A DNA stretch of 64,000 bases, taken from Aliiroseovarius crassostreae (lineage in GTDB: Bacteria > Pseudomonadota > Alphaproteobacteria > Rhodobacterales > Rhodobacteraceae). The stretch spans positions 124,001 to 188,000 of the forward strand of contig NZ_LKBA01000001.1 of assembly GCF_001307765.1 (NCBI RefSeq), in the 5' to 3' direction. The notes beneath the pieces are model-generated. The model was given only the letters and a program-made list of their open reading frames with translations. It was not told where the DNA came from and did not search any database. Every line of letters starts with the position of its first letter. Position 1 is the first letter of the stretch. Shown here in pieces: positions 1 to 64,000 of the stretch. A program made the position numbers and the translations under genes.

Positions 1-178
1 GAAACCGGCTGGCAGGTTTGGTCCCTGTGGCGTTATCCTCAAACGCCTGACACAGAAAGGCGCAGGAGGCATCGTAAAGCTCGGTCAGCCGCTCCACCGC
101 CTTGCTGGCATCGGTGAAGACTTCGTGCTCACCGGTTTCGGGGGTGATGACCGGGATGGTCAGGTCGCTCATCGGCAT
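1..178 (-). CDS. amn: AMP nucleosidase, N-terminal part (cut by window edge)
   Basis: The first 59 codons of a gene that runs off the left edge of the window. AMP nucleosidase hydrolyses AMP to adenine and ribose 5-phosphate. The visible stretch begins MPMSDLTIPVITPETGEHEV and continues into a helical segment containing AVERLTELYD, which resembles the N-terminal domain of alphaproteobacterial Amn; the catalytic domain lies outside. The start used is the ATG at 178, with a second in-frame ATG two codons later. It lies 3 bp downstream of the adenine deaminase stop codon on the same strand, so the two are probably one transcript: the adenine released here is the substrate of that deaminase. The assignment rests on a short segment plus this context. 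Confidence 0.6.
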   Translation of the reverse strand, partial: MPMSDLTIPVITPETGEHEVFTDASKAVERLTELYDASCAFLCQAFEDNATGTKPASRF

Positions 179-181
179 CTT

Positions 182-2005
182 TTATTCCTCAAACAATCCG
201 GTCAGTTCAAACCGGTTCACATCCACCAGCCCCAGGTCGGATATCCGAAGCTCGGGGATCACCACCAGCGCCAGGAAGGAATGCTGGATTGACGCGTTAT
301 TGAGCGTGCAGCCGCACGCCTCCATCGCCTTCACGATGCCCTGCGCCTTGACCGCGACCTCGGGCGCGGGGGCATCCGACATCAGTCCCGCCACCGGAAG
401 TTCAACCAGCGCCAGTTCCTGCCCGTCCTTGTAAACGCACATGCCGCCGCCCACCTGGGCCAACCGATTGGCCGCAAGCGCCATATCGTGGCGCGAGGTG
501 CCGACGACAATCATGTGGTGGCTGTCATGGGCCACGGTTGAGGCCATCGCCATCTGTCCCCGGTATCCGAACCCGTTCACAAACCCGTTTTGCACAGCCC
601 CCGTGCCCTTGTGCCGTTCCACCAGCGCGACCTGCGCCACATCCTGCGCCTCGTCCGGTTCGACACGGCCGTTGATCACCGCAAGATCGCGGGTCAGCGC
701 CTTGGTCGGCGCCTGGTTTTCCACAATCCCGATCACCTTGGCGGTGACCGAGTTCTTGCCCTCGGGGGCGTCCACCACAAAATCCGCTTCGGTGATGTCG
801 CGGCCCAAATGCATTGTCGCTTTCGCATGATCCGGCCAGTCGAGATGCGGACAGTCCACCTTGATCTCTCCTGCCTCCGCCACCACCTGTCCGCGGGCGA
901 TCACCCGGTTGATCGGCAGCTGGGTCAGGTCATCGGTGAAAATCACATCCGCGCGCCGTCCGGGTGTAATAGAGCCTAATTCACGCTCCAGCCCGAAATG
1001 CGTTGCGGTGTTGATCGTCGCCATCTGCAGCGCCACCAGCGGATCACAGCCATAGCTGATTGCATAGCGCAGCGCGCGGTTCATATGGCCTTCCTCAACC
1101 AATGTGCCGGAATGGCAATCATCGGTGCAGAGGATGAAATTGCGTGGATCAAGGCCCTGTTCGGTCACGGCGGTAATCTGCTTTTCCACGTCAAACCACG
1201 CGGAGCCCAGCCGCATCATCACCCGCATCCCCTGACGCACACGGGCAATCGCATCCGCCTCACACGTGCCTTCGTGATCGTCGGCGGGACCACCTGCCGC
1301 ATAGGCGTGGAAATTGGGGCCCAGATCGGGGCTGGCATAATGCCCGCCAATGGTTTTGCCTGCGGCCTGTGTTGCGGCCATTTCCGCCAGCATCTTGGGG
1401 TCGCTATTGATCACGCCGGGAAAGTTCATCATCTCCCCCAGCCCGATGATACCGGGCCAGCTCATCGCCTCACGCACATCCTCGGGGGTGATTTCAAACC
1501 CGGTGGTCTCAAGCCCGGGGGCTGAGGGCGCACAGCTGGGCATTTGCGTGTAGATATTGACCGGCTGCAACAGGGCCTCGTCATGCATCAAACGCACACC
1601 TTCCAGCCCCAGCACATTGGCGATCTCATGCGGGTCGACAAACATGGTGGTGGTGCCGTGGGGAATGACAGCGCGGACAAATTCAGCCGGGGTCAGCATA
1701 CCGCTTTCGATATGCATATGCCCGTCACACAGACCCGGTATCAGGTATTGGCCATCGGCCTCGATCACCTCGGTGCTGTCGCCAATACAATGTCCTGCAT
1801 CGGGGCCAATATAGGCAAACCGCCCTGCCTTGATCGCAATGTCCCAGTTGAGCACTTCGCGCGTGTGCACATTCACCACCTGCCCACCGGTGATCACCAG
1901 ATCTGCAGGCGCCCGGCCTGCGGCCACCGCGATCAGGTCGGGGGCGCAGTCGGCCCAGGGTTTCAATTCAGGATGGCTGGAATTTTTCGTTGTTCTTTTC
2001 TCCAT
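182..2005 (-). CDS. ade: adenine deaminase
   Basis: Adenine deaminase of the amidohydrolase superfamily, 607 aa, converting adenine to hypoxanthine and ammonia in the cytoplasm. Visible marks are the metal-binding GHMHIESGMLTP segment about 100 residues in, FVDPHEIANVLG, GLGEMMNFPGV, CTDDCHSGTLVEEGHMN, and the HDSHHMIVVGT region of the C-terminal domain typical of bacterial AdeC. The open frame extends upstream to a TTG at 2068, but the ATG at 2005 (MEKRTTKNSS) gives the usual N-terminus and is preferred; no strong ribosome binding site is visible at either. The GlxA-type regulator gene ends 78 bp upstream on the same strand, and AMP nucleosidase follows 3 bp downstream, which fits an AMP to adenine to hypoxanthine salvage route. 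Confidence 0.9.
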   Translation of the reverse strand: MEKRTTKNSSHPELKPWADCAPDLIAVAAGRAPADLVITGGQVVNVHTREVLNWDIAIKAGRFAYIGPDAGHCIGDSTEVIEADGQYLIPGLCDGHMHIESGMLTPAEFVRAVIPHGTTTMFVDPHEIANVLGLEGVRLMHDEALLQPVNIYTQMPSCAPSAPGLETTGFEITPEDVREAMSWPGIIGLGEMMNFPGVINSDPKMLAEMAATQAAGKTIGGHYASPDLGPNFHAYAAGGPADDHEGTCEADAIARVRQGMRVMMRLGSAWFDVEKQITAVTEQGLDPRNFILCTDDCHSGTLVEEGHMNRALRYAISYGCDPLVALQMATINTATHFGLERELGSITPGRRADVIFTDDLTQLPINRVIARGQVVAEAGEIKVDCPHLDWPDHAKATMHLGRDITEADFVVDAPEGKNSVTAKVIGIVENQAPTKALTRDLAVINGRVEPDEAQDVAQVALVERHKGTGAVQNGFVNGFGYRGQMAMASTVAHDSHHMIVVGTSRHDMALAANRLAQVGGGMCVYKDGQELALVELPVAGLMSDAPAPEVAVKAQGIVKAMEACGCTLNNASIQHSFLALVVIPELRISDLGLVDVNRFELTGLFEE

Positions 2006-2083
2006 GAACCAATTGTCGACAAAAGCGATGTTGGCGCAACCCCAAATTTGGTGAAGCTTTTGTGACAAACGGGGCGGGGGGCT

Positions 2084-2998
2084 TTAGCGATTGGATCTGA
2101 TCTGACGCGGTGTGGTGCCGAACTCCGCCTTGAAGGCGCGTGTCATTGCCGATGCATCCTCATACCCGGCACGAATGGCCACTTCTGCAATTGGCAAATT
2201 CGTCTCTAACACGGCCTTTCGAGCCGAAATCAGCCGGATCCTGCGATAAATGGATGAGGGGCTTTCCCCCAGCTCCATGCGCATCCTCTGTTCCAACTCC
2301 CGTAAGGAGCAGCCAGCGGTTCTGGCAATCACCGGCAGCGAGACAGGCGTTTCGATCGCTGCGCGCATGGCGGACAGTGCCCGGCCAACCACACGTGATT
2401 TCGCAAGAGGGGGCGCAACCGACGGGGCGGCCCCCGGTGCCATGAACAGCATCGCGACCTCAAGGCGAAGGGCCTGTCCGTGGCTGTCGCCGATGCGATC
2501 CAGCATAAGGTCAAATGCGGCCAATGCGCCTGTGCAGGTCAACCGCCCCCGGTCGCTGACATGACGGGCGCGGATGGCGTCCACGTCGGGAAAGCTTTCC
2601 TCGAACGCGGCCAGTTCTTCCCAGTGAATGGTCGCCTGGTAGCCGTTCAGCAGGCCTGCCTGTGCCAACAGCCACGCCCCGGTGTCGAACCCCGCCATCA
2701 CCGGATAGCGCCGCGCCGCCGCGGCCAATGCGCGTGAGACCTTGGGCGTGGCATGATGGCGAAAATCGTAAGAGGGCAGCGCCACCAACAGGGTGCCGCG
2801 CATATCCGCCAGCGCCCCCTGAACGCTGACCTCCATCTCAGAAGAGGAGCGCACCGCCTGCCCATCCATGGACAGAAATCGCCAGGAATAGAGCCTTTTT
2901 TCGGCAAGAGTGTTTGCCGCACGCAGCGGCTCAACCGTGTTGGCAAGGCAAAGCGCCGAAAAGCGGTCAAACAAGAGCAGGTCCACAAATTCTACCAT
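2084..2998 (-). CDS. GlxA/CdhR-type transcriptional regulator (DJ-1/PfpI plus AraC HTH)
   Basis: Transcription factor of 304 aa with an N-terminal DJ-1/PfpI (class I amidotransferase-like) sensor domain, roughly residues 3-165, and a C-terminal AraC-type double helix-turn-helix, roughly 205-300, ending in the conserved segment IAEVAIRAGYEDASAMTRAF and FGTTPRQIR. This architecture is that of GlxA and of GbdR/CdhR, which sense glycine betaine or carnitine metabolism in Pseudomonas. It is transcribed divergently from the acyl-CoA operon starting at 3114, sharing a 115 bp intergenic region. That layout suggests it controls the operon, and the betaine/carnitine association of its family supports the substrate proposed there. 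The ligand is not readable from the sequence. Confidence 0.85.
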   Translation of the reverse strand: MVEFVDLLLFDRFSALCLANTVEPLRAANTLAEKRLYSWRFLSMDGQAVRSSSEMEVSVQGALADMRGTLLVALPSYDFRHHATPKVSRALAAAARRYPVMAGFDTGAWLLAQAGLLNGYQATIHWEELAAFEESFPDVDAIRARHVSDRGRLTCTGALAAFDLMLDRIGDSHGQALRLEVAMLFMAPGAAPSVAPPLAKSRVVGRALSAMRAAIETPVSLPVIARTAGCSLRELEQRMRMELGESPSSIYRRIRLISARKAVLETNLPIAEVAIRAGYEDASAMTRAFKAEFGTTPRQIRSNR

Positions 2999-3113
2999 TT
3001 CGGCATATTTCCATCCAATTCTGCATGATTAACGGGTGAAATATTCCTAACGTCAATCCGAAAAGGCGCAGGATCAGTGGCGGCCGCGCGCCGCTCTCAA
3101 CAAGGGAACACCC

Positions 3114-4274
3114 ATGCATTTCGGATTGTCGGAAGAACAGGAGATGATCGTCTCCACCGTTCGCAGCTTTGTGGAAAACGAGATTTATCCGCATGAGGCG
3201 GAGGTTGAGCGCACCGGGCAGGTGCCCCATGAGCTGGGCGAGGAGATCAAACGGAAATGCATTGATCTGGGGTTTTACGCCTGCAATTTCCCGGAAGAGG
3301 TTGGCGGGGCGGGTCTATCCCACCTTGATTTCACCCTGGTGGAACGCGAATTGGGCCGGGGCTCCATGGCTCTGACCCATTTCTTTGGCCGCCCGCAGAA
3401 CATTCTGATGGCGTGTAACCAGGAGCAGCGTGAACGGTATCTTCTTCCTGCTGTGCGCGGCGAACGCATGGATGCGCTGGCGATGACCGAACCGGATGCG
3501 GGGTCGGATGTGCGCGGCATGAAATGCCAGGCCGTGCGTGATGGTGGTGACTGGGTGGTGAACGGGTCGAAACACTTCATCTCAGGGGCGGAACACGCCG
3601 ATTTCTTCATTGTCTTCATCGCAACCGGCGTGGATGAAACACCAAAAGGCCCGAAAAAGCGGATCACCACCTTCCTTGTGGACCGCGGCACGCCGGGTTT
3701 TGAGGTGCGTGATGGTTACAATTCGGTCAGCCACAAGGGCTACAAAAACTACATCCTGACCTTCGATGATTGCCGCCTGCCCGATGCGCAGGTGCTGGGC
3801 GAGGTGGATGGCGGTTTCGCGGTGATGAACGAATGGCTCTACGCCACCCGCCTGACGGTTGCGGCCTTCTGTGTGGGGCGTGCGCGGCGCTGCTTTGATC
3901 ATGCGCTGGCCTACTCGGCGGAGCGCAAGCAATTTGGCCAGCCGATTGGCAAGTTTCAGGGCGTGGGGTTTCAGATCGCCGACATGATCACCGAAATCGA
4001 CGCTGCGGATTGGCTGACCCTGTCCGCGGCCTGGCGCCTCGATCAGGGCCTGCCGTCGAACCGCGAGATCGCCTCGGCCAAGCTGTATGCGTCCGAGATG
4101 TTGGCGCGGGTCACCGACACCACGCTGCAGATCTTTGGCGGTATGGGCCTGATGGATGACTTCCCGATCGAACGGTTCTGGCGCGATGCGCGGGTTGAGC
4201 GCATCTGGGACGGGACAAGTGAGATACAGCGGCATATCATTTCCCGAGATCTGCTGCGCCCGCTCGGAGCTTGA
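3114..4274 (+). CDS. acyl-CoA dehydrogenase
   Basis: FAD-dependent acyl-CoA dehydrogenase, 386 aa, full length for the family. It would introduce a trans-2 double bond in an acyl-CoA and pass electrons to electron-transfer flavoprotein. Visible features are the N-terminal helical domain, the signature LAMTEPDAGSDVRG, the C-terminal RKQFGQPIGKFQG motif, and ARVERIWDGTSEIQR near the end. In medium-chain dehydrogenases the residue just before that GT is the catalytic Glu; here it is Asp366, so the base may be shifted or replaced. First gene of an apparent operon with the Rdx protein, ADP-forming acyl-CoA synthetase and CaiD-like crotonase. A substrate such as gamma-butyrobetainyl-CoA is an inference from CaiD and the regulator. 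Confidence 0.88.
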   Translation: MHFGLSEEQEMIVSTVRSFVENEIYPHEAEVERTGQVPHELGEEIKRKCIDLGFYACNFPEEVGGAGLSHLDFTLVERELGRGSMALTHFFGRPQNILMACNQEQRERYLLPAVRGERMDALAMTEPDAGSDVRGMKCQAVRDGGDWVVNGSKHFISGAEHADFFIVFIATGVDETPKGPKKRITTFLVDRGTPGFEVRDGYNSVSHKGYKNYILTFDDCRLPDAQVLGEVDGGFAVMNEWLYATRLTVAAFCVGRARRCFDHALAYSAERKQFGQPIGKFQGVGFQIADMITEIDAADWLTLSAAWRLDQGLPSNREIASAKLYASEMLARVTDTTLQIFGGMGLMDDFPIERFWRDARVERIWDGTSEIQRHIISRDLLRPLGA

Positions 4275-4301
4275 CGGGCGCCCCAAACAAGGAGACCCGA
4301 T

Positions 4302-4607
4302 ATGTCCAATCCCGCCAGAAAACCCACCGTGACCATCACCTATTGCACCGGCTGTAACTGGCTGCTGCGTGCCGGGTGGCTGGGGCAGGAGCTTTTACAG
4401 ACCTTCTCAACCGACCTAGGCGGCGTAACGCTGATCCCCGGTGAGATGGGCGGTGTGTTCGAAGTGACGGTGGATGGCGCTGTGATCTGGGAGCGTAAAC
4501 GTGATGGGGGCTTTCCCGAAGCGAAAGAGCTGAAGCAACGGGTGCGCGACCACATCGATCCTGAGCGCGACCTTGGACATATCGACCGAAACAGTGACGG
4601 CGCCTGA
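4302..4607 (+). CDS. SelT/SelW/SelH (Rdx) family thioredoxin-like protein
   Basis: Small protein of 101 aa with a thioredoxin-like fold of the Rdx family. The redox motif is CxxC at residues 15-18 (YCTGCNW), with cysteine where eukaryotic SelW has selenocysteine. The middle contains LGGVTLIPGEMGGVFEV and the end ELKQRVRDHIDPERDLGH, both characteristic of bacterial family members. It has a clear ribosome binding site (aaggag) and starts 27 bp after the acyl-CoA dehydrogenase stop, so it is most likely co-transcribed. The biological role of bacterial Rdx proteins is not established. Its place inside a beta-oxidation-type operon is the main functional hint. Confidence 0.85.
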   Translation: MSNPARKPTVTITYCTGCNWLLRAGWLGQELLQTFSTDLGGVTLIPGEMGGVFEVTVDGAVIWERKRDGGFPEAKELKQRVRDHIDPERDLGHIDRNSDGA

Positions 4608-4644
4608 CATGTGACCATCTTTCGGTGGCAGCAGCGGCGCAGAA

Positions 4645-4845
4645 TTTTCTTGCCTTCGGCGAGGATATTTTCAGCAAGAGGAAGACACGAATTGTTAACC
4701 ATGCTCTGCCATTCTGAAGATGCGGCACAGGCGGGGACGCCGATGGCCGTGCAAGGGGAAGAGACATTGATCTCTTCACAGGGGGTTCTGGATAAGTTCC
4801 CCCTTTTCCTCTTGCCGATAAATATCCTCGCCGAAGGCAAAAATG
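4645..4845. repeat. inverted pair of REP-like intergenic elements
   Basis: The 257 bp gap between the Rdx gene and the synthetase gene holds two oppositely oriented copies of one short element. The left copy (4645-4683) contains TTTTCTTGCCTTCGGCGAGG followed by atatttt and gcaagagg. The right copy (4803-4845) reads as its reverse complement around ATATCCTCGCCGAAGGCAA. Related elements lie at 13581, 21555, 35141, 38979 and, split by an IS, around 32450/33882. Nothing in the gap looks protein-coding. The pair could fold into a long hairpin and affect expression between the two halves of the operon. Confidence 0.75.
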
Positions 4846-4864
4846 CTGAGGGGGGACGGTTGCA

Positions 4865-6889
4865 ATGACACGTAACCTCTCTCGCCTGTTGCAACCAAAA
4901 TCCATTGTGGTGATCGGCGGTGGAGCCTGGTGTTCGGCCATTTTGGACCAGTGCCACAAAATGGGATTTCCCGGCGAGATCTGGCGGGTTCATCCCAAAG
5001 GCGGGGATGGGGTCTATGCGCGGATCGAGGATCTTCCCCATCCACCTGATGCAGCCTTCATTGGCATCAATCGCTTCGCCACGATTGAAGCTGTCGCAGC
5101 CTTGTCCGCAATGAAGGCCGGTGGGGCGGTATGTTTCGCCAGTGGGTTTTCCGAAGCCTCGGCTGAGGATGCCGAAGGGGCAGACCTTCAGAAAAAACTG
5201 TTATGTGCCGCAGGTGACATGCCGATTCTCGGTCCCAACTGCTATGGGTTTATCAATGCGCTGGATGGGGCGCTGTTGTGGCCAGACCAGCATGGGGCGG
5301 CTCGCGTTGAGCGGGGTGTCGCGATCCTGACCCAGAGTTCAAACATTTCGATCAACCTGTCGATGCAGTCCCGTGCCCTGCCGATTGCCTATATGGTCAC
5401 GTGCGGGAACATGGCGCAGACCAGTCAGGCGCAGATAGCAGCCGTCCTGCTAGATGATCCGCGTGTCACGGCCATCGGGGTGCATGTTGAGGGGTTCGGG
5501 GATCTGACCCATTGGGAAAAGTTGGCAACCAAGGCGCGGGCCAGAGGTGTGCGGATTGTTGCCTTGAAGGTCGGGCGCTCTGATCAGGCGCAGGCGGCCA
5601 CCATCTCTCATACCGCGTCTCTGGCGGGGGGGGATGTGGGGGCGCAGACATTGCTCGATCGGCTGGGAATCGCCCGGCTGAACAGCCTGCCCGCGTTTCT
5701 TGAGACGCTGAAGCTTTTGCATGTTTGCGGTGGATTAGAGAATAATACCATTGCGTCGATCAGTTGTTCCGGGGGGGAGGCGAGCCTGGCCGCAGATACG
5801 GCGTTTGGGCGGGAAGTGGTCTTCCCGCCGCTCAATCCCCGCCAGCATCAGGATCTGGCCGAGGCGCTGGGGCCGATGGTGGCTCTTGCCAACCCGCTGG
5901 ATTATCACACTTACATCTGGCGGGATCTTGAAAAAATGATCCAGGCCTGGTCGGCGCTGGTGGATCCGCAGATCGCGTTGACAATGGTGATACTGGATAT
6001 TCCACGGGCAGATCGTTGTGATCCATCTGATTGGGATGTCGCCCTGAACGCTGCAATAGAGACGCATAGGCGGACTGGTGGCAGGGTGGCCGTTGTCGCG
6101 ACCCTGCCGGAGTTGCTGCCTGAAGCGGCCTCGCATTGGTTGCTGAAAGAAGGGGTGGTTCCGATGCATGGCCTGGAAGAGGCGATGCTTGCAGTTGAGG
6201 CGGCTTCACGACCGCTGCCGTCGGTCGCGGCCCCTCTGTTGTTGCCGGGGGCAGAGCGGGCGGGGGAGGTTCTGAGTGAGGCCGAAGCCAAAGCCCGCCT
6301 GTCTGCCCATGGTGTGGCTGTTCCCAAATCTGCACGTGGCCGTGACACGGACGCGCTTGCGGAGGTGGTTGGGTTTCCACTGGTCCTCAAGGGGGAAGGC
6401 ATCGCCCATAAAACCGAAGCCGGTGCGGTGGCACTGGGGCTGAATTCTGCAAAAGAAGTCTCTAATGCAGCCAAAAGCATGCCTTGTGATACATTCCTCG
6501 CGGAAGAGATGATCGAAGGGACGGTTGTGGAGATCCTGGTTGGTGTGACCCGAGATCCCGCGCATGGTTTTGTGCTGACGCTTGCGGCTGGCGGTGTCCT
6601 GACCGAGGTGATGCAGGACAGTTGCAGCGTATTGATCCCGGTGGCCCGCGAGAGTGTAGAACAGGCTCTAAACCGGCTGAAAATAGCCAAAGTGATTGCT
6701 GGATATCGTGGCAAACCCGGTGCCAGCCTGCCCGCAATACTCGATGCGGTGATGGCGGTTCAGGAGTATGTGGTCGCACATTCCGACCAGATCGAAGAAG
6801 TGGAAATCAATCCGCTCCTCTGTACGCCTGACAGGGCGGTGGCGGCGGATGCGCTTATCAAGGAGGTGCGTGTAGATGGCACAGTTTGA
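4865..6889 (+). CDS. ADP-forming acyl-CoA synthetase (acetyl-CoA synthetase / protein acetyltransferase-like)
   Basis: NDP-forming acyl-CoA synthetase of 674 aa, with alpha and beta parts fused as in acetyl-CoA synthetase (ADP-forming). The order is an N-terminal CoA-binding Rossmann domain (SIVVIGGGAW), a succinyl-CoA ligase-like domain containing GPNCYGF, the phospho-histidine segment ISHTASLAGGD near residue 245, and a C-terminal ATP-grasp domain (GFPLVLKGEGIAHKTEAGAV) ending in EEVEINPLL. It would activate a carboxylate to its CoA thioester, or run in reverse to conserve energy as ATP. Its last 14 bp overlap the start of the CaiD-like gene, so the two are translationally linked. A betaine-type acid as substrate is inferred from its neighbours. 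Confidence 0.85.
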   Translation: MTRNLSRLLQPKSIVVIGGGAWCSAILDQCHKMGFPGEIWRVHPKGGDGVYARIEDLPHPPDAAFIGINRFATIEAVAALSAMKAGGAVCFASGFSEASAEDAEGADLQKKLLCAAGDMPILGPNCYGFINALDGALLWPDQHGAARVERGVAILTQSSNISINLSMQSRALPIAYMVTCGNMAQTSQAQIAAVLLDDPRVTAIGVHVEGFGDLTHWEKLATKARARGVRIVALKVGRSDQAQAATISHTASLAGGDVGAQTLLDRLGIARLNSLPAFLETLKLLHVCGGLENNTIASISCSGGEASLAADTAFGREVVFPPLNPRQHQDLAEALGPMVALANPLDYHTYIWRDLEKMIQAWSALVDPQIALTMVILDIPRADRCDPSDWDVALNAAIETHRRTGGRVAVVATLPELLPEAASHWLLKEGVVPMHGLEEAMLAVEAASRPLPSVAAPLLLPGAERAGEVLSEAEAKARLSAHGVAVPKSARGRDTDALAEVVGFPLVLKGEGIAHKTEAGAVALGLNSAKEVSNAAKSMPCDTFLAEEMIEGTVVEILVGVTRDPAHGFVLTLAAGGVLTEVMQDSCSVLIPVARESVEQALNRLKIAKVIAGYRGKPGASLPAILDAVMAVQEYVVAHSDQIEEVEINPLLCTPDRAVAADALIKEVRVDGTV

Positions 6890-7679
6890 AGATTTAACCG
6901 AAGGGCCGATCAGGACACGGCAAGAGGGGGCGGTGCTTGAGGTGACATTGGATCGCCCCAAGGCCAATGCGATCGACCTTGCGACCTCGCGTATCATGGG
7001 GGATGTGTTTGCAGGTTTTCGCGATGACCCGGATCTGCGGGTGGCGATTTTGCGGGCAGAGGGTGAGAAGTTCTTTTGCCCTGGTTGGGATCTGAAGGCT
7101 GCCGCCGAAGGTGATGCGGTTGATGGCGATTACGGCGTCGGTGGCTTTGGCGGGCTGCAGGAGCTGCGTGACATGAACAAGCCGGTGATCGTCGCGGTGA
7201 ATGGGATCTGTTGCGGGGGGGGGCTCGAACTGGCCATATCGGGTGATATGATCCTGGCTGCCGAGAGCGCGACCTTTGCCCTGCCGGAAATCAGGTCCGG
7301 CACGGTGGCGGATGCCGCGTCGGTGAAACTTCCCAAACGCATCCCTTACCATATCGCGATGGAGCTTTTGTTGACTGGCCGGTGGTTCGACGCGGATGAA
7401 GGGCATCGTTGGGGTTTGATCAATGAAGTTCTGCCAGCGGATCAATTGCTGGACCGCGCCTGGGAGCTGGCCCGGCTGCTCGCCTCTGGCCCACCGCTGG
7501 TTTACGCCGCAATCAAGGAAGTTGTGCGGGATGCGGAGGACAGCAAGTTTCAGGATGCCATGAACCGGATCACTCAGCGCCAGCTTCGCACGGTGGATGT
7601 GCTTTACGGCAGTGAGGATCAGCTGGAGGGCGCGCGGGCTTTTGCGGAAAAACGGGATCCGGTCTGGAAGGGAAAATAG
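6876..7679 (+). CDS. caiD: CaiD-like enoyl-CoA hydratase (crotonobetainyl-CoA hydratase type)
   Basis: Crotonase-superfamily protein of 267 aa that closely follows Escherichia coli CaiD (crotonobetainyl-CoA hydratase): the LDRPKANAID stretch, GWDLKAAAEG and the C-terminus AFAEKRDPVWKGK are all recognisable. Both catalytic glutamates of the fold are present, Glu118 in GGGLELA and Glu138 in FALPEIRSG. The oxyanion-hole region GTVADAASVKLPK differs from the usual GxVPxxGG form. It probably interconverts L-carnitinyl-CoA and crotonobetainyl-CoA. It is the last gene of the operon and starts inside the end of the synthetase gene. The family call is strong; the exact substrate rests on resemblance and on the CdhR/GbdR-like regulator next door. 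Confidence 0.8.
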   Translation: MAQFEDLTEGPIRTRQEGAVLEVTLDRPKANAIDLATSRIMGDVFAGFRDDPDLRVAILRAEGEKFFCPGWDLKAAAEGDAVDGDYGVGGFGGLQELRDMNKPVIVAVNGICCGGGLELAISGDMILAAESATFALPEIRSGTVADAASVKLPKRIPYHIAMELLLTGRWFDADEGHRWGLINEVLPADQLLDRAWELARLLASGPPLVYAAIKEVVRDAEDSKFQDAMNRITQRQLRTVDVLYGSEDQLEGARAFAEKRDPVWKGK

Positions 7680-7703
7680 TCTCTAACCTGAATGTTAGAG
7701 ACT
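7678..7703 (+). terminator. hairpin at the end of the caiD-like operon
   Basis: A perfect 10 bp inverted repeat, AGTCTCTAAC and GTTAGAGACT, with a 6 nt loop, beginning within the stop codon of the caiD-like gene. It lacks a T-run, so it is not a classic intrinsic terminator; it may protect the 3' end or act with Rho. Confidence 0.5.
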
Positions 7704-7879
7704 GATATGAGGCGTATCTGGGCATGTTTGCAGCGCCGGGTGTAAAGCGTCAGGTCATCGTATCTGGCGCGCGCCCCCTTTCCCTTGCGCTTTCGCCTCG
7801 TTAAAGCGTAACCAAATTACGTTGAAGCAACGTGATGCGGAAACGCCGCGCAATATGTAGGGAGGGTGGGCGTTTCCAG

Positions 7880-7917
7880 TTATTGCTGTGATCCAACAAT
7901 AACCGGAGACGCTTTCG
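7880..7917. repeat. short intergenic repeat (GTGATCC hairpin / ACGCTTT family)
   Basis: Contains ATTGCTGTGATCCAACAAT followed by ACGCTTT. The same arrangement, TTGTCGTGATCCGACAA then ACGCTTT, occurs after gltB at 21714-21750. Here it lies just upstream of the SDR gene start and could carry part of its leader. The rest of the 247 bp gap from 7680 also holds AAAGCG-type sequence near 7802 and nothing that looks coding. Confidence 0.45.
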
Positions 7918-7926
7918 ATACAGGGC

Positions 7927-8778
7927 ATGGAAAACGCATTGTTCATTTTCGGACATGGCTATTCGGCGCGGGCCTTGGCGCGTGTGCTGGAGCCGCAGGG
8001 ATGGCGCGTGACGGGCACGTCGCGGGACGGGCAGGGGGGAACGATCCGCTGGCCCGGAGAAGACATTTCGGATGCGCTTGCCAGTGCGACACATTTGTTG
8101 ATTTCCGCAGGCCCGGATGCGGAGGGGGACCCGGCGCTGCGCGGCGCTGGGGCTGAGATTATTGCCAATGCGTCGCGGCTGAAATGGGTGGGCTACCTGT
8201 CGACCACGGGGGTGTATGGCGACCATCAGGGCGGATGGGTGGACGAGGCGACGCCGCTGACTCCTGCAACCAGACGTGGGCAGATGCGGGTTGAGGCGGA
8301 AAGCGCCTGGCAAGAGGTGGCGCGGGAACATGGTCTGCCGCTGCACATCTTCCGGCTGGCGGGGATCTATGGCCCCGGTCGCGGACCGTTTGCCAAGGTG
8401 CGCAATGGCACGGCCCGGCGGATCGTTAAGAAAAACCAGGTGTTTTCGCGCATCCATGTTGAGGATATCGCGCAGGTTCTGGCGGCGTCTATTGCCCGTC
8501 CTAATCCGGGGGCAATCTATAATGTCTGTGATGATCTCGCGGCCCCACCTGAGGATGTTCTGGCCTATGCGGCAGAGTTGCTGGGCCTGCCCGTGCCAGC
8601 CCCGGAGGATTTTGAGACTGCTGACATGACCCCGATGGCGCGCAGTTTTTATGCGGAATCAAAACGGGTGCGCAATGATCGCATCAAAGAGGAGCTGGGG
8701 GTTGAGCTGCTTTACCCGGATTATCAGACGGGTCTGGCCGCGCTTTTGAAAGCGGAGGGGTCAGAGGGGGCGCTGTAA
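7927..8778 (+). CDS. NAD(P)-dependent SDR / nucleoside-diphosphate-sugar epimerase-like protein
   Basis: Extended or atypical short-chain dehydrogenase/reductase-like protein of 283 aa. The N-terminal nucleotide-binding turn is degenerate (LFIFGHGYSARALARVL), followed by YLSTTGVYGDHQGGWVDE and the FRLAGIYGPGRGPF segment typical of YeeZ-like and NDP-sugar epimerase-like proteins. HVEDIAQVLAASI follows in the C-terminal half. The substrate is unknown. It lies alone between the caiD operon and the convergent dxs gene and starts at the ATG at 7927. It is probably a cytoplasmic oxidoreductase or NAD-binding regulatory protein. Confidence 0.75.
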   Translation: MENALFIFGHGYSARALARVLEPQGWRVTGTSRDGQGGTIRWPGEDISDALASATHLLISAGPDAEGDPALRGAGAEIIANASRLKWVGYLSTTGVYGDHQGGWVDEATPLTPATRRGQMRVEAESAWQEVAREHGLPLHIFRLAGIYGPGRGPFAKVRNGTARRIVKKNQVFSRIHVEDIAQVLAASIARPNPGAIYNVCDDLAAPPEDVLAYAAELLGLPVPAPEDFETADMTPMARSFYAESKRVRNDRIKEELGVELLYPDYQTGLAALLKAEGSEGAL

Positions 8779-8817
8779 GGCACCGGTTTGTCAGGGGGGC
8801 GACAGGGTTTCGACGGA

Positions 8818-8847
8818 GGTTAGACAGAGGTTAGACGGGGGTTAGAC
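8818..8847. repeat. three tandem GGTTAGAC units, 11 bp period
   Basis: GGTTAGAC occurs at 8818, 8829 and 8840, spaced exactly 11 bp apart, in the 158 bp gap between the convergent SDR and dxs genes. The gap also holds two gcgctgc-containing segments that could pair. No reading frame or T-run terminator is evident. Confidence 0.6.
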
Positions 8848-8936
8848 AGGGGCGCTGCTTCGGTTTCAGTGGCGCTGCCCCCCGGCCTGACGACCCCATT
8901 CAGGGCTGTCTGGCCAATGGGGTTTTGTGGGGGGTA

Positions 8937-10865
8937 TCACGCGCGTTTTGCGTCGATCCGCGCGATGCCCAGCACGTCAAGCACTTTGGCTTCGATATTC
9001 TGTGCGGACAGGCCTGCTTCTTCATACATGCGGGCCGGGGAGGCGTGGTCGATGAACGTGTCGGGCAGCACCATGGACCGGAATTTGAGGCCGGTGTCGA
9101 AGACCCCTTCTTCGGCGAGAAGCTGGGCCACATGGCTGCCAAAACCGCCCACGGCCCCTTCTTCGATGGTGATCAGCGCCTCGTGATCTGTGGCCAGTTG
9201 CAAGATCAGATCATGGTCCAGCGGTTTGGCAAAACGTGCATCCGCGATGGTGGGGGTGATGCCTTTGGCGGACAGGGATTCGGCGGCTTTGCGCACCTCC
9301 TCCAGCCGGGCTCCAAAGGACAGGAGCGCCACGCGGGCGCCTTGTTGGATCAACCGGCCTTTCCCGATTTCCAGCACCTCACCTTTCTCGGGCAGTTCCA
9401 CCCCGACACCTTCACCGCGCGGATAGCGGAATGCGGAGGGGCGGTCGTTGATGGCATGGGCGGTGGCGACCATGTGCATCAGCTCGGCCTCGTCGGCGGC
9501 GGCCATCACCACCATATCGGGCAGGTTGGCCATGAAGGCGATGTCGAAGCTGCCGGCATGGGTGGCGCCATCGGCGCCCACCAGACCGGCGCGGTCGATG
9601 GCAAAGCGCACAGGCAGGCGTTGCACCGCCACATCATGCACGACCTGATCATAACCGCGTTGCAGGAAGGTGGAATACATCGCGCAGAACGGTTTCAACC
9701 CGCCCGCCGCCAGCGCGGCTGAAAAGGTGACCCCGTGCTGTTCGGCAATGCCCACGTCAAATGTGCGCGAGGGGTAGCGTTCGGCCATCAGGTTGAGCCC
9801 GGTCCCATCCGGCATTGCGGCGGTCACGGCGCAGACCTTGTCGTCCTCTCCTGCGAGATCCACCAGCGCCTTGCCAAAAACCGAAGTGTAGCTGGGCGCA
9901 TTTGAAGGCGCCTTGTGCTGTTTGCCGGTGGGCACGTCAAACTTGGCGGTGGCATGTCCCCGGTCGCGGGCGGCCTCAGCCGGGCCATAGCCCTTGCCCT
10001 TCTTGGTGATCACATGGATCAGCATCGGCCCGGTGGCGCGGTCATGCACGGTGCGCAGGATCGACAGCAGGCTGTCCATGTCATGGCCATCAATTGGCCC
10101 GACATAGGAAAAGCCCAGCTCTTCAAACAGGGTGCCGCCCACGGTCATGGTCTTGACCATTTCCTTGGCGCGACGTGCCCCTTCCTGGAAAGGTTCGGGC
10201 AGCAGGCTGACCGCACCTTTGGCGGCGGCGCGCAGCTCCTGGAACGGCTCCCCCGCGTAAAGGCGTGAGAGGTAGGAGGACAGCGCGCCCACCGGTGGGG
10301 CAATCGACATTTCATTGTCGTTGAGGATCACGAACATGCGCCGGTCCAGATGGCCCGCATTGTTCATCGCCTCAAACGCCATGCCGGCCGACATCGACCC
10401 GTCACCGATCACCGCAATTGCGTCACCGATCCCGTGTTCGGGAGCCCCCCCCAGATCACGGGCCACCGCAAAACCGAGTGCGGCAGAGATCGAGGTGGAG
10501 CTGTGCCCGGCGCCAAACGGGTCAAACGGGCTTTCCGACCGTTTGGTAAAGCCAGACAAACCGCCTTCGCTGCGCAAGGTGCGGATCCGGTCGCGCCGTC
10601 CGGTCAGGATCTTGTGCGGGTAACATTGATGCCCCACATCCCAGATCAGCCGGTCACGGGGCGTATCAAAGACCGCATGCAGCGCGACGGAGAGTTCAAC
10701 CACCCCCAGACCGGCCCCCAGATGCCCCCCGGTTTGCGAGACCGCGGAAATGGTTTCCGCCCGCACCTCGTCCGCCAGTTGGCACAGCTCGCGATCCGAC
10801 AGGGATTTCATGTCGGCGGGCCGCGCGATGCGGTCGAGGATCGGGGTCTGCGGGCGCTGGGTCAT
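8937..10865 (-). CDS. dxs: 1-deoxy-D-xylulose-5-phosphate synthase
   Basis: Thiamine-diphosphate enzyme of 642 aa, full length, condensing pyruvate and glyceraldehyde 3-phosphate in the first step of the MEP isoprenoid pathway. Visible features are the N-terminal [18 protein letters not shown], the ThDP-binding [16 protein letters not shown] with downstream NDNEMSI, the transketolase pyrimidine domain including [18 protein letters not shown], and the C-terminal [10 protein letters not shown] region. It starts at the ATG at 10865, 44 bp after ispA, in the run HDAC-like gene, xseB, ispA, dxs on the minus strand. That order is common in Rhodobacteraceae and places two isoprenoid precursor enzymes in one likely transcript. 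Confidence 0.97.
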
Positions 10866-10909
10866 GGTGCTGCCTTGGGCCTTGCGTGTAAATTCGAGCG
10901 GCGTATTGC

Positions 10910-11776
10910 CTACCTGTCGCGTTGGATAACGAAACGGGCGGCTTCTCGCAAGGTATCCGCCTTGTCACCATAGGGTAACAGCGCGTCACAGGCATCGTTG
11001 ATAAGCGAGGTTGCGCGGGTCTTTGCCGCCTCAAGCCCGAGAAGGGACACAAACGTGGCCTTGCCCGCATCCGCGTCCTTGCCCACGGCCTTGCCGACGG
11101 CGGTGGCGCAGCCTTCGACATCCAGCACATCATCCCAGATCTGAAAGGCCAAACCCAAGGCGGTGGCGTAATCGGTCATTGGCTTGGTGTCGGCACCCGC
11201 CAAAATGGCCCCTGCCTCGGCGGACCAGCAAATGAGCGCGCCTGTTTTTCCGGCCTGCAGATGGGTGATTTCATCCAGCGTGAGCGGCGCCGGAGCGGTT
11301 TCCGCCGCAATATCCAACGCCTGACCATGCACCATTCCCAATTGTCCGGCGGCAACCGAGAGCGAGCGGATCAGCGCAATGCGCGCATCGCCATTGTCGC
11401 CTGCGACGGCCCCATGGGTCAAAAGCTCAAACGCGAGGGTCTGAAGCGCGTCGCCCACCAGAACCGCCGTCGCGTCGTCCCATTTCCTGTGCACCGTGGG
11501 AAGGCCCCGGCGCAGATCATCGTCATCCATGCAGGGCATGTCATCATGGACCAGAGAATAGGCATGCACCGCCTCGATCGCGGCGGCCGCCCAGACCGAA
11601 CGGTCATCCGGCACCCCATGCAGATGGGCGCTTTCCATCACCAGAAAACCGCGCAACCCTTTGCCGCCGCCGGTGGCGTATTTCATCGGCTCGGCCAGTG
11701 CGCCCTTGTTGCTGATCTCGCCGTGCAGACAGCTCCGCGCGGCCCGCGACGTGGCCTCTAGACGGGAGAGAAACAT
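10910..11776 (-). CDS. ispA: farnesyl diphosphate synthase (polyprenyl synthetase family)
   Basis: Trans-isoprenyl diphosphate synthase of 288 aa, a normal length for short-chain FPP/GPP synthases. The first aspartate-rich motif is [14 protein letters not shown] and the second is FQIWDDVLD. The N-terminal [10 protein letters not shown] replaces the more usual GKRLRP, a variant I associate with alphaproteobacterial members. It builds C10 to C15 allylic diphosphates from IPP and DMAPP for quinones, carotenoids and undecaprenyl phosphate. The ATG directly follows the xseB stop codon (TAAATG), so the two are translationally coupled. Product chain length cannot be fixed from sequence, hence some doubt between FPP and GGPP. 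Confidence 0.92.
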
Positions 11777-12031
11777 TTACGCCCCTTCAACCGGGGTCAG
11801 CCCGGCAGGGGCACCATTGGCATCCAGCGTGATCGCGGCCACTTTTTCTTCGGCTTCCTTAAGCTTGGTTTCGCAACGCGCCTTCAGCTCAGCCCCGCGT
11901 TCATAAAGCGCAATGGAGGCGTCCAGCGCCACATCCCCGCGTTCAAGCTGGCTGACCACGCCTTCCAGCTCGCGCATCGCTTCTTCGAAACTCATCTCTG
12001 CCACAGGTTTCATTCCCGAGGTGTCGCTCAT
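11777..12031 (-). CDS. xseB: exodeoxyribonuclease VII small subunit
   Basis: Small subunit of exonuclease VII, 84 aa, with the family core MSFEEAMRELEGVVSQLERG followed by LDASIALYERGAELKARCE and a helical KLKEAEEKV stretch. It partners XseA, which is not in this window, to degrade single-stranded DNA. Its ATG overlaps the TGA of the upstream deacetylase gene (ATGA), and its stop directly abuts the ispA start, so it sits in a tightly coupled operon with the isoprenoid genes; co-location with ispA and dxs is common in proteobacteria. Confidence 0.95.
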   Translation of the reverse strand: MSDTSGMKPVAEMSFEEAMRELEGVVSQLERGDVALDASIALYERGAELKARCETKLKEAEEKVAAITLDANGAPAGLTPVEGA

Positions 12032-12963
12032 CTGCCGCGCTCCATCATCACGTCAATATAGGCGCTGACACTTTCACCCAGCGCGTCGAGATCATAGCCC
12101 CCTTCCAGCGAAGACACCACCCGGCCCGCGCAGGTTTCATCCGCCAGATCGCAGATCCGGCGCGCAAGCCAGGCAAAGTCATCAGTGGACCAGTTCAGCC
12201 CGGCCAGCGGATCGGCCCGGTGGGCGTCAAACCCCGCTGAGACAAGGATCAGCTCGGGCTGATAACGGCGAAGGGCGGTGTCGATCACCCGGTCCCATGT
12301 GGCGCGCATTTTCACGCCGCCAGACCCGCTTTCAAGTGGCTTGTTCAGGATCTGGCCGTGCGCCCCCTGTTCGTTGCGGCCCCCGGATCCGGGGTAAAGA
12401 GGCATCTGGTGGCTGGATACGAACAGCACCCGGTCTTCGTTCCACAAGACATCCTGTGTGCCATTGCCGTGATGCACGTCGAAATCCAGAACGGCGATGC
12501 GCGAAAGCCCGTATGTGACCGCCGCATAGCGTGCTGCGATGCCGATGGTCGAGAACAGGCAGAACCCCATCGGTGTTTCGGTTTCTGCGTGGTGGCCGGG
12601 CGGGCGGCAGGCAACAAAGGCGTTTTGAGCCTCGCCCCCGATCACCGCATCAACCGCCGCCAGATTGCCACCAATCGCGCGCATTGCAGCCTCCAGCGAA
12701 CCGGGGGCCAGAAAGGTATCGCCGTCAAGCTGCGCCCACCCCTCCTGCGGTTCCGCCGCCGCGATCCGCTCATAATGCGCGCGCGGGTGGCACAGCTCGA
12801 CCTTGTCCGGTGTCGCCATCGGGGCTTCGCGCCGGTCAAGCATGTCATATTGCGGGGCCGACAGGGCGCTCTCAATGGCCGCAAGTCGCGCCACCTGCTC
12901 CGGATGGCCGGGGGGTGTGACATGATCATGGCATCGGGGGTGGGTGTAGAAAACTGTTGTCAT
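12028..12963 (-). CDS. histone deacetylase family protein (acetoin/acetylpolyamine deacetylase-like)
   Basis: Class II HDAC-like zinc deacetylase, 311 aa. The metal and active-site segments are intact: RPPGHHAETETPMGFC with the paired histidines, VLDFDVHHGNGTQDV, and SAGFDAHRADPLAGL. Bacterial relatives act on acetylated polyamines, acetoin-related substrates or proteins. The frame remains open to an ATG at 13005, but the ATG at 12963 (MTTVFYTHPRCHDH) matches the usual start of the family and is preferred. First gene of the minus-strand xseB-ispA-dxs run, with an ATGA overlap to xseB. The natural substrate cannot be read from the sequence. Confidence 0.9.
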   Translation of the reverse strand: MTTVFYTHPRCHDHVTPPGHPEQVARLAAIESALSAPQYDMLDRREAPMATPDKVELCHPRAHYERIAAAEPQEGWAQLDGDTFLAPGSLEAAMRAIGGNLAAVDAVIGGEAQNAFVACRPPGHHAETETPMGFCLFSTIGIAARYAAVTYGLSRIAVLDFDVHHGNGTQDVLWNEDRVLFVSSHQMPLYPGSGGRNEQGAHGQILNKPLESGSGGVKMRATWDRVIDTALRRYQPELILVSAGFDAHRADPLAGLNWSTDDFAWLARRICDLADETCAGRVVSSLEGGYDLDALGESVSAYIDVMMERGR

Positions 12964-13007
12964 AATTAAGACGCTAAAGCGTTTTGGGCTAAACTGGAAA
13001 CACATGT

Positions 13008-13574
13008 TTGTTTCGAAATGCCCATGACATTGATATCTCTTTTGACGCTTTCCTACCTCTGGTTGACGCCCCCGCCTTTGCCGAAGATCCGTTTCCGCTC
13101 CATATCAAGGGGGATTTCACCGGGGATGGCGTGGCTGACAGTGCCGAGATCACCGAGCCTGAAATGGGGGGAGGGACACTTCACCTGACCCTTAGCAATG
13201 GTGCGCCGGTTGTTCGGCCAAATCTGGTCTGGATCGGTGGGTTCGGGCAGGAACCATGGCTGGATATCACCCCGGTGGGGTCGCTGCAGGTCATCTCCCA
13301 AAACAGCTCGATCGGTCGCAATCGGTGGGAACAGACACTGACGCTTGCGTTTCGAAATGGGCAGATGCGGGTGGCTGGCTATTCCTTTTTCTGGCGGGAC
13401 ACATTGAACCCCGACGATATCGGGTTTTGTGACCTGAACCTGTTGGCCGGAAAGGGAATGATCCATCTTGGTCAGGACGAAAACCCCACGGCCATTCGCG
13501 TGACAACCAAAGCGGTGCCGATTGCGGACTGGCCCGAGGAGATGCTCGCCGAATGTGCGGCGTATTACAACTGA
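13008..13574 (+). CDS. conserved hypothetical protein, probably secreted; signal peptide possibly frameshifted
   Basis: A 188-codon frame whose only upstream initiator is a TTG at 13008. Its N-terminus ends in PLVDAPAFAED, which looks like the end of a Sec signal peptide, but the residues before it are not hydrophobic. In the neighbouring frame, an ATG at 13024 gives MTLISLLTLSY, a good hydrophobic core; a one-base shift near 13050 would join the two into a typical signal peptide. The mature part has a DFTGDGVADSAEI segment like calcium-binding VCBS repeats and a beta-rich body (VWIGGFGQEPW). Function unknown. Either the gene is damaged at its 5' end, or there is a base error here. Confidence 0.6.
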   Translation: MFRNAHDIDISFDAFLPLVDAPAFAEDPFPLHIKGDFTGDGVADSAEITEPEMGGGTLHLTLSNGAPVVRPNLVWIGGFGQEPWLDITPVGSLQVISQNSSIGRNRWEQTLTLAFRNGQMRVAGYSFFWRDTLNPDDIGFCDLNLLAGKGMIHLGQDENPTAIRVTTKAVPIADWPEEMLAECAAYYN

Positions 13575-13580
13575 TCCCGC

Positions 13581-13633
13581 TTTTTTCTTGCTCTAAATAC
13601 CTTGCGGGGGTCTGGGGGTGCAAAACCCCCAGC
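13581..13633. repeat. REP-like intergenic element with G/C-rich hairpin
   Basis: Begins TTTTTTCTTGCTCTAAATAC and continues into a hairpin formed by ctgggggt and acccccag. It is the closest relative in this window of the element split by the IS at 32462-33881. It lies between the convergent hypothetical gene and petR. Confidence 0.65.
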
Positions 13634-13660
13634 CTCACGGGGTCAGTCAGGCTCGCAGGC

Positions 13661-14359
13661 TTAGTCTGGCGCCAGCATATAGCCTGCGCCGCGCACGGTC
13701 TGAAGGTAGCGTGGCTGTTTCGGGTCCGCTTCCAGCTTGCGGCGCAAGCGGGTGATCTGCACATCCACCGCACGTTCCTGTGCCTGCCCTTCATCCCGCC
13801 CCAGTTTCACCACCAGATCCCCACGCGAGACGGGCTCTCCCGGTTGGGCTGAAAAGATCTTCATCAACTGGTTTTCCGTGGCCGTCAGGCGGATCAGCTC
13901 CTCACCTTCCCACAGCTCGCCACGTTCGATGTCATACCGCAGCCCGCCCAGCCCAAGCGAGGTCGGTGCGACCTCTTCTGCCGCGGGCATCCGGCGCAGG
14001 ATCGCGTTGATCCGCAGCAAAAGCTCTTTCGGTTCAAACGGTTTTGCCAGATAGTCATCCGCCCCGGCCTCCAACCCCCGGATCCGGTCGTCGGTTTCGC
14101 CCTTGGCGGTCAGCAACAGGATCGGGGTGGTCATGTTGGCGCGCAGGCTGCGGGTCAGGGAAATCCCGTCTTCCCCCGGCATCATCACGTCACAGACGAT
14201 CAGGTCGAAATCCAGCCCGGATAGGATTTTGCGGGCGTGCTGTGCATCGCGCGCCGCGGACACCCAGAACCCGTTTCGAACCAGAAATTTGCGCAACAAA
14301 GTGCGGATCCGTTCATCGTCGTCGATGATCAGCAGGTGGGCATCCGCTAGATCAGCCAT
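13661..14359 (-). CDS. petR: OmpR-family response regulator PetR
   Basis: Two-component response regulator of 232 aa. The receiver domain covers about residues 8-120 with the acidic pair in LLIIDDDERIR, the phosphorylatable Asp57 in LIVCDVMMPGEDG, the LLLTAKGETDD threonine region and the Lys in YLAKPFEP. The C-terminal winged-helix DNA-binding domain ends in YLQTVRGAGYML. It overlaps the upstream MarR-family gene by 8 bp. The same pair, petP and petR, is described in Rhodobacter capsulatus next to the cytochrome bc1 genes, although no bc1 genes are visible here. The assignment as PetR relies on this pairing and on overall resemblance. Confidence 0.82.
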   Translation of the reverse strand: MADLADAHLLIIDDDERIRTLLRKFLVRNGFWVSAARDAQHARKILSGLDFDLIVCDVMMPGEDGISLTRSLRANMTTPILLLTAKGETDDRIRGLEAGADDYLAKPFEPKELLLRINAILRRMPAAEEVAPTSLGLGGLRYDIERGELWEGEELIRLTATENQLMKIFSAQPGEPVSRGDLVVKLGRDEGQAQERAVDVQITRLRRKLEADPKQPRYLQTVRGAGYMLAPD

Positions 14360-14867
14360 TCTGAACCTCCTTCAACCGATTAAAATGGCGGCGCAATTCG
14401 GGGTCCATCATGGCCTCCAGAACAGTCCGAAATCCCTGCACGGCCTCGGGGCCGGCTTCGCGATAGGCCGCCCGCATCCGGTCGCGCTGGGCATCAGATA
14501 ATTCCCGCTCCAGCTCTTCCCCGGCTTGGGTCAGAAACAGGTGGCGTTCGCGCTTGTCCCGTGTGCCGACCCGGCTTTCCACCAACCCATCTTCGATCAG
14601 CGTTCTCAGCACACGATTGAGCGATTGCTTGGTCACGCCAAGGATGGAAAGAAGGTTGTTCACCGTGGTGCCGGGGCTGCGGGAAATGAAATGGATCGCC
14701 CGGTGATGCGCGCGCCCATAGGCCTTTTCCTCGAGGATACGATCAGGATCTGCCGTAAACCCACGATAGGCAAAGAACATCGCCTCGATCCCTTTGCGCA
14801 GCTGTTCATCGGTGAGAAACAGCAGGGATTGCCCGCCGGGCGCGGGGGCCGGTCGACTTTCTCTCAT
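14352..14867 (-). CDS. petP: MarR-family regulator PetP
   Basis: MarR-family winged-helix transcription factor of 171 aa with an N-terminal helical dimerisation region (LLFLTDEQLRKGIEAMFFAY), the recognition segment LLSILGVTKQSLNRVLRTLI, and the wing LVESRVGTRDKRERHLFLT. It starts at the ATG at 14867 and its last 8 bp overlap petR, so the two are made together. In Rhodobacter capsulatus petP precedes petR in the same way. The DNA targets are unknown; the AT-rich 218 bp between this gene and the divergent ilvE could hold the promoters of both. Confidence 0.8.
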   Translation of the reverse strand: MRESRPAPAPGGQSLLFLTDEQLRKGIEAMFFAYRGFTADPDRILEEKAYGRAHHRAIHFISRSPGTTVNNLLSILGVTKQSLNRVLRTLIEDGLVESRVGTRDKRERHLFLTQAGEELERELSDAQRDRMRAAYREAGPEAVQGFRTVLEAMMDPELRRHFNRLKEVQNG

Positions 14868-15085
14868 GGCAAGATCCCTTTCTCCGCCTGTTGCGGGTTG
14901 GGGTTCACGAAATTTGTTACAGTTTTGGATTTTATGTCAGTGTTGTTGACTTTCCAAGAATCAATTGTTAGCGATATCCAGTTTTTGCGTAATATTGTGT
15001 CCGAAACGGTCTTAACTTGCGCAACAATCGAAAAACTGACAGGGGGTGGCCTGTTTGCCAGCCCCATAAGACAAAGGAACGGAAC

Positions 15086-15952
15086 ATGAGCGGATATGAC
15101 GACCGCGACGGCAAAATCTGGATGGATGGCCAGCTGATCGACTGGCGTGACGCAAATGTCCACATCCTGACCCATGCACTTCACTATGCAAGCTCGGTGT
15201 TTGAGGGCGAGCGCCTTTATGACGGCAAGATCTTCCTGTCGCGCAAACATTCCGAACGGCTGTTGAAGTCCGGTGAGATGATGGACATGCCCATCCCCTA
15301 CACTGTTGATGAGATCGAGGCCGCCAAACAGGCGGTGGTTGAGGCCAACAACCTCACCAATGCCTATATCCGCGTTGTGGCCTGGCGTGGCGCTGGCGAG
15401 GATATGGGTGTCAGCTCTGCCCGCAACCCGGTGCGCATGGCGGTCGCGGCCTGGGCCTGGGGGGACTATTACGGGGACGCCAAGATGAAGGGCGCCAAGC
15501 TTGATATCGCCAAGTGGAAACGCCCGAGCCCGGAAACCATCCCGACCGCCGCCAAGGCCGCGGGCCTTTACATGATCTGCACCATGTCGAAACATGCGGC
15601 CGAAGCCAAAGGCTGCTCGGACGCGCTTTTCATGGATTATCGCGGTTACGTGGCCGAAGCGACCGGCGCGAACGTGTTCTTCGTGAAAGACGGCGAAGTG
15701 CACACGCCGATCCCGGATGCCATCCTGAACGGCCTGACCCGCCAGACCGTGATCGGCATGTTGAAAGAAAAAGGTATCACCGTGCATGAGCGCCGCATCA
15801 TGCCAGAAGAACTGGCTGAGTTTGAACAATGCTGGCTGACCGGGTCTGCCGCCGAAGTGACCCCCGTTGGTCAGATCGGGGAGTATACGTTTGAGGTGGG
15901 CGCACTGACCCGTGAGATCGCAGAAGACTACGAAAAGCTCGTGCGCAGCTGA
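15086..15952 (+). CDS. ilvE: branched-chain amino acid aminotransferase
   Basis: PLP-dependent class IV aminotransferase of 288 aa that transfers the amino group between glutamate and branched-chain 2-oxo acids, the last step of leucine, isoleucine and valine synthesis. Visible segments are KIWMDGQLIDWRDANVHILT, HYASSVFEGERLYDGKIFL, the lysine-containing TAAKAAGLYMICTMSKHAA that holds the cofactor, and RGYVAEATGANVFFVKDGEV. The frame is open further upstream, but the ATG at 15086 has a good ribosome binding site (aaaggaacgg) and gives the family N-terminus MSGYDDRDGKIW. A strong intrinsic terminator follows at 16026. Confidence 0.93.
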   Translation: MSGYDDRDGKIWMDGQLIDWRDANVHILTHALHYASSVFEGERLYDGKIFLSRKHSERLLKSGEMMDMPIPYTVDEIEAAKQAVVEANNLTNAYIRVVAWRGAGEDMGVSSARNPVRMAVAAWAWGDYYGDAKMKGAKLDIAKWKRPSPETIPTAAKAAGLYMICTMSKHAAEAKGCSDALFMDYRGYVAEATGANVFFVKDGEVHTPIPDAILNGLTRQTVIGMLKEKGITVHERRIMPEELAEFEQCWLTGSAAEVTPVGQIGEYTFEVGALTREIAEDYEKLVRS

Positions 15953-15955
15953 TCC

Positions 15956-16006
15956 CTAAAGCGTTACGACTTTCCCCTGTCTCAGGTTAAAGACGAAACG
16001 CTTTAG
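15956..16006. repeat. short inverted-repeat element (CTAAAGCGTT family)
   Basis: Arms CTAAAGCGTT and AACGCTTTAG, 10 bp each and perfectly complementary, enclose a 31 nt middle containing CCCTGTCTCAGGTT. The same left arm and middle recur at 50023-50056 beside flgI, where the right arm is missing. It lies directly after the ilvE stop codon. Confidence 0.7.
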
Positions 16007-16025
16007 CTCACAAGTGAATGCAAGG

Positions 16026-16054
16026 AACCCGGCGCTGGTTGCGTCGGGTTTTTT
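16026..16054 (+). terminator. intrinsic terminator after ilvE
   Basis: Stem AACCCGGCG with CGTCGGGTT (one G-T pair), 7 nt loop, followed immediately by a run of six T. A standard Rho-independent terminator for the ilvE transcript. Confidence 0.85.
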
Positions 16055-16157
16055 CATATCTTCTGGGCCCTTAACTAATTTTGAACAGGATAGGGCTATC
16101 CTGCTGATCGACTTCGGTTTGTCGGGATAAGGGCGACATGTGATGGGGGTGAACAAT

Positions 16158-16565
16158 ATGGCAAAGATCAGGGTGCTGGCGGTTTTGATACTCGTCCTGG
16201 TATTGCCAACCTTTATGTCACTGCTCTGGCACCGTCTGTCCGGGGATCCGATGATGCGGCCGCTCGGCCTCACGAAAGAGGCGTTGCAGGATGAGGGGGA
16301 GGGGTTGATCATCTATGCGGATCTGCAGCTTGATCCTGATGATCCGAGCATTCCCAATCCCGCCGCGTTCCGGAAAGCCGTGCAAGACGGGTTTTTGGCC
16401 AAGGGGGTGCAGGTCACGATCCGCCCCGGCGTATCTGATAATGGCAGCGTAATCACCTATCGGATCGGGCCCTCCACCATTGGCCCCCTGCCTGCTGTGC
16501 AGGCGGTCAAAGGCATTAATGCTGCGGTTGCAGCCTACCGTATGAATGTCCCTGTCAATAAATAA
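16158..16565 (+). CDS. small membrane-anchored protein of unknown function, first of a tandem pair
   Basis: Protein of 135 aa with one N-terminal hydrophobic segment (VLAVLILVLVLPTFMSLLW, about residues 6-24) and a periplasmic-type remainder. I do not recognise a named family. It shares with the next gene a GDPxxRPL motif just after the membrane segment, FLAKGVQV matched by FLSKGIEV, ITYRIG matched by VTYRVG, and a final AAYRM. The ATG at 16158 is preferred because GGGGGTG lies just upstream of it; ATG at 16143 is an alternative. The pair looks like a duplication that has diverged a good deal. Function unknown. Confidence 0.7.
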   Translation: MAKIRVLAVLILVLVLPTFMSLLWHRLSGDPMMRPLGLTKEALQDEGEGLIIYADLQLDPDDPSIPNPAAFRKAVQDGFLAKGVQVTIRPGVSDNGSVITYRIGPSTIGPLPAVQAVKGINAAVAAYRMNVPVNK

Positions 16566-16581
16566 TTGGATCGGATTTAGA

Positions 16582-16995
16582 ATGTATACCAAACTCCAGT
16601 ATCTCTTCGCCGTGATTGCCGTCGTGGTGGCACCTACAGTGTCGATGTTGGCCTATTCCGCGGCAACCGGGGATCCGTCTCTGCGCCCGCTGGCGGCGTC
16701 CTTTGACAGGATGCGCTCCTACTTTGTGCGTTCGGGGGATATTGTGGTTGAGGTGTCGTGGGGGGAGTTTGCCCGTTCGGGTATGTCGCAGGATCAGGTG
16801 AAATCCATGCTGCGCTCCGCGTTTCTGTCCAAGGGAATTGAGGTCCATGTCGTTATCCGGGCGCAGCCGCGCTCGGAGCATATCCGCGTGACTTATCGCG
16901 TGGGGGCGTCCGAGTTCGGGCCGATGCACCTGTCAGAGACCCCCCGCGCGGTGCGCAGCGTGGCTGCCGCCTACCGGATGGGAAAAAAATCCTGA
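16582..16995 (+). CDS. small membrane-anchored protein of unknown function, second of a tandem pair
   Basis: Protein of 137 aa, paralogous to its upstream neighbour: a single N-terminal hydrophobic segment (YLFAVIAVVVAPTVSMLAY, about residues 7-25), then TGDPSLRPL, FLSKGIEVHVVIR, VTYRVGASEFGP and the C-terminal AAAYRMGKKS. It begins 17 bp after the first gene's stop if the ATG at 16582 is used; an earlier in-frame ATG at 16546 would overlap the first gene. Same strand and spacing imply one transcript. The downstream neighbour is a peroxidase pseudogene on the opposite strand, so context gives no role. Confidence 0.7.
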   Translation: MYTKLQYLFAVIAVVVAPTVSMLAYSAATGDPSLRPLAASFDRMRSYFVRSGDIVVEVSWGEFARSGMSQDQVKSMLRSAFLSKGIEVHVVIRAQPRSEHIRVTYRVGASEFGPMHLSETPRAVRSVAAAYRMGKKS

Positions 16996-17048
16996 GAAAG
17001 GGCTGGCCTCAAGTGGCCGACCCGTTTGGGACGCAAGGTCGCCGGGGT

Positions 17049-18106
17049 TCAGTTTTCCGCGGGCAGGATCTCGGCTGTTGGGCGGGGCGTGGCCTTGGTT
17101 TCAGCCGGCAGGATTGGGGCGACCTGCGGTGGCAAAGTGCCGGTCAGGCTGTCAAGGAAGGCCACGATCTGATGCACTTCCGTATCTGACAATTCTTCGC
17201 CCAGCTGGCTTTCCGCCATGATCTGCACGGCCATATCCAGATCCCAGACCTTGCCGGAATGGAAATAAGGGGCCGTCAGCGCAATGTTGCGCAAGGGGGA
17301 CGCGCGGAAGACATATTCGTCATCGGCAGTTTCGGTCACCGCAAAGCGCCCCTTATCCCCTTCTGGCAGCACTTCGGAGCCTGGTTTTTCGATCAGGCCG
17401 AACGGGTAGTAGCCATGGCCCCCCACATTCACGCCGGAATGGCAGGAGGAACAACCCTTGTCCATGAACAGTTCCAACCCGGCAAGCTGGTCGCTGTTCA
17501 GGGCGGCGTCATCTCCGTTCAGCCAGGCGTCAAACGGGGCAGGGGTCAGTAAAGTGGCCTCATAGACCTCTATCGCCTTGGCCATATTGTCAAAGCTCAC
17601 CCCATCCTCACAGCTGGCATTGAACCGATTTACGTAGTCGGTATCGAGTTCAGTGTGGCCACCACATTGTCCGGCGTATTGGCCATCTCAACACCGACCT
17701 GAATCGGGCCTTTGGCCTGTGCGGCAAGATCTTCTGCGCGCCCATCCCAGAACTGGGCTGCATTCAGAACCGAGTTCAGAACGGTGGGCGCATTGCGCGG
17801 GCCTTTTTGCCAGCCATGGCCGATCGAGGTTTCAAGATTGTCATCCCCTCCGGTTGCAAGATTGTGGCGGGAATAACAGCTGAACACGCCCGATGCTGAG
17901 AGGCGCGGGTCGAAATAGAGCATTTTGCCCAGCTCGACTTTTTCTTCGGTGCTGGGGTTGTCTGCAACGGCCGGAACGGTTGAGGGCAGTGGTTTGAACG
18001 TGTCCAGAGCGGTTGCGCGCAGGTCTGTCTGTGCCATTGCGGGCAGGGCCGGAACAGGCAGGGTCAGCGCGGTTGTCAGGAAAAACGGGATTGAGAAACG
18101 TGTCAT
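17049..18106 (-). pseudogene. di-heme cytochrome c peroxidase (MauG/CCP family), frameshifted
   Basis: A periplasmic cytochrome c peroxidase gene broken in two ways. The N-terminal part (from 18106) has a signal peptide ending ALPAMAQ and runs to a premature stop near 17630. A single missing base there, inside the codon for Pro in NSIPxYVNRFN, shifts the frame; reading on in the next frame gives DYVNRFNAS and then the rest of the protein with its second heme motif CSSCH. Separately, the first heme motif, normally CxxCH, reads CYSRH: a TGC to CGC change removes the second cysteine. Conserved text such as LETSIGHGWQKGPRNAPTVLN is otherwise well kept, so inactivation is recent. An FNR-type site remains upstream. 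Confidence 0.88.
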
Positions 18107-18127
18107 CGGAATCTTCTACAATTGGAA

Positions 18128-18157
18128 TTGATCTAAATCATCTTTGATTTAGATCAA
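18128..18157 (-). promoter_or_regulatory. double FNR/FnrL-type binding site in a perfect palindrome
   Basis: TTGATCTAAATCA and TGATTTAGATCAA form 13 bp perfect arms around a 4 nt spacer. Each half itself reads as an FNR box: TTGAT-N4-ATCAT at 18128 and the exact TTGAT-N4-ATCAA at 18144. It lies about 20-50 bp upstream of the peroxidase pseudogene start, where oxygen-responsive control is expected for this enzyme family. Confidence 0.75.
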
Positions 18158-18179
18158 TTCAAAATAGGGAAATTCTTCC

Positions 18180-19241
18180 TTAGCGGCTTGTTTTTGTTAA
18201 CATATTCAGGGCCCACTGCGCCGCATCCCGTATGCAGGGATCCTCCGAGCCGATATGTCGTTTTGCTGAAGAGCGAAGATCAGCGCGCCCGGAATTGCCA
18301 ATGGCATACAGCACGTTGCGCATGAAGCGCCCCCATCCCACCCGTTTGATCGGGCTGCCGGAAAACTTGGTGCGAAACGCCGTATCATCCAGCAGTGCCA
18401 GTTCTGCGAGGTCCGGGGCCAGCAAGTCCGCCCGCGCCGCATAGCGCAGTTCCTGCGCCTGCACCGCAAACTTGTTCCAGGGGCAGGCGGCCAGACAATC
18501 GTCGCACCCATAGATATGATTGCCCAGCTTGCCGCGCAGCTCTTCCTCCACCGGGCCTTTATGCTCGATGGTCAGATACGAGATGCAGCGCCGTGCATCG
18601 ACCTGAAACGGGGCGGGAAAAGCATCGGTCGGGCAGGCATCCAGACAGGCCCGGCAGGACCCGCAATTCTCTGTGCCCGGCGGATCAGCCGGCAGTTCCA
18701 GCGTGGTGAAAATTGCCCCCAGAAAGAACCAGTTGCCCAGCTCGCGGGACAAAAGGTTCGAATGCTTTCCCTGCCACCCCAACCCTGCCGCCGCGGCCAG
18801 GGGTTTTTCCATCACCGGGGCCGTGTCGACGAATACTTTGATTTCACAGCTGAACTGCTCCACCATCCAGCGCCCGACCCGTTTCAGGCGTTTCTTCACG
18901 ATGTCATGATAGTCGCGGTTTTGCGCATAGACGGAAATGGCGCCCTTGTCGGGCATGTTCAGCACGTCACGCGGATCATGTTCCGGTGTGTAAGGTTCGG
19001 CCAGCATGATGACCGAACGCGCCTCGGGCCACAGCGCAGCGGCAGATCCGCGCCAGTGCATCCGCTCTTCCATCCACCCCATATCGCCATGTCGCCCCTC
19101 GGCCACATATTGGGCCAGACGCGCCGCGGTGTCCGGTGTGGCATCCGGGCGGCAGACCCCAAAGGCGGCAAAGCCCTCGTCGCGGGCCTTTGCCTCAATG
19201 CGCGCCTTGAACGTGGCCGGATCGCCGGGGGAAGCCGTCAA
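18180..19241 (-). CDS. queG: epoxyqueuosine reductase
   Basis: Iron-sulfur and cobalamin-dependent enzyme of 353 aa that reduces epoxyqueuosine to queuosine in tRNA. The two 4Fe-4S motifs are visible as [17 protein letters not shown] and [14 protein letters not shown], separated by [14 protein letters not shown], and the upstream domain has [21 protein letters not shown]. No ATG fits the N-terminus; the best start is a TTG at 19241 whose bases overlap the TGA stop of the upstream GST gene (TTGA), giving the usual length of about 350 aa. A longer reading to 19340 would add an unrelated proline-rich leader. Translation is probably coupled to the GST gene. Confidence 0.92.
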
Positions 19242-19903
19242 AAATCCAGGTCCGCGTAATGGGCCGGGGGCGGAAAGCCGGGCACCTGATCGGCGAGGAT
19301 CGACCGGAAGGCAGGGCGCGATTTGATCTTGGCATACCATTCGCGCACATTGTCATTCCGGTTCCAATCCACATCCGAGATGTAATCCAGCGCCGACAGA
19401 TGCGCAGCCGCGGCAAAATCCGCCAGCGTCATGCTGTTGCCTGCCAGCCAGCGGCGCTGATCCAGCAGCCAGCCCAGATAATCCAGATGGTATTTGATCG
19501 CCTTTGCGCCCGCTTTCACCCGCGCACTTTCCGGATAACCCGACCCCATCACCTTCTTGTTCACCCGTTCGTAAAGCAGGTTCGACGTCACTTCGTTGTG
19601 GAACTTGTCGTCAAACCAACTGACCAGGCGGCGCACCTCATAACGGCCATCCACATCAGATGGCATCAGGGGAGGTGTCGGGTGCAGCTCTTCAAGATAC
19701 TCGCAGATCGCAGCACTTTCGGTCAGGATCTTGCCGTCGATTTTCAAAACCGGCACCTTGCCTGCGGGGTTGCGGCGCAGGAAGTCGGTGGACCTCTCCC
19801 AATACTTCTCTTCTACCAGTTCGACCTCAAGTTTCTTTTCCGCCAGCGACAGGCGCACTTTGCGGCAAAACGGGGACAGGGGGACGTGGAAAAGTCGGAT
19901 CAT
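19238..19903 (-). CDS. glutathione S-transferase family protein
   Basis: Cytosolic GST-like protein of 221 aa. The N-terminal thioredoxin-like domain starts [18 protein letters not shown], with a Ser/Cys-bearing active-site loop, and contains the cis-Pro segment [20 protein letters not shown] that binds glutathione. The C-terminal helical domain includes [20 protein letters not shown] and [16 protein letters not shown]. The ATG at 19903 matches the fold; the longer upstream reading does not. The stop codon overlaps the probable queG start by design of a TTGA junction, so the two may be one operon, although no functional link is obvious. Confidence 0.9.
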
Positions 19904-19964
19904 GTTGGGTCGTGTTCCAGTGGCAAGGGGGTTTTCCCCGTTCTGCCCGCTTTGGCGCGGGGGA

Positions 19965-20729
19965 TCAATCCTCGAAACATTCCGCCCGCCCATCCCGGCG
20001 GATCGTGGCAGCCCCATCCACGATACGGGCCGCACGTTTGCGAAGCGCAGTTGAGGGTCTTGCGGCGGAACGTTCCTTTGGGTTGGGCAGGACTGCCGCC
20101 AGACGGGCTGCCTGTGTGGCTGTCAGCTGATCGGGTCCGACACCAAAATAGTGGCGGCTTGCGGCCTCCACGCCAAAGACACCTTCATCGAATTCCGCCA
20201 CGTTCAGATAGACCTCAAGAATGCGCCGTTTGGTCCAGACCAGCTCCACCAAAGGCGTCAGCACCGCCTCCAGCACCTTGCGTGGCCATGATCGCCCCTG
20301 CCACAGATAGGTGTTTTTCACCACCTGTTGCGAGATTGTCGAGGCCCCCCGGTTGCCACCGTCATCAATCGCCGCCCGGATGGCGCGCATGTCAAACCCC
20401 CAATGGGCGCAATAATTCGCATCTTCCGCAGCCACGACCGAGCGCGCCATGACCGGGGCAATCTCGTCCATCGACACCCATTGCTGGTCCAGCCATCCCA
20501 GCCGCATCTTTTCCGAAATCATGTAGGGGGTCGTGGGTGGGTTCAGAATGGCATAACTGCCTACAGTCAGCGCAATCACCGCAAGGACACCCAGGGCCAC
20601 ACGCCGCCCCCACCGACGCGCGAAGCGGATCGGGTGAAAGCCGGGCTTTTCCTTGGCCTTGCCTGTTTTGCCCTTTTTGCCGGGCGCGCGTTGTTTTGTC
20701 TTGCTCTTTGCCACGCTGAATTTTCCCAC
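19965..20729 (-). CDS. mtgA: monofunctional peptidoglycan glycosyltransferase
   Basis: Membrane-anchored peptidoglycan glycosyltransferase (GT51) of 254 aa that polymerises lipid II into glycan strands. A very basic N-terminal tail (many Lys/Arg) precedes one transmembrane segment, VALGVLAVIALTVGSYAIL, about residues 44-62. The catalytic domain keeps the family motifs: VVAAEDANYCAHWGFDMRAI with the catalytic Glu, GASTISQQVVKNTYLW, RRILEVYLNVAEFDEGVFGV and AARLAAVLPNP. No transpeptidase domain follows, so it is the MtgA type rather than a class A PBP. The start is GTG at 20729; a second GTG five codons in is possible. Confidence 0.93.
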   Translation of the reverse strand: MGKFSVAKSKTKQRAPGKKGKTGKAKEKPGFHPIRFARRWGRRVALGVLAVIALTVGSYAILNPPTTPYMISEKMRLGWLDQQWVSMDEIAPVMARSVVAAEDANYCAHWGFDMRAIRAAIDDGGNRGASTISQQVVKNTYLWQGRSWPRKVLEAVLTPLVELVWTKRRILEVYLNVAEFDEGVFGVEAASRHYFGVGPDQLTATQAARLAAVLPNPKERSAARPSTALRKRAARIVDGAATIRRDGRAECFED

Positions 20730-20814
20730 AGTAGGGCGGGGGGGTCAACGTGTTGTGACCGACTGGAAAAAGCATGGCATCAGGCGCACACTATTTCCAA
20801 CCGGAGGACGCGCC

Positions 20815-21499
20815 ATGACCCAGACAAAACTGATTTCCGCCACGCCGTTCGGAGCCCTCACCGCAGATGCTGTCGCAATGGGGGCACTGGGGTTATGATG
20901 CGCGCGGTTGGAAGAGATCGTCGCGGCCCATGATGACGTGGCCTTTCTCTCGCCCGACCCCGATCATTATAAAAATGTGCCTTCATTTTTTGCCCATGAG
21001 GGAAAAGAGGTCGAGACCCTTTCACATTGCGGTGCGGCGCTCTGGCTGCTCCTGTAACAGGTCACGCATGATAATCTGCTGGCCAGAGATGCCGGTCTTC
21101 TGGTGGCCGGGATCTTGCGAGAGGTGCAGGCCGGAGGGGACTTGCACCATGTGCTTTCGGAGGCCGCCACACATGCCCCCGACCCTTTCGGTGCCCCGCT
21201 TCGACAGGCCCTGACCACTGATGTCTATGACAGTGTCGCTTATGGAGAGGTTACCGGCCGCGCCTGTGCCCTGATACGGGGCCTGCCGCTGGCCTTTCAT
21301 ATTTTGCACCAGGCAGAAGATTTTGCCGATGCCATTTGACGGAATATTCTGGCAGGCGGCGACAGCTGCGGCCGCGCCCTTGTGATTGGGCGGTCATGGG
21401 CGCCGCCCATGGGGTGGAGCATATCCCGTTGGACTGGGCCTTGCGGCTTGAAAATGGCCACGATTTTTGGTGCCTCAGCAAAACCCTTGCCTCGTGTTA
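20815..21499 (+). pseudogene. ADP-ribosylglycohydrolase family protein, decayed
   Basis: A chain of short frames that together read as an ADP-ribosylglycohydrolase (DraG/ADP-ribosyl hydrolase superfamily) gene. It begins MTQTKLISATPFGALTADAV, shifts frame at GALG to give HWGYDAR-like text, shifts again to EEIVAAHDDVAFLSPDPDHY and ETLSHCGAALWLLL with a stop, then resumes DAGLLVAGILREVQAGGDLH. An in-frame TGA at about 21338 is followed by NILAGGDSCGRALVIG, the metal-binding Asp motif of the family, and another shift gives MGAAHGVEHIPLDWALRLENG. At least four disruptions make it clearly dead. It sits between mtgA and gltB on the plus strand. Confidence 0.8.
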
Positions 21500-21554
21500 A
21501 ACTTCCGGGAGGGTGCAAGGCAGGGGATTGGTTCAGGCCGCCCGGCGCTGCTCA

Positions 21555-21610
21555 TTTTCTTGTCTCAAATATCCTGGGGTGAGGCCGTCAGGCCGAGGGG
21601 CAAAGCCCCT
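21555..21610. repeat. REP-like intergenic element
   Basis: Contains TTTTCTTGTCTCAAATATCC followed by the inverted motif gaggccgtcaggcc and cgaggggcaaagcccct. It is the reverse-oriented counterpart of the copy at 35141-35195 beside the FabH-like gene. It follows the ADP-ribosylglycohydrolase pseudogene. Confidence 0.65.
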
Positions 21611-21670
21611 GCTTTGTTTCCCCCCTTGCCACGGCCCCCACATCTTTCCCCCCGTGGTCCACGCGCGAAG

Positions 21671-21707
21671 AAAAAAAGCAAAACGCCCGCGGCTTGCGCG
21701 GGCGTTT
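21671..21707 (-). terminator. intrinsic terminator of the gltB transcript
   Basis: Perfect 11 bp stem AAACGCCCGCG with CGCGGGCGTTT around a 5 nt loop. On the minus strand the stem is followed by TTTGC and then seven T, giving a classic Rho-independent terminator about 50 bp after the gltB stop. Confidence 0.85.
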
Positions 21708-21713
21708 CATATC

Positions 21714-21750
21714 TGTTGTCGTGATCCGACAATAAGTCGAAACGCTTTAA
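21714..21750. repeat. short intergenic repeat (GTGATCC hairpin / AACGCTTTAA)
   Basis: TTGTCGTGATCCGACAA forms a 6 bp hairpin and is followed by GTCGAAACGCTTTAA. It is the partner of the element at 7880-7917, and its right part matches the right arm of the element at 15956-16006. It lies between the gltB stop and its terminator. Confidence 0.55.
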
Positions 21751-21754
21751 AGGT

Positions 21755-24700
21755 TTACTCTGCCGGAACAGCTTCGCTTTCCAGCGACAGAGGCGCCGGG
21801 ATCTTGTTGAGCATTTCTTTCGGGCAAACTTGCAGGAAGTTGCCTTTTTCAAAATCCCAGTGACGCAGGATCTCGGTGCCCTTGGCTGATCCGGTCTCGG
21901 CGACGTGGCGTTCGACCAGAGATTTCAGCTCAGCTTCCCAGTGATCCACGGTGACCGGGCAGGTGACCAGGCTTTCCATGTTCATCAGGTCGCCAGACTT
22001 GCCCTCGGGATCATAAAGATAAGCCATGCCACCGGTCATCCCTGCGCCGAAGTTCGAACCGATCGACCCCAGGATCACCGCGATGCCGCCGGTCATGTAT
22101 TCACAACCGTTTGACCCGCAGCCTTCGATCACCACCTTGGCGCCCGAGTTGCGCACGGCGAAACGCTCACCCGCGCGACCCGCCGCAAAGAGATACCCGT
22201 CGGTCGCGCCGTAAAGCACCGTGTTGCCGATGATCGTGTTCTCAGCCGCCACCAGTGGGCTGGCCATCGGCGGGCGCACCACAACGGTGCCACCAGACAG
22301 ACCCTTGCCCACATAGTCGTTGGCATCCCCCGACACTTCAATCTTCAGGCCGGGTGCTGCAAAGGCCCCCAGCGCCTGACCGGCCGACCCCGTCAGCTTC
22401 ACCGTCAGGTGATCGGGCTGCAGGTTGTTGCGCATGCCGAACTTCTGCACGATATGCGACGAGGTGCGGGTGCCGACGGTGCGGTGGGTGTTCTGCACCG
22501 CATAGCTCAGCTGCATCTTCTCGCCATCTTTCAGGAACCGCGCCGCGTCGCGCACGATTTCAGCGTCCAGCGTGTCCGGCACCGGGTTGCGCGGACGGTC
22601 CCGGTCATAGGAAATCCGGTCTGCCCCATCCACGGTCAGAAGCAGCGGGTTTAGGTCGAGGTCGTCAAGGTGAGCGGACCCGCGCGACACCTGGCTGAGC
22701 AGGTCGGCGCGACCGATCACCTCATCCAGCGACCGGGCCCCGATCGAGGCGAGGATCTCGCGCACTTCCTGGGCGTAGAAGGTGATCAGGTTCACCACCT
22801 TGTCGGCCGAGCCGGAGAATTTGGCGCGCAGGTCGTCATCCTGGGTGCAGACGCCCACCGGGCAGGTGTTCGACTGGCACTGACGCACCATGATACAGCC
22901 CATCGCAATCAGGGCCGCGGTGCCGATGCCGTATTCCTCGGCGCCCATCATTGCCGCCATGACAATGTCACGTCCGGTGCGCAGGCCCCCATCGGTGCGC
23001 AGCGTGATCCGGTCGCGCAGGTTGTTCATCGCAAGCACCTGATGCGCTTCGGTCAGGCCCATTTCCCACGGCAGACCTGCGAATTTGATCGAGGTCGCAG
23101 GCGAGGCCCCGGTGCCACCATTGTGGCCGGAAATCAGGATGATATCGGCTTCGGCCTTGGCCACGCCGGCAGCAATCGTGCCAACACCGCTTGATGCCAC
23201 CAGTTTCACTGTCACCTTACAGCGCGGGTTGATCTGCTTGAGGTCGTAGATCAGCTGCGCCAGATCCTCGATCGAGTAGATATCGTGGTGCGGCGGCGGC
23301 GAAATCAGCGTCACGCCTTTGGTCGAATGGCGCAGTTTGGCAATCAGGTCGGTCACCTTCATGCCGGGCAGCTGGCCACCTTCGCCGGGTTTTGCACCCT
23401 GCGCCACTTTGATCTCAAGCTCTTCACAATGCAGCAGGTATTCGGCGGTCACACCAAAACGGCCTGATGCCACCTGTTTGATCTTAGCGGAGGCGTTGTC
23501 GCCATTGGGTTCCGGGGTGAAATCCTCGGGGCTTTCGCCGCCTTCACCCGAATCCGACTTGGCGCCGATGCGGTTCATGGCAATCGACAGGGTGCGGTGT
23601 GCTTCGGGGCTGAGGGCGCCCAGCGACATGCCGGGGGTGACGAAACGTTTGCGGATCGCGGTGATGCTTTCCACTTCTTCGATCGGCACCGGATTGCCCA
23701 GCGGCTTGATTGCCAAGAGGTCACGCAGGTGGATCGGCGGCATGGATTGCAGGCGTTTTGAATACTGCTGCCACATCGCATAGGACGCGCGGTCGCAGGC
23801 GTTTTGCAGAAGGTGCATCGACTGGGCTTCCCAAGCGTGGGTCTCGCCCGATTTGCGGGCTTTGTAAAACCCGCCAACTGGCAGAACCATGTTGCCCGTG
23901 CCAAAGCCCGCGGCATGCACTTCTTCGAGCTTTTTCTGAATGCCTGAGATCCCGATACCCGAGATCCGGCTGATCATGCCGGGGAAATATTCGGCCACCA
24001 TGGCGCGCGAGAGGCCAACGGCCTCGAAATTCAAACCGCCACGGTAGGAGGAAATCACCGAGATCCCCATTTTCGCCATGATCTTCAACAGACCCTGGTC
24101 GATCGCATTGCGATAGCGGCTCACCGCTTCGGTCAGCGAACAGTCCAGCAATCCGCGTTCAATACGGTCCGCAAGGCTGTCTTCGGCCAGATAGGCGTTG
24201 ACCGTGGTGGCACCGGAGCCCACCAGAACCGCAAAGTAATGCGGATCAAGGCATTCGGCGGACCGCACGTTGAGTGAGGTGAAGGTGCGCAGACCTTTGC
24301 GCACCAGCCAGCTGTGCACCGCCGAGGTGGCAAGGATCATCGGCATCGCGATACGGTCTTCGCCCTGTGCCTGATCGGTCAGCACCAGATGCCCGGCGCC
24401 AGACTGGATTGCCTCTTCGGCCTTGGCGCGGATCTCGCTCAGTGCGGTTTGCAACGCGCCATTGCCGCCCCCGGCGGGGAAGGTGCAGTCGATCTCGACC
24501 ATCGGGGCTTCAAAAGCCTTGGTCATGGCAATGAACTGCTCATTGCCGACAAACGGGCTTTCCAGGCTGATAATCTCGGTCTGGCCGCCGTTTTCATCCA
24601 GCACGTTCTTGAGGTTGCCAAACCGGGTCTTCAGCGACATCACGCGGAATTCGCGCAAGCTGTCGATCGGCGGGTTGGTCACCTGGCTGAAATTCTGACG

Positions 24701-26293
24701 GAAGAAATGCGACAGCGGGCGGTATTGGGTCGACAGAACCGCAGAGGGGGTGTCGTCCCCCATCGAGGCCAGCGCCTCTTTGCCGTCCTCGGCCATCGGC
24801 GCCAGGATCTGTTCCAGCTCTTCCAGCGTGTAACCGGCGGCCACCTGACGGCGGCGCAGCTCATCGCCGGAAAACAGCGGTTTTTCCTCGATACCGGCCA
24901 GATCCTCTTCCAGATCGTGGATCTTGCCGACCCAGTCGCCAAAGGGTTGGGCGGCGGCCAGCTTGTCCTTGATTTCCGTGTCGTGGTAGAGCTTGCCCTC
25001 TTTCATATCGACAGCAAGCAACTGCCCCGGACCAAGTGCGCCTTTTTCAACGACGGTGGCTTCTTCAATGGGCACCATGCCCGCCTCGGAGCCTGCGATC
25101 AGCAGCCCGTCCCCGGTTACCACGTAACGCATCGGACGCAAGCCGTTGCGGTCAAGACCGGCGCAGACCCAGCGACCATCGGTCATGGCAAGGGCGGCGG
25201 GGCCATCCCAGGGTTCCATCACCGAGTTGCAGTAGGAATACATGTCTTTCCACGCATCCGGCAGGTCAATCGCCTGTTTTGACCAGCTTTCCGGCACCAG
25301 CATGGTTTTTGCCATCGGGGCCGAGCGGCCTGCGCGCACCAGCACTTCGAACACCGCGTCAAGGGCAGCGGAGTCAGAAGAACCGCCGGGCACAATCGGT
25401 TTGATGTCTTCGGCCAGATCCCCGAAGGCCGAAGAGGCCATGCGGATCTCGTGCGATTTCATCCAGTTCAGGTTGCCCTTGAGCGTATTGATCTCACCGT
25501 TATGGGCCAGCATGCGGAAGGGCTGTGCCAGCCACCATTGCGGGAAGGTGTTGGTCGAATAGCGCTGGTGATAGATGGCGAAAGACGATTTGAAACGCTC
25601 GTCCATCAGGTCCGGATAGAACACGGCCACCTGTTCGGCCAGCATCATGCCTTTGTAGATGATCGAGCGGCAGGACAGGGAGGCGATATAAAGCCCGGAA
25701 ATATGCGCGTTGGCTGCGGCTTTCTCGATCCGGCGGCGGATCACGTAAAGCTCACGCTCAAAGGTTTCCTCATCCACACCTTTCGAGTTCGAGATCATGA
25801 TCTGTTCGATCTCGGGGCGGGTGGCGTTGGCCTTGTCGCCAAGGCAGGAGATGTCGACGGGCACGTGGCGCCAGCCATAGATGTAATAACCCATCCGCAG
25901 AATTTCGGTTTCCACGATGGTCCGGCAGGCTTCCTGAGCGCCGAAATCGGTGCGTGGCAGGAACACCTGACCCACGGCCATCAGCTGGTTGGGGCGCGGC
26001 TCGTGTCCGGTGCGTTTGATCTGGTCGTAAAAGAACGGAACCGGGATCTGCACGTGAATACCGGCGCCATCCCCGGTCTTGCCGTCCGCATCCACCGCGC
26101 CGCGGTGCCAGATCGCTTTCAGGGCGTTGATGCCGGCCTCAACCACCTGGCGCGAGGGTTTGCCATTGGTGGACACCACAAGACCGACCCCACAGGAGCT
26201 GTGCTCGTCCTCTTCGCGATAGAGGCTGTGTTCCGACATATAGGCGCGTTTCGCTTCTTCGTGGCGGGCCCAGTTTTCATCATATTTCGTCAT
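21755..26293 (-). CDS. gltB: glutamate synthase (NADPH) large subunit
   Basis: Alpha subunit of glutamate synthase, 1512 aa, full length. It hydrolyses glutamine and transfers the ammonia to 2-oxoglutarate. A 33-residue propeptide precedes the nucleophile Cys34 in HSSCGVGLVVS, the start of the class II glutamine amidotransferase domain. The FMN-binding synthase domain contains SGHNGGTGASPATSIKFAGL and the 3Fe-4S motif CIMVRQCQSNTCPVGVC, and the C-terminal GXGXG beta-helix domain includes GDANDYVGKGLSGGTVVVRP. The ATG at 26293 is preceded by a good Shine-Dalgarno (aaggagag); an open reading upstream adds only eight residues. The small subunit lies about 0.9 kb upstream on the same strand, separated by one extra gene. 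Confidence 0.97.
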   Translation of the reverse strand: MTKYDENWARHEEAKRAYMSEHSLYREEDEHSSCGVGLVVSTNGKPSRQVVEAGINALKAIWHRGAVDADGKTGDGAGIHVQIPVPFFYDQIKRTGHEPRPNQLMAVGQVFLPRTDFGAQEACRTIVETEILRMGYYIYGWRHVPVDISCLGDKANATRPEIEQIMISNSKGVDEETFERELYVIRRRIEKAAANAHISGLYIASLSCRSIIYKGMMLAEQVAVFYPDLMDERFKSSFAIYHQRYSTNTFPQWWLAQPFRMLAHNGEINTLKGNLNWMKSHEIRMASSAFGDLAEDIKPIVPGGSSDSAALDAVFEVLVRAGRSAPMAKTMLVPESWSKQAIDLPDAWKDMYSYCNSVMEPWDGPAALAMTDGRWVCAGLDRNGLRPMRYVVTGDGLLIAGSEAGMVPIEEATVVEKGALGPGQLLAVDMKEGKLYHDTEIKDKLAAAQPFGDWVGKIHDLEEDLAGIEEKPLFSGDELRRRQVAAGYTLEELEQILAPMAEDGKEALASMGDDTPSAVLSTQYRPLSHFFRQNFSQVTNPPIDSLREFRVMSLKTRFGNLKNVLDENGGQTEIISLESPFVGNEQFIAMTKAFEAPMVEIDCTFPAGGGNGALQTALSEIRAKAEEAIQSGAGHLVLTDQAQGEDRIAMPMILATSAVHSWLVRKGLRTFTSLNVRSAECLDPHYFAVLVGSGATTVNAYLAEDSLADRIERGLLDCSLTEAVSRYRNAIDQGLLKIMAKMGISVISSYRGGLNFEAVGLSRAMVAEYFPGMISRISGIGISGIQKKLEEVHAAGFGTGNMVLPVGGFYKARKSGETHAWEAQSMHLLQNACDRASYAMWQQYSKRLQSMPPIHLRDLLAIKPLGNPVPIEEVESITAIRKRFVTPGMSLGALSPEAHRTLSIAMNRIGAKSDSGEGGESPEDFTPEPNGDNASAKIKQVASGRFGVTAEYLLHCEELEIKVAQGAKPGEGGQLPGMKVTDLIAKLRHSTKGVTLISPPPHHDIYSIEDLAQLIYDLKQINPRCKVTVKLVASSGVGTIAAGVAKAEADIILISGHNGGTGASPATSIKFAGLPWEMGLTEAHQVLAMNNLRDRITLRTDGGLRTGRDIVMAAMMGAEEYGIGTAALIAMGCIMVRQCQSNTCPVGVCTQDDDLRAKFSGSADKVVNLITFYAQEVREILASIGARSLDEVIGRADLLSQVSRGSAHLDDLDLNPLLLTVDGADRISYDRDRPRNPVPDTLDAEIVRDAARFLKDGEKMQLSYAVQNTHRTVGTRTSSHIVQKFGMRNNLQPDHLTVKLTGSAGQALGAFAAPGLKIEVSGDANDYVGKGLSGGTVVVRPPMASPLVAAENTIIGNTVLYGATDGYLFAAGRAGERFAVRNSGAKVVIEGCGSNGCEYMTGGIAVILGSIGSNFGAGMTGGMAYLYDPEGKSGDLMNMESLVTCPVTVDHWEAELKSLVERHVAETGSAKGTEILRHWDFEKGNFLQVCPKEMLNKIPAPLSLESEAVPAE

Positions 26294-26304
26294 GATGCTC
26301 TCCT

Positions 26305-27123
26305 TCAGTGGTGGCAAGGCCGAGGTGCGCTCGGGCCGGGCTGTTCGGTGGTGGCTGCGGAGGCTGTTTCCTGCGGCAGGCGCCGCACGGCGTGGATCTT
26401 CTTCAGCAGCGTGTTCGTGGTTTGGGTGTCGTCATTCCAGACACTGTCGATGACCGGATACAGAATTCCGGCATTGCGCAGCGGGTCGATGACGTCATGG
26501 GTTTCGATATCTGCAAGATAGTGGTCGATGTGCGAACCTTGCGAAAAGGACTGCCAATGCAGCATATCTTCGCGATTCCGGCGACCATGCAGCAAGGTGA
26601 ACTGCGGGCCGCCCCGCATGGAACTGTCCAGCGAGGGGCGGCTGAAATGTGCGATGCGCCGACGGGCCGCCAGCCAACGCTGGTCCGACGGAAAACGGTC
26701 CGGGCGCGGGCAATATTGCGGCGCAAATGCCAGGGCCCGTCCGGCCCCCAGATCCCGCGCATAAGACAGCGCGCCATATCCGCCCATCGACACCCCAACG
26801 GTCATCGTTTTTGCAATCCGGTTCCGGGTCAAATAATCGGCAACGACCCTGATGATCGTGGCCGACTTTTTCTCGCCCTGAAACCAGCCCTGCGTCCGGT
26901 CCGTGATGAACAGACAGTGGCGCAGACCCTGCTGCGAGGCGCTGGCGGCGAACTCCAGCAATCCCCGCTTGGCGACATTGTTGTGATAGCTGGTAAAGAC
27001 GATCATTGCCCCATCGCCACGACCTTCCAGCGCACGCATCTCCAACTCCGCATCCTGATACAGGGTGCGGGACTTCAGGCGAAAGAGCACCTGACGAAGT
27101 GATTTGCGAAGTCCAGATCTCAT
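26305..27123 (-). CDS. alpha/beta-hydrolase-like protein of unknown function
   Basis: Protein of 272 aa inserted between gltD and gltB on the same strand. The central motif VGVSMGGYGALSYARDLGA is the nucleophile elbow (GxSxG) of an alpha/beta hydrolase, preceded by MIVFTSYHNN, which would fit the first strand, and followed by FAPQYCPRP. Late in the protein QGSHIDHYLAD could provide the catalytic histidine. The family resembles hydrolase-like proteins found near surface polysaccharide genes, but no substrate can be assigned. The end of the gene lies 11 bp before the gltB start, and the gltD stop 28 bp before its start, so it is probably carried on the glutamate synthase transcript. Confidence 0.75.
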   Translation of the reverse strand: MRSGLRKSLRQVLFRLKSRTLYQDAELEMRALEGRGDGAMIVFTSYHNNVAKRGLLEFAASASQQGLRHCLFITDRTQGWFQGEKKSATIIRVVADYLTRNRIAKTMTVGVSMGGYGALSYARDLGAGRALAFAPQYCPRPDRFPSDQRWLAARRRIAHFSRPSLDSSMRGGPQFTLLHGRRNREDMLHWQSFSQGSHIDHYLADIETHDVIDPLRNAGILYPVIDSVWNDDTQTTNTLLKKIHAVRRLPQETASAATTEQPGPSAPRPCHH

Positions 27124-27151
27124 GTGTTTGATGGGGCCAGATTGGGGTCAG

Positions 27152-28585
27152 TTATTCAGCGGCGACCGCGGCGCGGGCGTTCAGGCTTTCAACAATGTTG
27201 GCAGCCGCTTCGCGCCCGTCACGGATCGCCCAGACGACCAATGACGCGCCACGCACGATGTCGCCCACGGCCCAGACATCTTCCATGTCGGTCCGGTGGG
27301 TGCCAAACGCGGCTTTCACAGTGCCCCAGCGGGTGACCGGCAGGTCCGGCTGATCCCAGAGCGTCGGCAGGTCTTCCGGTTCAAAGCCAAGCGCCTTGAT
27401 CACCAGATCGGCCTCTTCGACATAATCCGCCCCTTCGATCACTTCGGGGCTGCGACGGCCAGAGGCGTCCGGGGCGCCAAGGCGCATTTGCTGCACCATC
27501 ACGCCGTTGACCGGTTCACCGGTGAAACCTTTGGGGGCGGCCAGCCAGACGAATTCCACGCCTTCCTCTTCGGCGTTCTGCGTTTCGCGCTGCGAGCCGG
27601 GCATGTTGGCGCGGTCGCGGCGATACAGGCATTTGACCGAGGTGGCCCCCTGACGAATCGCGGTGCGCACGCAGTCCATGGCGGTGTCGCCGCCGCCAAT
27701 CACGACAACTTTCTTGCCCTTGGCATTCAGTTCGCCGCTTTCAAATTCCGGCACGGTGTCGCCAAAATCGGTTTTGTTCGAACAGGTGAGATAGTCGATC
27801 GCCCGCACGATGCCCGTGGCCCCTGCGCCGGGACCGGACAGGTCGCGGGTCTTGTAAACACCGGTGGCGATGAGCACGGCATCATGGCTGTCACGAATGT
27901 CGGCAAAGGTGACGTCCTCGCCCACATTGCTGTTCAGTTTGAAGGTGACGCCGGCGCGTTCGAGCAGTTGGACCCGGCGCATCACCACGTCTTTTTCCAG
28001 CTTGAAGCCGGGGATGCCATAGGTCAGCAACCCACCCGCCCGGTCGTGACGGTCATAGATGGTGACCGCGTGGCCTGCGCGCACCAGCACGTCAGCCGCC
28101 GCCAGACCGCCCGGACCCGCGCCAATGATGGCAACGCTTTGGCCGGTGGCTGGGCCCGCGGTGATCTCTTCCACCCAGCCCTGTTCCCATGCGGTGTCGG
28201 TGATGTATTTCTCAACCGCGCCAATGGTGACGGTGCCATGGCCGGATTGTTCAATCACGCAATTGCCTTCGCACAGACGGTCCTGCGGGCAGATGCGACC
28301 GCAGATTTCCGGGAAGGTATTGGTGGCCTGACTGAGAGCGTAGGCCTCTTTCAACCGACCGGTGGCGGTCATGCGCAGCCAGTCGGGGATGTTGTTGTGC
28401 AATGGGCAATGGGCCTGACAGTAGGGCACGCCACATTGGCTGCAGCGGCTGGCCTGTTCTTCTGCCTTGGCGGCCGCGAACTCGGCATAGATTTCCTGAA
28501 AGTCCTCTTTGCGAGTTTCTGCCGACCGCTTTTCGGGCATATCGCGGTTGACGCTCACAAATTTCAACATCGGCTGTTTGGCCAT
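27152..28585 (-). CDS. gltD: glutamate synthase (NADPH) small subunit
   Basis: Beta subunit of glutamate synthase, 477 aa, an FAD and 4Fe-4S protein that passes electrons from NADPH to GltB. The N-terminal cluster-binding domain shows RCSQCGVPYCQAHCPLHNNI and later CGRICPQDRLCEGNC. The FAD-binding fold follows as VAIIGAGPGGLAAADVLVRA, then the NADPH-binding VVVIGGGDTAMDCVRTAIRQ and a C-terminal VWAVGDIVRGASLVVWAI. The ATG at 28585 (MAKQPMLKF) has a Shine-Dalgarno-like ggagagcaagga; the longer reading is unlikely. First gene of the gltD, hydrolase, gltB series. The 255 bp upstream to uppP is the likely promoter region. Confidence 0.96.
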   Translation of the reverse strand: MAKQPMLKFVSVNRDMPEKRSAETRKEDFQEIYAEFAAAKAEEQASRCSQCGVPYCQAHCPLHNNIPDWLRMTATGRLKEAYALSQATNTFPEICGRICPQDRLCEGNCVIEQSGHGTVTIGAVEKYITDTAWEQGWVEEITAGPATGQSVAIIGAGPGGLAAADVLVRAGHAVTIYDRHDRAGGLLTYGIPGFKLEKDVVMRRVQLLERAGVTFKLNSNVGEDVTFADIRDSHDAVLIATGVYKTRDLSGPGAGATGIVRAIDYLTCSNKTDFGDTVPEFESGELNAKGKKVVVIGGGDTAMDCVRTAIRQGATSVKCLYRRDRANMPGSQRETQNAEEEGVEFVWLAAPKGFTGEPVNGVMVQQMRLGAPDASGRRSPEVIEGADYVEEADLVIKALGFEPEDLPTLWDQPDLPVTRWGTVKAAFGTHRTDMEDVWAVGDIVRGASLVVWAIRDGREAAANIVESLNARAAVAAE

Positions 28586-28840
28586 TCCTTGCTCTCCGTC
28601 ACATCTGCGTGTCCGCTGGGAACACATGGCTGGGTACGCCCTTGTAAATAAGGCTGGAGCAAATGAAAAGTCAGCAATATTGACCTATATGTCGATTTTT
28701 TACGGTTCCGATGTGAGTTTCTTCGCAAGCTCATGAAAAATAAGTAAGCTGTACTTACCTTTATTTCCCCTTCCCTTTCGCTCACAAGCAGGTAGCTTGC
28801 CAAAATCTTACGAATACAGGCTTTTACCACAGGTGTCCCA

Positions 28841-29644
28841 ATGACGCTCGCGCATCTTTTCCTAGTCGCAATTCTGCAGGGAATCACCGAATTCCTGCCG
28901 GTCTCGTCATCCGGACACCTGGTTCTGGTGCCGGTGGTGACGGGGTATCCCGATCAGGGGCAGGCGATTGATGTGGCGGTGCATCTTGGCACTTTGCTGG
29001 CGGTGGTGATCTATTTCTGGCGGGATGTGCGGATGGGGCTGGCCGGGATTCCGCGCATGTTGACGGGGCGTATCGATACGCCCGGCGCAAGGCTGGCGTT
29101 TCTGTTGATGATGGCCACGCTCCCTGCTGTTCTGTTTGGGCTGATGCTGAAACTGACCGGGCTGGATGATGCGATGCGGTCGGTCAAGGTGATCGCCTGG
29201 ACCATGCTGGGATTTGGCATCGTGCTTTACATTGTCGACCGAAACGGGGGCGAGGCGAAGCGCGAAGGCGACTGGACCTTGCGGGATGCTTTGATCATGG
29301 GGCTTTGGCAGGCGGTCGCGCTGATCCCCGGAGCGTCGCGTTCGGGCATCACCATCACCGGGGCGCGGGCGCTGGGATATGCGCGTTCGGACGGGGCAAA
29401 GCTTGCCATGTTGATGTCGATCCCGACCATCTTTGCCTCCGGTGTCCTGTTGGGGGCAGAGGTGGCCGCCGAGGCCAATTGGCAACTGGCAAAAGATGGG
29501 GCAATTGCTGCGGTGCTGTCATTCGGCGCGGCCCTTCTCGCGCTGAGTTTGATGATGCGCCTTCTGCGGTCGGTCAGCTTTACGCCTTATGTGATCTATC
29601 GCGTGGCGCTTGGGCTGGTGCTGTTGGTCTATGCGTATAGCTAA
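28841..29644 (+). CDS. uppP: undecaprenyl-diphosphatase
   Basis: Integral membrane phosphatase of 267 aa (UppP/BacA family) that recycles undecaprenyl diphosphate to the monophosphate carrier for cell wall synthesis. The two signature motifs are present: GITEFLPVSSSGHLVLVPVV near the N-terminus and ALIPGASRSGITITGARALG about residue 165. Eight or so hydrophobic segments can be traced through the rest. It starts at ATG 28841 with no clear ribosome binding site and stands alone, divergent from gltD and convergent with the NDUFA9-like gene, with a shared terminator between them. Confidence 0.95.
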   Translation: MTLAHLFLVAILQGITEFLPVSSSGHLVLVPVVTGYPDQGQAIDVAVHLGTLLAVVIYFWRDVRMGLAGIPRMLTGRIDTPGARLAFLLMMATLPAVLFGLMLKLTGLDDAMRSVKVIAWTMLGFGIVLYIVDRNGGEAKREGDWTLRDALIMGLWQAVALIPGASRSGITITGARALGYARSDGAKLAMLMSIPTIFASGVLLGAEVAAEANWQLAKDGAIAAVLSFGAALLALSLMMRLLRSVSFTPYVIYRVALGLVLLVYAYS

Positions 29645-29679
29645 AGCGTTCCGCCGCTTGGCAACATAACCCCGTATGT

Positions 29680-29711
29680 AAAAAAGGCGCGGTCCCTGCC
29701 GCGCCTTTTTG
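29680..29711. terminator. bidirectional terminator between uppP and the NDUFA9-like gene
   Basis: Stem AAAAAGGCGCGG with a matching CGCGCCTTTTT around a short loop (tccctg). The A- and T-runs that form the outer stem serve both strands, so it can end both convergent transcripts. Confidence 0.85.
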
Positions 29712-29730
29712 CATTTCAGATACCGTGACC

Positions 29731-30711
29731 TCAGGCTTTGAGGTTCTTGGCGGACGCCGTGATGGCTGCATATTGTCCGTTTTCGCGGAAGCGCCACAGG
29801 TAATCGGGCAGCATCGCGTCCATGGTCTTCGGCTGAATGCCCAGATCGGCAAAGCCTTTCGCATCGTCCCTGACCACGTGGTCCACGCGCAGGTTGCGCA
29901 CCTGGTCGCGGCTCAGAAGCGACGGCACCAGATCAAAGCTGAGCTTCTGCACCATGTCGAACGCAAAAGCATTGATGCGGGCAATGCCGAACGGGATGTT
30001 CACGATGCCACGGCGACGCTGCACATGGCGCAGCATACGCTTGAGTAGATCGCGGAAGCTCTCCACATCTGGGCCGCCAAGTTCGTAAATGCCAGCCTCG
30101 GCCTGACCGAGAACAGCTTTCTCGGCAGCTGCGGCCACGTCATCCACATGCACCGGCTGGAATTTGGTGTCAGCGCCGACCACGGGAATCACCGGGCTCA
30201 TCCGGGTCATGTTTGCGAAGCGGTTGAAGAACGCATCTTCCTGCCCAAAGATGATCGACGGGCGCAGGATGACGGCAGAGGGGAACGCCTCCTGCACGGC
30301 GGCATCACCACGCGCTTTGGTGCGGCCATATTGGCTGGGGGCGTCCGGGTCCGAGGCCAGTGACGACACATGCACAAGGCGCTCAACGCCTTCTTCGGCT
30401 GCAATTCGGGCGATCCGGCCGGCGGCGATGTCGTGCACCTGATGGAAGGTGTTCTTGCCGCGCGGCAGCAGGATGCCGACACAATTCACAACAGCATCAG
30501 CGCCTTGCATGACCTCGCGCACCGAATTGTCATCGCGGATATTGCACAGCATCGGCTCAACCTGGCCAACTGCACCATAGGGTTTGACGAAAAGGGCCTC
30601 GTTCGGGCGGCGCACCGCCACGCGAACACGCCAGCCCTGCTTTGCCATGCGGCGCGCAACATAGCGCCCTACAAAACCGGACCCGCCGTAAATGGTCACT
30701 AGCTTGGACAT
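29731..30711 (-). CDS. NDUFA9-like atypical SDR (NAD(P)-binding protein)
   Basis: Atypical short-chain dehydrogenase of 326 aa in the NDUFA9 (complex I 39 kDa subunit-like) family. It has the N-terminal nucleotide-binding motif VTIYGGSGFVGRYVARRMA, VVNCVGILLPRGKNTFHQVH, SSLASDPDAPSQYGRTKARG and SAVILRPSIIFGQEDAFFNRF. Such proteins are associated with quinone biosynthesis or respiratory complex I stability in alphaproteobacteria; no direct role is shown here. The ATG at 30711 is preceded by AGGAGGACA. It is convergent with uppP, and the tRNA-Leu gene lies on the opposite strand upstream. Confidence 0.85.
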   Translation of the reverse strand: MSKLVTIYGGSGFVGRYVARRMAKQGWRVRVAVRRPNEALFVKPYGAVGQVEPMLCNIRDDNSVREVMQGADAVVNCVGILLPRGKNTFHQVHDIAAGRIARIAAEEGVERLVHVSSLASDPDAPSQYGRTKARGDAAVQEAFPSAVILRPSIIFGQEDAFFNRFANMTRMSPVIPVVGADTKFQPVHVDDVAAAAEKAVLGQAEAGIYELGGPDVESFRDLLKRMLRHVQRRRGIVNIPFGIARINAFAFDMVQKLSFDLVPSLLSRDQVRNLRVDHVVRDDAKGFADLGIQPKTMDAMLPDYLWRFRENGQYAAITASAKNLKA

Positions 30712-30874
30712 CCATGTCCTCCTTGCAAATCTCGCGCAAATGCTTTCGCATATCTCGCGCAAATTCATAGCTTTCCAGACCGGTTTGGGCAAGGTGGAAA
30801 GGTTTTTTCAAAAAACCCACATTTCCCGCTTGACCCCCCCCGGCATACCCATTACATCGCCCCTCACCAACCGT

Positions 30875-30961
30875 GCCCAGATGGCGGAATTGGTAGACGC
30901 GCTAGCTTCAGGTGCTAGTGTCCGTATGGACGTGGAGGTTCGAGTCCTCTTCTGGGCACCA
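30875..30961 (+). tRNA. tRNA-Leu (anticodon CAG)
   Basis: An 87-nt tRNA gene including an encoded CCA. The acceptor stem GCCCAGA pairs with TCTGGGC, the D-loop contains ATTGGTAGACGCG, the anticodon stem CTAGC/GCTAG encloses TTCAGGT with anticodon CAG at 30909-30911, there is a long variable arm as expected for leucine, and the T-arm has GGTTCGAGTCC. A broken integrase lies just downstream, as is common at tRNA insertion sites. Confidence 0.95.
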
Positions 30962-31041
30962 TTTATCTCGCTTTAAGTGGTTGAATTATATGGGGAATTA
31001 GTTCCCTTGCATTCGATTTGCATACACGCTTACCTACACAA

Positions 31042-31362
31042 ATGGGCAAAGCGATGCGGAATGTGACCGTGAAATACCTCAAGCAAGACAAACGAACCGG
31101 CAGCTATGTTTATCGACGTAGGGTCCCAAAGATTCTCGAAGAAGTCGTTCGGAAACGTGAATTCATAACCGTCATCGGTAAATCCATGAACGAAGCCATG
31201 ATGCGGTACGGTGCCGTGCATGAGCGGATTGAGCATATGGTGAGCTTGGCAAAGAATGGGGTCTCAGGACTTTCTCCCTCCGAACAGTCAACCCGATTGG
31301 CAGCCCTGTTGGAAAGCTGGGGGGCTGGCCGTGCCATTGTGAGGAACAGAATGCCCATGTAG
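31042..31362 (+). pseudogene. tyrosine recombinase (integrase), N-terminal fragment
   Basis: Encodes about 106 residues resembling the N-terminal arm-binding part of phage or island integrases with the form KYLKQDKRTGSYVYRRRVPK and later VIGKSMNEAMMRYGAVHE. It then stops at 31360, with no core or catalytic domain. The gene starts about 80 bp downstream of the tRNA-Leu gene, the classical location of an integrase at its attachment site. A piece of the core domain lies immediately beyond but on the opposite strand, so the gene seems to have been broken by an inversion. Start is uncertain (ATG 31042 or 31054). Confidence 0.65.
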
Positions 31363-31649
31363 CTGCATAGTTCGACGAGCTGATCATGTTCTTGCGTGGC
31401 GTGACCTGCTTTTAGTGCTGCTGCTTGCTTCTCTCGACCAGACAATCCCTCAAGGCTAATGATCTGCCGCACGGGCGGATTGAACACATGCCATGCAATC
31501 TCTTTCACCTGTTCTGGCGTGTAGTCGCGCCTCCCTTTTGTGATCTTCCTTTTTTGAATGGGATCACAAGGGTTGCGCATGTCCAGAATCTGCATGCGTA
31601 TTGCCCAGTTAAATAACGACTTGAGGTGCTGAAGAGTTTTGTTGGCTAA
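31363..31649 (-). pseudogene. integrase core-domain fragment, inverted relative to the N-terminal fragment
   Basis: On the minus strand this reads NKTLQHLKSLFNWAIRMQIL then NPCDPIQKRKITKGRRDYTP and EQVKEIAWHVFNPPV, text that matches the helical core-binding domain of tyrosine recombinases (LFNWAIRMxxxxxNP and YTPEQV). There is no catalytic Arg-His-Arg-Tyr region. The frame stays open beyond 31363 on the minus strand, but that part lies opposite the plus-strand fragment, and I cannot say which of the two is the true coding strand at the junction. Confidence 0.6.
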
Positions 31650-31792
31650 CTAACACATAGATTTCACTCGCAATGAGAGAAAGCGCGACAGGCCCACTTC
31701 CGCAAGAACGGGAGCGTGCCGTATTGGCCAACTTTCTCCCCTCAGCGCTCGGTCCCTTGCCTCTTTCCGCCTGCCTGGCTATTCCGCCCGAC

Positions 31793-32440
31793 ATGACTGA
31801 TGCCTACGCCCCTCCGCAGGATCCTTTGGTGATTCTCCACCAGGACCATGAAATCCTCGTGGTGGATAAACCCTCCGGATTGCTGTCTGTCCCCGGAAAA
31901 GGGGAGCATCTTGCGGATTGCCTGATCTCACGTATTCAGAACGTGTTCCCCGAGGCTCTCCTGGTGCATCGCCTGGATCGCGATACGTCCGGCGTGATGG
32001 TTTTTGCCATGACCCCTCATGCGCAACGCCACCTGGGACTGCAATTTGAAAAGCGTCAGACCAAAAAGACCTATGTTGCGCGGGTTTGGGGGGAATTGGC
32101 GCAGAAAGAAGGCACCGTCGACCTGCCGCTTATTGTTGACTGGCCCAACCGGCCAAAACAGCATGTGGATCATGAAAACGGCAAACAGGCCATCACCGAC
32201 TGGAAAGTGATGCGGTATGAGGCGGGCAATACACGGGTGCGGCTCTTTCCCAAAACCGGGCGCAGCCACCAGCTCCGCGTGCATATGCTGGAACTTGGCC
32301 ACCCGATCCTGGGCGATCCGTTCTACGCAACCGGTGACGCCCTGAACGCACCGCGCCTGATGCTGCATGCCGAACAGCTCCGCCTGCGCCACCCGGATGG
32401 GGGCAAAGGCATGAGTTTTCGCGCAAAAACCCCGTTCTGA
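31793..32440 (+). CDS. RluA-family 23S rRNA/tRNA pseudouridine synthase
   Basis: RNA pseudouridine synthase of 215 aa of the RluA family, which isomerises uridine to pseudouridine in 23S rRNA and/or tRNA. The catalytic segment LLVHRLDRDTSGVMVFA contains the invariant Asp. VVDKPSGLLSVPGKGEHLAD precedes it, and PKTGRSHQLRVHMLELGHPI with LGDPFYA follows. The ATG at 31793 (MTDAYAPPQDP) is chosen because the family starts near there and the 40 extra upstream residues look like random translation. There is no S4 domain, which fits the short RluA/TruC-type members. It is flanked by the integrase remnant and an IS element. Confidence 0.92.
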   Translation: MTDAYAPPQDPLVILHQDHEILVVDKPSGLLSVPGKGEHLADCLISRIQNVFPEALLVHRLDRDTSGVMVFAMTPHAQRHLGLQFEKRQTKKTYVARVWGELAQKEGTVDLPLIVDWPNRPKQHVDHENGKQAITDWKVMRYEAGNTRVRLFPKTGRSHQLRVHMLELGHPILGDPFYATGDALNAPRLMLHAEQLRLRHPDGGKGMSFRAKTPF

Positions 32441-32580
32441 TCCGATGTGCTTTTTCTTGCCCTAACAGGTCGCTGAAATAGTCGCTGAGCCGGAACGCTT
32501 TCCCGTCGTCAGGTCCGGTTCGACTGAAGTGTCATGTCTGTCGGCGCGCCCACGGCTCGCTTCTGGGGCCATCTTTCCCT

Positions 32581-33796
32581 TCATACCGCCAGCAACCTCG
32601 GCAGCGGGGCAAGGTTGTTGGCGGCCATGGTCAGGATGAAGCGGGACCGGATGCGTTCGACGCCCCGATACATGGTCTGCGCCATGCCGCCGACGGTTTT
32701 GGCCCATCCGAACGGCTCTTCGATCTTCTTTCGGTGCTGCTGGGATAGAGCGTAGCCCTCGTGCCGGGTGGTTCGGCCATCGATTGCTGAAAATCTCGTT
32801 TTCTGGGCGACATGGGGCGTGACGCAGGCTTGGCGCAGGTCGGACACGAACCCGGCCGCGTCATATCCCTTGTCGGCACCCAGCGTCAGCTGCCGCGTCG
32901 ATCCGGGGGAATGTCGATGGATCATGTCCAGTGCCGCCTTGCGCTCGGCATGACCGTCCATTGCCCGGCAGGCGATTGCGCAGCAATCTGCCGAGAGGGG
33001 CCTGGGTCAGATCACCCTGCACGACCAGCCCGTTGCGGTTCTCCATCAGAGTATGCCCCATGAAGCACAGCATGGCACCCGTGCCGGGGGATTTCTTGTA
33101 AAGGCGCGCATCCGGATCGGTGGTCGAGGCATGCGTCGCGTTCGAGCGCTTCTCGCCCTTGAAGTCGACCTCGGCATTGCGGTGGTGGCGTTTGTTGCGG
33201 GGCATCGGGTCTGTCTCGGCTGGGGTCTCGGAAGGCGCGGTCTCAAGGGGGCCAACAGGCGCGGGCGGATCATCGGGTCCTTCATCGTCAGGCGGAGCGG
33301 CTTCAGCCTTGGGCTGGAAACTTTTCATCGATGCCCAAGCCTTGATGAGCGTTCCATCGACCGAGAAATGTTCGTCCGACAGCAGCGGCGCGACCTCGCG
33401 GTGCGCCAGGATCGCCGCCATTACCTTGCGCGACATTTCCGTGGTCAGAAGCCGGTCGCGGTTCTTGGTGAATACCGTGGGGACCCATACCGGATCGTCG
33501 ATCCCGAGGCCCACAAACCAGCGAAACATCAGGTTGTAATCCATCTGTTCCATCAACTGCCGTTCGGAGCGGATCGAGAACAGGATCTGGAGCAAGCTCG
33601 CCCGGATCAGCCGTTCCGGCGGGATCGAGGGGCGGCCGAAATCCGTGTAAAGCACTTCGAATTCGCCATCGAGGCTGGCAAGCGCGTCATTCACCACCTG
33701 CCGGATCTTGCGCAGCGGGTGTCGCGGCGGGATGCGCTCCTCAAGATCGACATAGCTGAACAGCGACCCGCTCGTCTCGTCCGTTCCGCGCATCAT
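32581..33796 (-). pseudogene. IS5-family transposase, split by a 40 bp insertion
   Basis: Transposase of the DDE type, starting MMRGTDETSGSLFSYVDLEE at 33796 directly after a run of 11 G (on this strand) and carrying SDEHFSVDGTLIKAWASMK with the first catalytic Asp. Reading is intact to GLVVQGDLTQA, where a 40 bp insertion at 32959-32998 shifts the frame. Coding resumes as DGHAERKAALDMI and LGADKGYDAAGFV with the second Asp, and ends with KKIEEPFGWAKTVGG carrying the third acidic residue. Removing the insertion restores one continuous protein, so this insertion is the sole inactivating lesion that I can see. Confidence 0.85.
32959..32999 (+). repeat. 41 bp inserted repeat, copy 1
   Basis: Begins CATTGCCCGGCAG, then ATTGCGCAGCAAT, then CCGAGAGGG. 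It is 40 or 41 bp depending on how the edge base is assigned. It interrupts the IS5 transposase. Two further copies interrupt another transposase gene at 50891 and 51221. Confidence 0.8.
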
Positions 33797-34012
33797 CCCC
33801 CCCCCCCGCCGTAACCATCCCGGATGGTGAATCATGTTCTCAAACCGCTGTCGAGGCAGGACTATTTCAGCAGCCTGTTAGAAACCTCGGGGTCTGGGGC
33901 AGCGCCCCAGCCATGCCCCGAAGATGGCGTAAGACCCTGCTGACCATGCGTCACCTATCTTGCCCTTGCCCCCCTTATTTGCTTGAGTGAGCGGACCTAT
34001 CAGGAGGTCCCC

Positions 34013-35140
34013 ATGTTCCAACCCGTCATCACCGGCACCGGTGTCTTCACCCCCAGCGACATCATCACCAATGAAGAATTGGTTGTGGCCTTCAACGCCT
34101 ATGCCGACCGGGTCAATGCGGAAAACGCCGATGCGATTGCGGCGGGCGACGCAGAACCAATTGGGCATTCCAGCGAAGACTTCATCGTCAATGCGTCAGG
34201 TATTTATCAGCGCTATGTGATGGATAAATCCGGTGTGCTCGACCCGATGGAGATGTGCCCGAAACTGCGTAAACGGGCGGATGATGAACTGGGTATTATG
34301 GCCGAAATGGCGGTGGAGGCCTGTGGCCTGGCACTGCTCAAGGCCGGGGTCCTCGCCGATGAGATTGACCTGGTGATCTGTGCGGCCTCAAACCACGAAC
34401 GCGCCTATCCGGCGATTGCGATTGAGATCCAGCAGGCACTGGGGGCGCAGGGCTTTGCATTTGACATGAACGTCGCCTGTTCCTCGGCCACGTTCGGCAT
34501 TCAGGCGGCGGCAGACATGATCCGCTCGGGGTCTGTGCGCCGTGCGCTGGTGGTCAACCCCGAGATCTGTTCGGCCCATCTGGAATGGCGCGACCGGGAT
34601 TGCCATTTCATCTTCGGCGATGTCTGCACGGCGACCGTTCTGGAACGGAAAGAGGACGCAAAAGGCGCGCATTTCGAGATCCTCGGCACCAAATGCCTGA
34701 CGCAGTTTTCCAACAATATCCGCAACAATAACGGCTTCCTGCGCCGCACCCGCGAAGAGGGCGGCGCGCTGCCTGACCGCCGTGACATGCAGTTCATGCA
34801 AAACGGCCGCAAAGTGTTCAAAGAAGTGCTGCCGATTGTGTCGAAACACATCCTTGGCCACATGGACGAACTGGGCATCGGGCAGGATGATCTGAAACGG
34901 ATCTGGCTGCATCAGGCCAACAAGACGATGAATGATTTCATCGGGAAAAAGGTGCTGGGCCGCGTGCCGGAAGAGGGCGAACAGCCCAACATCCTGCAAG
35001 ACTACGCCAACACCTCCTCAGCAGGGTCGATCATTGCGTTCTCAAAATACTCCGACGATCTGGCAGCAGGGGATACCGGCGTGATCTGTTCGTTTGGGGC
35101 CGGCTATTCTGTGGGGTCGGTTGTGGTGCGACGGGGGTAA
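34013..35140 (+). CDS. FabH-like beta-ketoacyl-ACP synthase III (PA3286-type)
   Basis: Ketosynthase III family protein of 375 aa, longer than housekeeping FabH (about 320 aa). The Cys-His-Asn triad is visible: Cys in NVACSSATFGIQAAA, His in IWLHQANKTMNDFI, Asn in DYANTSSAGSIIAF. The sequence style (SNNIRNNNGFLRR, HLEWRDRDCHFIFGD, SFGAGYSVGSVVVRR) matches the Pseudomonas PA3286 group, reported to condense octanoyl-CoA from beta-oxidation with malonyl-ACP. The ATG at 34013 has CAGGAGGTCCCC directly upstream. A REP-like element and a bidirectional terminator follow. It stands alone; its natural acyl donor is inferred from the family only. Confidence 0.85.
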   Translation: MFQPVITGTGVFTPSDIITNEELVVAFNAYADRVNAENADAIAAGDAEPIGHSSEDFIVNASGIYQRYVMDKSGVLDPMEMCPKLRKRADDELGIMAEMAVEACGLALLKAGVLADEIDLVICAASNHERAYPAIAIEIQQALGAQGFAFDMNVACSSATFGIQAAADMIRSGSVRRALVVNPEICSAHLEWRDRDCHFIFGDVCTATVLERKEDAKGAHFEILGTKCLTQFSNNIRNNNGFLRRTREEGGALPDRRDMQFMQNGRKVFKEVLPIVSKHILGHMDELGIGQDDLKRIWLHQANKTMNDFIGKKVLGRVPEEGEQPNILQDYANTSSAGSIIAFSKYSDDLAAGDTGVICSFGAGYSVGSVVVRRG

Positions 35141-35195
35141 AGGGGCGCTGCCCCTCGGCTAGCGCCTCACCCCGAGGTATTTTCGGCAAGAAAAA
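35141..35195. repeat. REP-like intergenic element
   Basis: Contains GGGGCGCTGCCCCTCGGCTA, then caccccGAGGTATTTTCGGCAAGAAA. It includes a ggggc/gcccc hairpin and lies immediately after the FabH-like stop codon, joining the terminator stem at 35193. Confidence 0.7.
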
Positions 35196-35222
35196 GGGCG
35201 CAGAGAAACCTCCGCGCCCTTT
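35193..35222. terminator. bidirectional terminator between the FabH-like gene and the aldehyde dehydrogenase
   Basis: Stem AAAGGGCGC with GCGCCCTTT (9 bp, perfect) and a 12 nt loop, with A-rich and T-rich flanks on either side. It can end both convergent transcripts. Confidence 0.75.
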
Positions 35223-35242
35223 GCTGTTTCAGAGGGTGAGGT

Positions 35243-36682
35243 TTATCCGTTGAACCAGCCCGACACGGCTTTCACTTCGAGGAAATCCTCGATGCCCAAT
35301 TCGCCGCCTTCACGGCCGATGCCGGATTGTTTGTAACCCCCAAAGGGCGAGCCTGCGGCGCGCGAGGTGCCGTTGGCTTCAACCATGCCAGAGCGCATCT
35401 GGCGGATCACGCGGTTCAGACGCTCGCCGTTTTGGGTCTGCACATAGTTTGTCAGGCCATAGACCGTGTCATTGGCGATCTCGATCGCCTCTTCCTCGGT
35501 GTCAAACGGGATCATGGTCAGGACCGGGCCAAAGATTTCCTCGCGCGCGATGGTCATCTGGTTGTTGGCGTCGGCAAAGACGGTGGGTTTCACAAAATAG
35601 CCTTTGTTCAGACCTTCCGGGCGGCCAAGGCCACCGGCGACAAGGCGCGCGCCTTCGTCGATACCTTTCTGGATCAGGTCCTGGATCTTGCCCCATTGCA
35701 GCTCGCTCACCACCGGGCCAATGTGGCGACCTTCTTTATGCGCCACGTCCACGGCGGTCTTCTCGGCAGTTTCGCGTGCAATCTCAACAGCTTGGTCATA
35801 GATCCCGCGCTGCACCAGCATCCGCGAGGGGGCGTTACAGCTTTGCCCGGTGTTCTGCATCATGTGACGCACTCCGCGCACCACGGCCTTGTCATCAGCG
35901 TCATCAAAGATGATATTGGCACCCTTGCCGCCCAGTTCCAGCGCCACGCGTTTGATCGTGTCGGCGGCGGATTTGGAAATCGCGATGCCCGCGCGGGTGG
36001 AGCCCGTGAAGCTGACCATGTCCACATCCGGGTGCGAGGTGAGCTGTGACCCAACCCCCATCCCGTCACCATTGACCATGTTGTAGACGCCAGCGGGAAC
36101 CCCGGCTTCGTCCATGATCTCGGTCCAGACAATCGACGAGAGCGGCGCCACTTCGGACGGTTTCAACACCATGGTGCAGCCCGCGGCAAGCGCGGCCACC
36201 ACTTTCAGCGCCACCTGGTTCATCGGCCAGTTCCATGGCGTGATCAGCGCGGTCACGCCAACCGGTTCATAGAGCAGCCGGTCATTCGGGGCGTGATCCC
36301 CCAGCATCCGATCAAATTCGAACTCTTTGAAAGCCTCGATGAAATTTGCAATATGCCAGCTGCCGGCCCCCACCTGAGAACTGCGCGACAGGTCAAGAGG
36401 GGCTCCCATTTCCAGGGTCATCGCCTGTGCCAGATCCTCGGCCCGGGCGGCATAGATCTGATGGATCTTTTCGATCAAGGCCAGCCGCTCCTCTTTTGAG
36501 GTCACGCTCCAGCTTTTGAAGGCGTCTTTGGCGGCGGCCACGGCGGCGTCTGTGTCAGCCTGATCACCGAGCGAGATCACCGCGCAGACCTCTTCGGTCG
36601 ACGGGTCGATCACCTCGCAATCATGTGCCTTGGCCGGGGCGACCCATTGGCCGTTGATGTAAAAGTCGCGTTTCTCGATCAT
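35243..36682 (-). CDS. aldehyde dehydrogenase family protein
   Basis: NAD(P)+-dependent aldehyde dehydrogenase of 479 aa. The catalytic Cys lies in QNTGQSCNAPSRMLV, the general base Glu in ALELGGKGANIIFDDADD, the cofactor-binding segment is GSTRAGIAISKSAA, and the C-terminus has GGYKQSGIGREGGELGIEDF. The N-terminal MIEKRDFYINGQWVAPAKAH is a typical start. The substrate cannot be fixed; the neighbouring aromatic catabolic genes make an aromatic or semialdehyde substrate possible. It is a single-gene unit, with a 14 bp palindrome 84 bp upstream as a candidate operator. Confidence 0.92.
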   Translation of the reverse strand: MIEKRDFYINGQWVAPAKAHDCEVIDPSTEEVCAVISLGDQADTDAAVAAAKDAFKSWSVTSKEERLALIEKIHQIYAARAEDLAQAMTLEMGAPLDLSRSSQVGAGSWHIANFIEAFKEFEFDRMLGDHAPNDRLLYEPVGVTALITPWNWPMNQVALKVVAALAAGCTMVLKPSEVAPLSSIVWTEIMDEAGVPAGVYNMVNGDGMGVGSQLTSHPDVDMVSFTGSTRAGIAISKSAADTIKRVALELGGKGANIIFDDADDKAVVRGVRHMMQNTGQSCNAPSRMLVQRGIYDQAVEIARETAEKTAVDVAHKEGRHIGPVVSELQWGKIQDLIQKGIDEGARLVAGGLGRPEGLNKGYFVKPTVFADANNQMTIAREEIFGPVLTMIPFDTEEEAIEIANDTVYGLTNYVQTQNGERLNRVIRQMRSGMVEANGTSRAAGSPFGGYKQSGIGREGGELGIEDFLEVKAVSGWFNG

Positions 36683-36765
36683 ATTCCTGACTCCCTGGAC
36701 GGATTTGGTGGCACTCTTGCATTCAAAAAATCTGGGCGCAAGCCCTGCAGGTCTTGCCTTGAATT

Positions 36766-36779
36766 AATTTGATCAAATT
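36766..36779. promoter_or_regulatory. 14 bp palindrome upstream of the aldehyde dehydrogenase gene
   Basis: AATTTGATCAAATT is a perfect palindrome in an otherwise AT-rich stretch. The 360 bp between this gene and DUF2783 hold no convincing gene; this palindrome and the hairpin at 37013 are the only structures seen. Confidence 0.4.
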
Positions 36780-37012
36780 TTTGAGGAAATGGCAACAGCG
36801 AAGAAAAGGCGGGGAGATCAGGTGTTGTAAGGACCGGGAATGATCACGGTTGAAACCAAAGAATGAGGCGGTGTTCAGCGCGTTGAGAAAATGCAGGGAT
36901 GCTCGGTTTGCCAAACGCAATGTTCCCTCCTGAAAGGCGGATCATCGCGCACAGCCAGAGAGATGCCAAAGCCGCGAACCCTCTGTCTGAAAGGGATATT
37001 TCAGCGGGATGG

Positions 37013-37042
37013 GCGGGGCGCCTGACGCGCCCCGCGGTTTTT
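37013..37042 (+). terminator. hairpin followed by T-run
   Basis: Perfect 9 bp stem GCGGGGCGC/GCGCCCCGC with a 5 nt loop, then cggttttttt. The T-run is on the plus strand, although no plus-strand gene is evident upstream; on the minus strand the hairpin follows the DUF2783 stop without a T-run. Confidence 0.5.
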
Positions 37043-37246
37043 TTATTTCAAGGCAGATTTGGCCGCGTTGATTGCTGCCGACAGCACATTGCGGTCCCCG
37101 ACATGGTTGGCCAGGACCAGAACAATCCGCGCATTCAGCGCGTCGCTATCCTCTTTCGACAGCCCTTCATGAGCGGTCAGAAGCTCGGCATAAAAATCGT
37201 CTGCGCCGTCGATATTCGGGGTCAGGATCAGTTGATTCTCGGTCAT
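37043..37246 (-). CDS. DUF2783 family protein
   Basis: Small acidic protein of 67 aa (MTENQLILTPNIDGADDFYA) with GLSKEDSDALNARIVLVLAN and HVGDRNVLSAAINAAKSAL. It belongs to the DUF2783 group, which commonly accompanies FAD-dependent aromatic hydroxylases of the MhpA type, and here it begins 5 bp after the stop of such a gene. Function unknown; a partner or stabiliser role for the hydroxylase is an inference from the constant association. Its size and position in the operon make it a real gene. Confidence 0.8.
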   Translation of the reverse strand: MTENQLILTPNIDGADDFYAELLTAHEGLSKEDSDALNARIVLVLANHVGDRNVLSAAINAAKSALK

Positions 37247-37251
37247 GTCAC

Positions 37252-38862
37252 TTACTCCTTGCCAGTGGCGCGGCGAATGGCGGCGCGGAACAGATTGTCG
37301 TCATAGCTGGGGCGACGGGCGGCCACGTGTTGGTCCGGACGGATCAGGTAGACGCCGCTGGGCGCATCGCCCAGATAGCGGGCTTTGAGGGCCCCGGATT
37401 TGTCATCCCTGACCGACAGGGCCAGCCGGGTGACTTCAATCCCGTCTTCCTCGATCACATCCGGCGCATCTGCGTCGATGGTCAGCAGGGTGAACTTGCC
37501 ACCCAGTTTCGGCAGCAAAAAAGCCTCCCCCAGCGGCACATCCGGGCAAGGAGAGCCGGGGCGGGTGCGCTCCGGGCCATCCAGCGCATCGGACGAGTTC
37601 AGCGGCGAGCCATCATAGGTGCAGGGCACCGAGAGGCGCCCGGAATTGACCAGCGGACGGGCAAATTCAAACTGTTCCGACAGGTCCAGCACCGCATCCC
37701 GCAGAATGCGGCTCATCTCGGATTTCGGTGTGATGAAATCGGTGGAGCGGGAGGAATTCAGGATGTTCTCATCCGCCCCATGCACCCGTTCCATGTCATA
37801 GCTGTCAAGCAGGCTTTCGGGGGCTTTGCCCTCCATCACCAGTTTCAGTTTCCAGCCCAGGTTGTCAGTGTCCTGCAGGCCGGAATTTGCCCCGCGCGCA
37901 CCAAAGGGCGAGACCTGGTGGGCGGCGTCCCCGGCAAACAGCACGCGGCCGTGGCGGAATTTTTCCATCCGGCGGCATTGGAACGTGTAGATCGACACCC
38001 ATTCCAGCTCAAACTTCACATCCTCGCCCAGCATCGCCTTGAGGCGCGGGATGACGTTTTCCGGTTTCTTCTCTTCTTCCTTGTCGATGTCCCAGCCCAG
38101 TTGCAGGTCAATGCGCCAGACATTGTCGGGCTGTTTGTGCAGAAGGGCGGATTGACCTCGGTTGAAGGGCGGGTCGAACCAGAACCAGCGTTCGGTCGGG
38201 AACCCGGCTTCCATGATCACATCGGCAATCAGGAAGTTGTCTTCAAAGACGCGGCCCACAAAGTCGAGCCCCAGCATCTTGCGCGCAGGCGATCCGGCCC
38301 CGTCACAGGGCACCAGCCATTCCGCTTCGAGGTTATACGGCCCGTCCGGCGTGTCGATTTCCAGCGTGACATGATCGTCATGCGTGCCGATCGCGGTGAC
38401 CTTGTTGTTGCCGCGAATTTCGATTGGCGCGCCGGCGGCTTCCAGCTCGCGCACGCGGTTTACCAGATATTCTTCGAAGTAATATTGCTGCAGGTTGATG
38501 AAGGCCGGGCGTTCGTGGCCTTCTTCCGGCAACAGGTTGAACTGATACACCTCGCGGTCGTCAAAAAACACCTTGCCGATGTTCCATTCGACGCCCTTGT
38601 CGACCATCGGCTGGCCACATCCCAGACGGTCGAGGATTTCCAGCGGACGCTTGGCGTAGCACACCGCGCGCGACCCGAAAGAGACCTTGTCATTGTCATC
38701 AAGGATCACCACCTCGATGCCTTCCTGGGCCATTTCGATGCCCATGGCGAGGCCGATGGGGCCGGCGCCGATCACCACGACCTTGCGGCGCACCTGCGTG
38801 TCGGCGTCCTGATCGGGGCTCCGCTTATAGGCATAAAGCGGGGTTTCAAAGATTTTTGTCAT
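37252..38862 (-). CDS. FAD-dependent aromatic monooxygenase (MhpA-like)
   Basis: Class A flavoprotein hydroxylase of 536 aa. The FAD-binding Rossmann motif is VVVIGAGPIGLAMGIEMAQE, the second FAD/NAD(P)H motif is WLVPCDGAGSPARKMLGLDF, and the ribose-binding GD motif is RVLFAGDAAHQVSPFGARGA. A C-terminal thioredoxin-like region follows, as in MhpA/PheA hydroxylases. It resembles 3-(3-hydroxyphenyl)propionate hydroxylases. The ATG at 38862 is preceded by GAGGAGGAACGAC. Gene order is MBL hydrolase, this gene, DUF2783. With hmgA-maiA-fahA close by, a substrate that yields homogentisate (such as a hydroxyphenylacetate) is plausible but not shown. Confidence 0.85.
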   Translation of the reverse strand: MTKIFETPLYAYKRSPDQDADTQVRRKVVVIGAGPIGLAMGIEMAQEGIEVVILDDNDKVSFGSRAVCYAKRPLEILDRLGCGQPMVDKGVEWNIGKVFFDDREVYQFNLLPEEGHERPAFINLQQYYFEEYLVNRVRELEAAGAPIEIRGNNKVTAIGTHDDHVTLEIDTPDGPYNLEAEWLVPCDGAGSPARKMLGLDFVGRVFEDNFLIADVIMEAGFPTERWFWFDPPFNRGQSALLHKQPDNVWRIDLQLGWDIDKEEEKKPENVIPRLKAMLGEDVKFELEWVSIYTFQCRRMEKFRHGRVLFAGDAAHQVSPFGARGANSGLQDTDNLGWKLKLVMEGKAPESLLDSYDMERVHGADENILNSSRSTDFITPKSEMSRILRDAVLDLSEQFEFARPLVNSGRLSVPCTYDGSPLNSSDALDGPERTRPGSPCPDVPLGEAFLLPKLGGKFTLLTIDADAPDVIEEDGIEVTRLALSVRDDKSGALKARYLGDAPSGVYLIRPDQHVAARRPSYDDNLFRAAIRRATGKE

Positions 38863-38978
38863 GTCGTTCCTCCTCCGACAAGAGACCGGCCAGGAGCGCT
38901 GGTGCGGCCATGGGTTCGGCGCGTTTCTTGCGGACCAGCGCCCCCTCCCGGGCGCGGGTCCATGTTGTGATGTCGGGT

Positions 38979-39010
38979 GCCTCCGGCGGGGATATTTTCA
39001 ACCAGAAAAT
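38979..39010. repeat. REP-like fragment between MBL and monooxygenase genes
   Basis: GCCTCCGGCGGGGATATTTT then caaccagaaaa. It is a partial relative of the REP-like elements at 4645 and 35141. The 167 bp gap otherwise holds only the ribosome binding site of the monooxygenase gene. Confidence 0.5.
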
Positions 39011-39029
39011 AAGGGGCCGGGGCGGCCGA

Positions 39030-39980
39030 TCAGCCCTGCAGCGCCTCCCACATTTCCAGATCGCGCTGGGCGGTCCAGATGCGGGGGGTGTCGATGCCGC
39101 GGGCCTCGTCATAGGCGCGGGCGACGTTGAAGGGCAGGCAGTGTTCGTAGATCGCGTAGTCGGCGAATTTCGGGTCACATTCGGCGCGCACCGCATCCCA
39201 GGCTTCTTTGAGCGTGCCATTGCGCGCGGCAACCTTGGCGGCGGGGCGGTAGGTGCTTTCGACGAAATCGCGGGTGTTCTCAATCGCGGCGTTGACCATG
39301 TCTTTGCCGACGAGGGCATCCCCCCGACCCGGCGCAATCGCGTCCACGTCGAAGGCGGCGATATTATCGAGCGTGTCGCCCCAATCGCTGAAATGCCCGT
39401 CCCCGCAATAGCAGGCCGAGTGGTATTCGACGATGTCGCCGGTGAACATCACGTTTTCATCCGGCACATGGATCACGATGTCACCCGCCGTGTGGGCGCG
39501 GCCCAGATGCATCAGGTCAATGCGGCGGTTGCCGAGATAGACGGTCATGTCGTCCGAGAAGGTGGTGGTGGGCCAGGTCAGGCCGGGAATGCTCTCATGC
39601 CCTTCAAACAGGCGCGGGAAGCGTTGAAACTCGCTGTCCCAGTCTTCCTGACCGCGTTCCACGACCATCGCGCGGGCCGTGTCGCCCATGATGATCTGAT
39701 CGGCGCCAAAGGCCGATGCGCCCAGCACGCGAACGGCGTGATAGTGGGTCAGCACCACGTGGGAGATCGGCTTGTCCGTCACCGAACGCACGCATTCGAT
39801 CACCTTGTTTGCAAGGCGCGGTGTGGCCTGCGCCTCAACGATCATCACGCTGTCATCGCCGATGATCACGCCGGAGTTCGGGTCGCCTTCGGCGGTGAAG
39901 GCATAGATGTCGCGCCCCACCTCTTCAAAGGTGATCTTCTTCTCAGTCATGTCCCCTTGGGACGCAAAAGCTTTTGCCAT
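39030..39980 (-). CDS. MBL-fold metallo-hydrolase with altered metal site
   Basis: Metallo-beta-lactamase-fold protein of 316 aa. The first metal motif, usually HxHxDH, reads THYHAVRVLGAS, so the Asp and third His of the canonical motif are replaced by Val and Arg. Later ligands look intact: LMHLGRAHTAGDIVIHV supplies His and MFTGDIVEYHS the bridging Asp. The start is the ATG at 39980 (MAKAFASQG), with AAGGAAGGAAAACC upstream. It precedes the aromatic monooxygenase on the same strand and probably belongs to that transcript. The hydrolysed substrate is unknown; a lactone or thioester from the aromatic route is a guess. Confidence 0.8.
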   Translation of the reverse strand: MAKAFASQGDMTEKKITFEEVGRDIYAFTAEGDPNSGVIIGDDSVMIVEAQATPRLANKVIECVRSVTDKPISHVVLTHYHAVRVLGASAFGADQIIMGDTARAMVVERGQEDWDSEFQRFPRLFEGHESIPGLTWPTTTFSDDMTVYLGNRRIDLMHLGRAHTAGDIVIHVPDENVMFTGDIVEYHSACYCGDGHFSDWGDTLDNIAAFDVDAIAPGRGDALVGKDMVNAAIENTRDFVESTYRPAAKVAARNGTLKEAWDAVRAECDPKFADYAIYEHCLPFNVARAYDEARGIDTPRIWTAQRDLEMWEALQG

Positions 39981-40032
39981 GGTTGGGTTTTCCTTCCTAG
40001 ACGCAGACAGAATAACGTGATTCTGTTCCTGC

Positions 40033-40599
40033 ATGTTTGATCGACGTCATATGCCCTACTGGGCCGTTTTCTTTGTGTTTGTCGCCACATTGGCGGCGCT
40101 TCTGTGGATGGGGCGCAATTTGTATTGCCCCTGCGGGTATGTGCTGTTGTGGTATTCCGGCGATGACAGCGGGCAGGGCTCGCAGCATTTTTTGGACTGG
40201 TACGCGCCCAGCCACCTGATCCACGGCTTTCTGTTTTACGGCCTGACCTTCCTGACCATGCGCCGCTTTGCGCTGGGCTGGCGGCTGTTGGTGGCAACCC
40301 TGATCGAAGGCGCGTGGGAGGTGGCCGAGAACACCGAGGCGGTGATCAACCGATATCGCGAGTTCACCGTGTCCGGCGAGTATTGGGGCGATGCGGTGAT
40401 CAACTCGGGCGCGGATATGTTGGTGATGTTTCTTGGCTTCTGGCTGGCGCTGCGCCTGCCGATTTGGGCCTCGGTTGCCATTATAGTCGGCTTCGAGCTG
40501 CTGACCACCTGGCTTATTCGCGATGGGTTGGCGCTCAATATCATCATGCTTTTGATGCCCTCCGAGGCAATCCTCGAATGGCAATCGGCCGCAGGATGA
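40033..40599 (+). CDS. DUF2585 (UPF0314) membrane protein
   Basis: Integral membrane protein of 188 aa with about five hydrophobic segments, starting with YWAVFFVFVATLAALLWMG. It carries the family marks RNLYCPCGYVLLWYSGDDSG, WYAPSHLIHGFLFYGL, LLVATLIEGAWEVAENTEAV and EYWGDAVINSGADM. The family is widespread in alphaproteobacteria and has no known function. It is divergent from the MBL gene with only about 52 bp between starts, and convergent with fahA, so it is a single-gene unit unrelated in strand to the aromatic genes. Confidence 0.88.
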   Translation: MFDRRHMPYWAVFFVFVATLAALLWMGRNLYCPCGYVLLWYSGDDSGQGSQHFLDWYAPSHLIHGFLFYGLTFLTMRRFALGWRLLVATLIEGAWEVAENTEAVINRYREFTVSGEYWGDAVINSGADMLVMFLGFWLALRLPIWASVAIIVGFELLTTWLIRDGLALNIIMLLMPSEAILEWQSAAG

Positions 40600-40616
40600 T
40601 CTGAGCGCCAGCGCCA

Positions 40617-41876
40617 TTATTTCGGCCAGCTTTTCGCGGGCAGGATCTGGCCTGTGCAATCGCCAAAGCCGATCTGGAACCCGTCACCTTTCGCGGCGCC
40701 GCGCAGGGTGAGCGTATCGCCGTCCTCGATGAAGGTGCGGGTCTCGCCGGTATCGAGCGTGAAGGGTTCGCGCCCGGCCCAGCTCATTTCCATCAATGAT
40801 CCGTATTCGGTTTTGGTCGGACCAGAGATGGTGCCGGAGCCCAGCAGGTCACCCACATTCATCCCGCAGCCACCGATAGCGTGGTGGCAAAGCTGTTCGG
40901 CCGCCGAATAATACATGCGGGTATAGTTGGTTTCGCCCACGACGCTCACTTTCTCCGCACCTTCGGGCTGCATCAGAACCTGAAGCTCAATGTCGTAAAG
41001 ACCGTCTTTTGATCCATCGAGATAGGGCAGCAGTTCCTTTTCACGTTCGGGCGTGGGCGCGCGGAACTCTTCCAATGCGCTCGCGGTCACAATCCACGGG
41101 CTGATCGAGGTGCCGAAGGCTTTGCCCTGGAACGGCCCAAGCGGTTGGTATTCCCAGCCTTGGATGTCGCGGGCGGACCAGTCGTTCAGCAGCACATAGC
41201 CAAAGATCATGTCATCGGCTTCATCCACGGTGATCGGCTGGCCAAACGCAGAGGGTTTGCCGACGATGGCACCCATTTCCAGCTCGATATCCAGACGCAT
41301 TGACGGACCAAAGCTGGGCATTTCCGCGTCGGGCGCTTTGCGCTGGCCGTTGGGGCGGTGGATCGGCGTGCCGGACACCACAACCGAGGAGGCGCGGCCA
41401 TTATAACCGATCGGGATATGCAACCAGTTGGCCGGAAGATCGGGTGAGCCCCGCAGGATCGCGCCCATGTTCGCAGCGTGCTGACGCCCGGCATAGAAAT
41501 CGGTGTATTCCGAGACAAGGAACGGCATGTGCAGCTCGGCATCCGCTTGCGCCACGAGGAAAGGCTCCACCGCGCCACGTTCACCAGAGTGTTCCCCGAG
41601 CAGCTGTTCCAGACGCGCGCGCAACGCAGCCCAGGCATCAGACCCCAGTTCCATCAGCTCGTTCCAGAACGGCACGTCAAAGACGGGATCATCGCTGATT
41701 TCGATCAGCCCGGCCTCTTCGGCCCCGGCCATATCGAGGATCATGTCCCCGATCGCCACCCCACAGCGTGGTGCGCTGTCAGCGGTCGAGAACACGCCGT
41801 AAGGCAGGTTGTTCAGGGGAAAGGGCGTCTCGGCGGAGTTGGCGCTGTCCACCCAGGATTTTTTCAGTTGGCTCAT
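40617..41876 (-). CDS. fahA: fumarylacetoacetase
   Basis: Fumarylacetoacetate hydrolase of 419 aa, the last step of the homogentisate route, giving fumarate and acetoacetate. Visible features are the N-terminal SH3-like domain start NSAETPFPLNNLPYGVFST, the metal-binding region VSEYTDFYAGRQHAANMGAI, RRPxx-like PIHRPNGQRKAPDAEMPSFG, DDMIFGYVLLNDWSARDIQG and the C-terminal GDLLGSGTISGPTKTEYGSL. The ATG at 41876 (MSQLKKSWVDSANS) is preceded by TGAGGACATC; a longer open reading to 41954 is not supported. It follows maiA by 7 bp, in the order hmgA, maiA, fahA. Confidence 0.96.
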   Translation of the reverse strand: MSQLKKSWVDSANSAETPFPLNNLPYGVFSTADSAPRCGVAIGDMILDMAGAEEAGLIEISDDPVFDVPFWNELMELGSDAWAALRARLEQLLGEHSGERGAVEPFLVAQADAELHMPFLVSEYTDFYAGRQHAANMGAILRGSPDLPANWLHIPIGYNGRASSVVVSGTPIHRPNGQRKAPDAEMPSFGPSMRLDIELEMGAIVGKPSAFGQPITVDEADDMIFGYVLLNDWSARDIQGWEYQPLGPFQGKAFGTSISPWIVTASALEEFRAPTPEREKELLPYLDGSKDGLYDIELQVLMQPEGAEKVSVVGETNYTRMYYSAAEQLCHHAIGGCGMNVGDLLGSGTISGPTKTEYGSLMEMSWAGREPFTLDTGETRTFIEDGDTLTLRGAAKGDGFQIGFGDCTGQILPAKSWPK

Positions 41877-41883
41877 GATGTCC

Positions 41884-42519
41884 TCATTCAGCGTCTGGTT
41901 GGGCCTCTGGCCGGGCCTTGGCAAAGGCGGGCAGAGCCAGACAGGTTTCTTCAATTTCGGTCAGGCGGGCAAAAGGTGCCATGTCGACGCCCCAGCGATG
42001 CCCATTATAAAGTTGCGACACAAGGCAGATATCCGCGAGCGTCGGCCGGTCGCCAAAGGCAAATTTCGCGCCTTTGGGCAGTGTCGCCTGAAAAGCGGTC
42101 AGGCCTTCGGTCATCCAGTGCACCATCCAGTCAACACTGTCGGCCTTGCTGTGCCCCATCTTGTCCAGATGCTGCACCACGCGCAGGTTGTTCACCGGAT
42201 GGATGTCGAGCGCGATTATATGGGCGCTCGCCATGACACGGGCGCGCTCAACTGGATCGCCGGGCAGAAGCGCCGGGTCAGGATAGGCATGATCCAGATA
42301 GTCGAGGATCGCCAGCGATTGGGTCAGCACCGTGCCGTCTGCCAATTCTAATACCGGAACGCCTTTGCCAGGGTTCATCGCCTGAAACTCCGCGCTGCGC
42401 TGCTCACCCTTCACAAGGTTCACCGGGTGGCTTTCATAGGCCACAGCTTTCAGGTTCAATGCAATCCGCACCCGGTAAGAGGTGGTCGACCGCCAGTAGG
42501 TGTAGAGCTTCAACCCCAT
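41884..42519 (-). CDS. maiA: maleylacetoacetate isomerase
   Basis: Zeta-class glutathione S-transferase of 211 aa that isomerises maleylacetoacetate to fumarylacetoacetate using glutathione. The N-terminal active-site segment YWRSTTSYRVRIALNLK carries the SSxxYRVRIAL signature of the family (here TTSYRVRIAL), followed by NPGKGVPVLELADGTVLTQS with the cis-Pro region, and the C-terminal domain begins DYLDHAYPDPALLPGDP. The ATG at 42519 has a GGGGAGAGACGTG ribosome binding site; the extra upstream reading is not needed. It sits between hmgA and fahA with short gaps of 13 and 7 bp. Confidence 0.95.
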   Translation of the reverse strand: MGLKLYTYWRSTTSYRVRIALNLKAVAYESHPVNLVKGEQRSAEFQAMNPGKGVPVLELADGTVLTQSLAILDYLDHAYPDPALLPGDPVERARVMASAHIIALDIHPVNNLRVVQHLDKMGHSKADSVDWMVHWMTEGLTAFQATLPKGAKFAFGDRPTLADICLVSQLYNGHRWGVDMAPFARLTEIEETCLALPAFAKARPEAQPDAE

Positions 42520-42532
42520 CACGTCTCTCCCC

Positions 42533-43885
42533 TTATTTCTCACCCGATGTGCCGTCGAATTTCTTCTCAAGGCTGTCCCAGCAGTCGATATAATCGTCCT
42601 GCAACGGGGCCTCTTTGGCGGCAAATTCGGTCAGGTGTTGCGGGAAGCGGGTTTCGAACATGAACGACATGGTGTTGTCGAGCTTTTCGGGTTTCAGATC
42701 CGCATTGGACGCGCCTTCAAACGCATCCCGATCCGGCCCGTGCGGCAGCATCATGTTGTGAAGGCTGATCCCGCCCGGCACAAAGCCCTGCGGTTTGGCG
42801 TCATACTGGCCGTAAATATTGCCCATCAGCTCGGACATGATGTTCTTGTGATACCAGGGCGGACGGAAGGTGTTTTCGGCCACCATCCAGCGTTCACGGA
42901 ACAGGACAAAGTCGATATTGGCGGTGCCCGGGTGGCCTGACGGGGCGGTCAGGACCGTAAAGATCGACGGATCCGGGTGGTCAAACAGGATCGCCCCAAC
43001 CGGGCAATAGGTGCGCAGGTCGTATTTGTAAGGGGCATAGTTGCCATGCCACGCCACCACGTCCAGCGGCGATTGGCCGATCTCGGTCCTGTGGAACTGG
43101 CCACACCATTTTACGGTGATGGTGGACGGCACCTCACGGTCTTCAAATGCCGCCACCGGCGCCTTGAAATCACGCGGATTGGCCATGCAGTTTGCCCCGA
43201 TAGGCCCGCGTCCCGGCAGTTCAAACTTCTGACCATAGTTCTCGCAGACAAAGCCGCGCGCTGGCCCCTCGACCAGTTCCACCCGATAGACCAGCCCGCG
43301 TGGAATGATCCCGATCTCTTTCGGTTCCAGATCAATCACGCCAAGTTCGGTGTAAAAGCGCAGGCGGCCTTCCTGCGGAACCACCAGCAACTCGCTGTCG
43401 GCCGAGAAGAAGTAATCATCCACCATCGATTCGGTGACCAGATAGATATGCGAGGCCATGCCAACCTGCGTGTTCACATCCCCTGCCGTGGTCATGGTGC
43501 GCATGCCGGTGATCCAGTTCAGCCCCTCTGTCGCCTCAACCGGGTTCCAGCGATATTGGCCCAGTGAGATCACATCCGGGTCAATGCAGGGGGCGGATTT
43601 CCAATATGGCATGTCCACTTTGGTATAGCGGGCAGAATGCTTCACCGACGGGCGGATCCGGTAACACCACGTGCGTTCCGGCGGGTTGGCGGTAAAGGCT
43701 GTGCCCGAAAGCTGCTCGCCATAAAGACCGTAATTGCATTTCTGCGGAGAGTTCATGCCCTGCGGCAACGCGCCGGGCAGGGCCTCCGTTTCAAAGTCAT
43801 TGGCCCAGCCGGGCATGTATTCGACATTGGTGCCGGTATTCGACACTGCGCGCTGCATGTCACGCTGGCCATTGTGATTGGTCAT
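42533..43885 (-). CDS. hmgA: homogentisate 1,2-dioxygenase
   Basis: Fe(II) dioxygenase of 450 aa that opens the ring of homogentisate to 4-maleylacetoacetate in tyrosine and phenylacetate-type catabolism. Recognisable segments are [78 protein letters not shown] and, for the iron-binding C-terminal domain, [20 protein letters not shown] with [20 protein letters not shown]. The start is the ATG at 43885. First gene of the hmgA-maiA-fahA run; a TTGCA-AA-TGCAA palindrome about 65 bp upstream is a candidate operator. Confidence 0.97.
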
Positions 43886-43950
43886 TCCGTTTCCCTGTTG
43901 CTGCCGGTCGTCGCGAACCGGTCGATCCTTTCGCTCGTTAATTAATATTG

Positions 43951-43962
43951 TTGCAAATGCAA
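43951..43962. promoter_or_regulatory. palindrome upstream of hmgA
   Basis: TTGCAAATGCAA, arms TTGCA and TGCAA around AA, in an AT-rich segment with TTAATTAATATTG next to it. It may bind an IclR-, MarR- or BkdR-type regulator of homogentisate genes. It lies between hmgA and the divergent flagellar operon and could also influence motB. Confidence 0.35.
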
Positions 43963-44108
43963 TGATGTCAAGAAAAACACCCCGTCACAAAATGCTGGAC
44001 CAGACCGTCGCCCGGCAGCGACCGGAAAATCCCGACAATTTGACAGGTTAAGCGGGGATAAACACCTCTTTGCTATTCCTGTTTTCGGGTAAAAAATGAG
44101 GTGGTGGT

Positions 44109-44948
44109 ATGAGCGCAAATGGACAAGCGCCAATAATCATCAAGAAGGTGAAGAAGGGCGGTGGTGATGGACACCACGGCGGCGCATGGAAAGTGGCTTA
44201 TGCCGACTTCGTGACCGCGATGATGGCCTTCTTTCTCTTGATGTGGCTGTTGAATGCAACAACGGAAAAACAACGCAAGGGGATCGCGGATTATTTCAGC
44301 CCGACCATCCCGATCAATCGGGTGTCTGGCGGCGGTTCCGGCTCTTTCGGGGGGGATTCGATCTTTTCCGAGGAAACGCTGGCCCAATCCGGTAATGGGG
44401 GGCTACCGCGCAACCCAACCGAGAAACGGGCGGGAGAGAGTTCCGGCAGGAGTGAGGTGGATGATTCGGTCCACGACAGCAAAGAAATCGAAAAGATCGA
44501 GGAACTTCTCAGCGGGAAATCCGGTGAAAGCATGGTCAGTGAGGCAACCCGGCGTCATATCCTGACCCGCGTGACAGATGAGGGCCTGCTGATTGAGCTG
44601 TTTGATATCGAAGGCGACCCCCTGTTTGAGCCAGGAACCGGCACGCCGACCCCGGTGATGCAGGAGTTGGCAGGGGTGATGGCGCGGATCTTCAGGCTGG
44701 TGGAAAACGAGATTGCCATTGGGGGACATGTTCGTGCGCAACCCGTTGTTGTTGCTAAAAATACGGCCTGGGACCTGTCCGGGGATCGAGCCACGGCCAT
44801 GCGCGAATTGCTCGAGGCGCAGCAGGTGGAAACTGGAAGGGTCCAACGCGTGACCGGCTATGCCGATCGCAAGCCGGCAGCGCGCAACCCGATGGCCCTG
44901 CGCAACAATCGGGTGGAACTGACATTGCTGCGGAAGAAAACTCCCTGA
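44109..44948 (+). CDS. motB: flagellar motor stator protein MotB
   Basis: Stator subunit of 279 aa. The N-terminal cytoplasmic part is basic (IIIKKVKKGGGDGHHGGAWK) and leads into one membrane helix, YADFVTAMMAFFLLMWLLNA, whose Asp is the proton- or sodium-coupling residue. A periplasmic linker rich in Ser and Gly (VSGGGSGSFGGDS) precedes the OmpA/MotB peptidoglycan-binding domain, with IGGHVRAQPVV and WDLSGDRATAMRELLEA. MotA is not next to it in this window. It begins the plus-strand run motB, flgE, flgK, flgL, flgI. Confidence 0.93.
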   Translation: MSANGQAPIIIKKVKKGGGDGHHGGAWKVAYADFVTAMMAFFLLMWLLNATTEKQRKGIADYFSPTIPINRVSGGGSGSFGGDSIFSEETLAQSGNGGLPRNPTEKRAGESSGRSEVDDSVHDSKEIEKIEELLSGKSGESMVSEATRRHILTRVTDEGLLIELFDIEGDPLFEPGTGTPTPVMQELAGVMARIFRLVENEIAIGGHVRAQPVVVAKNTAWDLSGDRATAMRELLEAQQVETGRVQRVTGYADRKPAARNPMALRNNRVELTLLRKKTP

Positions 44949-45061
44949 GGGTGGCCGGTGCTGCGCAGCAATTAAATTCGGATTGTAGCTGTTAGGCCGC
45001 TGTTAAGGGGTCGGGCGCTATGGTCCGGGTTGACTTACCTGATGCAGCAGAAAGGCGCACC

Positions 45062-46375
45062 ATGACTATTTCTTCCTCGCTGAGTGCCGGGGTTGCCGGT
45101 TTGAGTTCAAACGCGACCCGTCTGGCGACGATTTCCGACAATATCGCCAACTCCTCGACCTTCGGGTACAAGCGGGCGACCGCGGATTTCCAAAGTATGG
45201 TGATCGGCGGAACCGCCGGGGCCGGGACTTATTCGGCGGGCGGTGTCCGCGTGTCGACCCAGCGGTTGATTGATGAAACTGGTCCGTTGATTTCGACATC
45301 AAACCCCCTCGACATCGCCATTGGTGGCAGCGGCATGTTGCCCGTGACACAGGAAGTGTTTTTGGGAAGCGGGACTGGGGATCGTCCGATGATGATGACC
45401 ACGACCGGTTCGTTCAGGACTGACAGTGAAGGCGTGTTGAAAACGGAAACCGGTCTGGTGCTGCTGGGATGGCCAGCAGATGCAGACGGAAATGTCGGGA
45501 CTTTCCCACGCGATTCCGGAGCCGGGCTTGAACCAGTTGTGATCAATACCAACCAGACTGCCGGTGACCCGACAACCCGCCTGAAACTCGGGGTCAACCT
45601 CCCGGCGGTGGATACCGAAGTAGGTGCAGCAGGCGATACGCTGCCCTTGTCCGTTGAATATTTCGGCAACCTCGGGACCTCCGAAACATTGGACTTCTCT
45701 TTCACGCCGGTTGTGCCCGCCTCGGGAACCGCGCCATCCAATCAATGGACCATGGTGATCCGGGACAGCGCCGGCGGCAATAACGTCATTGGGGAATACA
45801 CGCTGACATTTGATGACAGCCGTGCTGACGGGGGGACTTTGAACTCGGTTGCGGTGGTGTCCGGCGGTGCCTATGACGCTGCAACAGGGGAACTTGCCCT
45901 GACCGTTGATGGTGGCCCGCTGTCGCTTACGATCGGAAAAATCGGTGACCCGAACGGGCTCACACAGCTTTCGGACAGCTTTGCGCCCACCTCCATTTCC
46001 AAAGACGGATCCCCCGTCGGAAATCTGACCGGGGTCGAGATTGATGAACATGGGTTCCTGAAAGCCACGTATGACACGGGCTTCACCCGGACAATCTATC
46101 AGGTGCCACTGGTGGATGTACCAAACCCAAATGGTCTGAAATCCCTGTCCAACCAAGCTTATCAGGCGTCCCCCGAGTCCGGTTCCTTCTTCATGTGGGA
46201 TGCAGGTGACGGCCCGACAGGTGAAGTGATTGGTTTTGCGCGCGAAGGGTCCACCACGGATGTGGCAGGTGAACTGACTTCACTGATCCAGACCCAGCGT
46301 GCCTATAGTTCCAATGCCAAAGTCATTCAGACAGTTGATGAAATGTTGCAGGAGACCACCAATATCAAACGGTAA
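45062..46375 (+). CDS. flgE: flagellar hook protein FlgE
   Basis: Hook protein of 437 aa, the building block of the flexible hook. The N-terminal rod/hook signature is SSLSAGVAGLSSNATRLATI followed by SDNIANSSTFGYKRATADF, and the C-terminal helix reads GELTSLIQTQRAYSSNAKVI then QTVDEMLQETTNI. The middle is a beta-rich, variable D1/D2 region. The ATG at 45062 is preceded by AAGGCGCACC; the longer reading has no family support. It is followed by flgK after 29 bp, with a CGGAGG ribosome binding site for that gene. Confidence 0.95.
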   Translation: MTISSSLSAGVAGLSSNATRLATISDNIANSSTFGYKRATADFQSMVIGGTAGAGTYSAGGVRVSTQRLIDETGPLISTSNPLDIAIGGSGMLPVTQEVFLGSGTGDRPMMMTTTGSFRTDSEGVLKTETGLVLLGWPADADGNVGTFPRDSGAGLEPVVINTNQTAGDPTTRLKLGVNLPAVDTEVGAAGDTLPLSVEYFGNLGTSETLDFSFTPVVPASGTAPSNQWTMVIRDSAGGNNVIGEYTLTFDDSRADGGTLNSVAVVSGGAYDAATGELALTVDGGPLSLTIGKIGDPNGLTQLSDSFAPTSISKDGSPVGNLTGVEIDEHGFLKATYDTGFTRTIYQVPLVDVPNPNGLKSLSNQAYQASPESGSFFMWDAGDGPTGEVIGFAREGSTTDVAGELTSLIQTQRAYSSNAKVIQTVDEMLQETTNIKR

Positions 46376-46404
46376 CTTCCGGGGTGGTCATCGGAGGTTG
46401 AGAT

Positions 46405-47862
46405 ATGAGTATCACAAGCACCATGCACAACGCTCTTTCAGGGCTAAGTGCGCAATCTCGGGCGGCAAGCCTTGTGTCGTCCAATGTGGCCAATGCCATG
46501 ACCGAGGGATACGCCCCTCGGTCATTGGAGCTTTCTTCGCGAACACTCGCTGGAGCCGGAGCCGGTGTGTTCGTCGAGGGGGTGACGCGACATACCGACG
46601 AAGTGCTTTTGGGGGATCGCCGGCTGACCGATGCGGCCGTAGGGTACGACAGTACGACTTCTGCATTCCTCAAGTCATTGGAAATGGCATTGGGAACGCC
46701 GGATGACCCCGGTTCGCTTTCCGGTCGCATAGCGAAACTTGATGCGGCACTGGTGGAAGCAGCCGCGCAGCCTGGCAGTGAGGCGCGCTTGTCCGCGGTG
46801 GTGGATGCGGCAAACAACGTGGCAACGAATCTCAACAATGTTTCCGACAAGGTGCAGGAGCAACGTTTGGAGGCTGACCAGAATATCGCGCTGCAGGTTG
46901 AGAAGTTGAATACGGGCCTCAAACAGGTCGAAACCTTGAATGCCAAGATCCAACAGGCGCGTACTCAAGGTGTCGATCCTTCGGGCCTTATGGATATACG
47001 CCAGAAAACCATTGACGAAATGTCGTCAATCCTGCCGCTAAAACAACTGCCAAGAGAGAATGGAAAAGTGGCGCTGGTAACCACCGGCGGTGCCATTGTT
47101 CTGGAAGGGAAAGCGGCTCAGTTTGAATTCTCGACCGTCAATTTGATTGTTCCCGAAATGACCCAGGCAAGCGGAGCATTGTCTGGTCTGACAATGAATG
47201 GTCAACCCCTGCGCACAAGCGGTGATCGAAGCCCGATCGCCGGCGGGTCGCTGGCGGCGGAGTTTGAGGTCAGGGATGAGCTCGCCGTGGATGCCCAGCA
47301 ACGACTGGATGGTTTTGCCCGCGATCTGATGGAAAGGTTCGAGGATCCAGCGGTGGATGCTACGCGGGCCGTGGGGGATCCAGGATTGTTCACTGACAAT
47401 GGAAATGCCCTTGATCTCGCAACGGAACTTGGCCTGTCAGCACGTATTTCCCTACACGCGGCTGTTGACCCCACACAAGGGGGGGCTGTGTGGCGCATTC
47501 GTGATGGGTTGGGGGCAGTAGCACAGGGAGAGGCTGGAAATGCCACTCTCATCAACGAACTTGCTGATGCTATGGGCCGGGCAAAGGCACCAACCTCGGG
47601 TGGTTTCCTGGGCGCGGCGCGATCATCGGCGGGCTTGGCGGCAGATATGCTGTCCATCGTTGGGGCCGATTTGAAAGAGGCGGAAGCACAATACAGTTTC
47701 TCGTCGGCACAAAACAGTTCCCTCAAGCAAATGGAGTTGAGCAAGGGGGTGGATACGGATGCAGAAATGCAAAAACTCATGATGATTGAGCAAGCCTATG
47801 CCGCCAATGCGCGGGTGATCACCGCGGCGGATGAGATGATCCAGGCATTGCTGAGTATCTAA
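46405..47862 (+). CDS. flgK: flagellar hook-associated protein 1
   Basis: Hook-filament junction protein of 485 aa. N-terminal segment MSITSTMHNALSGLSAQSRA and VSSNVANAMTEGYAPRSLEL, with the VFVEGVTRHTDEVL region, and C-terminal helix MMIEQAYAANARVITAADEM. It joins FlgL to form the junction between hook and filament. Co-linear with flgE and flgL, 15 bp before flgL. Length is on the short side for FlgK, as is common in alphaproteobacteria, which often lack much of the D2/D3 insertion. Confidence 0.93.
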   Translation: MSITSTMHNALSGLSAQSRAASLVSSNVANAMTEGYAPRSLELSSRTLAGAGAGVFVEGVTRHTDEVLLGDRRLTDAAVGYDSTTSAFLKSLEMALGTPDDPGSLSGRIAKLDAALVEAAAQPGSEARLSAVVDAANNVATNLNNVSDKVQEQRLEADQNIALQVEKLNTGLKQVETLNAKIQQARTQGVDPSGLMDIRQKTIDEMSSILPLKQLPRENGKVALVTTGGAIVLEGKAAQFEFSTVNLIVPEMTQASGALSGLTMNGQPLRTSGDRSPIAGGSLAAEFEVRDELAVDAQQRLDGFARDLMERFEDPAVDATRAVGDPGLFTDNGNALDLATELGLSARISLHAAVDPTQGGAVWRIRDGLGAVAQGEAGNATLINELADAMGRAKAPTSGGFLGAARSSAGLAADMLSIVGADLKEAEAQYSFSSAQNSSLKQMELSKGVDTDAEMQKLMMIEQAYAANARVITAADEMIQALLSI

Positions 47863-47877
47863 CGAGGAGGCACCGAA

Positions 47878-48885
47878 ATGTTTACGACCTTTGGTGATTT
47901 GGCCACCGCGTTCCACTCTCGCTCACAGGGGGCGAAGCTCCGGGCAGAGATGAGCCGTCTGGGTGTAGAGCTGACAACGGGTCTGAAGACAGACATAAGC
48001 CGTGCCGTGTCTGGTGATTTTGGCCCGATTGCAGGAATAGAGCACGATCTGCAAACCCTGCTGGCATATAAAACCGCTACGGACGAAGCGGCTATCTTGG
48101 CGAACACGACCCAGATCGCGCTCGAAACCATTCAAAGCCAGGGTGAAGACCTGGTGAGCGGAATGCTGACGGCGACGAGCTCGAAAAATGTTACCATGGT
48201 GCAAACAACGGCAATGGATGCAAAGCAGAAATTTAACTCTGCCGTTTCGCAGCTGAATACCGATGTCATGGGGCGCTCCCTGTTTGCTGGTGCCGCAACG
48301 GATAAGGCCCCGTTGGTCAGTGGCGAAGAGATGCTCGAAGCAATTATGGTTGCAATTGCAAGTGACACCAATGCGGCCGACATCTCTGCTAGTATTGATG
48401 CCTGGTTTGATGATCCCGCTGGGGGATTCGCTACCATGGCCTATCTCGGCTCTGACAATCCGATGGGGCCAATTCGGTTGGGGAATGGTGAGGTCGCTGA
48501 TCTGACAATTCGCGCTAATGACCAGTCTATCAAGGACGTTTTGAAAGCAACTGTCAAAAGTGCAGTGATGGCTGAGGGGGCGCTGAATGGCAGTGTCGAG
48601 CAGCAGATTGAGTTGACGAAGATTGCGGCGCAGGATCTTTTGAGCGCAAATGACGGGCTTGTGCTTGCACGTGCGGGGATCGGTGCTGTTGAAGCGCGCG
48701 TGGATGCTGCCCAAACCCGAAATGAGGCTGAGAAGTCAGCCCTTGAAATTACACGCTCAAATCTCATTTCGGCAGATCCCTACGATACTGCGACAGAGCT
48801 TCAGGCGGCCTATTCCCAACTGGAAAGCCTCTACACTGTTACGGCGCGTATGTCGAAACTGAATTTCACGGATTTCATGCGATGA
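47878..48885 (+). CDS. flgL: flagellar hook-associated protein 3
   Basis: Flagellin-like hook-filament junction protein of 335 aa. The N-terminal helix (FHSRSQGAKLRAEMSRLGVE and LTTGLKTDISRAVSGDFGP) and the C-terminal helix (SNLISADPYDTATELQAAYS with SQLESLYTVTARMSKLNFTD) are diagnostic of the FlgL/flagellin fold. The gene is preceded by CGAGGAGG and ends in an ATGA overlap with flgI. Base composition is a little AT-richer than the metabolic genes of the window. Confidence 0.93.
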   Translation: MFTTFGDLATAFHSRSQGAKLRAEMSRLGVELTTGLKTDISRAVSGDFGPIAGIEHDLQTLLAYKTATDEAAILANTTQIALETIQSQGEDLVSGMLTATSSKNVTMVQTTAMDAKQKFNSAVSQLNTDVMGRSLFAGAATDKAPLVSGEEMLEAIMVAIASDTNAADISASIDAWFDDPAGGFATMAYLGSDNPMGPIRLGNGEVADLTIRANDQSIKDVLKATVKSAVMAEGALNGSVEQQIELTKIAAQDLLSANDGLVLARAGIGAVEARVDAAQTRNEAEKSALEITRSNLISADPYDTATELQAAYSQLESLYTVTARMSKLNFTDFMR

Positions 48886-49985
48886 AACAGATACTTGCAG
48901 CTATTTTTCTCCTCCTCGTCTCAGCCATGTCGATGCAGGCTAATACGATCCGAATTAAGGATCTTGTTGAATTTGATGGCGTTCGCGGAAATGACCTGAT
49001 CGGCTATGGGCTGGTTGTCGGGTTGAATGGAACGGGGGATGGCATTCGAAATGCTCCGTTTACCGAAGACATCATGTCCAATATTTTGGAACGCCTCGGT
49101 GTGAACATTACGGGTGAGCAGTTTCGGCCCAAGAATGTTGCAGCAGTGTTTGTCACAGCCGCATTGCCGCCATTTGCACGGGCAGGATCAAAGATTGACG
49201 TGACGGTTTCGGCAATTGGGGATGCTAAAAGCTTACTGGGGGGGACACTGATTATGACCCCCCTGAATGCGGCAGATGGGGAAATTTATGCGGTCAGCCA
49301 GGGAACGGTGATTGCAGGTGGTGCCTCGGCTGAGGGGGATGGTGCGAAAGTGGTTCAAGGTGTTCCCACCAGTGGCGTTATTCCAGCCGGTGCGCGGGTC
49401 GAACGTGAACTGGATTTTGATTTTACCAAACTTAAATCTATCCGCCTCGCTTTGCGTACTCCAGATTTCACAACAGCCGAGCGGATTGAGAATGTGATCA
49501 ACCAAAAGTATGGACGGGTGGTTTCCAGAATGCTTGATGGTGGCACTGTGATTGTAGACATCAGCAAAACGCGCGCGTTGTCGCCTGCTCACGCGCTGGG
49601 CGACATTGAAAACCTCAGGGTCGAGCCAGAGCGCAAGGCCCGTGTTGTGGTGGACCAGCGGTCTGGTACGATTGTGATGGGGGAAGACGTGCGGATCAGC
49701 AGAGTTGCGGTGTCACAGGGCAACCTCACGCTGCGTATTCAAGAGACGCCTTTGGTTGTGCAGCCGAACCCATTTACTGATGGGCAGGCCATTGTTGTAC
49801 CTCGGACAGATGCAAATATTGTGGAGGAGCCCGGTGTTGGCCTTGCGGAAGTGGATGGGGGGACATCTCTGTCAGAAGTTATCGCTGGGCTTAACGCATT
49901 GGGCGTTTCCCCAAGGGATATGATAGATATCTTGAAAAGTATCAAAGCTGCAGGGGCTCTTCATGCAGATTTCGTGGTCCGTTGA
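48882..49985 (+). CDS. flgI: flagellar P-ring protein
   Basis: Periplasmic ring protein of 367 aa around the flagellar rod. A signal peptide (ILAAIFLLLVSAMSMQA) precedes the family start NTIRIKDLVEFDGVRGNDLI and GYGLVVGLNGTGDG. Further marks are FRPKNVAAVFVTAALPPFAR and the C-terminal LSEVIAGLNALGVSPRDMID with ILKSIKAAGALHADFVVR. The ATG overlaps the flgL stop. It is the last gene of the plus-strand flagellar run and is directly followed by IS debris. Confidence 0.96.
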   Translation: MKQILAAIFLLLVSAMSMQANTIRIKDLVEFDGVRGNDLIGYGLVVGLNGTGDGIRNAPFTEDIMSNILERLGVNITGEQFRPKNVAAVFVTAALPPFARAGSKIDVTVSAIGDAKSLLGGTLIMTPLNAADGEIYAVSQGTVIAGGASAEGDGAKVVQGVPTSGVIPAGARVERELDFDFTKLKSIRLALRTPDFTTAERIENVINQKYGRVVSRMLDGGTVIVDISKTRALSPAHALGDIENLRVEPERKARVVVDQRSGTIVMGEDVRISRVAVSQGNLTLRIQETPLVVQPNPFTDGQAIVVPRTDANIVEEPGVGLAEVDGGTSLSEVIAGLNALGVSPRDMIDILKSIKAAGALHADFVVR

Positions 49986-50022
49986 CACTACGGACCACCG
50001 GTGGGGTAATTCCCCCGAAATT

Positions 50023-50056
50023 TAAAGCGTTTCGACTTTTCCCTGTCTCAGGTGAA
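50023..50056 (+). repeat. half of a CTAAAGCGTT-family element
   Basis: TAAAGCGTTTCGACTTTTCC then ctgtctcaggtgaa matches the left arm and middle of the element at 15956-16006. The right arm is absent, probably because the IS3-type element inserted here. Confidence 0.6.
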
Positions 50057-50125
50057 CGTAGAGTAGCCCCCTGGAAGTGGTCCAGCAACTGGGATAGTTT
50101 TGTCCCGCAAGTTGGAGGATCAGCG

Positions 50126-50401
50126 ATTGCTGGAAAACGAGAGAAGCCCGAAGAGATTGTATCGAAGCTTCGGCAAGTTGAAGTTCTGCAAGTGCAAGGG
50201 ATGACGATTTCTGAGGCGGTGCGCCAGATCGGCGTGACGCAACAGGCGTTTTATCGATGGCGCAAGCTGTATGGCGGCATGGGTCGGTCTCAGCTCCAGC
50301 GTTTGAAGGAGCTTGAGAAGGAGAACCAACGGCTGCGGCGGGTGGTGTCCGCTCTGACATTGGACAAGCTCATATTGACTGAAGCAGCGAAGGGAGTTTG
50401 A
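50126..50401 (+). pseudogene. IS3-family transposase OrfA remnant
   Basis: Encodes about 90 residues of an IS3-family (IS407/IS511-like) OrfA: GKREKPEEIVSKLRQVEVLQ, the helix-turn-helix TISEAVRQIGVTQQAFYRWR and the leucine-zipper-like LQRLKELEKENQRLRRVVSA. A GGAGG ribosome binding site sits at the right place, but the expected ATG is ATT (50126-50128). The C-terminus ends KGV rather than the usual KGNF, and no OrfB follows: 67 bp later the next IS begins. A 9 bp perfect hairpin GAACGATCC/GGATCGTTC lies at 50420-50440. The element is clearly truncated and inactive. Confidence 0.7.
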
Positions 50402-50890
50402 ACCGGTTCATGAAGTGATGAACGATCCAGTGGATCGTTCAAGCGCACAAACGGGCGGAGCCCCTAGGCTCAGGCCCCATTAATCGGCTTGAGATCGCAT
50501 TGGTCGCATGCTTCACCCCCCCCCAGACTTTCAGGGGGTATCATGAGCAATCTTTTTTGGCTGACCGACGAACAGATGGCGCGGCTGCGACCGTTTTTTC
50601 CAAGAGCCATGGCAAGCCGAGGGTTGATGATCGGCGGGTGTTGAGTGGGATAATCTTCATCAATCGCAATGGCTTACGGTGGTGCGATGCGCCCAGGGAA
50701 TACGGCCCGCCGAAGACGCTCTATAATCGCTGGAGACGTTGGAGCGAGATGGGTGTTTTTGCCAGGATCTTTGAAGGGTTGGCTGCGGAAGCGACGGACC
50801 TGACGACGATCATGATCGATGCGACCTATCTGAAAGCCCATCGTACAGCGTCCAGTCTGGGCGTCAAAAAGGGGGGCGTGGGCGCCTGAT

Positions 50891-50931
50891 CACTGCCCGG
50901 CAGGGTATTGCGCAGCAATGTCCCGAGAGGG
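50891..50931 (+). repeat. 41 bp inserted repeat, copy 2
   Basis: Starts CACTGCCCGGCAG, core ATTGCGCAGCAAT, end CCGAGAGGG. It interrupts the element A transposase just before the RTKGG codons. It differs from copy 3 (as reverse complement) at three positions. Confidence 0.85.
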
Positions 50932-51220
50932 AGGGCGCACCAAAGGCGGTATGAACACCAAATTGCATGCCATCACCGACACCAACGGGCGGCCAATCCG
51001 GTTCTTCATGTCGGCGGGCCAGATCAGCGACTATACAGGGGCGGCGGCGCTCCTGGGCGACATGCCCAAAGCCCAGGGGCTTCTGGGGGACCGCGGCTAT
51101 GACGCCGACTGGTTCCGAGAAGCCTTGAAAGACAAGGGGATCAGGCCCTGCATCCCGGGCCGAAAGGCACGAAAGAAACCCATCAAATACGACAAACGCC
51201 GCTACAAGCGCCGCAATCGC

Positions 51221-51261
51221 CCCTCTCGTGACATTGCTGCGCAATGCACTGCCGGGCAGTG
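51221..51261 (-). repeat. 41 bp inserted repeat, copy 3 (inverted)
   Basis: On the minus strand it begins CACTGCCCGGCAG, has the core ATTGCGCAGCAAT and ends CGAGAGGG. It interrupts the same transposase gene between codons for RRNR and IEIMF, in the opposite orientation to copy 2, 330 bp away. Confidence 0.85.
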
Positions 51262-51394
51262 ATCGAGATCATGTTCGCGCGTCTGAAGGATTGGCCGCGG
51301 GTCGCCACCCGATATGACAGATGCCCCAAAGTCTTCCCCTCGGCCATCGCTCTCGCCGCAACAGTTATGTTTTGGTTATGAGGCCTGAGCCTAG

Positions 51395-52220
51395 GGCGTA
51401 GACCTATAAACGTTGATGTGATTCAAGATGTGAAATCTGGGAGGTTTCATGTCGTCGCATTTCTGGCTCACCGAAGAACAGTACAATAAAATCAGGCCCT
51501 TGTTGCCCAATACGCCGCGCGGTGTTCCGCGTGTCGACGACCGGCGCGTGTTATCGGTCATCATTTTCTGCATTCAGCGAGGCTATCGCTGGTCCGATGT
51601 GCCGCCGGAATATGGCCCCGCCAAGACGCTCTACAACCGCTGGAAACGATGGTCTGAAGCAGGCGTTTTCGAGCATGTGTTCGAAACTTTGGCGCGGGAG
51701 ACGGCAGATCTTTCCACGCTGATGATCGACGCCAGCCATGTCAAAACCCATCGCATCGCAGCCAATGGTGCCAAAAAAACACCGGCGAAGGACGGGATAT
51801 CGGCAAGACAAAAGGCGGGTTGAATTCAAAGCTGCATCTGGTGTGCGATGGCAGTGGCAAGCCGGTCCATCTGCATCTGACCTCAGGCATCGAGCCGATA
51901 TTACTAATGCAAATCAATGCCTTGAGTCATATATCACCAAAGGCCGCACAGTCATTGCAGACCGAGGTTACGACGCAAATCACCTGCGCGACTGGCTGAG
52001 CGACGCCAAGGCAACCGCCTGCATCCCGCCTCGAAAGAACCGAAAAATGCAATTCGAATATGACGCAGACCTCTCCAAAACCCGCAACATCGTCGAGCGC
52101 ATGTTCAACCGATTGAAGGACTGGCGACAACTCAGCCTGCGAACATTTCGATGCCAACAAACCTTCTTGGTAGCAGCCCACATCGCCGCAACAGTCATTT
52201 GGCTCTTATGAGTCTACACC
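51395..52220. mobile_element. IS5 family, IS427-like element B (defective)
   Basis: An 826 bp element with ends GGCGTAGAC and GTCTACACC, flanked by CTAG on both sides (51391-51394 and 52221-52224), which looks like a 4 bp target duplication. Its left CTAG is also the right CTAG of element A, so the two are arranged head to tail without spacer. The right end lies only 6 bp from the fliL stop codon. Confidence 0.85.
51449..52211 (+). pseudogene. IS427-like transposase, element B, frameshifted
   Basis: First part MSSHFWLTEEQYNKIRPLLP continues to KTHRIAANGAKK. A -1 shift at an A7 run (51773-51779) leads into KTKGGLNSKLHLVCDGSGKP, which would be the normal two-ORF arrangement for this group. A second one-base shift near 51893, between LTSGIE and DITNANQCLESYITKG, is not expected and breaks the second frame. 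The rest, RTVIADRGYDANHLRDWL and FNRLKDWRQLSLRTFRCQ, is intact to 52211. So only the second shift marks it as inactive. Confidence 0.75.
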
Positions 52221-52230
52221 CTAGGACCTG

Positions 52231-52731
52231 TCAGATGTCCTGGCGCACAATATCGGTAACCAGCACCTCAAAGATTTCCGTTGCCATGATCTTTTCTGCG
52301 ACCTCTGTCAAAGCCAAGCGCAACCCGTCCAGTTTCCCGGCCTCGGTGAATACGCCGTCAAAACCACCCAGGTTTGCGTGATCAAACAGCACCTGCAGGA
52401 ATGCGTCCCTCAACTTAGGTTCACGTTGATAGAATTCCTCGCTGCCCCCGGGTGCGATTTCCAAACTAAGTGACAAGACAACCAAAGATCTGACTTGGCC
52501 GTTGCCCAAAACCGGAATAACGAACTGGTTGTTCATTTTGACGAAGTCACTGCTGGGGGCGCCCTCCTCTGAGGAGCTCTCCTCCGAAAGGTTTGATTTG
52601 GTTTCAGTTGGAATGTCACCACACGGGTTGATTTCCACCACTTCGGAGGGTGCAGGGCGCAGAGCGATGCCTGCACCGACACCTGCGCCGAGCCCAATCA
52701 TAGCAAGAAGAACTGGTAGGATTTTTCCCAT
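52231..52731 (-). CDS. fliL: flagellar basal body-associated protein FliL
   Basis: FliL-family protein of 166 aa with one N-terminal membrane helix (ILPVLLAMIGLGAGVGAGIA), an acidic Ser/Glu-rich linker, and the periplasmic domain FVIPVLGNGQVRSLVVLSLS and REPKLRDAFLQVLFDHANLG. The C-terminal half matches FliL, which sits near the stator. The ATG at 52731 (MGKILPVLLAM) is preceded by GGGGCTTCCA; upstream open sequence overlaps flgH and is not part of it. It is the last gene of the minus-strand operon, with IS element B beginning 10 bp beyond its stop. Confidence 0.82.
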   Translation of the reverse strand: MGKILPVLLAMIGLGAGVGAGIALRPAPSEVVEINPCGDIPTETKSNLSEESSSEEGAPSSDFVKMNNQFVIPVLGNGQVRSLVVLSLSLEIAPGGSEEFYQREPKLRDAFLQVLFDHANLGGFDGVFTEAGKLDGLRLALTEVAEKIMATEIFEVLVTDIVRQDI

Positions 52732-52744
52732 TGGAAGCCCCTGG

Positions 52745-53473
52745 TCAGAATGGAAGGATAATGTCTGCAACCTGTTGGCCGATGCGAGGTTGCTGAACAT
52801 CTGAAATCAGGCCTCGACCACCATAGGAAATACGAGCCGAGGCGATCTTGTCGTAGGGGATTTCATTCTTGCGCGAGATATCTTCTGGTCGCACAAATCC
52901 GGTCACCAACAATTCGCGCAGCTCGAAATTCACCCGCACCTCTTGGGTGCCTTGAATCTTGAGAACGCCATTTGGCAACGTCCCCAGAACGGTTGCCGCA
53001 ACGCGGAGCTTTAACTTTTCATTGCGTTTTACGTTCCCGTTTCCAGATGAGGTGCTGGTTGAGCTGAAATCCACGGCTGATGCCATGCTGGCCCCGTCTG
53101 GCATAACCTTGTTGATATTCTGTGGGATGCCAAACAGGGATGGCAGTCCCATGGTTTCGGCACCATTTCGGCTGCGCGAGGTGCTGTTGGACAGTTCGGC
53201 ACGATCATCAATTTCGATGACTACGGTTAAAATGTCCCCGGCTTGCTGCGCGCGTCGATCTCCAAGGAGGGATTGTCGGCCTCTGCTCCAGGTTGATGCC
53301 CGGGTGACTGAATTTTTGGGATCTTTGGCGACAGGAAGTGCCGCAGTTGTCATGGCCTGATGCTCGGAGCTGACCTCTACCGGGCTAAGATCAGGTGCTT
53401 TGCCAACCTGCTCCAACCGGGAACAGCCAGAAATTGCGATGACAATAATGAACAGAAGGGGGGAGTAACGCAT
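52745..53473 (-). CDS. flgH: flagellar L-ring lipoprotein
   Basis: Outer membrane ring lipoprotein of 242 aa. The signal peptide SPLLFIIVIAISGC ends in a lipobox Cys for acylation. The family core includes GDRRAQQAGDILTVVIEIDD and RAELSNSTSRSRNG, then VTGFVRPEDISRKNEIPYDK and SARISYGGRGLISDVQQPRI near the C-terminus. The ATG at 53473 is chosen for the signal peptide. It lies between flgA and fliL on the minus strand with 10-13 bp gaps. Confidence 0.95.
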   Translation of the reverse strand: MRYSPLLFIIVIAISGCSRLEQVGKAPDLSPVEVSSEHQAMTTAALPVAKDPKNSVTRASTWSRGRQSLLGDRRAQQAGDILTVVIEIDDRAELSNSTSRSRNGAETMGLPSLFGIPQNINKVMPDGASMASAVDFSSTSTSSGNGNVKRNEKLKLRVAATVLGTLPNGVLKIQGTQEVRVNFELRELLVTGFVRPEDISRKNEIPYDKIASARISYGGRGLISDVQQPRIGQQVADIILPF

Positions 53474-53483
53474 ATTGCAACCT

Positions 53484-53918
53484 TTAAAAGCCTGGGAAAC
53501 TGGGGGGGGCGACTGAAACGGAGCCATCGGGTTGTATGGTGCCGGTGATGGTGCTGCGGGACGACAAATTCATGACGCGCACACGATCCCCGATGCCACC
53601 CCGGGCAAGCGCGCGGCCTTCTGCGGCGATTCGGAGGCCACCCGTTTCATAGATCAGAATGATGATCTGATTTCTGTCGACCAGTGCAGGTGGGCCGACA
53701 TCGTTGAGCCGAATGGGGCGCCCTGCATAAAGAACCGATCGGGTTTCCTGCCCAACCAGTTCTTCCATGCTGATATAGGTGCCGGGGATATCCCCTGGCG
53801 CAACTGTCAGGTCTGCCGCGGTCAGAATACTGTTTGCACGCATGGTGCGGGCGGCAAGAACCGTGTCAGCTTGAATGGCTGTCGGAAGAAGCAAGAGAGC
53901 AAGGAGGAAACGCCACAT
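53484..53918 (-). CDS. flgA: flagellar P-ring assembly chaperone FlgA
   Basis: Periplasmic chaperone of 144 aa for P-ring (FlgI) assembly. A signal peptide (FLLALLLLPTAIQA) precedes a SAF-type domain: VLAARTMRANSILTAADLTV, VLYAGRPIRLNDVGPPALVD, and ALARGGIGDRVRVMNLSSRS. It is shorter than E. coli FlgA because alphaproteobacterial forms often lack the N-terminal domain. The ATG overlaps the flgG stop by one base (TGATG), so translation is coupled. Confidence 0.9.
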   Translation of the reverse strand: MWRFLLALLLLPTAIQADTVLAARTMRANSILTAADLTVAPGDIPGTYISMEELVGQETRSVLYAGRPIRLNDVGPPALVDRNQIIILIYETGGLRIAAEGRALARGGIGDRVRVMNLSSRSTITGTIQPDGSVSVAPPSFPGF

Positions 53919-54703
53919 CACCGCACCTGTGTGGTTGCAGCCAGCATCTGGTCGGCGGCCGTGATGACTTTTGAGTTGAGCTCATAGCCGCGCTGAGCCT
54001 CGATGAGTTCGGTGATTTCTCGGACTGCGTCGACGCTGCTGTTTTCCAGATAACCCTGACGGAGCGTGCCCAGCCCATCTTGTCCGGGGGCGGCGGTTAG
54101 CGGGGCACCAGAGGCAGTTGTCTCCAGATATAGGTTGGAACCAATGGCCTCGAGCCCTTTTTCATTGGTAAAGTTTGTCAGTGTGAAAGCGCCCATTAAC
54201 TCGGGTTCAACCACGTCTTTGAAGTAAACATAGACCTCGCCTTCCGCATTGATGGATACGGAGCGAGCATCGTCCGGGATGGTGATTCCGGGCGCAACCA
54301 CATAGCCGTCGGTGTTCAGGATCTGACCGTCTGGTGAAAGTTTCAATGCGCCATCCCGTGTGTATGCGGCATTGCCGCTTGGAAGTGTAACTTCGAGATA
54401 GCCTTTGCCTTCGATCGCAAGGTCCAGTTCGCCATTGGTTTGTGAAAGGCTGCCTTGTTCAACCATCATGGACACGGCAGCAGGGCGGACGCCAAGCCCC
54501 AGCTGGACCCCGGCCGGGATGACGGTACCGTCAGAGGCTGCGATGGAGCCTGGGCGGGTCGCCTGTTGATAATGCAGGTCTGCAAATTCTGCGCGACGGG
54601 CATTGTAGCCTGTGGTGCTCATATTGGCGAGGTTGTTGGAAATGGTCTCAACCCGCATTTGCTGGGCGAGCATCCCGGTGGCGGCAATCTGTAATGAACG
54701 CAT
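53918..54703 (-). CDS. flgG: flagellar distal rod protein
   Basis: Distal rod protein of 261 aa, standard length. The N-terminal rod signature is MRSLQIAATGMLAQQMRVET then ISNNLANMSTTGYNARRAEF, with LALEG-like DLAIEGKGYLEVTLPSGNAA and the C-terminal REITELIEAQRGYELNSKVI then TAADQMLAATTQVR. Follows flgF with a 9 bp gap and overlaps flgA, in the order flgF, flgG, flgA, flgH, fliL. Confidence 0.96.
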   Translation of the reverse strand: MRSLQIAATGMLAQQMRVETISNNLANMSTTGYNARRAEFADLHYQQATRPGSIAASDGTVIPAGVQLGLGVRPAAVSMMVEQGSLSQTNGELDLAIEGKGYLEVTLPSGNAAYTRDGALKLSPDGQILNTDGYVVAPGITIPDDARSVSINAEGEVYVYFKDVVEPELMGAFTLTNFTNEKGLEAIGSNLYLETTASGAPLTAAPGQDGLGTLRQGYLENSSVDAVREITELIEAQRGYELNSKVITAADQMLAATTQVR

Positions 54704-54712
54704 GGGAACTCC

Positions 54713-55432
54713 TTATTTCACAACGGTCTGAAGGACGGAACGGATCCGTTCGTCTTCTTTTTCCATGAAGCTCTGGCCCAACTCGTAGCTGCGCTGAACC
54801 TCGATCATTCTGGTGATTTCCTGAACTGGATTGACGTTTGAGCCTTCCACAAACCCTTGCAGGATGCTGGTGCCTTCCAAAACGGTTTGTGTTCCGCCAG
54901 GTGCGGTGAACAATACACCTTGCTGGTGCTGCAGGTCGGATCTGTCGAGGGGGGCGAAGAGGCCGATCTGGGTGACCGGGCGTCCATCAGCAGATAGGGT
55001 GCCATCAGATGCCAGCGAGACCGTTTTGGCGTCAGGTGGCACAAAAATCGGGGCTCCTCCGGCATCCAGAAGACGCAAGCCATCCATATTCGTAAGCTCG
55101 CCCTCCGCAGACGGGGTAAAGGCTCCGGCGCGGGTCAGAACCGGGCCATCCACTCCTTCGAGCATGAAAAACCCGTCTCCTTCTATGGCAAAGTCGTAGG
55201 TTCCGCCTGTTTGCGTCAACGCGCCTTGCTGCAGGTTGATGGATCGCCCATTTGCAAATCCCATCGACAGGGACGGTTCATCCTTTGGCATCGCATGGAT
55301 AAATTCGGAGAACACCACGCCTTCCTTGCGAAATCCGCTGGTTGAGGCATTGGAGATATTATTGGCGATGGTTGTCATCTCACGTAGCAGGCCGGACTGG
55401 CGGGTGAGGTTGGTGTAATGGGTGTTGTCCAT
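54713..55432 (-). CDS. flgF: flagellar proximal rod protein FlgF
   Basis: Rod protein of 239 aa. N-terminal MDNTHYTNLTRQSGLLREMT and IANNISNASTSGFRKEGVVF, middle AIEGDGFFMLEGVDGPVLTR and C-terminal EITRMIEVQRSYELGQSFME. It assembles between FlgB/FlgC and FlgG. The start is the ATG at 55432, immediately after the fliQ stop codon with one base between, so they form one transcript. Confidence 0.94.
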   Translation of the reverse strand: MDNTHYTNLTRQSGLLREMTTIANNISNASTSGFRKEGVVFSEFIHAMPKDEPSLSMGFANGRSINLQQGALTQTGGTYDFAIEGDGFFMLEGVDGPVLTRAGAFTPSAEGELTNMDGLRLLDAGGAPIFVPPDAKTVSLASDGTLSADGRPVTQIGLFAPLDRSDLQHQQGVLFTAPGGTQTVLEGTSILQGFVEGSNVNPVQEITRMIEVQRSYELGQSFMEKEDERIRSVLQTVVK

Positions 55433-55433
55433 G

Positions 55434-55703
55434 TCAGGCTCCTGCGATCAATGGGATGATCTGGTTCTGGAAAAAGCCTGTGAGCGTTTCGGTCATGAAG
55501 CTCATCGAAACCCAGAACACAACCAAAATGGCAATGAGTTTGGGCACAAAGGTCAGGGTCATTTCCTGAATTGATGTCAGAGCCTGAAAAAGACCGACAG
55601 CCAGGCCAGCCACCAGGGCAACCGTCAGGATGGGTGAGGAGATCAGAACCGCGTTCCACAGCCCCGCGCGCAAGGTGTCGAAGAAGATGACGTCATTCAT
55701 CAT
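55434..55703 (-). CDS. fliQ: flagellar export gate protein FliQ
   Basis: Membrane protein of 89 aa of the type III flagellar export gate. Two hydrophobic segments, LISSPILTVALVAGLAVGLF and TFVPKLIAILVVFWVSMSFM, are separated by the conserved QALTSIQEMT loop. It overlaps the end of fliE by 4 bp. Its partners FliP and FliR are not in this window, so the gate genes are split. Confidence 0.95.
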   Translation of the reverse strand: MMNDVIFFDTLRAGLWNAVLISSPILTVALVAGLAVGLFQALTSIQEMTLTFVPKLIAILVVFWVSMSFMTETLTGFFQNQIIPLIAGA

Positions 55704-55990
55704 ACCGGCATCCTCAGAATTTCCTGATACGCCTCGACCACCTTATTGCGAATGGTGACTGCCGTTTCGACCGCCAGCTCGGTTTGTGCCAGAGCCTGGA
55801 CAAGCGCATGCGGGTCTGCATCCCCCGACATGGCGGCCAGTGCGGTTTGTTCGCCCTGTTGAACGGTTGCGGCGAAGTCATTTGCCATTTTGGCAAAATC
55901 CGCCGCAGGCCCGTCTGCCCGCGCCTTTGGCTGCGTGGCAGGACGGGTGGCAGCATAGCCTTGGGCCGCAATAGAGGATTTAACATCCAT
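55700..55990 (-). CDS. fliE: flagellar hook-basal body protein FliE
   Basis: Small adapter of 96 aa between the MS-ring and rod. The C-terminal two thirds match the family: FAATVQQGEQTALAAMSGDA then ALAQTELAVETAVTIRNKVV and EAYQEILRMPV. The ATG at 55990 follows the flgC stop by 11 bp, and the gene overlaps fliQ by 4 bp. Confidence 0.93.
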   Translation of the reverse strand: MDVKSSIAAQGYAATRPATQPKARADGPAADFAKMANDFAATVQQGEQTALAAMSGDADPHALVQALAQTELAVETAVTIRNKVVEAYQEILRMPV

Positions 55991-56001
55991 TCTGGTGCCT
56001 C

Positions 56002-56394
56002 CTATCTGCGTAGTAGATCGAGCAGTCCTTGGGACATTTGCCGGGTCTGATCGAACATTTTGAGGTTCGCCTCGTAGCTGCGCTGCGCTTCGCGCGCGTC
56101 AGCGATTTCGACCACCAGATCGACATTCGAGCCGTCATAGTAGCCTTGGTCATTTGCCATCGGGTGAGAGGGGTCATACACACTAGGCAAAGTCGTTTGG
56201 TCCAAGCGCACCTGTCCGGGTTCTACCAACCCGGTTGCGCGCCCGCTTTCAATCACCTGATTGAAACTGACCAGTTTCCGCCGATAGCCAGGGGTGTCGG
56301 CATTGGCGATGTTTTCTGAAACGTGGAGCAACCGGGCGGCCTGGCTTCTCATGCCTGAGGCGGCGGCGGCAGCAGAATTTCTGAGATCGTTCAT
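56002..56394 (-). CDS. flgC: flagellar proximal rod protein FlgC
   Basis: Rod protein of 130 aa. The N-terminal AAASGMRSQAARLLHVSENI with ANADTPGYRRKLVSFNQV and the C-terminal IADAREAQRSYEANLKMFDQ with TRQMSQGLLDLLRR are typical FlgC sequences. It follows flgB after 11 bp and precedes fliE. Confidence 0.95.
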   Translation of the reverse strand: MNDLRNSAAAAASGMRSQAARLLHVSENIANADTPGYRRKLVSFNQVIESGRATGLVEPGQVRLDQTTLPSVYDPSHPMANDQGYYDGSNVDLVVEIADAREAQRSYEANLKMFDQTRQMSQGLLDLLRR

Positions 56395-56405
56395 GATGCC
56401 CTTCC

Positions 56406-56795
56406 TTATCTACCGCTGACGGCGGCCCGCATGATGTTCATCGAGCTCTTGTAAACAGCGAGTGCAAGATCGTGGTCGCGCTTTGCACTGGCAGAGGCCA
56501 TCAATTCGGTCTCCAATGAGACGGAATTTCCATTTGGGGATGTGGGGCCGTCGCGCAAAATCGACTGAGGCGCTTGTCCCGGATTTTCAGAAGGGGTGAG
56601 CGCATGTTTTGCGCGGGAACGCCGCATTTCAGTGCCATCGGGGGCATCATACGTCTCGGAGAATGAGACGAGATCGCGGGCGCGGTAACCCGGCGTATCT
56701 GCATTTGCAACATTCTGTGCAATGGTCGACTGACGAGCCGCAGCATGCTGTGCCAGCCCCTGACTCATGCGAAAAATTTCCAGTTTGTCGAACAT
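56406..56795 (-). CDS. flgB: flagellar proximal rod protein FlgB
   Basis: Rod protein of 129 aa at the base of the rod. It has MFDKLEIFRMSQGLAQHAAA, RQSTIAQNVANADTPGYRAR and the C-terminal SASAKRDHDLALAVYKSSMN. The ATG at 56795 has GGGAGAAGCCCCG upstream. First gene of the long minus-strand rod operon and divergent from fliI, so the 88 bp between them holds both promoters. Confidence 0.95.
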   Translation of the reverse strand: MFDKLEIFRMSQGLAQHAAARQSTIAQNVANADTPGYRARDLVSFSETYDAPDGTEMRRSRAKHALTPSENPGQAPQSILRDGPTSPNGNSVSLETELMASASAKRDHDLALAVYKSSMNIMRAAVSGR

Positions 56796-56883
56796 CGGGG
56801 CTTCTCCCTCGATTGGTTTCAACTAAGGTTTAACCCTGATTCCTTTAAAAACAGTTTCACGACACAAGTTTTAGGAGAACGTC

Positions 56884-58203
56884 ATGAAAGCCGTCGGTTT
56901 CGAGCAGCTCACCGCAGAAGTCGCAGCCGTGACCCGGACGGCAGACATTGGTCGCATTGTGGAAATCCATCGCGGCACGATCGAAGTTGCGGGGCTTTCA
57001 CATGTGGCTGCGCAAAGTGATCTGGTAGAAATCGGGTCTTCGGGGCAGAAACGGCTGGGTGAAGTTCTCAATCTGTCGGCGGACCGGATAACGGTTTTGC
57101 CTGATGGTGATGTTGAAGGGCTGCGCATTGGAGAGCAGGTGGTGCTGCGAGGCGGCACGCAGATTGCTCCGGATGACAGTTGGATTGGTCGTGTGCTTGA
57201 CCCGTTTGGCAAAGCCATTGATGGATTGCCGGTTATGCGCGGAGGAGCCGAACGGCCATTGCGCGGGACGGCCATCAATCCGACCAAGCGTCGGGTGCTG
57301 GGGGCGCGGCTTGAGACTGGGCTTGCTGTTTTCAATACGCTTTTGCCGATTGTTAAGGGGCAGCGGATCGGGTTGTTTGCAGGCTCCGGTGTGGGGAAGT
57401 CTACCTTGCTGGCAAAACTGGCCCGTGGGGTGCAGGCAGATGTCGTGGTCATTGCCCTGATCGGCGAACGAGGGCGAGAAGTGCGGGAGTTTGTTGAGCG
57501 TGTCCTTGGTTCTGAGGGTATGAAACGTGCAGTTGTCATAGCCGCGACATCGGATCAATCACCAATGGTTCGCAGAAGAGCTGGCTGGGCGGCTATGTCC
57601 GTGGCAGAGCATTTCAGGGATCAGGGACGTCACGTCTTGTTCCTTGCCGATAGTGTGACCAGATTTGCTGAAGCACACCGCGAAATCGCGCTGGCATCTG
57701 GTGAGGGCAGTTCGCTGCGCGGGTTCCCACCATCGACTGCGCAACAAATTACCACGTTATGTGAACGGGCAGGTCCCGGGCAGGATGAACAGGGGGATAT
57801 TACGGCCATCTTTTCTGTCTTGGTGGCTGGGTCTGACATGGAAGAGCCTGTGGCGGACATTTTGCGCGGTGTTCTGGATGGTCATGTTGTGCTGGACCGC
57901 CAAATCGCTGAAAGGGGGCGTTTCCCGGCCATCGATCTGCTGAGGTCCGTCTCCCGCGCGTTGCCAGGGGCTGCGACCGATGCAGAGAACGCTCTGATAT
58001 CGGCTGCTCGACAGCGCCTTGGTGCTTATGCCAGATCGGAAATGATGATCCAGGCTGGCCTGTATGCGGCTGGAAGCGACCCGATGGTGGATGCGGCAAT
58101 TGAGTGCTATCCGAAACTGGATGGCTTTTTGGCTGAAGATGAACTGGAAAACACCGAGGCCAGCTTCCGCCGACTGGGGGCTTGCATGACAAATCCCAGC
58201 TAG
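56884..58203 (+). CDS. fliI: flagellar export ATPase FliI
   Basis: F1-beta-like ATPase of 439 aa that energises flagellar protein export together with FliH. The Walker A region is GLFAGSGVGKSTLLAKLARG, followed by VVVIALIGERGREVREFVER with the catalytic Glu, Walker B HVLFLADSVTRFAEAHREIA and the arginine-containing PPSTAQQITTLCERAGPG. The N-terminal hexamerisation domain holds LVEIGSSGQKRLGEVLNLSA. It stands alone on the plus strand: FliH is not adjacent. Ribosome binding site is TAGGAGAACGTC. Confidence 0.96.
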   Translation: MKAVGFEQLTAEVAAVTRTADIGRIVEIHRGTIEVAGLSHVAAQSDLVEIGSSGQKRLGEVLNLSADRITVLPDGDVEGLRIGEQVVLRGGTQIAPDDSWIGRVLDPFGKAIDGLPVMRGGAERPLRGTAINPTKRRVLGARLETGLAVFNTLLPIVKGQRIGLFAGSGVGKSTLLAKLARGVQADVVVIALIGERGREVREFVERVLGSEGMKRAVVIAATSDQSPMVRRRAGWAAMSVAEHFRDQGRHVLFLADSVTRFAEAHREIALASGEGSSLRGFPPSTAQQITTLCERAGPGQDEQGDITAIFSVLVAGSDMEEPVADILRGVLDGHVVLDRQIAERGRFPAIDLLRSVSRALPGAATDAENALISAARQRLGAYARSEMMIQAGLYAAGSDPMVDAAIECYPKLDGFLAEDELENTEASFRRLGACMTNPS

Positions 58204-58217
58204 GAAAATTGGGCTGC

Positions 58218-59012
58218 TCAGAGGTTTTGAAGAAGTGTCAGGGCAATGGTGCTGCTTGCCATGCTCGCCGAGCCATTGGCCAAATCGGATCGTATCAGAA
58301 ACAGCCTGTTCAGCTCATCCAACTTGGAAGGGTCGGAAAACTGGCTGATCTTGTTGCTTCCAAAATAGGCTTCCGCCTTATCCTTGAACCCTTGTAGTTG
58401 CAGATCCAGGTCAAGTGCTCCGAAACTATTGGGCAACCCCAGAGCGGTTTCGAAGACCTGTCTCAGTGGAGGGTTTCCCATGATGGAGAACCATTTTCCG
58501 TCTTCGGAAGTGGATTTATCGACAATGGCGCCAAGCTCTCGTTTCAAAGACAGGCTGAGGCGAAAGTCTTGATTCTGCTCGCCGACGGCAACTTCAAATT
58601 GCCTTTCCTGAAAGGCTGAGATGGTTTTGTCTGCAAAGGTGGATATCTGGGTTGCTGGAATGCTGAGATCGCCAAACCCGAAATCCTTGGCCATTTCGTA
58701 ATAACGTTTGTCTGAGAGTTTGTTGGCAAGATCACCTTCGTCAAAGGTGCCATCTTCCAGAACTTTTTGGATGAAAAATTTATTGTTGATATCGTCGCTT
58801 AGACCGTAGGCTCCAAGGGTAACCTTCAGCAAGCGATAGTCATCCACCAACTCCTCCGCAGTAGATATTTTGCCGATATTCTCTTTGTAGTAGGAAACAT
58901 CGCGTTGCATTTCTGCTGACGCATTGAAGGTTTGTTTCTGGGCGTCCTGCGTACGTTGCAGAAACGCCCAGCCGGCAGCGCCGCCCATCGGTATGATGGG
59001 TTGGAAACTCAT
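58218..59012 (-). CDS. DUF1217 flagellar protein
   Basis: Protein of 264 aa of the DUF1217 family, found with flagellar genes in alphaproteobacteria (FlgX-type or hypothetical flagellar). It begins MSFQPIIPMGGAAGWAFLQR, continues with ELVDDYRLLKVTLGAYGLSD, RYYEMAKDFGFGDLSIPA and ends near LFLIRSDLANGSASMASSTI. It is a cytoplasmic, mostly helical protein with no signal peptide. The ATG overlaps the flbT stop (ATGA), so it is co-translated. Its exact role in flagellar assembly is not established. Confidence 0.85.
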   Translation of the reverse strand: MSFQPIIPMGGAAGWAFLQRTQDAQKQTFNASAEMQRDVSYYKENIGKISTAEELVDDYRLLKVTLGAYGLSDDINNKFFIQKVLEDGTFDEGDLANKLSDKRYYEMAKDFGFGDLSIPATQISTFADKTISAFQERQFEVAVGEQNQDFRLSLSLKRELGAIVDKSTSEDGKWFSIMGNPPLRQVFETALGLPNSFGALDLDLQLQGFKDKAEAYFGSNKISQFSDPSKLDELNRLFLIRSDLANGSASMASSTIALTLLQNL

Positions 59013-59413
59013 GCCATTCTCGCAGCGAGTAAGCGCTCTTCGCGTGGCAAAAGCGTTCGCAGACACTTCAGCGCAAGGTAGAATTGTTGACTGTTCACAG
59101 CTTCTGTTGCGCGGGTCAGTTGATCCCGACTGTCGTGATCCGTCAGAACCTGGCTGAGTTGTTCAATTCCGCGCAGCAATTGCAGATGCGCTTCCTTTTG
59201 CTCAACATCGCCTGACAAGACCAGTTGGGCAATGTAGCACACACGGCGGACAGGGGTGTTTACTTCTTCCGGATGAATGGCATCACGTAGTCGCAGAATA
59301 TTGGCGTTTGGTGTCACAATCGAAAGGCGTGAACGCCGATCTCCATTTTCGATGACTGCGCCATTGATCAGAACGCGTTCTTTCGGGCTTAATTTAAGGA
59401 CCAGTCCGCTCAT
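59009..59413 (-). CDS. flbT: flagellar biosynthesis repressor FlbT
   Basis: FlbT of 134 aa, an alphaproteobacterial regulator that affects flagellin mRNA translation and stability. The family start is MSGLVLKLSPKERVLINGAV followed by IENGDRRSRLSIVTPNANIL and LRDAIHPEEVNTPVRRVCYI. It lies directly between flaF and DUF1217, overlapping each by 4 bp, and downstream of flagellin on the same strand. It probably acts on the 5' leader of the flagellin message (61206-61423). Confidence 0.95.
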   Translation of the reverse strand: MSGLVLKLSPKERVLINGAVIENGDRRSRLSIVTPNANILRLRDAIHPEEVNTPVRRVCYIAQLVLSGDVEQKEAHLQLLRGIEQLSQVLTDHDSRDQLTRATEAVNSQQFYLALKCLRTLLPREERLLAARMA

Positions 59414-59778
59414 GCTGCCTCCGATTTCTGACGAAGACCGCGCATGATGGCGGTGTTGATCTCAATAAGGGCCTGTGGATCCGAGCCGTCAGTTAGGACT
59501 TTCCGGCTGAAATCATTTGTAAATTCTGCGAGATAGAAAATTCGGGCGCGAAGATCTTGCGGCAGTTTATTGTCAGCTTCTGCTACATCTGCGGCGAGAA
59601 GTGTCCACAAACGGCGGTTTTCGTGAAGAGCCTGAGACAGCATTCCAAAACCGGAACGACCCTTTTCGGCCGCTGATCTGAGTTTGTGTGTGACCCGTGC
59701 GAAGGCTTCGTATTCGACGCCTCGAGGGGTGCGGACTGCGGTGTTTGAGGCCGCATAGGCCGTTTTGGCCAAGTTCAT
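59410..59778 (-). CDS. flaF: flagellar biosynthesis regulator FlaF
   Basis: FlaF of 122 aa, the alphaproteobacterial partner of FlbT that promotes flagellin synthesis and secretion. Conserved text is TAYAASNTAVRTPRGVEYEA, FARVTHKLRSAAEKG, ENRRLWTLLAADVAEADNKL and LRARIFYLAEFTNDFSRKVL. The start may be ATG at 59778 (used here) or GTG at 59787, which has GGAAGG 6-7 bp before it; the family often begins close to either. It lies 89 bp after flagellin. Confidence 0.95.
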   Translation of the reverse strand: MNLAKTAYAASNTAVRTPRGVEYEAFARVTHKLRSAAEKGRSGFGMLSQALHENRRLWTLLAADVAEADNKLPQDLRARIFYLAEFTNDFSRKVLTDGSDPQALIEINTAIMRGLRQKSEAA

Positions 59779-59867
59779 AGCGTTCACGGTTTTTCCTTCC
59801 GGCAAACGTTGAAATCAGGGGTGAGGGAAATGGGGGGCGCCCTTTTGACGCCCCGCCATATGGTCCC

Positions 59868-61205
59868 TTAGCGGAACAGCGACAGGATGTTTTGCGGTGC
59901 CTGGTTGGCGATCGACAGCGACTGGGTTCCCAGTTGTTGCTGTACCTGCAGGGCTTGCAGACGAGCCGATACTTCTTCCATATCCGCATCTACCATGGCG
60001 CCGATACCCGATTTCAGCGAGTCCGAGAGTTTGGAGACGAAGCTGCTTTGGGTTTCGATGCGACCCGCGGCAGAGCCGAAGGTAGCCGCAGCATCAATGG
60101 ACTGGTTGATCAGACCTTCAATTGCGGCCAGTGCTCCGGTTGCGCCCGAGTCGGTGGTCACATCAATATTTTGAAGTGCCCCCAGGCCACCAGAGGACGC
60201 GGTGGAACCTGCTGTTCCGCCGGTCTGAACGCGAAGGCCGACCTTGATCGCGGTTGCGTCGCCACCAGCGGCATTCGCGATGGTAAGTTGATTGGCGTTG
60301 GAGCCGGTGCCCAGAGTGACCGTATAGCCTTCACCCGAATCGGTTGCCGCACCGAAGAAGGCGTTGATCTGGTCGGTCAGGTTCTTGGCAACCTCGGCGG
60401 TACCATCGGTGGATGATGCCACATATTCGAAGGTTCGTTGGCCGAGAGTGCTCCCACCACCATTCACGTTCACGTTCACATCATCCAGGATGATCTGATA
60501 GCTGTTTCCTTCTGCAACCGACTTGATGTCGATTTGCAGGTTGCCACCATCTGCAATGCTTGCGGTTGGGCTGGCCGGATCAAAGGCCGCGTCGTCGTGT
60601 TGGGTGTCGGCGGCACCCGTCTGCATGAGAGCGTTGGCGGCTGTGGCATCTGCAAGATCCGTGGCGCCAAATGCCTGTGCGGTCACCGGGGTTGTCGTGG
60701 ACAGGTTCTGGCGGTCCACGGCGATGTGGTTTGCCGTCACGTTGCCATTGGAGTCACGATCCAGAGATGACAACACCTGCATGGTGTCGGTGCTTGATCC
60801 GTCAATCAGGTTCAGGCCGTTGAACTGAGCCGCACTGACAACAGAGCCGATCTGGTCGCGCAGTGCAACGATGTCAGTTTGCAGCTTCGCACGATCAACG
60901 TTCTCTTCTTGTGCTGCGACGATCTTGCCCTTCATTTCGGTCAGAAGGTCGGTGATGGTTTCTGATGCGTTGCGTGCGACGGCGAGGGTGCTTTCCCCCA
61001 AAGACAAGGACTCCGAGATCGCCTTGAACCCTTTTACATCCGAATCCATCACTTTGGAAATTGCCCACACGGCCGAATTGTCTTTGGCAGTGGAAACCTT
61101 TTTACCGGTTGAGATCTGATTCTGGGTGTCGGTCATGCTTGAGTTGATCGACTTCAGCGTCTGCAATGCAACCATTGCCCCGTTGTTTGTCAGGATACTA
61201 GACAT
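59868..61205 (-). CDS. flaA: flagellin
   Basis: Filament protein of 445 aa. The N-terminal D0/D1 helices carry SSILTNNGAMVALQTLKSIN, ISTGKKVSTAKDNSAVWAIS and AAQEENVDRAKLQTDIVALR, and the C-terminal D0 is QALQVQQQLGTQSLSIANQA then PQNILSLFR. The middle part (about residues 150-340) is a variable Ala/Thr/Gly/Asp-rich domain that would face outward. It has a good Shine-Dalgarno (GAAGGAAAA). The 218 bp upstream to the FlgN-like gene holds its leader; I could not identify a promoter consensus in it with confidence. Confidence 0.95.
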   Translation of the reverse strand: MSSILTNNGAMVALQTLKSINSSMTDTQNQISTGKKVSTAKDNSAVWAISKVMDSDVKGFKAISESLSLGESTLAVARNASETITDLLTEMKGKIVAAQEENVDRAKLQTDIVALRDQIGSVVSAAQFNGLNLIDGSSTDTMQVLSSLDRDSNGNVTANHIAVDRQNLSTTTPVTAQAFGATDLADATAANALMQTGAADTQHDDAAFDPASPTASIADGGNLQIDIKSVAEGNSYQIILDDVNVNVNGGGSTLGQRTFEYVASSTDGTAEVAKNLTDQINAFFGAATDSGEGYTVTLGTGSNANQLTIANAAGGDATAIKVGLRVQTGGTAGSTASSGGLGALQNIDVTTDSGATGALAAIEGLINQSIDAAATFGSAAGRIETQSSFVSKLSDSLKSGIGAMVDADMEEVSARLQALQVQQQLGTQSLSIANQAPQNILSLFR

Positions 61206-61423
61206 GAGATTTTCCTTCAGTCTTTTCGGTGCTTTACACCGGGTTTGAAAAAATCGCCTGAAAGCGAATTAAGAAGAGCCGTTCTCAACTCTGCGGAAGT
61301 TTTTGGATTGTCCGTTCCGCGCCACCCCCTCGAGGAATGCGTCTATAGCTGACGCCGAAATGCTGAAGGAATTCTAAATTCGAGCGATTGGTTTGCGTTC
61401 AATTTGAACTAACTGATCTTGTG

Positions 61424-61777
61424 TCATGCGCGATGTTCAAACTTGTTTGAGGGGCGTGCGAGGTCCTGGCTTTGCCCGCCTGCATCATAGGTGCGCAATT
61501 GTGATTTCTGATTGCGGAGCAGCTCCAGCCGGCGCGAAACCGTGCGAAGGCCCTTGTTTGCAGACAGAAGCAATGCCTGATTGTGTTCAGCTTTCTGCCG
61601 CATCTGCTCAATCACTGTGCGGCTTAGCGCCATACTCGGCAACAGTCGAAACAGACGTTCCTTTTCGGGGCCAAGCTTTGCAAGTTCGACAAGCTGCCCG
61701 GACAAGAGAAGATTTCGTTCCTGATCCAGCAGATTGTTCAGGGCCTGCGCCGGAGATATGCGTTTAAAGAGCGCCAT
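61424..61777 (-). CDS. putative FlgN-like flagellar export chaperone
   Basis: Helical protein of 117 aa without recognisable catalytic features. The N-terminal RISPAQALNNLLDQERNLLL followed by SGQLVELAKLGPEKERLF and the long helix SRTVIEQMRQKAEHNQALLL with LSANKGLRTVSRRLELL are the pattern of FlgN/FlgN-like chaperones that protect FlgK and FlgL. Its end lies 14 bp inside the start of the rod-binding protein gene, which argues for co-translation. Family similarity is weak, so the assignment rests partly on this flagellar context. Confidence 0.6.
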   Translation of the reverse strand: MALFKRISPAQALNNLLDQERNLLLSGQLVELAKLGPEKERLFRLLPSMALSRTVIEQMRQKAEHNQALLLSANKGLRTVSRRLELLRNQKSQLRTYDAGGQSQDLARPSNKFEHRA

Positions 61778-62075
61778 TGGATCGTTCCTTCAATGCTTCG
61801 AAAAGTGATTCGGCTAGACCAATACCGCCAGCCTTGACCATCTCATCGGCCTGGGCACGAACCAGAAAGGACGAGAACTGATCTTCCCCCGCTCCCCCTC
61901 CGAAACTTTCCCGCGTTTTGCCGAGGCCGGTTGCCTTCAGCATTTCTGCAAGAAAAGAGGCTTCCAGATCTTTTGCTGCCTGGCGCAGGGCTGCGTCCTG
62001 ACTGTTCTCAGTGGAATTTCCAACCGCTCCAACCGAAGTTTTAAGCGGCCCCAAGGCTGCCCGTGTCGGTTCCAT
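61764..62075 (-). CDS. rod-binding protein (FlgJ N-terminal domain)
   Basis: Protein of 103 aa matching only the N-terminal, rod-capping domain of FlgJ: QDAALRQAAKDLEASFLAEM and LKATGLGKTRESFGGGAGED then QFSSFLVRAQADEMVKAGGI. The muramidase domain present in enteric FlgJ is absent, as usual for alphaproteobacteria. The ATG at 62075 (MEPTRAALG) is chosen; upstream open sequence has no resemblance. Its 3' end overlaps the FlgN-like gene. It lies divergent from fliK. Confidence 0.85.
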   Translation of the reverse strand: MEPTRAALGPLKTSVGAVGNSTENSQDAALRQAAKDLEASFLAEMLKATGLGKTRESFGGGAGEDQFSSFLVRAQADEMVKAGGIGLAESLFEALKERSNGAL

Positions 62076-62191
62076 GTGCCATCCTTTCAAATGTGATCTA
62101 TTTCCCCAACTATCTCTGCTGGCGGTAAACATCCGGTAACCAACTGCTGTCATATTGATCGAAATCGGAGTCAGAATACCCGGATGGACAT

Positions 62192-63766
62192 ATGCAAATT
62201 GGACCGAAATTACCGATAAGCGGCGCTGCCGATGGTACACAGAATAGTGTCAGTAACATTCGTTCTGGGCGCGGCGTGGGCGATCTCTTTAGTGACCTGA
62301 TGTTGGGTGCGAAGGACGTGGATCGGCCTATGATGCAGGTTGCGGATCAGCATGATGAAGCCCTTTCCGAAATTCGGTTGGCTGACCCCATGCTGGGGCA
62401 CATGACTGACCTACCGGCGGAGGCCAACGTGTTTTTCGGGATGCCTGGGGGGGCTGTTCAGACCGGAAATATTATTCAGCGAGTGAGTGATGACAGTGCT
62501 GGCTCTGAAACACAGCCCTCTCAGATGTCGTCTGATGAAACGGTGCTGGCGGCTGGGGTGGATGCGATAGAAGCCGGCGAGGTTTCAATTGCAATAGCGC
62601 AACCAGCCAGCAGAGTTTCGGCGCTTGGTTTCCAGGATCTTGGTGCAACCATATCCGGTGAAGGCAAAGGGGACCGTGCCCTCGGCAACAATTTGCAAAG
62701 CGCAGAGGTTGCTGGCCGGATCTTGGCAGGTGAGCAGATGGCCGAGATAGCGGGTGAGATAACGGGTCCGGGCCAAGGATCCTTGTCACGAGTGGACCCA
62801 ATGACCGCCGCGCAGCTTCAGACGCAACTATCATTCCAGATGGGTTCTCAGACAATGACTGCTTCTCAGGGTAAATTGTCGGTGGAGGCCGTAAAAAACA
62901 GTGAACAGGTCGATGTGGTTGGTGCCGGTGCCCGCGCGACGCTGGAAATGGTGACAGGGCCTGTCCTTGTCGGTGAGGTAGGCAGGATGAGCGGCCAACC
63001 GGCGGGAAGCCCGCATGCCATGCCCGGGCCAGCGGCCATGAAAGAGGGTCCCTCGGGTGCGGGAGTGGCCAAGGATTTCGGGAGAGAACAGGCCCGCTGG
63101 GCAAGTGCGCCTGAACAAAGCCATGCTGCGGCCCCGGCCCCGGCGCTGGCAAATCCATCAGGGGCAACTCCTTTGATTTCAGGGGTGGTGCCGATGCAGG
63201 CCCAACTGAATGTCCTGCAGGAAAGTAGTATGCGCCTACCCTCTGGGAATTTCGAATTGGACCAGTTGTTTGCGACCAGTTCTGAGGTGGGGATCGCTGA
63301 GGGTAGAATGGTAGAGACACTCAGCAGTCGCGCGGAGCTTTCGGCGCAAATGCGCACCGAACTCCCCCGTCATGTTGCCCTTCAGCTGGCAGATGTTGCC
63401 AGGAAAATGCCGGACCGACCGGTTGAACTTACGCTGAGCCCCGAGGAACTTGGGAAGCTGCGCCTGACCTTTTCCGGTGATCTGTCTGCAATGACAATTG
63501 CGGTCAACGTAGAGCGCCCGGAAACGCTCGATCTGATGCGGCGTCATATCGACCTGCTTGCCCAGGAAATGCGTGATATTGGATATGGAGAGGTCACCTT
63601 TTCCTTCACGCAATCCGGGGCGGGCGGCAAGGACGGTGGGCAGTCATCTTCTGATCATGCCCCCAGCTCCTCTGGGGATGCAACTGATAATGGCCACGTG
63701 CCTGACAAAGCTGAGCCGGTGCTTCTGAATGTGATGGCCCGCTCTGGAATTGATATTAGATTATAA
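62192..63766 (+). CDS. fliK: flagellar hook-length control protein FliK
   Basis: Protein of 524 aa with a long low-complexity N-terminal part rich in Gly, Ala, Ser and Gln, and a compact C-terminal domain matching the Flg_hook (FliK C) fold: LTLSPEELGKLRLTFSGDLS and AMTIAVNVERPETLDLMRRH then LLAQEMRDIGYGEVTFSF. It determines hook length and switches export from hook to filament proteins. It starts at ATG 62192, and flgD follows 10 bp after its stop, which is the normal order. Confidence 0.85.
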   Translation: MQIGPKLPISGAADGTQNSVSNIRSGRGVGDLFSDLMLGAKDVDRPMMQVADQHDEALSEIRLADPMLGHMTDLPAEANVFFGMPGGAVQTGNIIQRVSDDSAGSETQPSQMSSDETVLAAGVDAIEAGEVSIAIAQPASRVSALGFQDLGATISGEGKGDRALGNNLQSAEVAGRILAGEQMAEIAGEITGPGQGSLSRVDPMTAAQLQTQLSFQMGSQTMTASQGKLSVEAVKNSEQVDVVGAGARATLEMVTGPVLVGEVGRMSGQPAGSPHAMPGPAAMKEGPSGAGVAKDFGREQARWASAPEQSHAAAPAPALANPSGATPLISGVVPMQAQLNVLQESSMRLPSGNFELDQLFATSSEVGIAEGRMVETLSSRAELSAQMRTELPRHVALQLADVARKMPDRPVELTLSPEELGKLRLTFSGDLSAMTIAVNVERPETLDLMRRHIDLLAQEMRDIGYGEVTFSFTQSGAGGKDGGQSSSDHAPSSSGDATDNGHVPDKAEPVLLNVMARSGIDIRL

Positions 63767-63776
63767 AGGATATCAG

Positions 63777-64000
63777 ATGGTTACGACTGCAACTAACCCG
63801 ACTTTACCCTCATCTCTCACAGCGCCGCCCGCCTCTCCCAGTGCCGCCAAAACCGATGAGAATGCGTCCGCAGCGCTGTCTTCGGATTTTGAGACATTCC
63901 TGACGATGATGACGGTTCAGATGGAAAACCAGGACCCGCTGAACCCGATGGACTCAACGGAATTTGCCATGCAGCTTGCGACATTCTCAGGCGTCGAGCA
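63777..64000 (+). CDS. flgD: flagellar hook capping protein FlgD, N-terminal part (cut by window edge)
   Basis: The first 74 codons of flgD. After a Pro/Ala-rich leader (TLPSSLTAPPASPSAAKT) comes the diagnostic FlgD N-terminal segment SSDFETFLTMMTVQMENQDP and LNPMDSTEFAMQLATFSGVE. The protein caps the growing hook. It begins 10 bp after fliK with AAAGGATATCAG upstream. The rest lies outside the window. Confidence 0.93.
   Translation, partial: MVTTATNPTLPSSLTAPPASPSAAKTDENASAALSSDFETFLTMMTVQMENQDPLNPMDSTEFAMQLATFSGVE

Follow-up and report, generated by a model that had tools for sequence, protein, structure and literature searches.

Why should one short hairpin sequence occur three times in 64 kb of the Aliiroseovarius crassostreae genome, each time inside a transposase gene? 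The window, by which we mean the whole 64-kb stretch of DNA that was analysed, had been credited in a preliminary description with three 40–41 bp copies of one sequence, and all three lie where they had been placed (Table 1), scoring 68.7–70.1 bits with a covariance model of the family. The same model finds nothing else in the window at E 0.05, in agreement with the earlier statement that there is no fourth copy. Pfam and NCBIfam domain matches confirm the two hosts as transposases: that of copy 1 is a DUF772 plus DDE_Tnp_1_6 protein (best NCBIfam match IS5_4, second IS1182), and copies 2 and 3 interrupt, in opposite orientations, a single DUF4096 plus DDE_Tnp_1_2 protein. Excision does restore the host frames, as had been claimed; taking out 41 bp mends copies 2 and 3, and taking out 40 bp at copy 1 (32959–32998) gives a 418-aa open frame. 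Since the frame at copy 1 returns without removal of the last G, that base may be derived from the target.

Table 1. Inserts and their hosts in the window
Feature	Position	Strand	Remarks
Hairpin insert copy 1	32959..32999	+	P2 GGCG..C-T-GCC
Hairpin insert copy 2	50891..50931	+	P2 GGGT..G-T-CCC; sense relative to host gene
Hairpin insert copy 3	51221..51261	-	P2 GTGC..G-T-CAC; antisense, same host gene as copy 2
Host IS of copy 1	32456..33877	-	IS5_4/IS1182-like transposase; extent set by identity to other copies
Host transposase gene of copies 2 and 3	50543..51381	+	IS5_3, IS427-like group

The consensus and the structure first proposed both needed repair. Read literally, the earlier pattern leaves no room for the variable positions that separate GCAAT from CGAGAGG and yields zero matches even with 3 mismatches; with four N placed there, it matches exactly. 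The 5 bp stem does form through ATTGC/GCAAT pairing, but it is only the end of a longer stem of 9 bp in which one base is bulged; below this stem comes a GGCA/GAGA internal loop, closed by an outer CCC/GGG helix. Folded singly, the + strands of the three copies have only a modest advantage over shuffled sequences (z −1.6 to −1.8). Alignment of 90 copies reveals that the variable triplets flanking ATTGCGCAGCAAT pair mutually, with the bulged base on the 3′ side. The family architecture can be written 5′-CRYTG-P1-GGCA-[P2 hairpin, often with a bulged base]-GAGA-P1′-3′, spanning 36–45 nt, in which P1 is a 3-bp helix, GGCA/GAGA forms the internal loop, and the sequence of the P2 hairpin varies between members. 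A covariance model of this architecture (R1) recovered, at E up to 1, 209 matches across 100 loci, and the hairpins of many of them are entirely different; 7 of the 209 were not carried into the per-locus tabulation. All 12 modelled pairs show two-sided changes, with 204 cells as against 51 after shuffling. The underlying alignment, drawn from 55 loci, keeps 150 of 161 matches and leaves out the other 11; it is fitted to the model and leans towards it. Because of this leaning, a second descriptor with free helices was also used. On 1.05 Mb of loci it gave 253 matches, as against 2 when the sequence was reversed, and the matches comprise more than eight P1 types, among them CCC/GGG, ACC/GGT, CCT/AGG, GCT/AGC, CAC/GTG, and GTC/GAC; on 1.264 Mb of the A. 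crassostreae genome it gave 20 matches, as against none after reversal and 1 in a single mononucleotide shuffle. By these comparisons the occurrence of the element exceeds chance. The helices contain 50 G-T pairs versus 16 A-C mismatches, so the folding strand is the one read as CRYTG-P1-GGCA-P2-GAGA-P1′. When 5 loci were searched with the covariance models of Rfam 15, none matched the element (E up to 1).

The concentration in transposase genes holds far outside the window. In a pooled set of 171 loci with 315 elements and 188 distinct insertion sites, 162 sites are in or abutting transposase-like sequence (145 span it and 17 abut it), according to a reference set that had been enlarged in two steps and in which some frames may be antisense; 9 other sites have such sequence within 150 bp, and 17 have nothing. 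The transposase references were checked against Pfam, and candidate frames without a match were excluded. A stricter first set of 20 references and their close kin still assigned 121 of the 188 sites to transposases, and among non-seed sites only, 72 of 81 fall in transposase-like sequence. Control points carrying the same motif and put to the same test were transposase-like in 126 of 890 cases overall; the proportion was 72 of 110 for points no more than 500 bp from an element and 14 of 473 for those beyond 2 kb. The hosts comprise IS3, several IS5 groups, IS21, IS66, IS91, IS110, IS256, IS1380, and others, labels such as IS481 and IS630 being our own reading of Pfam matches. For several of the 17 sites without a reference match, Pfam places pieces in DDE_3 (L037, and weakly L257) and Transposase_mut (L089, L107, L118). 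By eye, a few more of these 17 resemble transposases, and about 10 sites are without an assigned host. The possibility that copies are spread evenly outside transposases, which the preliminary description had set up as a test, is thus answered in favour of transposase bias, with few exceptions: these sites without a host, an insert within a RelE-type toxin gene that has an HTH antitoxin gene beside it (L272), and a weak intergenic relative in the A. crassostreae genome (L179). Orientation is unbiased, with 55 sense and 66 antisense inserts among the 121 sites of the stricter set and 73 and 89 in the wider one. Most of the 40 matches listed have no annotated feature at their position; interrupted transposase genes are easily overlooked by annotation.

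How does the element enter these genes? In the cases checked, excising 40 or 41 bp gives uninterrupted homology, and 47 of the 145 spanning alignments are wholly ungapped, so no target duplication is visible; the third G belongs to the element at some sites and to the target at others. Transposase relatives without the insert exist. The earlier view of real insertions by a mobile miniature repeat is supported. The left flank favours YYRTC, with T at −2 in 127 of 186 sites, C at −1 in 149, and RTC in 92. More than one insert is held by 55 of 100 loci, with mixed orientations within single loci, and one IS3-type locus (L085) accommodates six inserts with six different P2 hairpins in about 800 bp. 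Removal of three or four inserts gives single long frames of 504 aa in an IS66 TnpC (L071) and 251 aa in an IS3 (L025), and likewise in L088 and L074; in L034, L048, and L085 it gave no one clean frame. Recurrent insertion at like sites is more likely than homing with co-conversion: where diverged sequences share an insertion position (42 clusters), their flanks on either side already differ by about 20% in the first 20 bp and by about 30% further out. One exception lies inside the A. crassostreae genome, between window copy 2 and L154.

Once inserted, the element is carried along by its host. All eight close copies (95–100%) of the copy-1 IS in the genome hold the insert at the same site, in a draft assembly from which an uninterrupted copy may be missing; a 71% relative spans the site and has no element match there. 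Genome G075, in 6 contigs, contains four copies of one IS3-type IS with 5, 5, 4, and 3 inserts, and no insert-free copy was found in it; its orfA also reads frameshifted. Judging from these two cases, interrupted IS still multiply, for which help in trans is the simplest explanation. The differences among the copy-1 IS copies fall in blocks that look recombinant, and no fresh insertion or excision was observed between otherwise identical copies.

The A. crassostreae genome has 27 matches at E below 1e-3 with a broad model (R2). At least 117 stretches of species genomes have the exact core, nearly all of those listed being titled Rhodobacteraceae or Rhodobacterales. In a Rhodobacteraceae sample of 394 genomes, nearly all one per genus and with at most 16 candidates scored per genome, 166 have at least one match and 33 the exact core. 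In a class-wide sample it occurs in 4 of 142 genomes, namely A. crassostreae, one more member of the Rhodobacteraceae, and two from other families.

What, then, is this element? We favour, with a probability of roughly 0.45, a non-autonomous Rhodobacteraceae element of 36–45 nt that is mobile as a folded single strand, parasitizes IS DNA, and is moved by a putative enzyme acting in trans. Its helices covary on one folded strand, it inserts after a YYRTC-like motif in either orientation with no visible duplication, most of its sites lie within the transposase genes of numerous unrelated IS families, and it spreads with carrier IS copies. Beyond these observations, the element would travel as a folded single strand of DNA or, less likely, RNA, and the putative trans-acting enzyme would recognize P1/internal loop/P2. 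Specificity would most likely arise because transposition exposes IS bodies in single-stranded or recombining form. IS would then serve as tolerant, mobile carriers, and interrupted copies would keep moving, probably via transposase supplied by other copies. Several results weigh against this reading. Single-strand exposure predicts a strand bias for some IS types, and none was seen (IS91 3 and 3); the frames of L034, L048, and L085 are unclean; and no mobilizer was found when Piwi, Y1_Tnp, and a longer element with the same ends were examined, the Y1 domain being absent from 9 of the 15 element-rich genomes tested. No such longer element occurs among the loci, where orphan 5′ halves that might have signalled an autonomous version are variants or chance.

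Alternatively, insertion may be undirected and the pattern a product of selection. Elements would then insert widely and come out precisely, but would be retained in selfish genes whose silencing benefits the cell, such as those for transposases or toxins, since cells that lose the insert would be penalized. The insert in the toxin gene with its neighbouring antitoxin fits this idea, and precise insertion would permit precise loss. However, hardly any inserts occupy neutral intergenic sites, and once an IS is dead, inserts two to six add no value, yet more than half of the loci hold several. We regard selection as an unlikely explanation. It is also conceivable, and somewhat more doubtful, that a host defence writes hairpins into transposase genes of any family and thereby disables transposons, which would account for the family-blind specificity, the repeated inserts per gene, and the unbiased orientation. 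This account has no candidate system, and interrupted IS still multiply. Argonaute was tried as a guide and rejected: Piwi is found in none of 15 element-rich genomes (15 of 20 with at least 11 matches in the 394-genome sample) and in 1 of 14 element-free ones (14 of 20 listed without a match).

Could the element instead be a member or relative of the REP sequences and owe its movement to Y1 transposases of the REP-associated or IS200 type? Its small bulged hairpin and fixed foot sequences invite the comparison, and Y1_Tnp is associated with the element, being present in 6 of the 15 element-rich genomes and in 0 of the 14 element-free ones. Nevertheless, the remaining 9 element-rich genomes are without it, which weakens the Y1 transposase as a mobilizer. 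Moreover, we read the Y1 genes of the A. crassostreae genome as IS200 type, not RAYT, and IS200 end hairpins differ from the element in sequence and were rejected as its source. REPs are mostly intergenic (PMC3733652). The idea is accordingly improbable.

The hairpin also has a possible host relative. Four descriptor matches in the A. crassostreae genome lack the CRYTG tail and have a GGY-type P1. One lies directly 3′ of each of two tuf-like genes, with another some 158 bp further at one of them, and the fourth is 3′ of a ferredoxin reductase-like gene, the names tuf (EF-Tu) and ferredoxin reductase being our reading of the genes. No Rfam 15 model matched the tuf-side motif (3 stretches searched, E up to 1). 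The element may imitate, or descend from, a host 3′-UTR motif. It is a long shot that a dedicated Rhodobacteraceae system recognizes transposase genes of any family, writes several hairpins per gene, and silences mobile DNA with a hairpin taken from a 3′-UTR motif like the tuf-side one, much as SINEs derive from host RNAs. Finally, an intron-like insert removed from the RNA, as the preliminary description had suggested, or one skipped by the ribosome, would suit the exact frame restoration and the continued mobility of interrupted IS (8 of 8 close copies here), but is very improbable: only one strand folds and yet inserts run in both orientations (55 versus 66), mixed even inside single loci, and the frameshifted orfA of G075 makes help in trans likelier.

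Among known systems, the nearest in appearance are the REPs, GTAG- or CGTC-tagged short hairpin repeats of which the CGTC type is common in alpha-Proteobacteria (PMC3733652). Like them, the present element is a short bacterial hairpin repeat with a variable stem and loop on a fixed foot; unlike their GTAG/CGTC tag and CCA tail, its foot is in nearly all copies a GGCA/GAGA internal loop with an outer P1, its sites are mainly in transposase-like sequence rather than intergenic, and no linked Y1 gene was seen. Rickettsia palindromic elements likewise lie within coding genes with no known machinery; these palindromic inserts decorate ordinary proteins, whereas ours, mostly 40–41 bp, shift the frame and sit in transposases. 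MITEs too are small, non-autonomous, and spread among loci, but among the loci analysed no longer element with the same ends was seen, and no target duplication is visible. The group II intron RmInt1, which reportedly lives in ISRm2011-2 and can use single-stranded target DNA, is also a structured resident of an IS; the element, at 40 nt, differs in having no ribozyme or reverse transcriptase and in occupying many IS families in both orientations. IS200/IS605 ends offer a further parallel, with a one-strand hairpin bearing an extra-helical base, a left-side target motif, and no target duplication, although the element is a single hairpin without a transposase gene and Y1 is missing from most of the element-rich genomes tested. 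As REP, MITE, and intron membership each fail on a tested feature, the element is filed under short palindromic mobile repeats.

We know of no other mobile element that targets transposase genes across unrelated families (DDE, DEDD, HUH-Y2, tyrosine integrase, AAA+ helper). The literature searched, including portions of the REP review (PMC3733652), contains no description of this insert family, which was apparently unrecognized before. Its location almost only inside the genes of unrelated jumping elements suggests that it parasitizes mobile DNA or acts as a brake on it. Truly directed insertion would mean that the cell has some means of telling transposons from other DNA; if selection is responsible instead, the inserts mark genes that are harmful to the host. 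In both cases, the inserts account for many of the transposase pseudogenes of the Rhodobacteraceae.

Between the IS5 copy in the window and that of locus L154, identity is about 79% overall, yet the two are near-identical around the hairpin insert (window region 50790-50940), mainly on its left side. This common stretch appears as if the insert had moved by gene conversion. Locus L138, on contig C14 of the own genome, has near its start what resembles a deletion junction between the two elements that lie inverted to each other in the IS5 copy of the window.

The folds beside tuf-like genes share the P1, internal loop and hairpin architecture of the element but are without its CRYTG tail, and an Rfam search of three stretches (E up to 1) returned no match for them. 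Other small palindromes occur in the own genome. One of them, an insert of about 60-66 bp distinct from the element, sits just 5' of what is left of an IS200 tnpA gene (L140, contig C20, about 427400) and is missing from two sister copies; further ones, intergenic and loosely resembling the element hairpin, lie at L309:19370-19470 and in L179.

Element in a toxin gene and folds of related architecture
Feature	Locus	Position	Setting
Element	L272	1223-1263	within RelE-type toxin gene; HTH antitoxin gene next
P1-GGCA/GACA-hairpin-GAGA-P1' fold	L326 (own genome, C5)	4824	one of three folds lying just 3' of two tuf-like genes
Same fold	L327 (own genome, C5)	5846	same
Same fold	L327 (own genome, C5)	6004	same

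The toxin-antitoxin surroundings of the element in L272 look prophage-like. Among the matches listed, elements also occur in records of other taxa, namely Enemella evansiae (L057) and a Rhizobiaceae group record (L082 and L106), which may reflect transfer with the IS or contamination.
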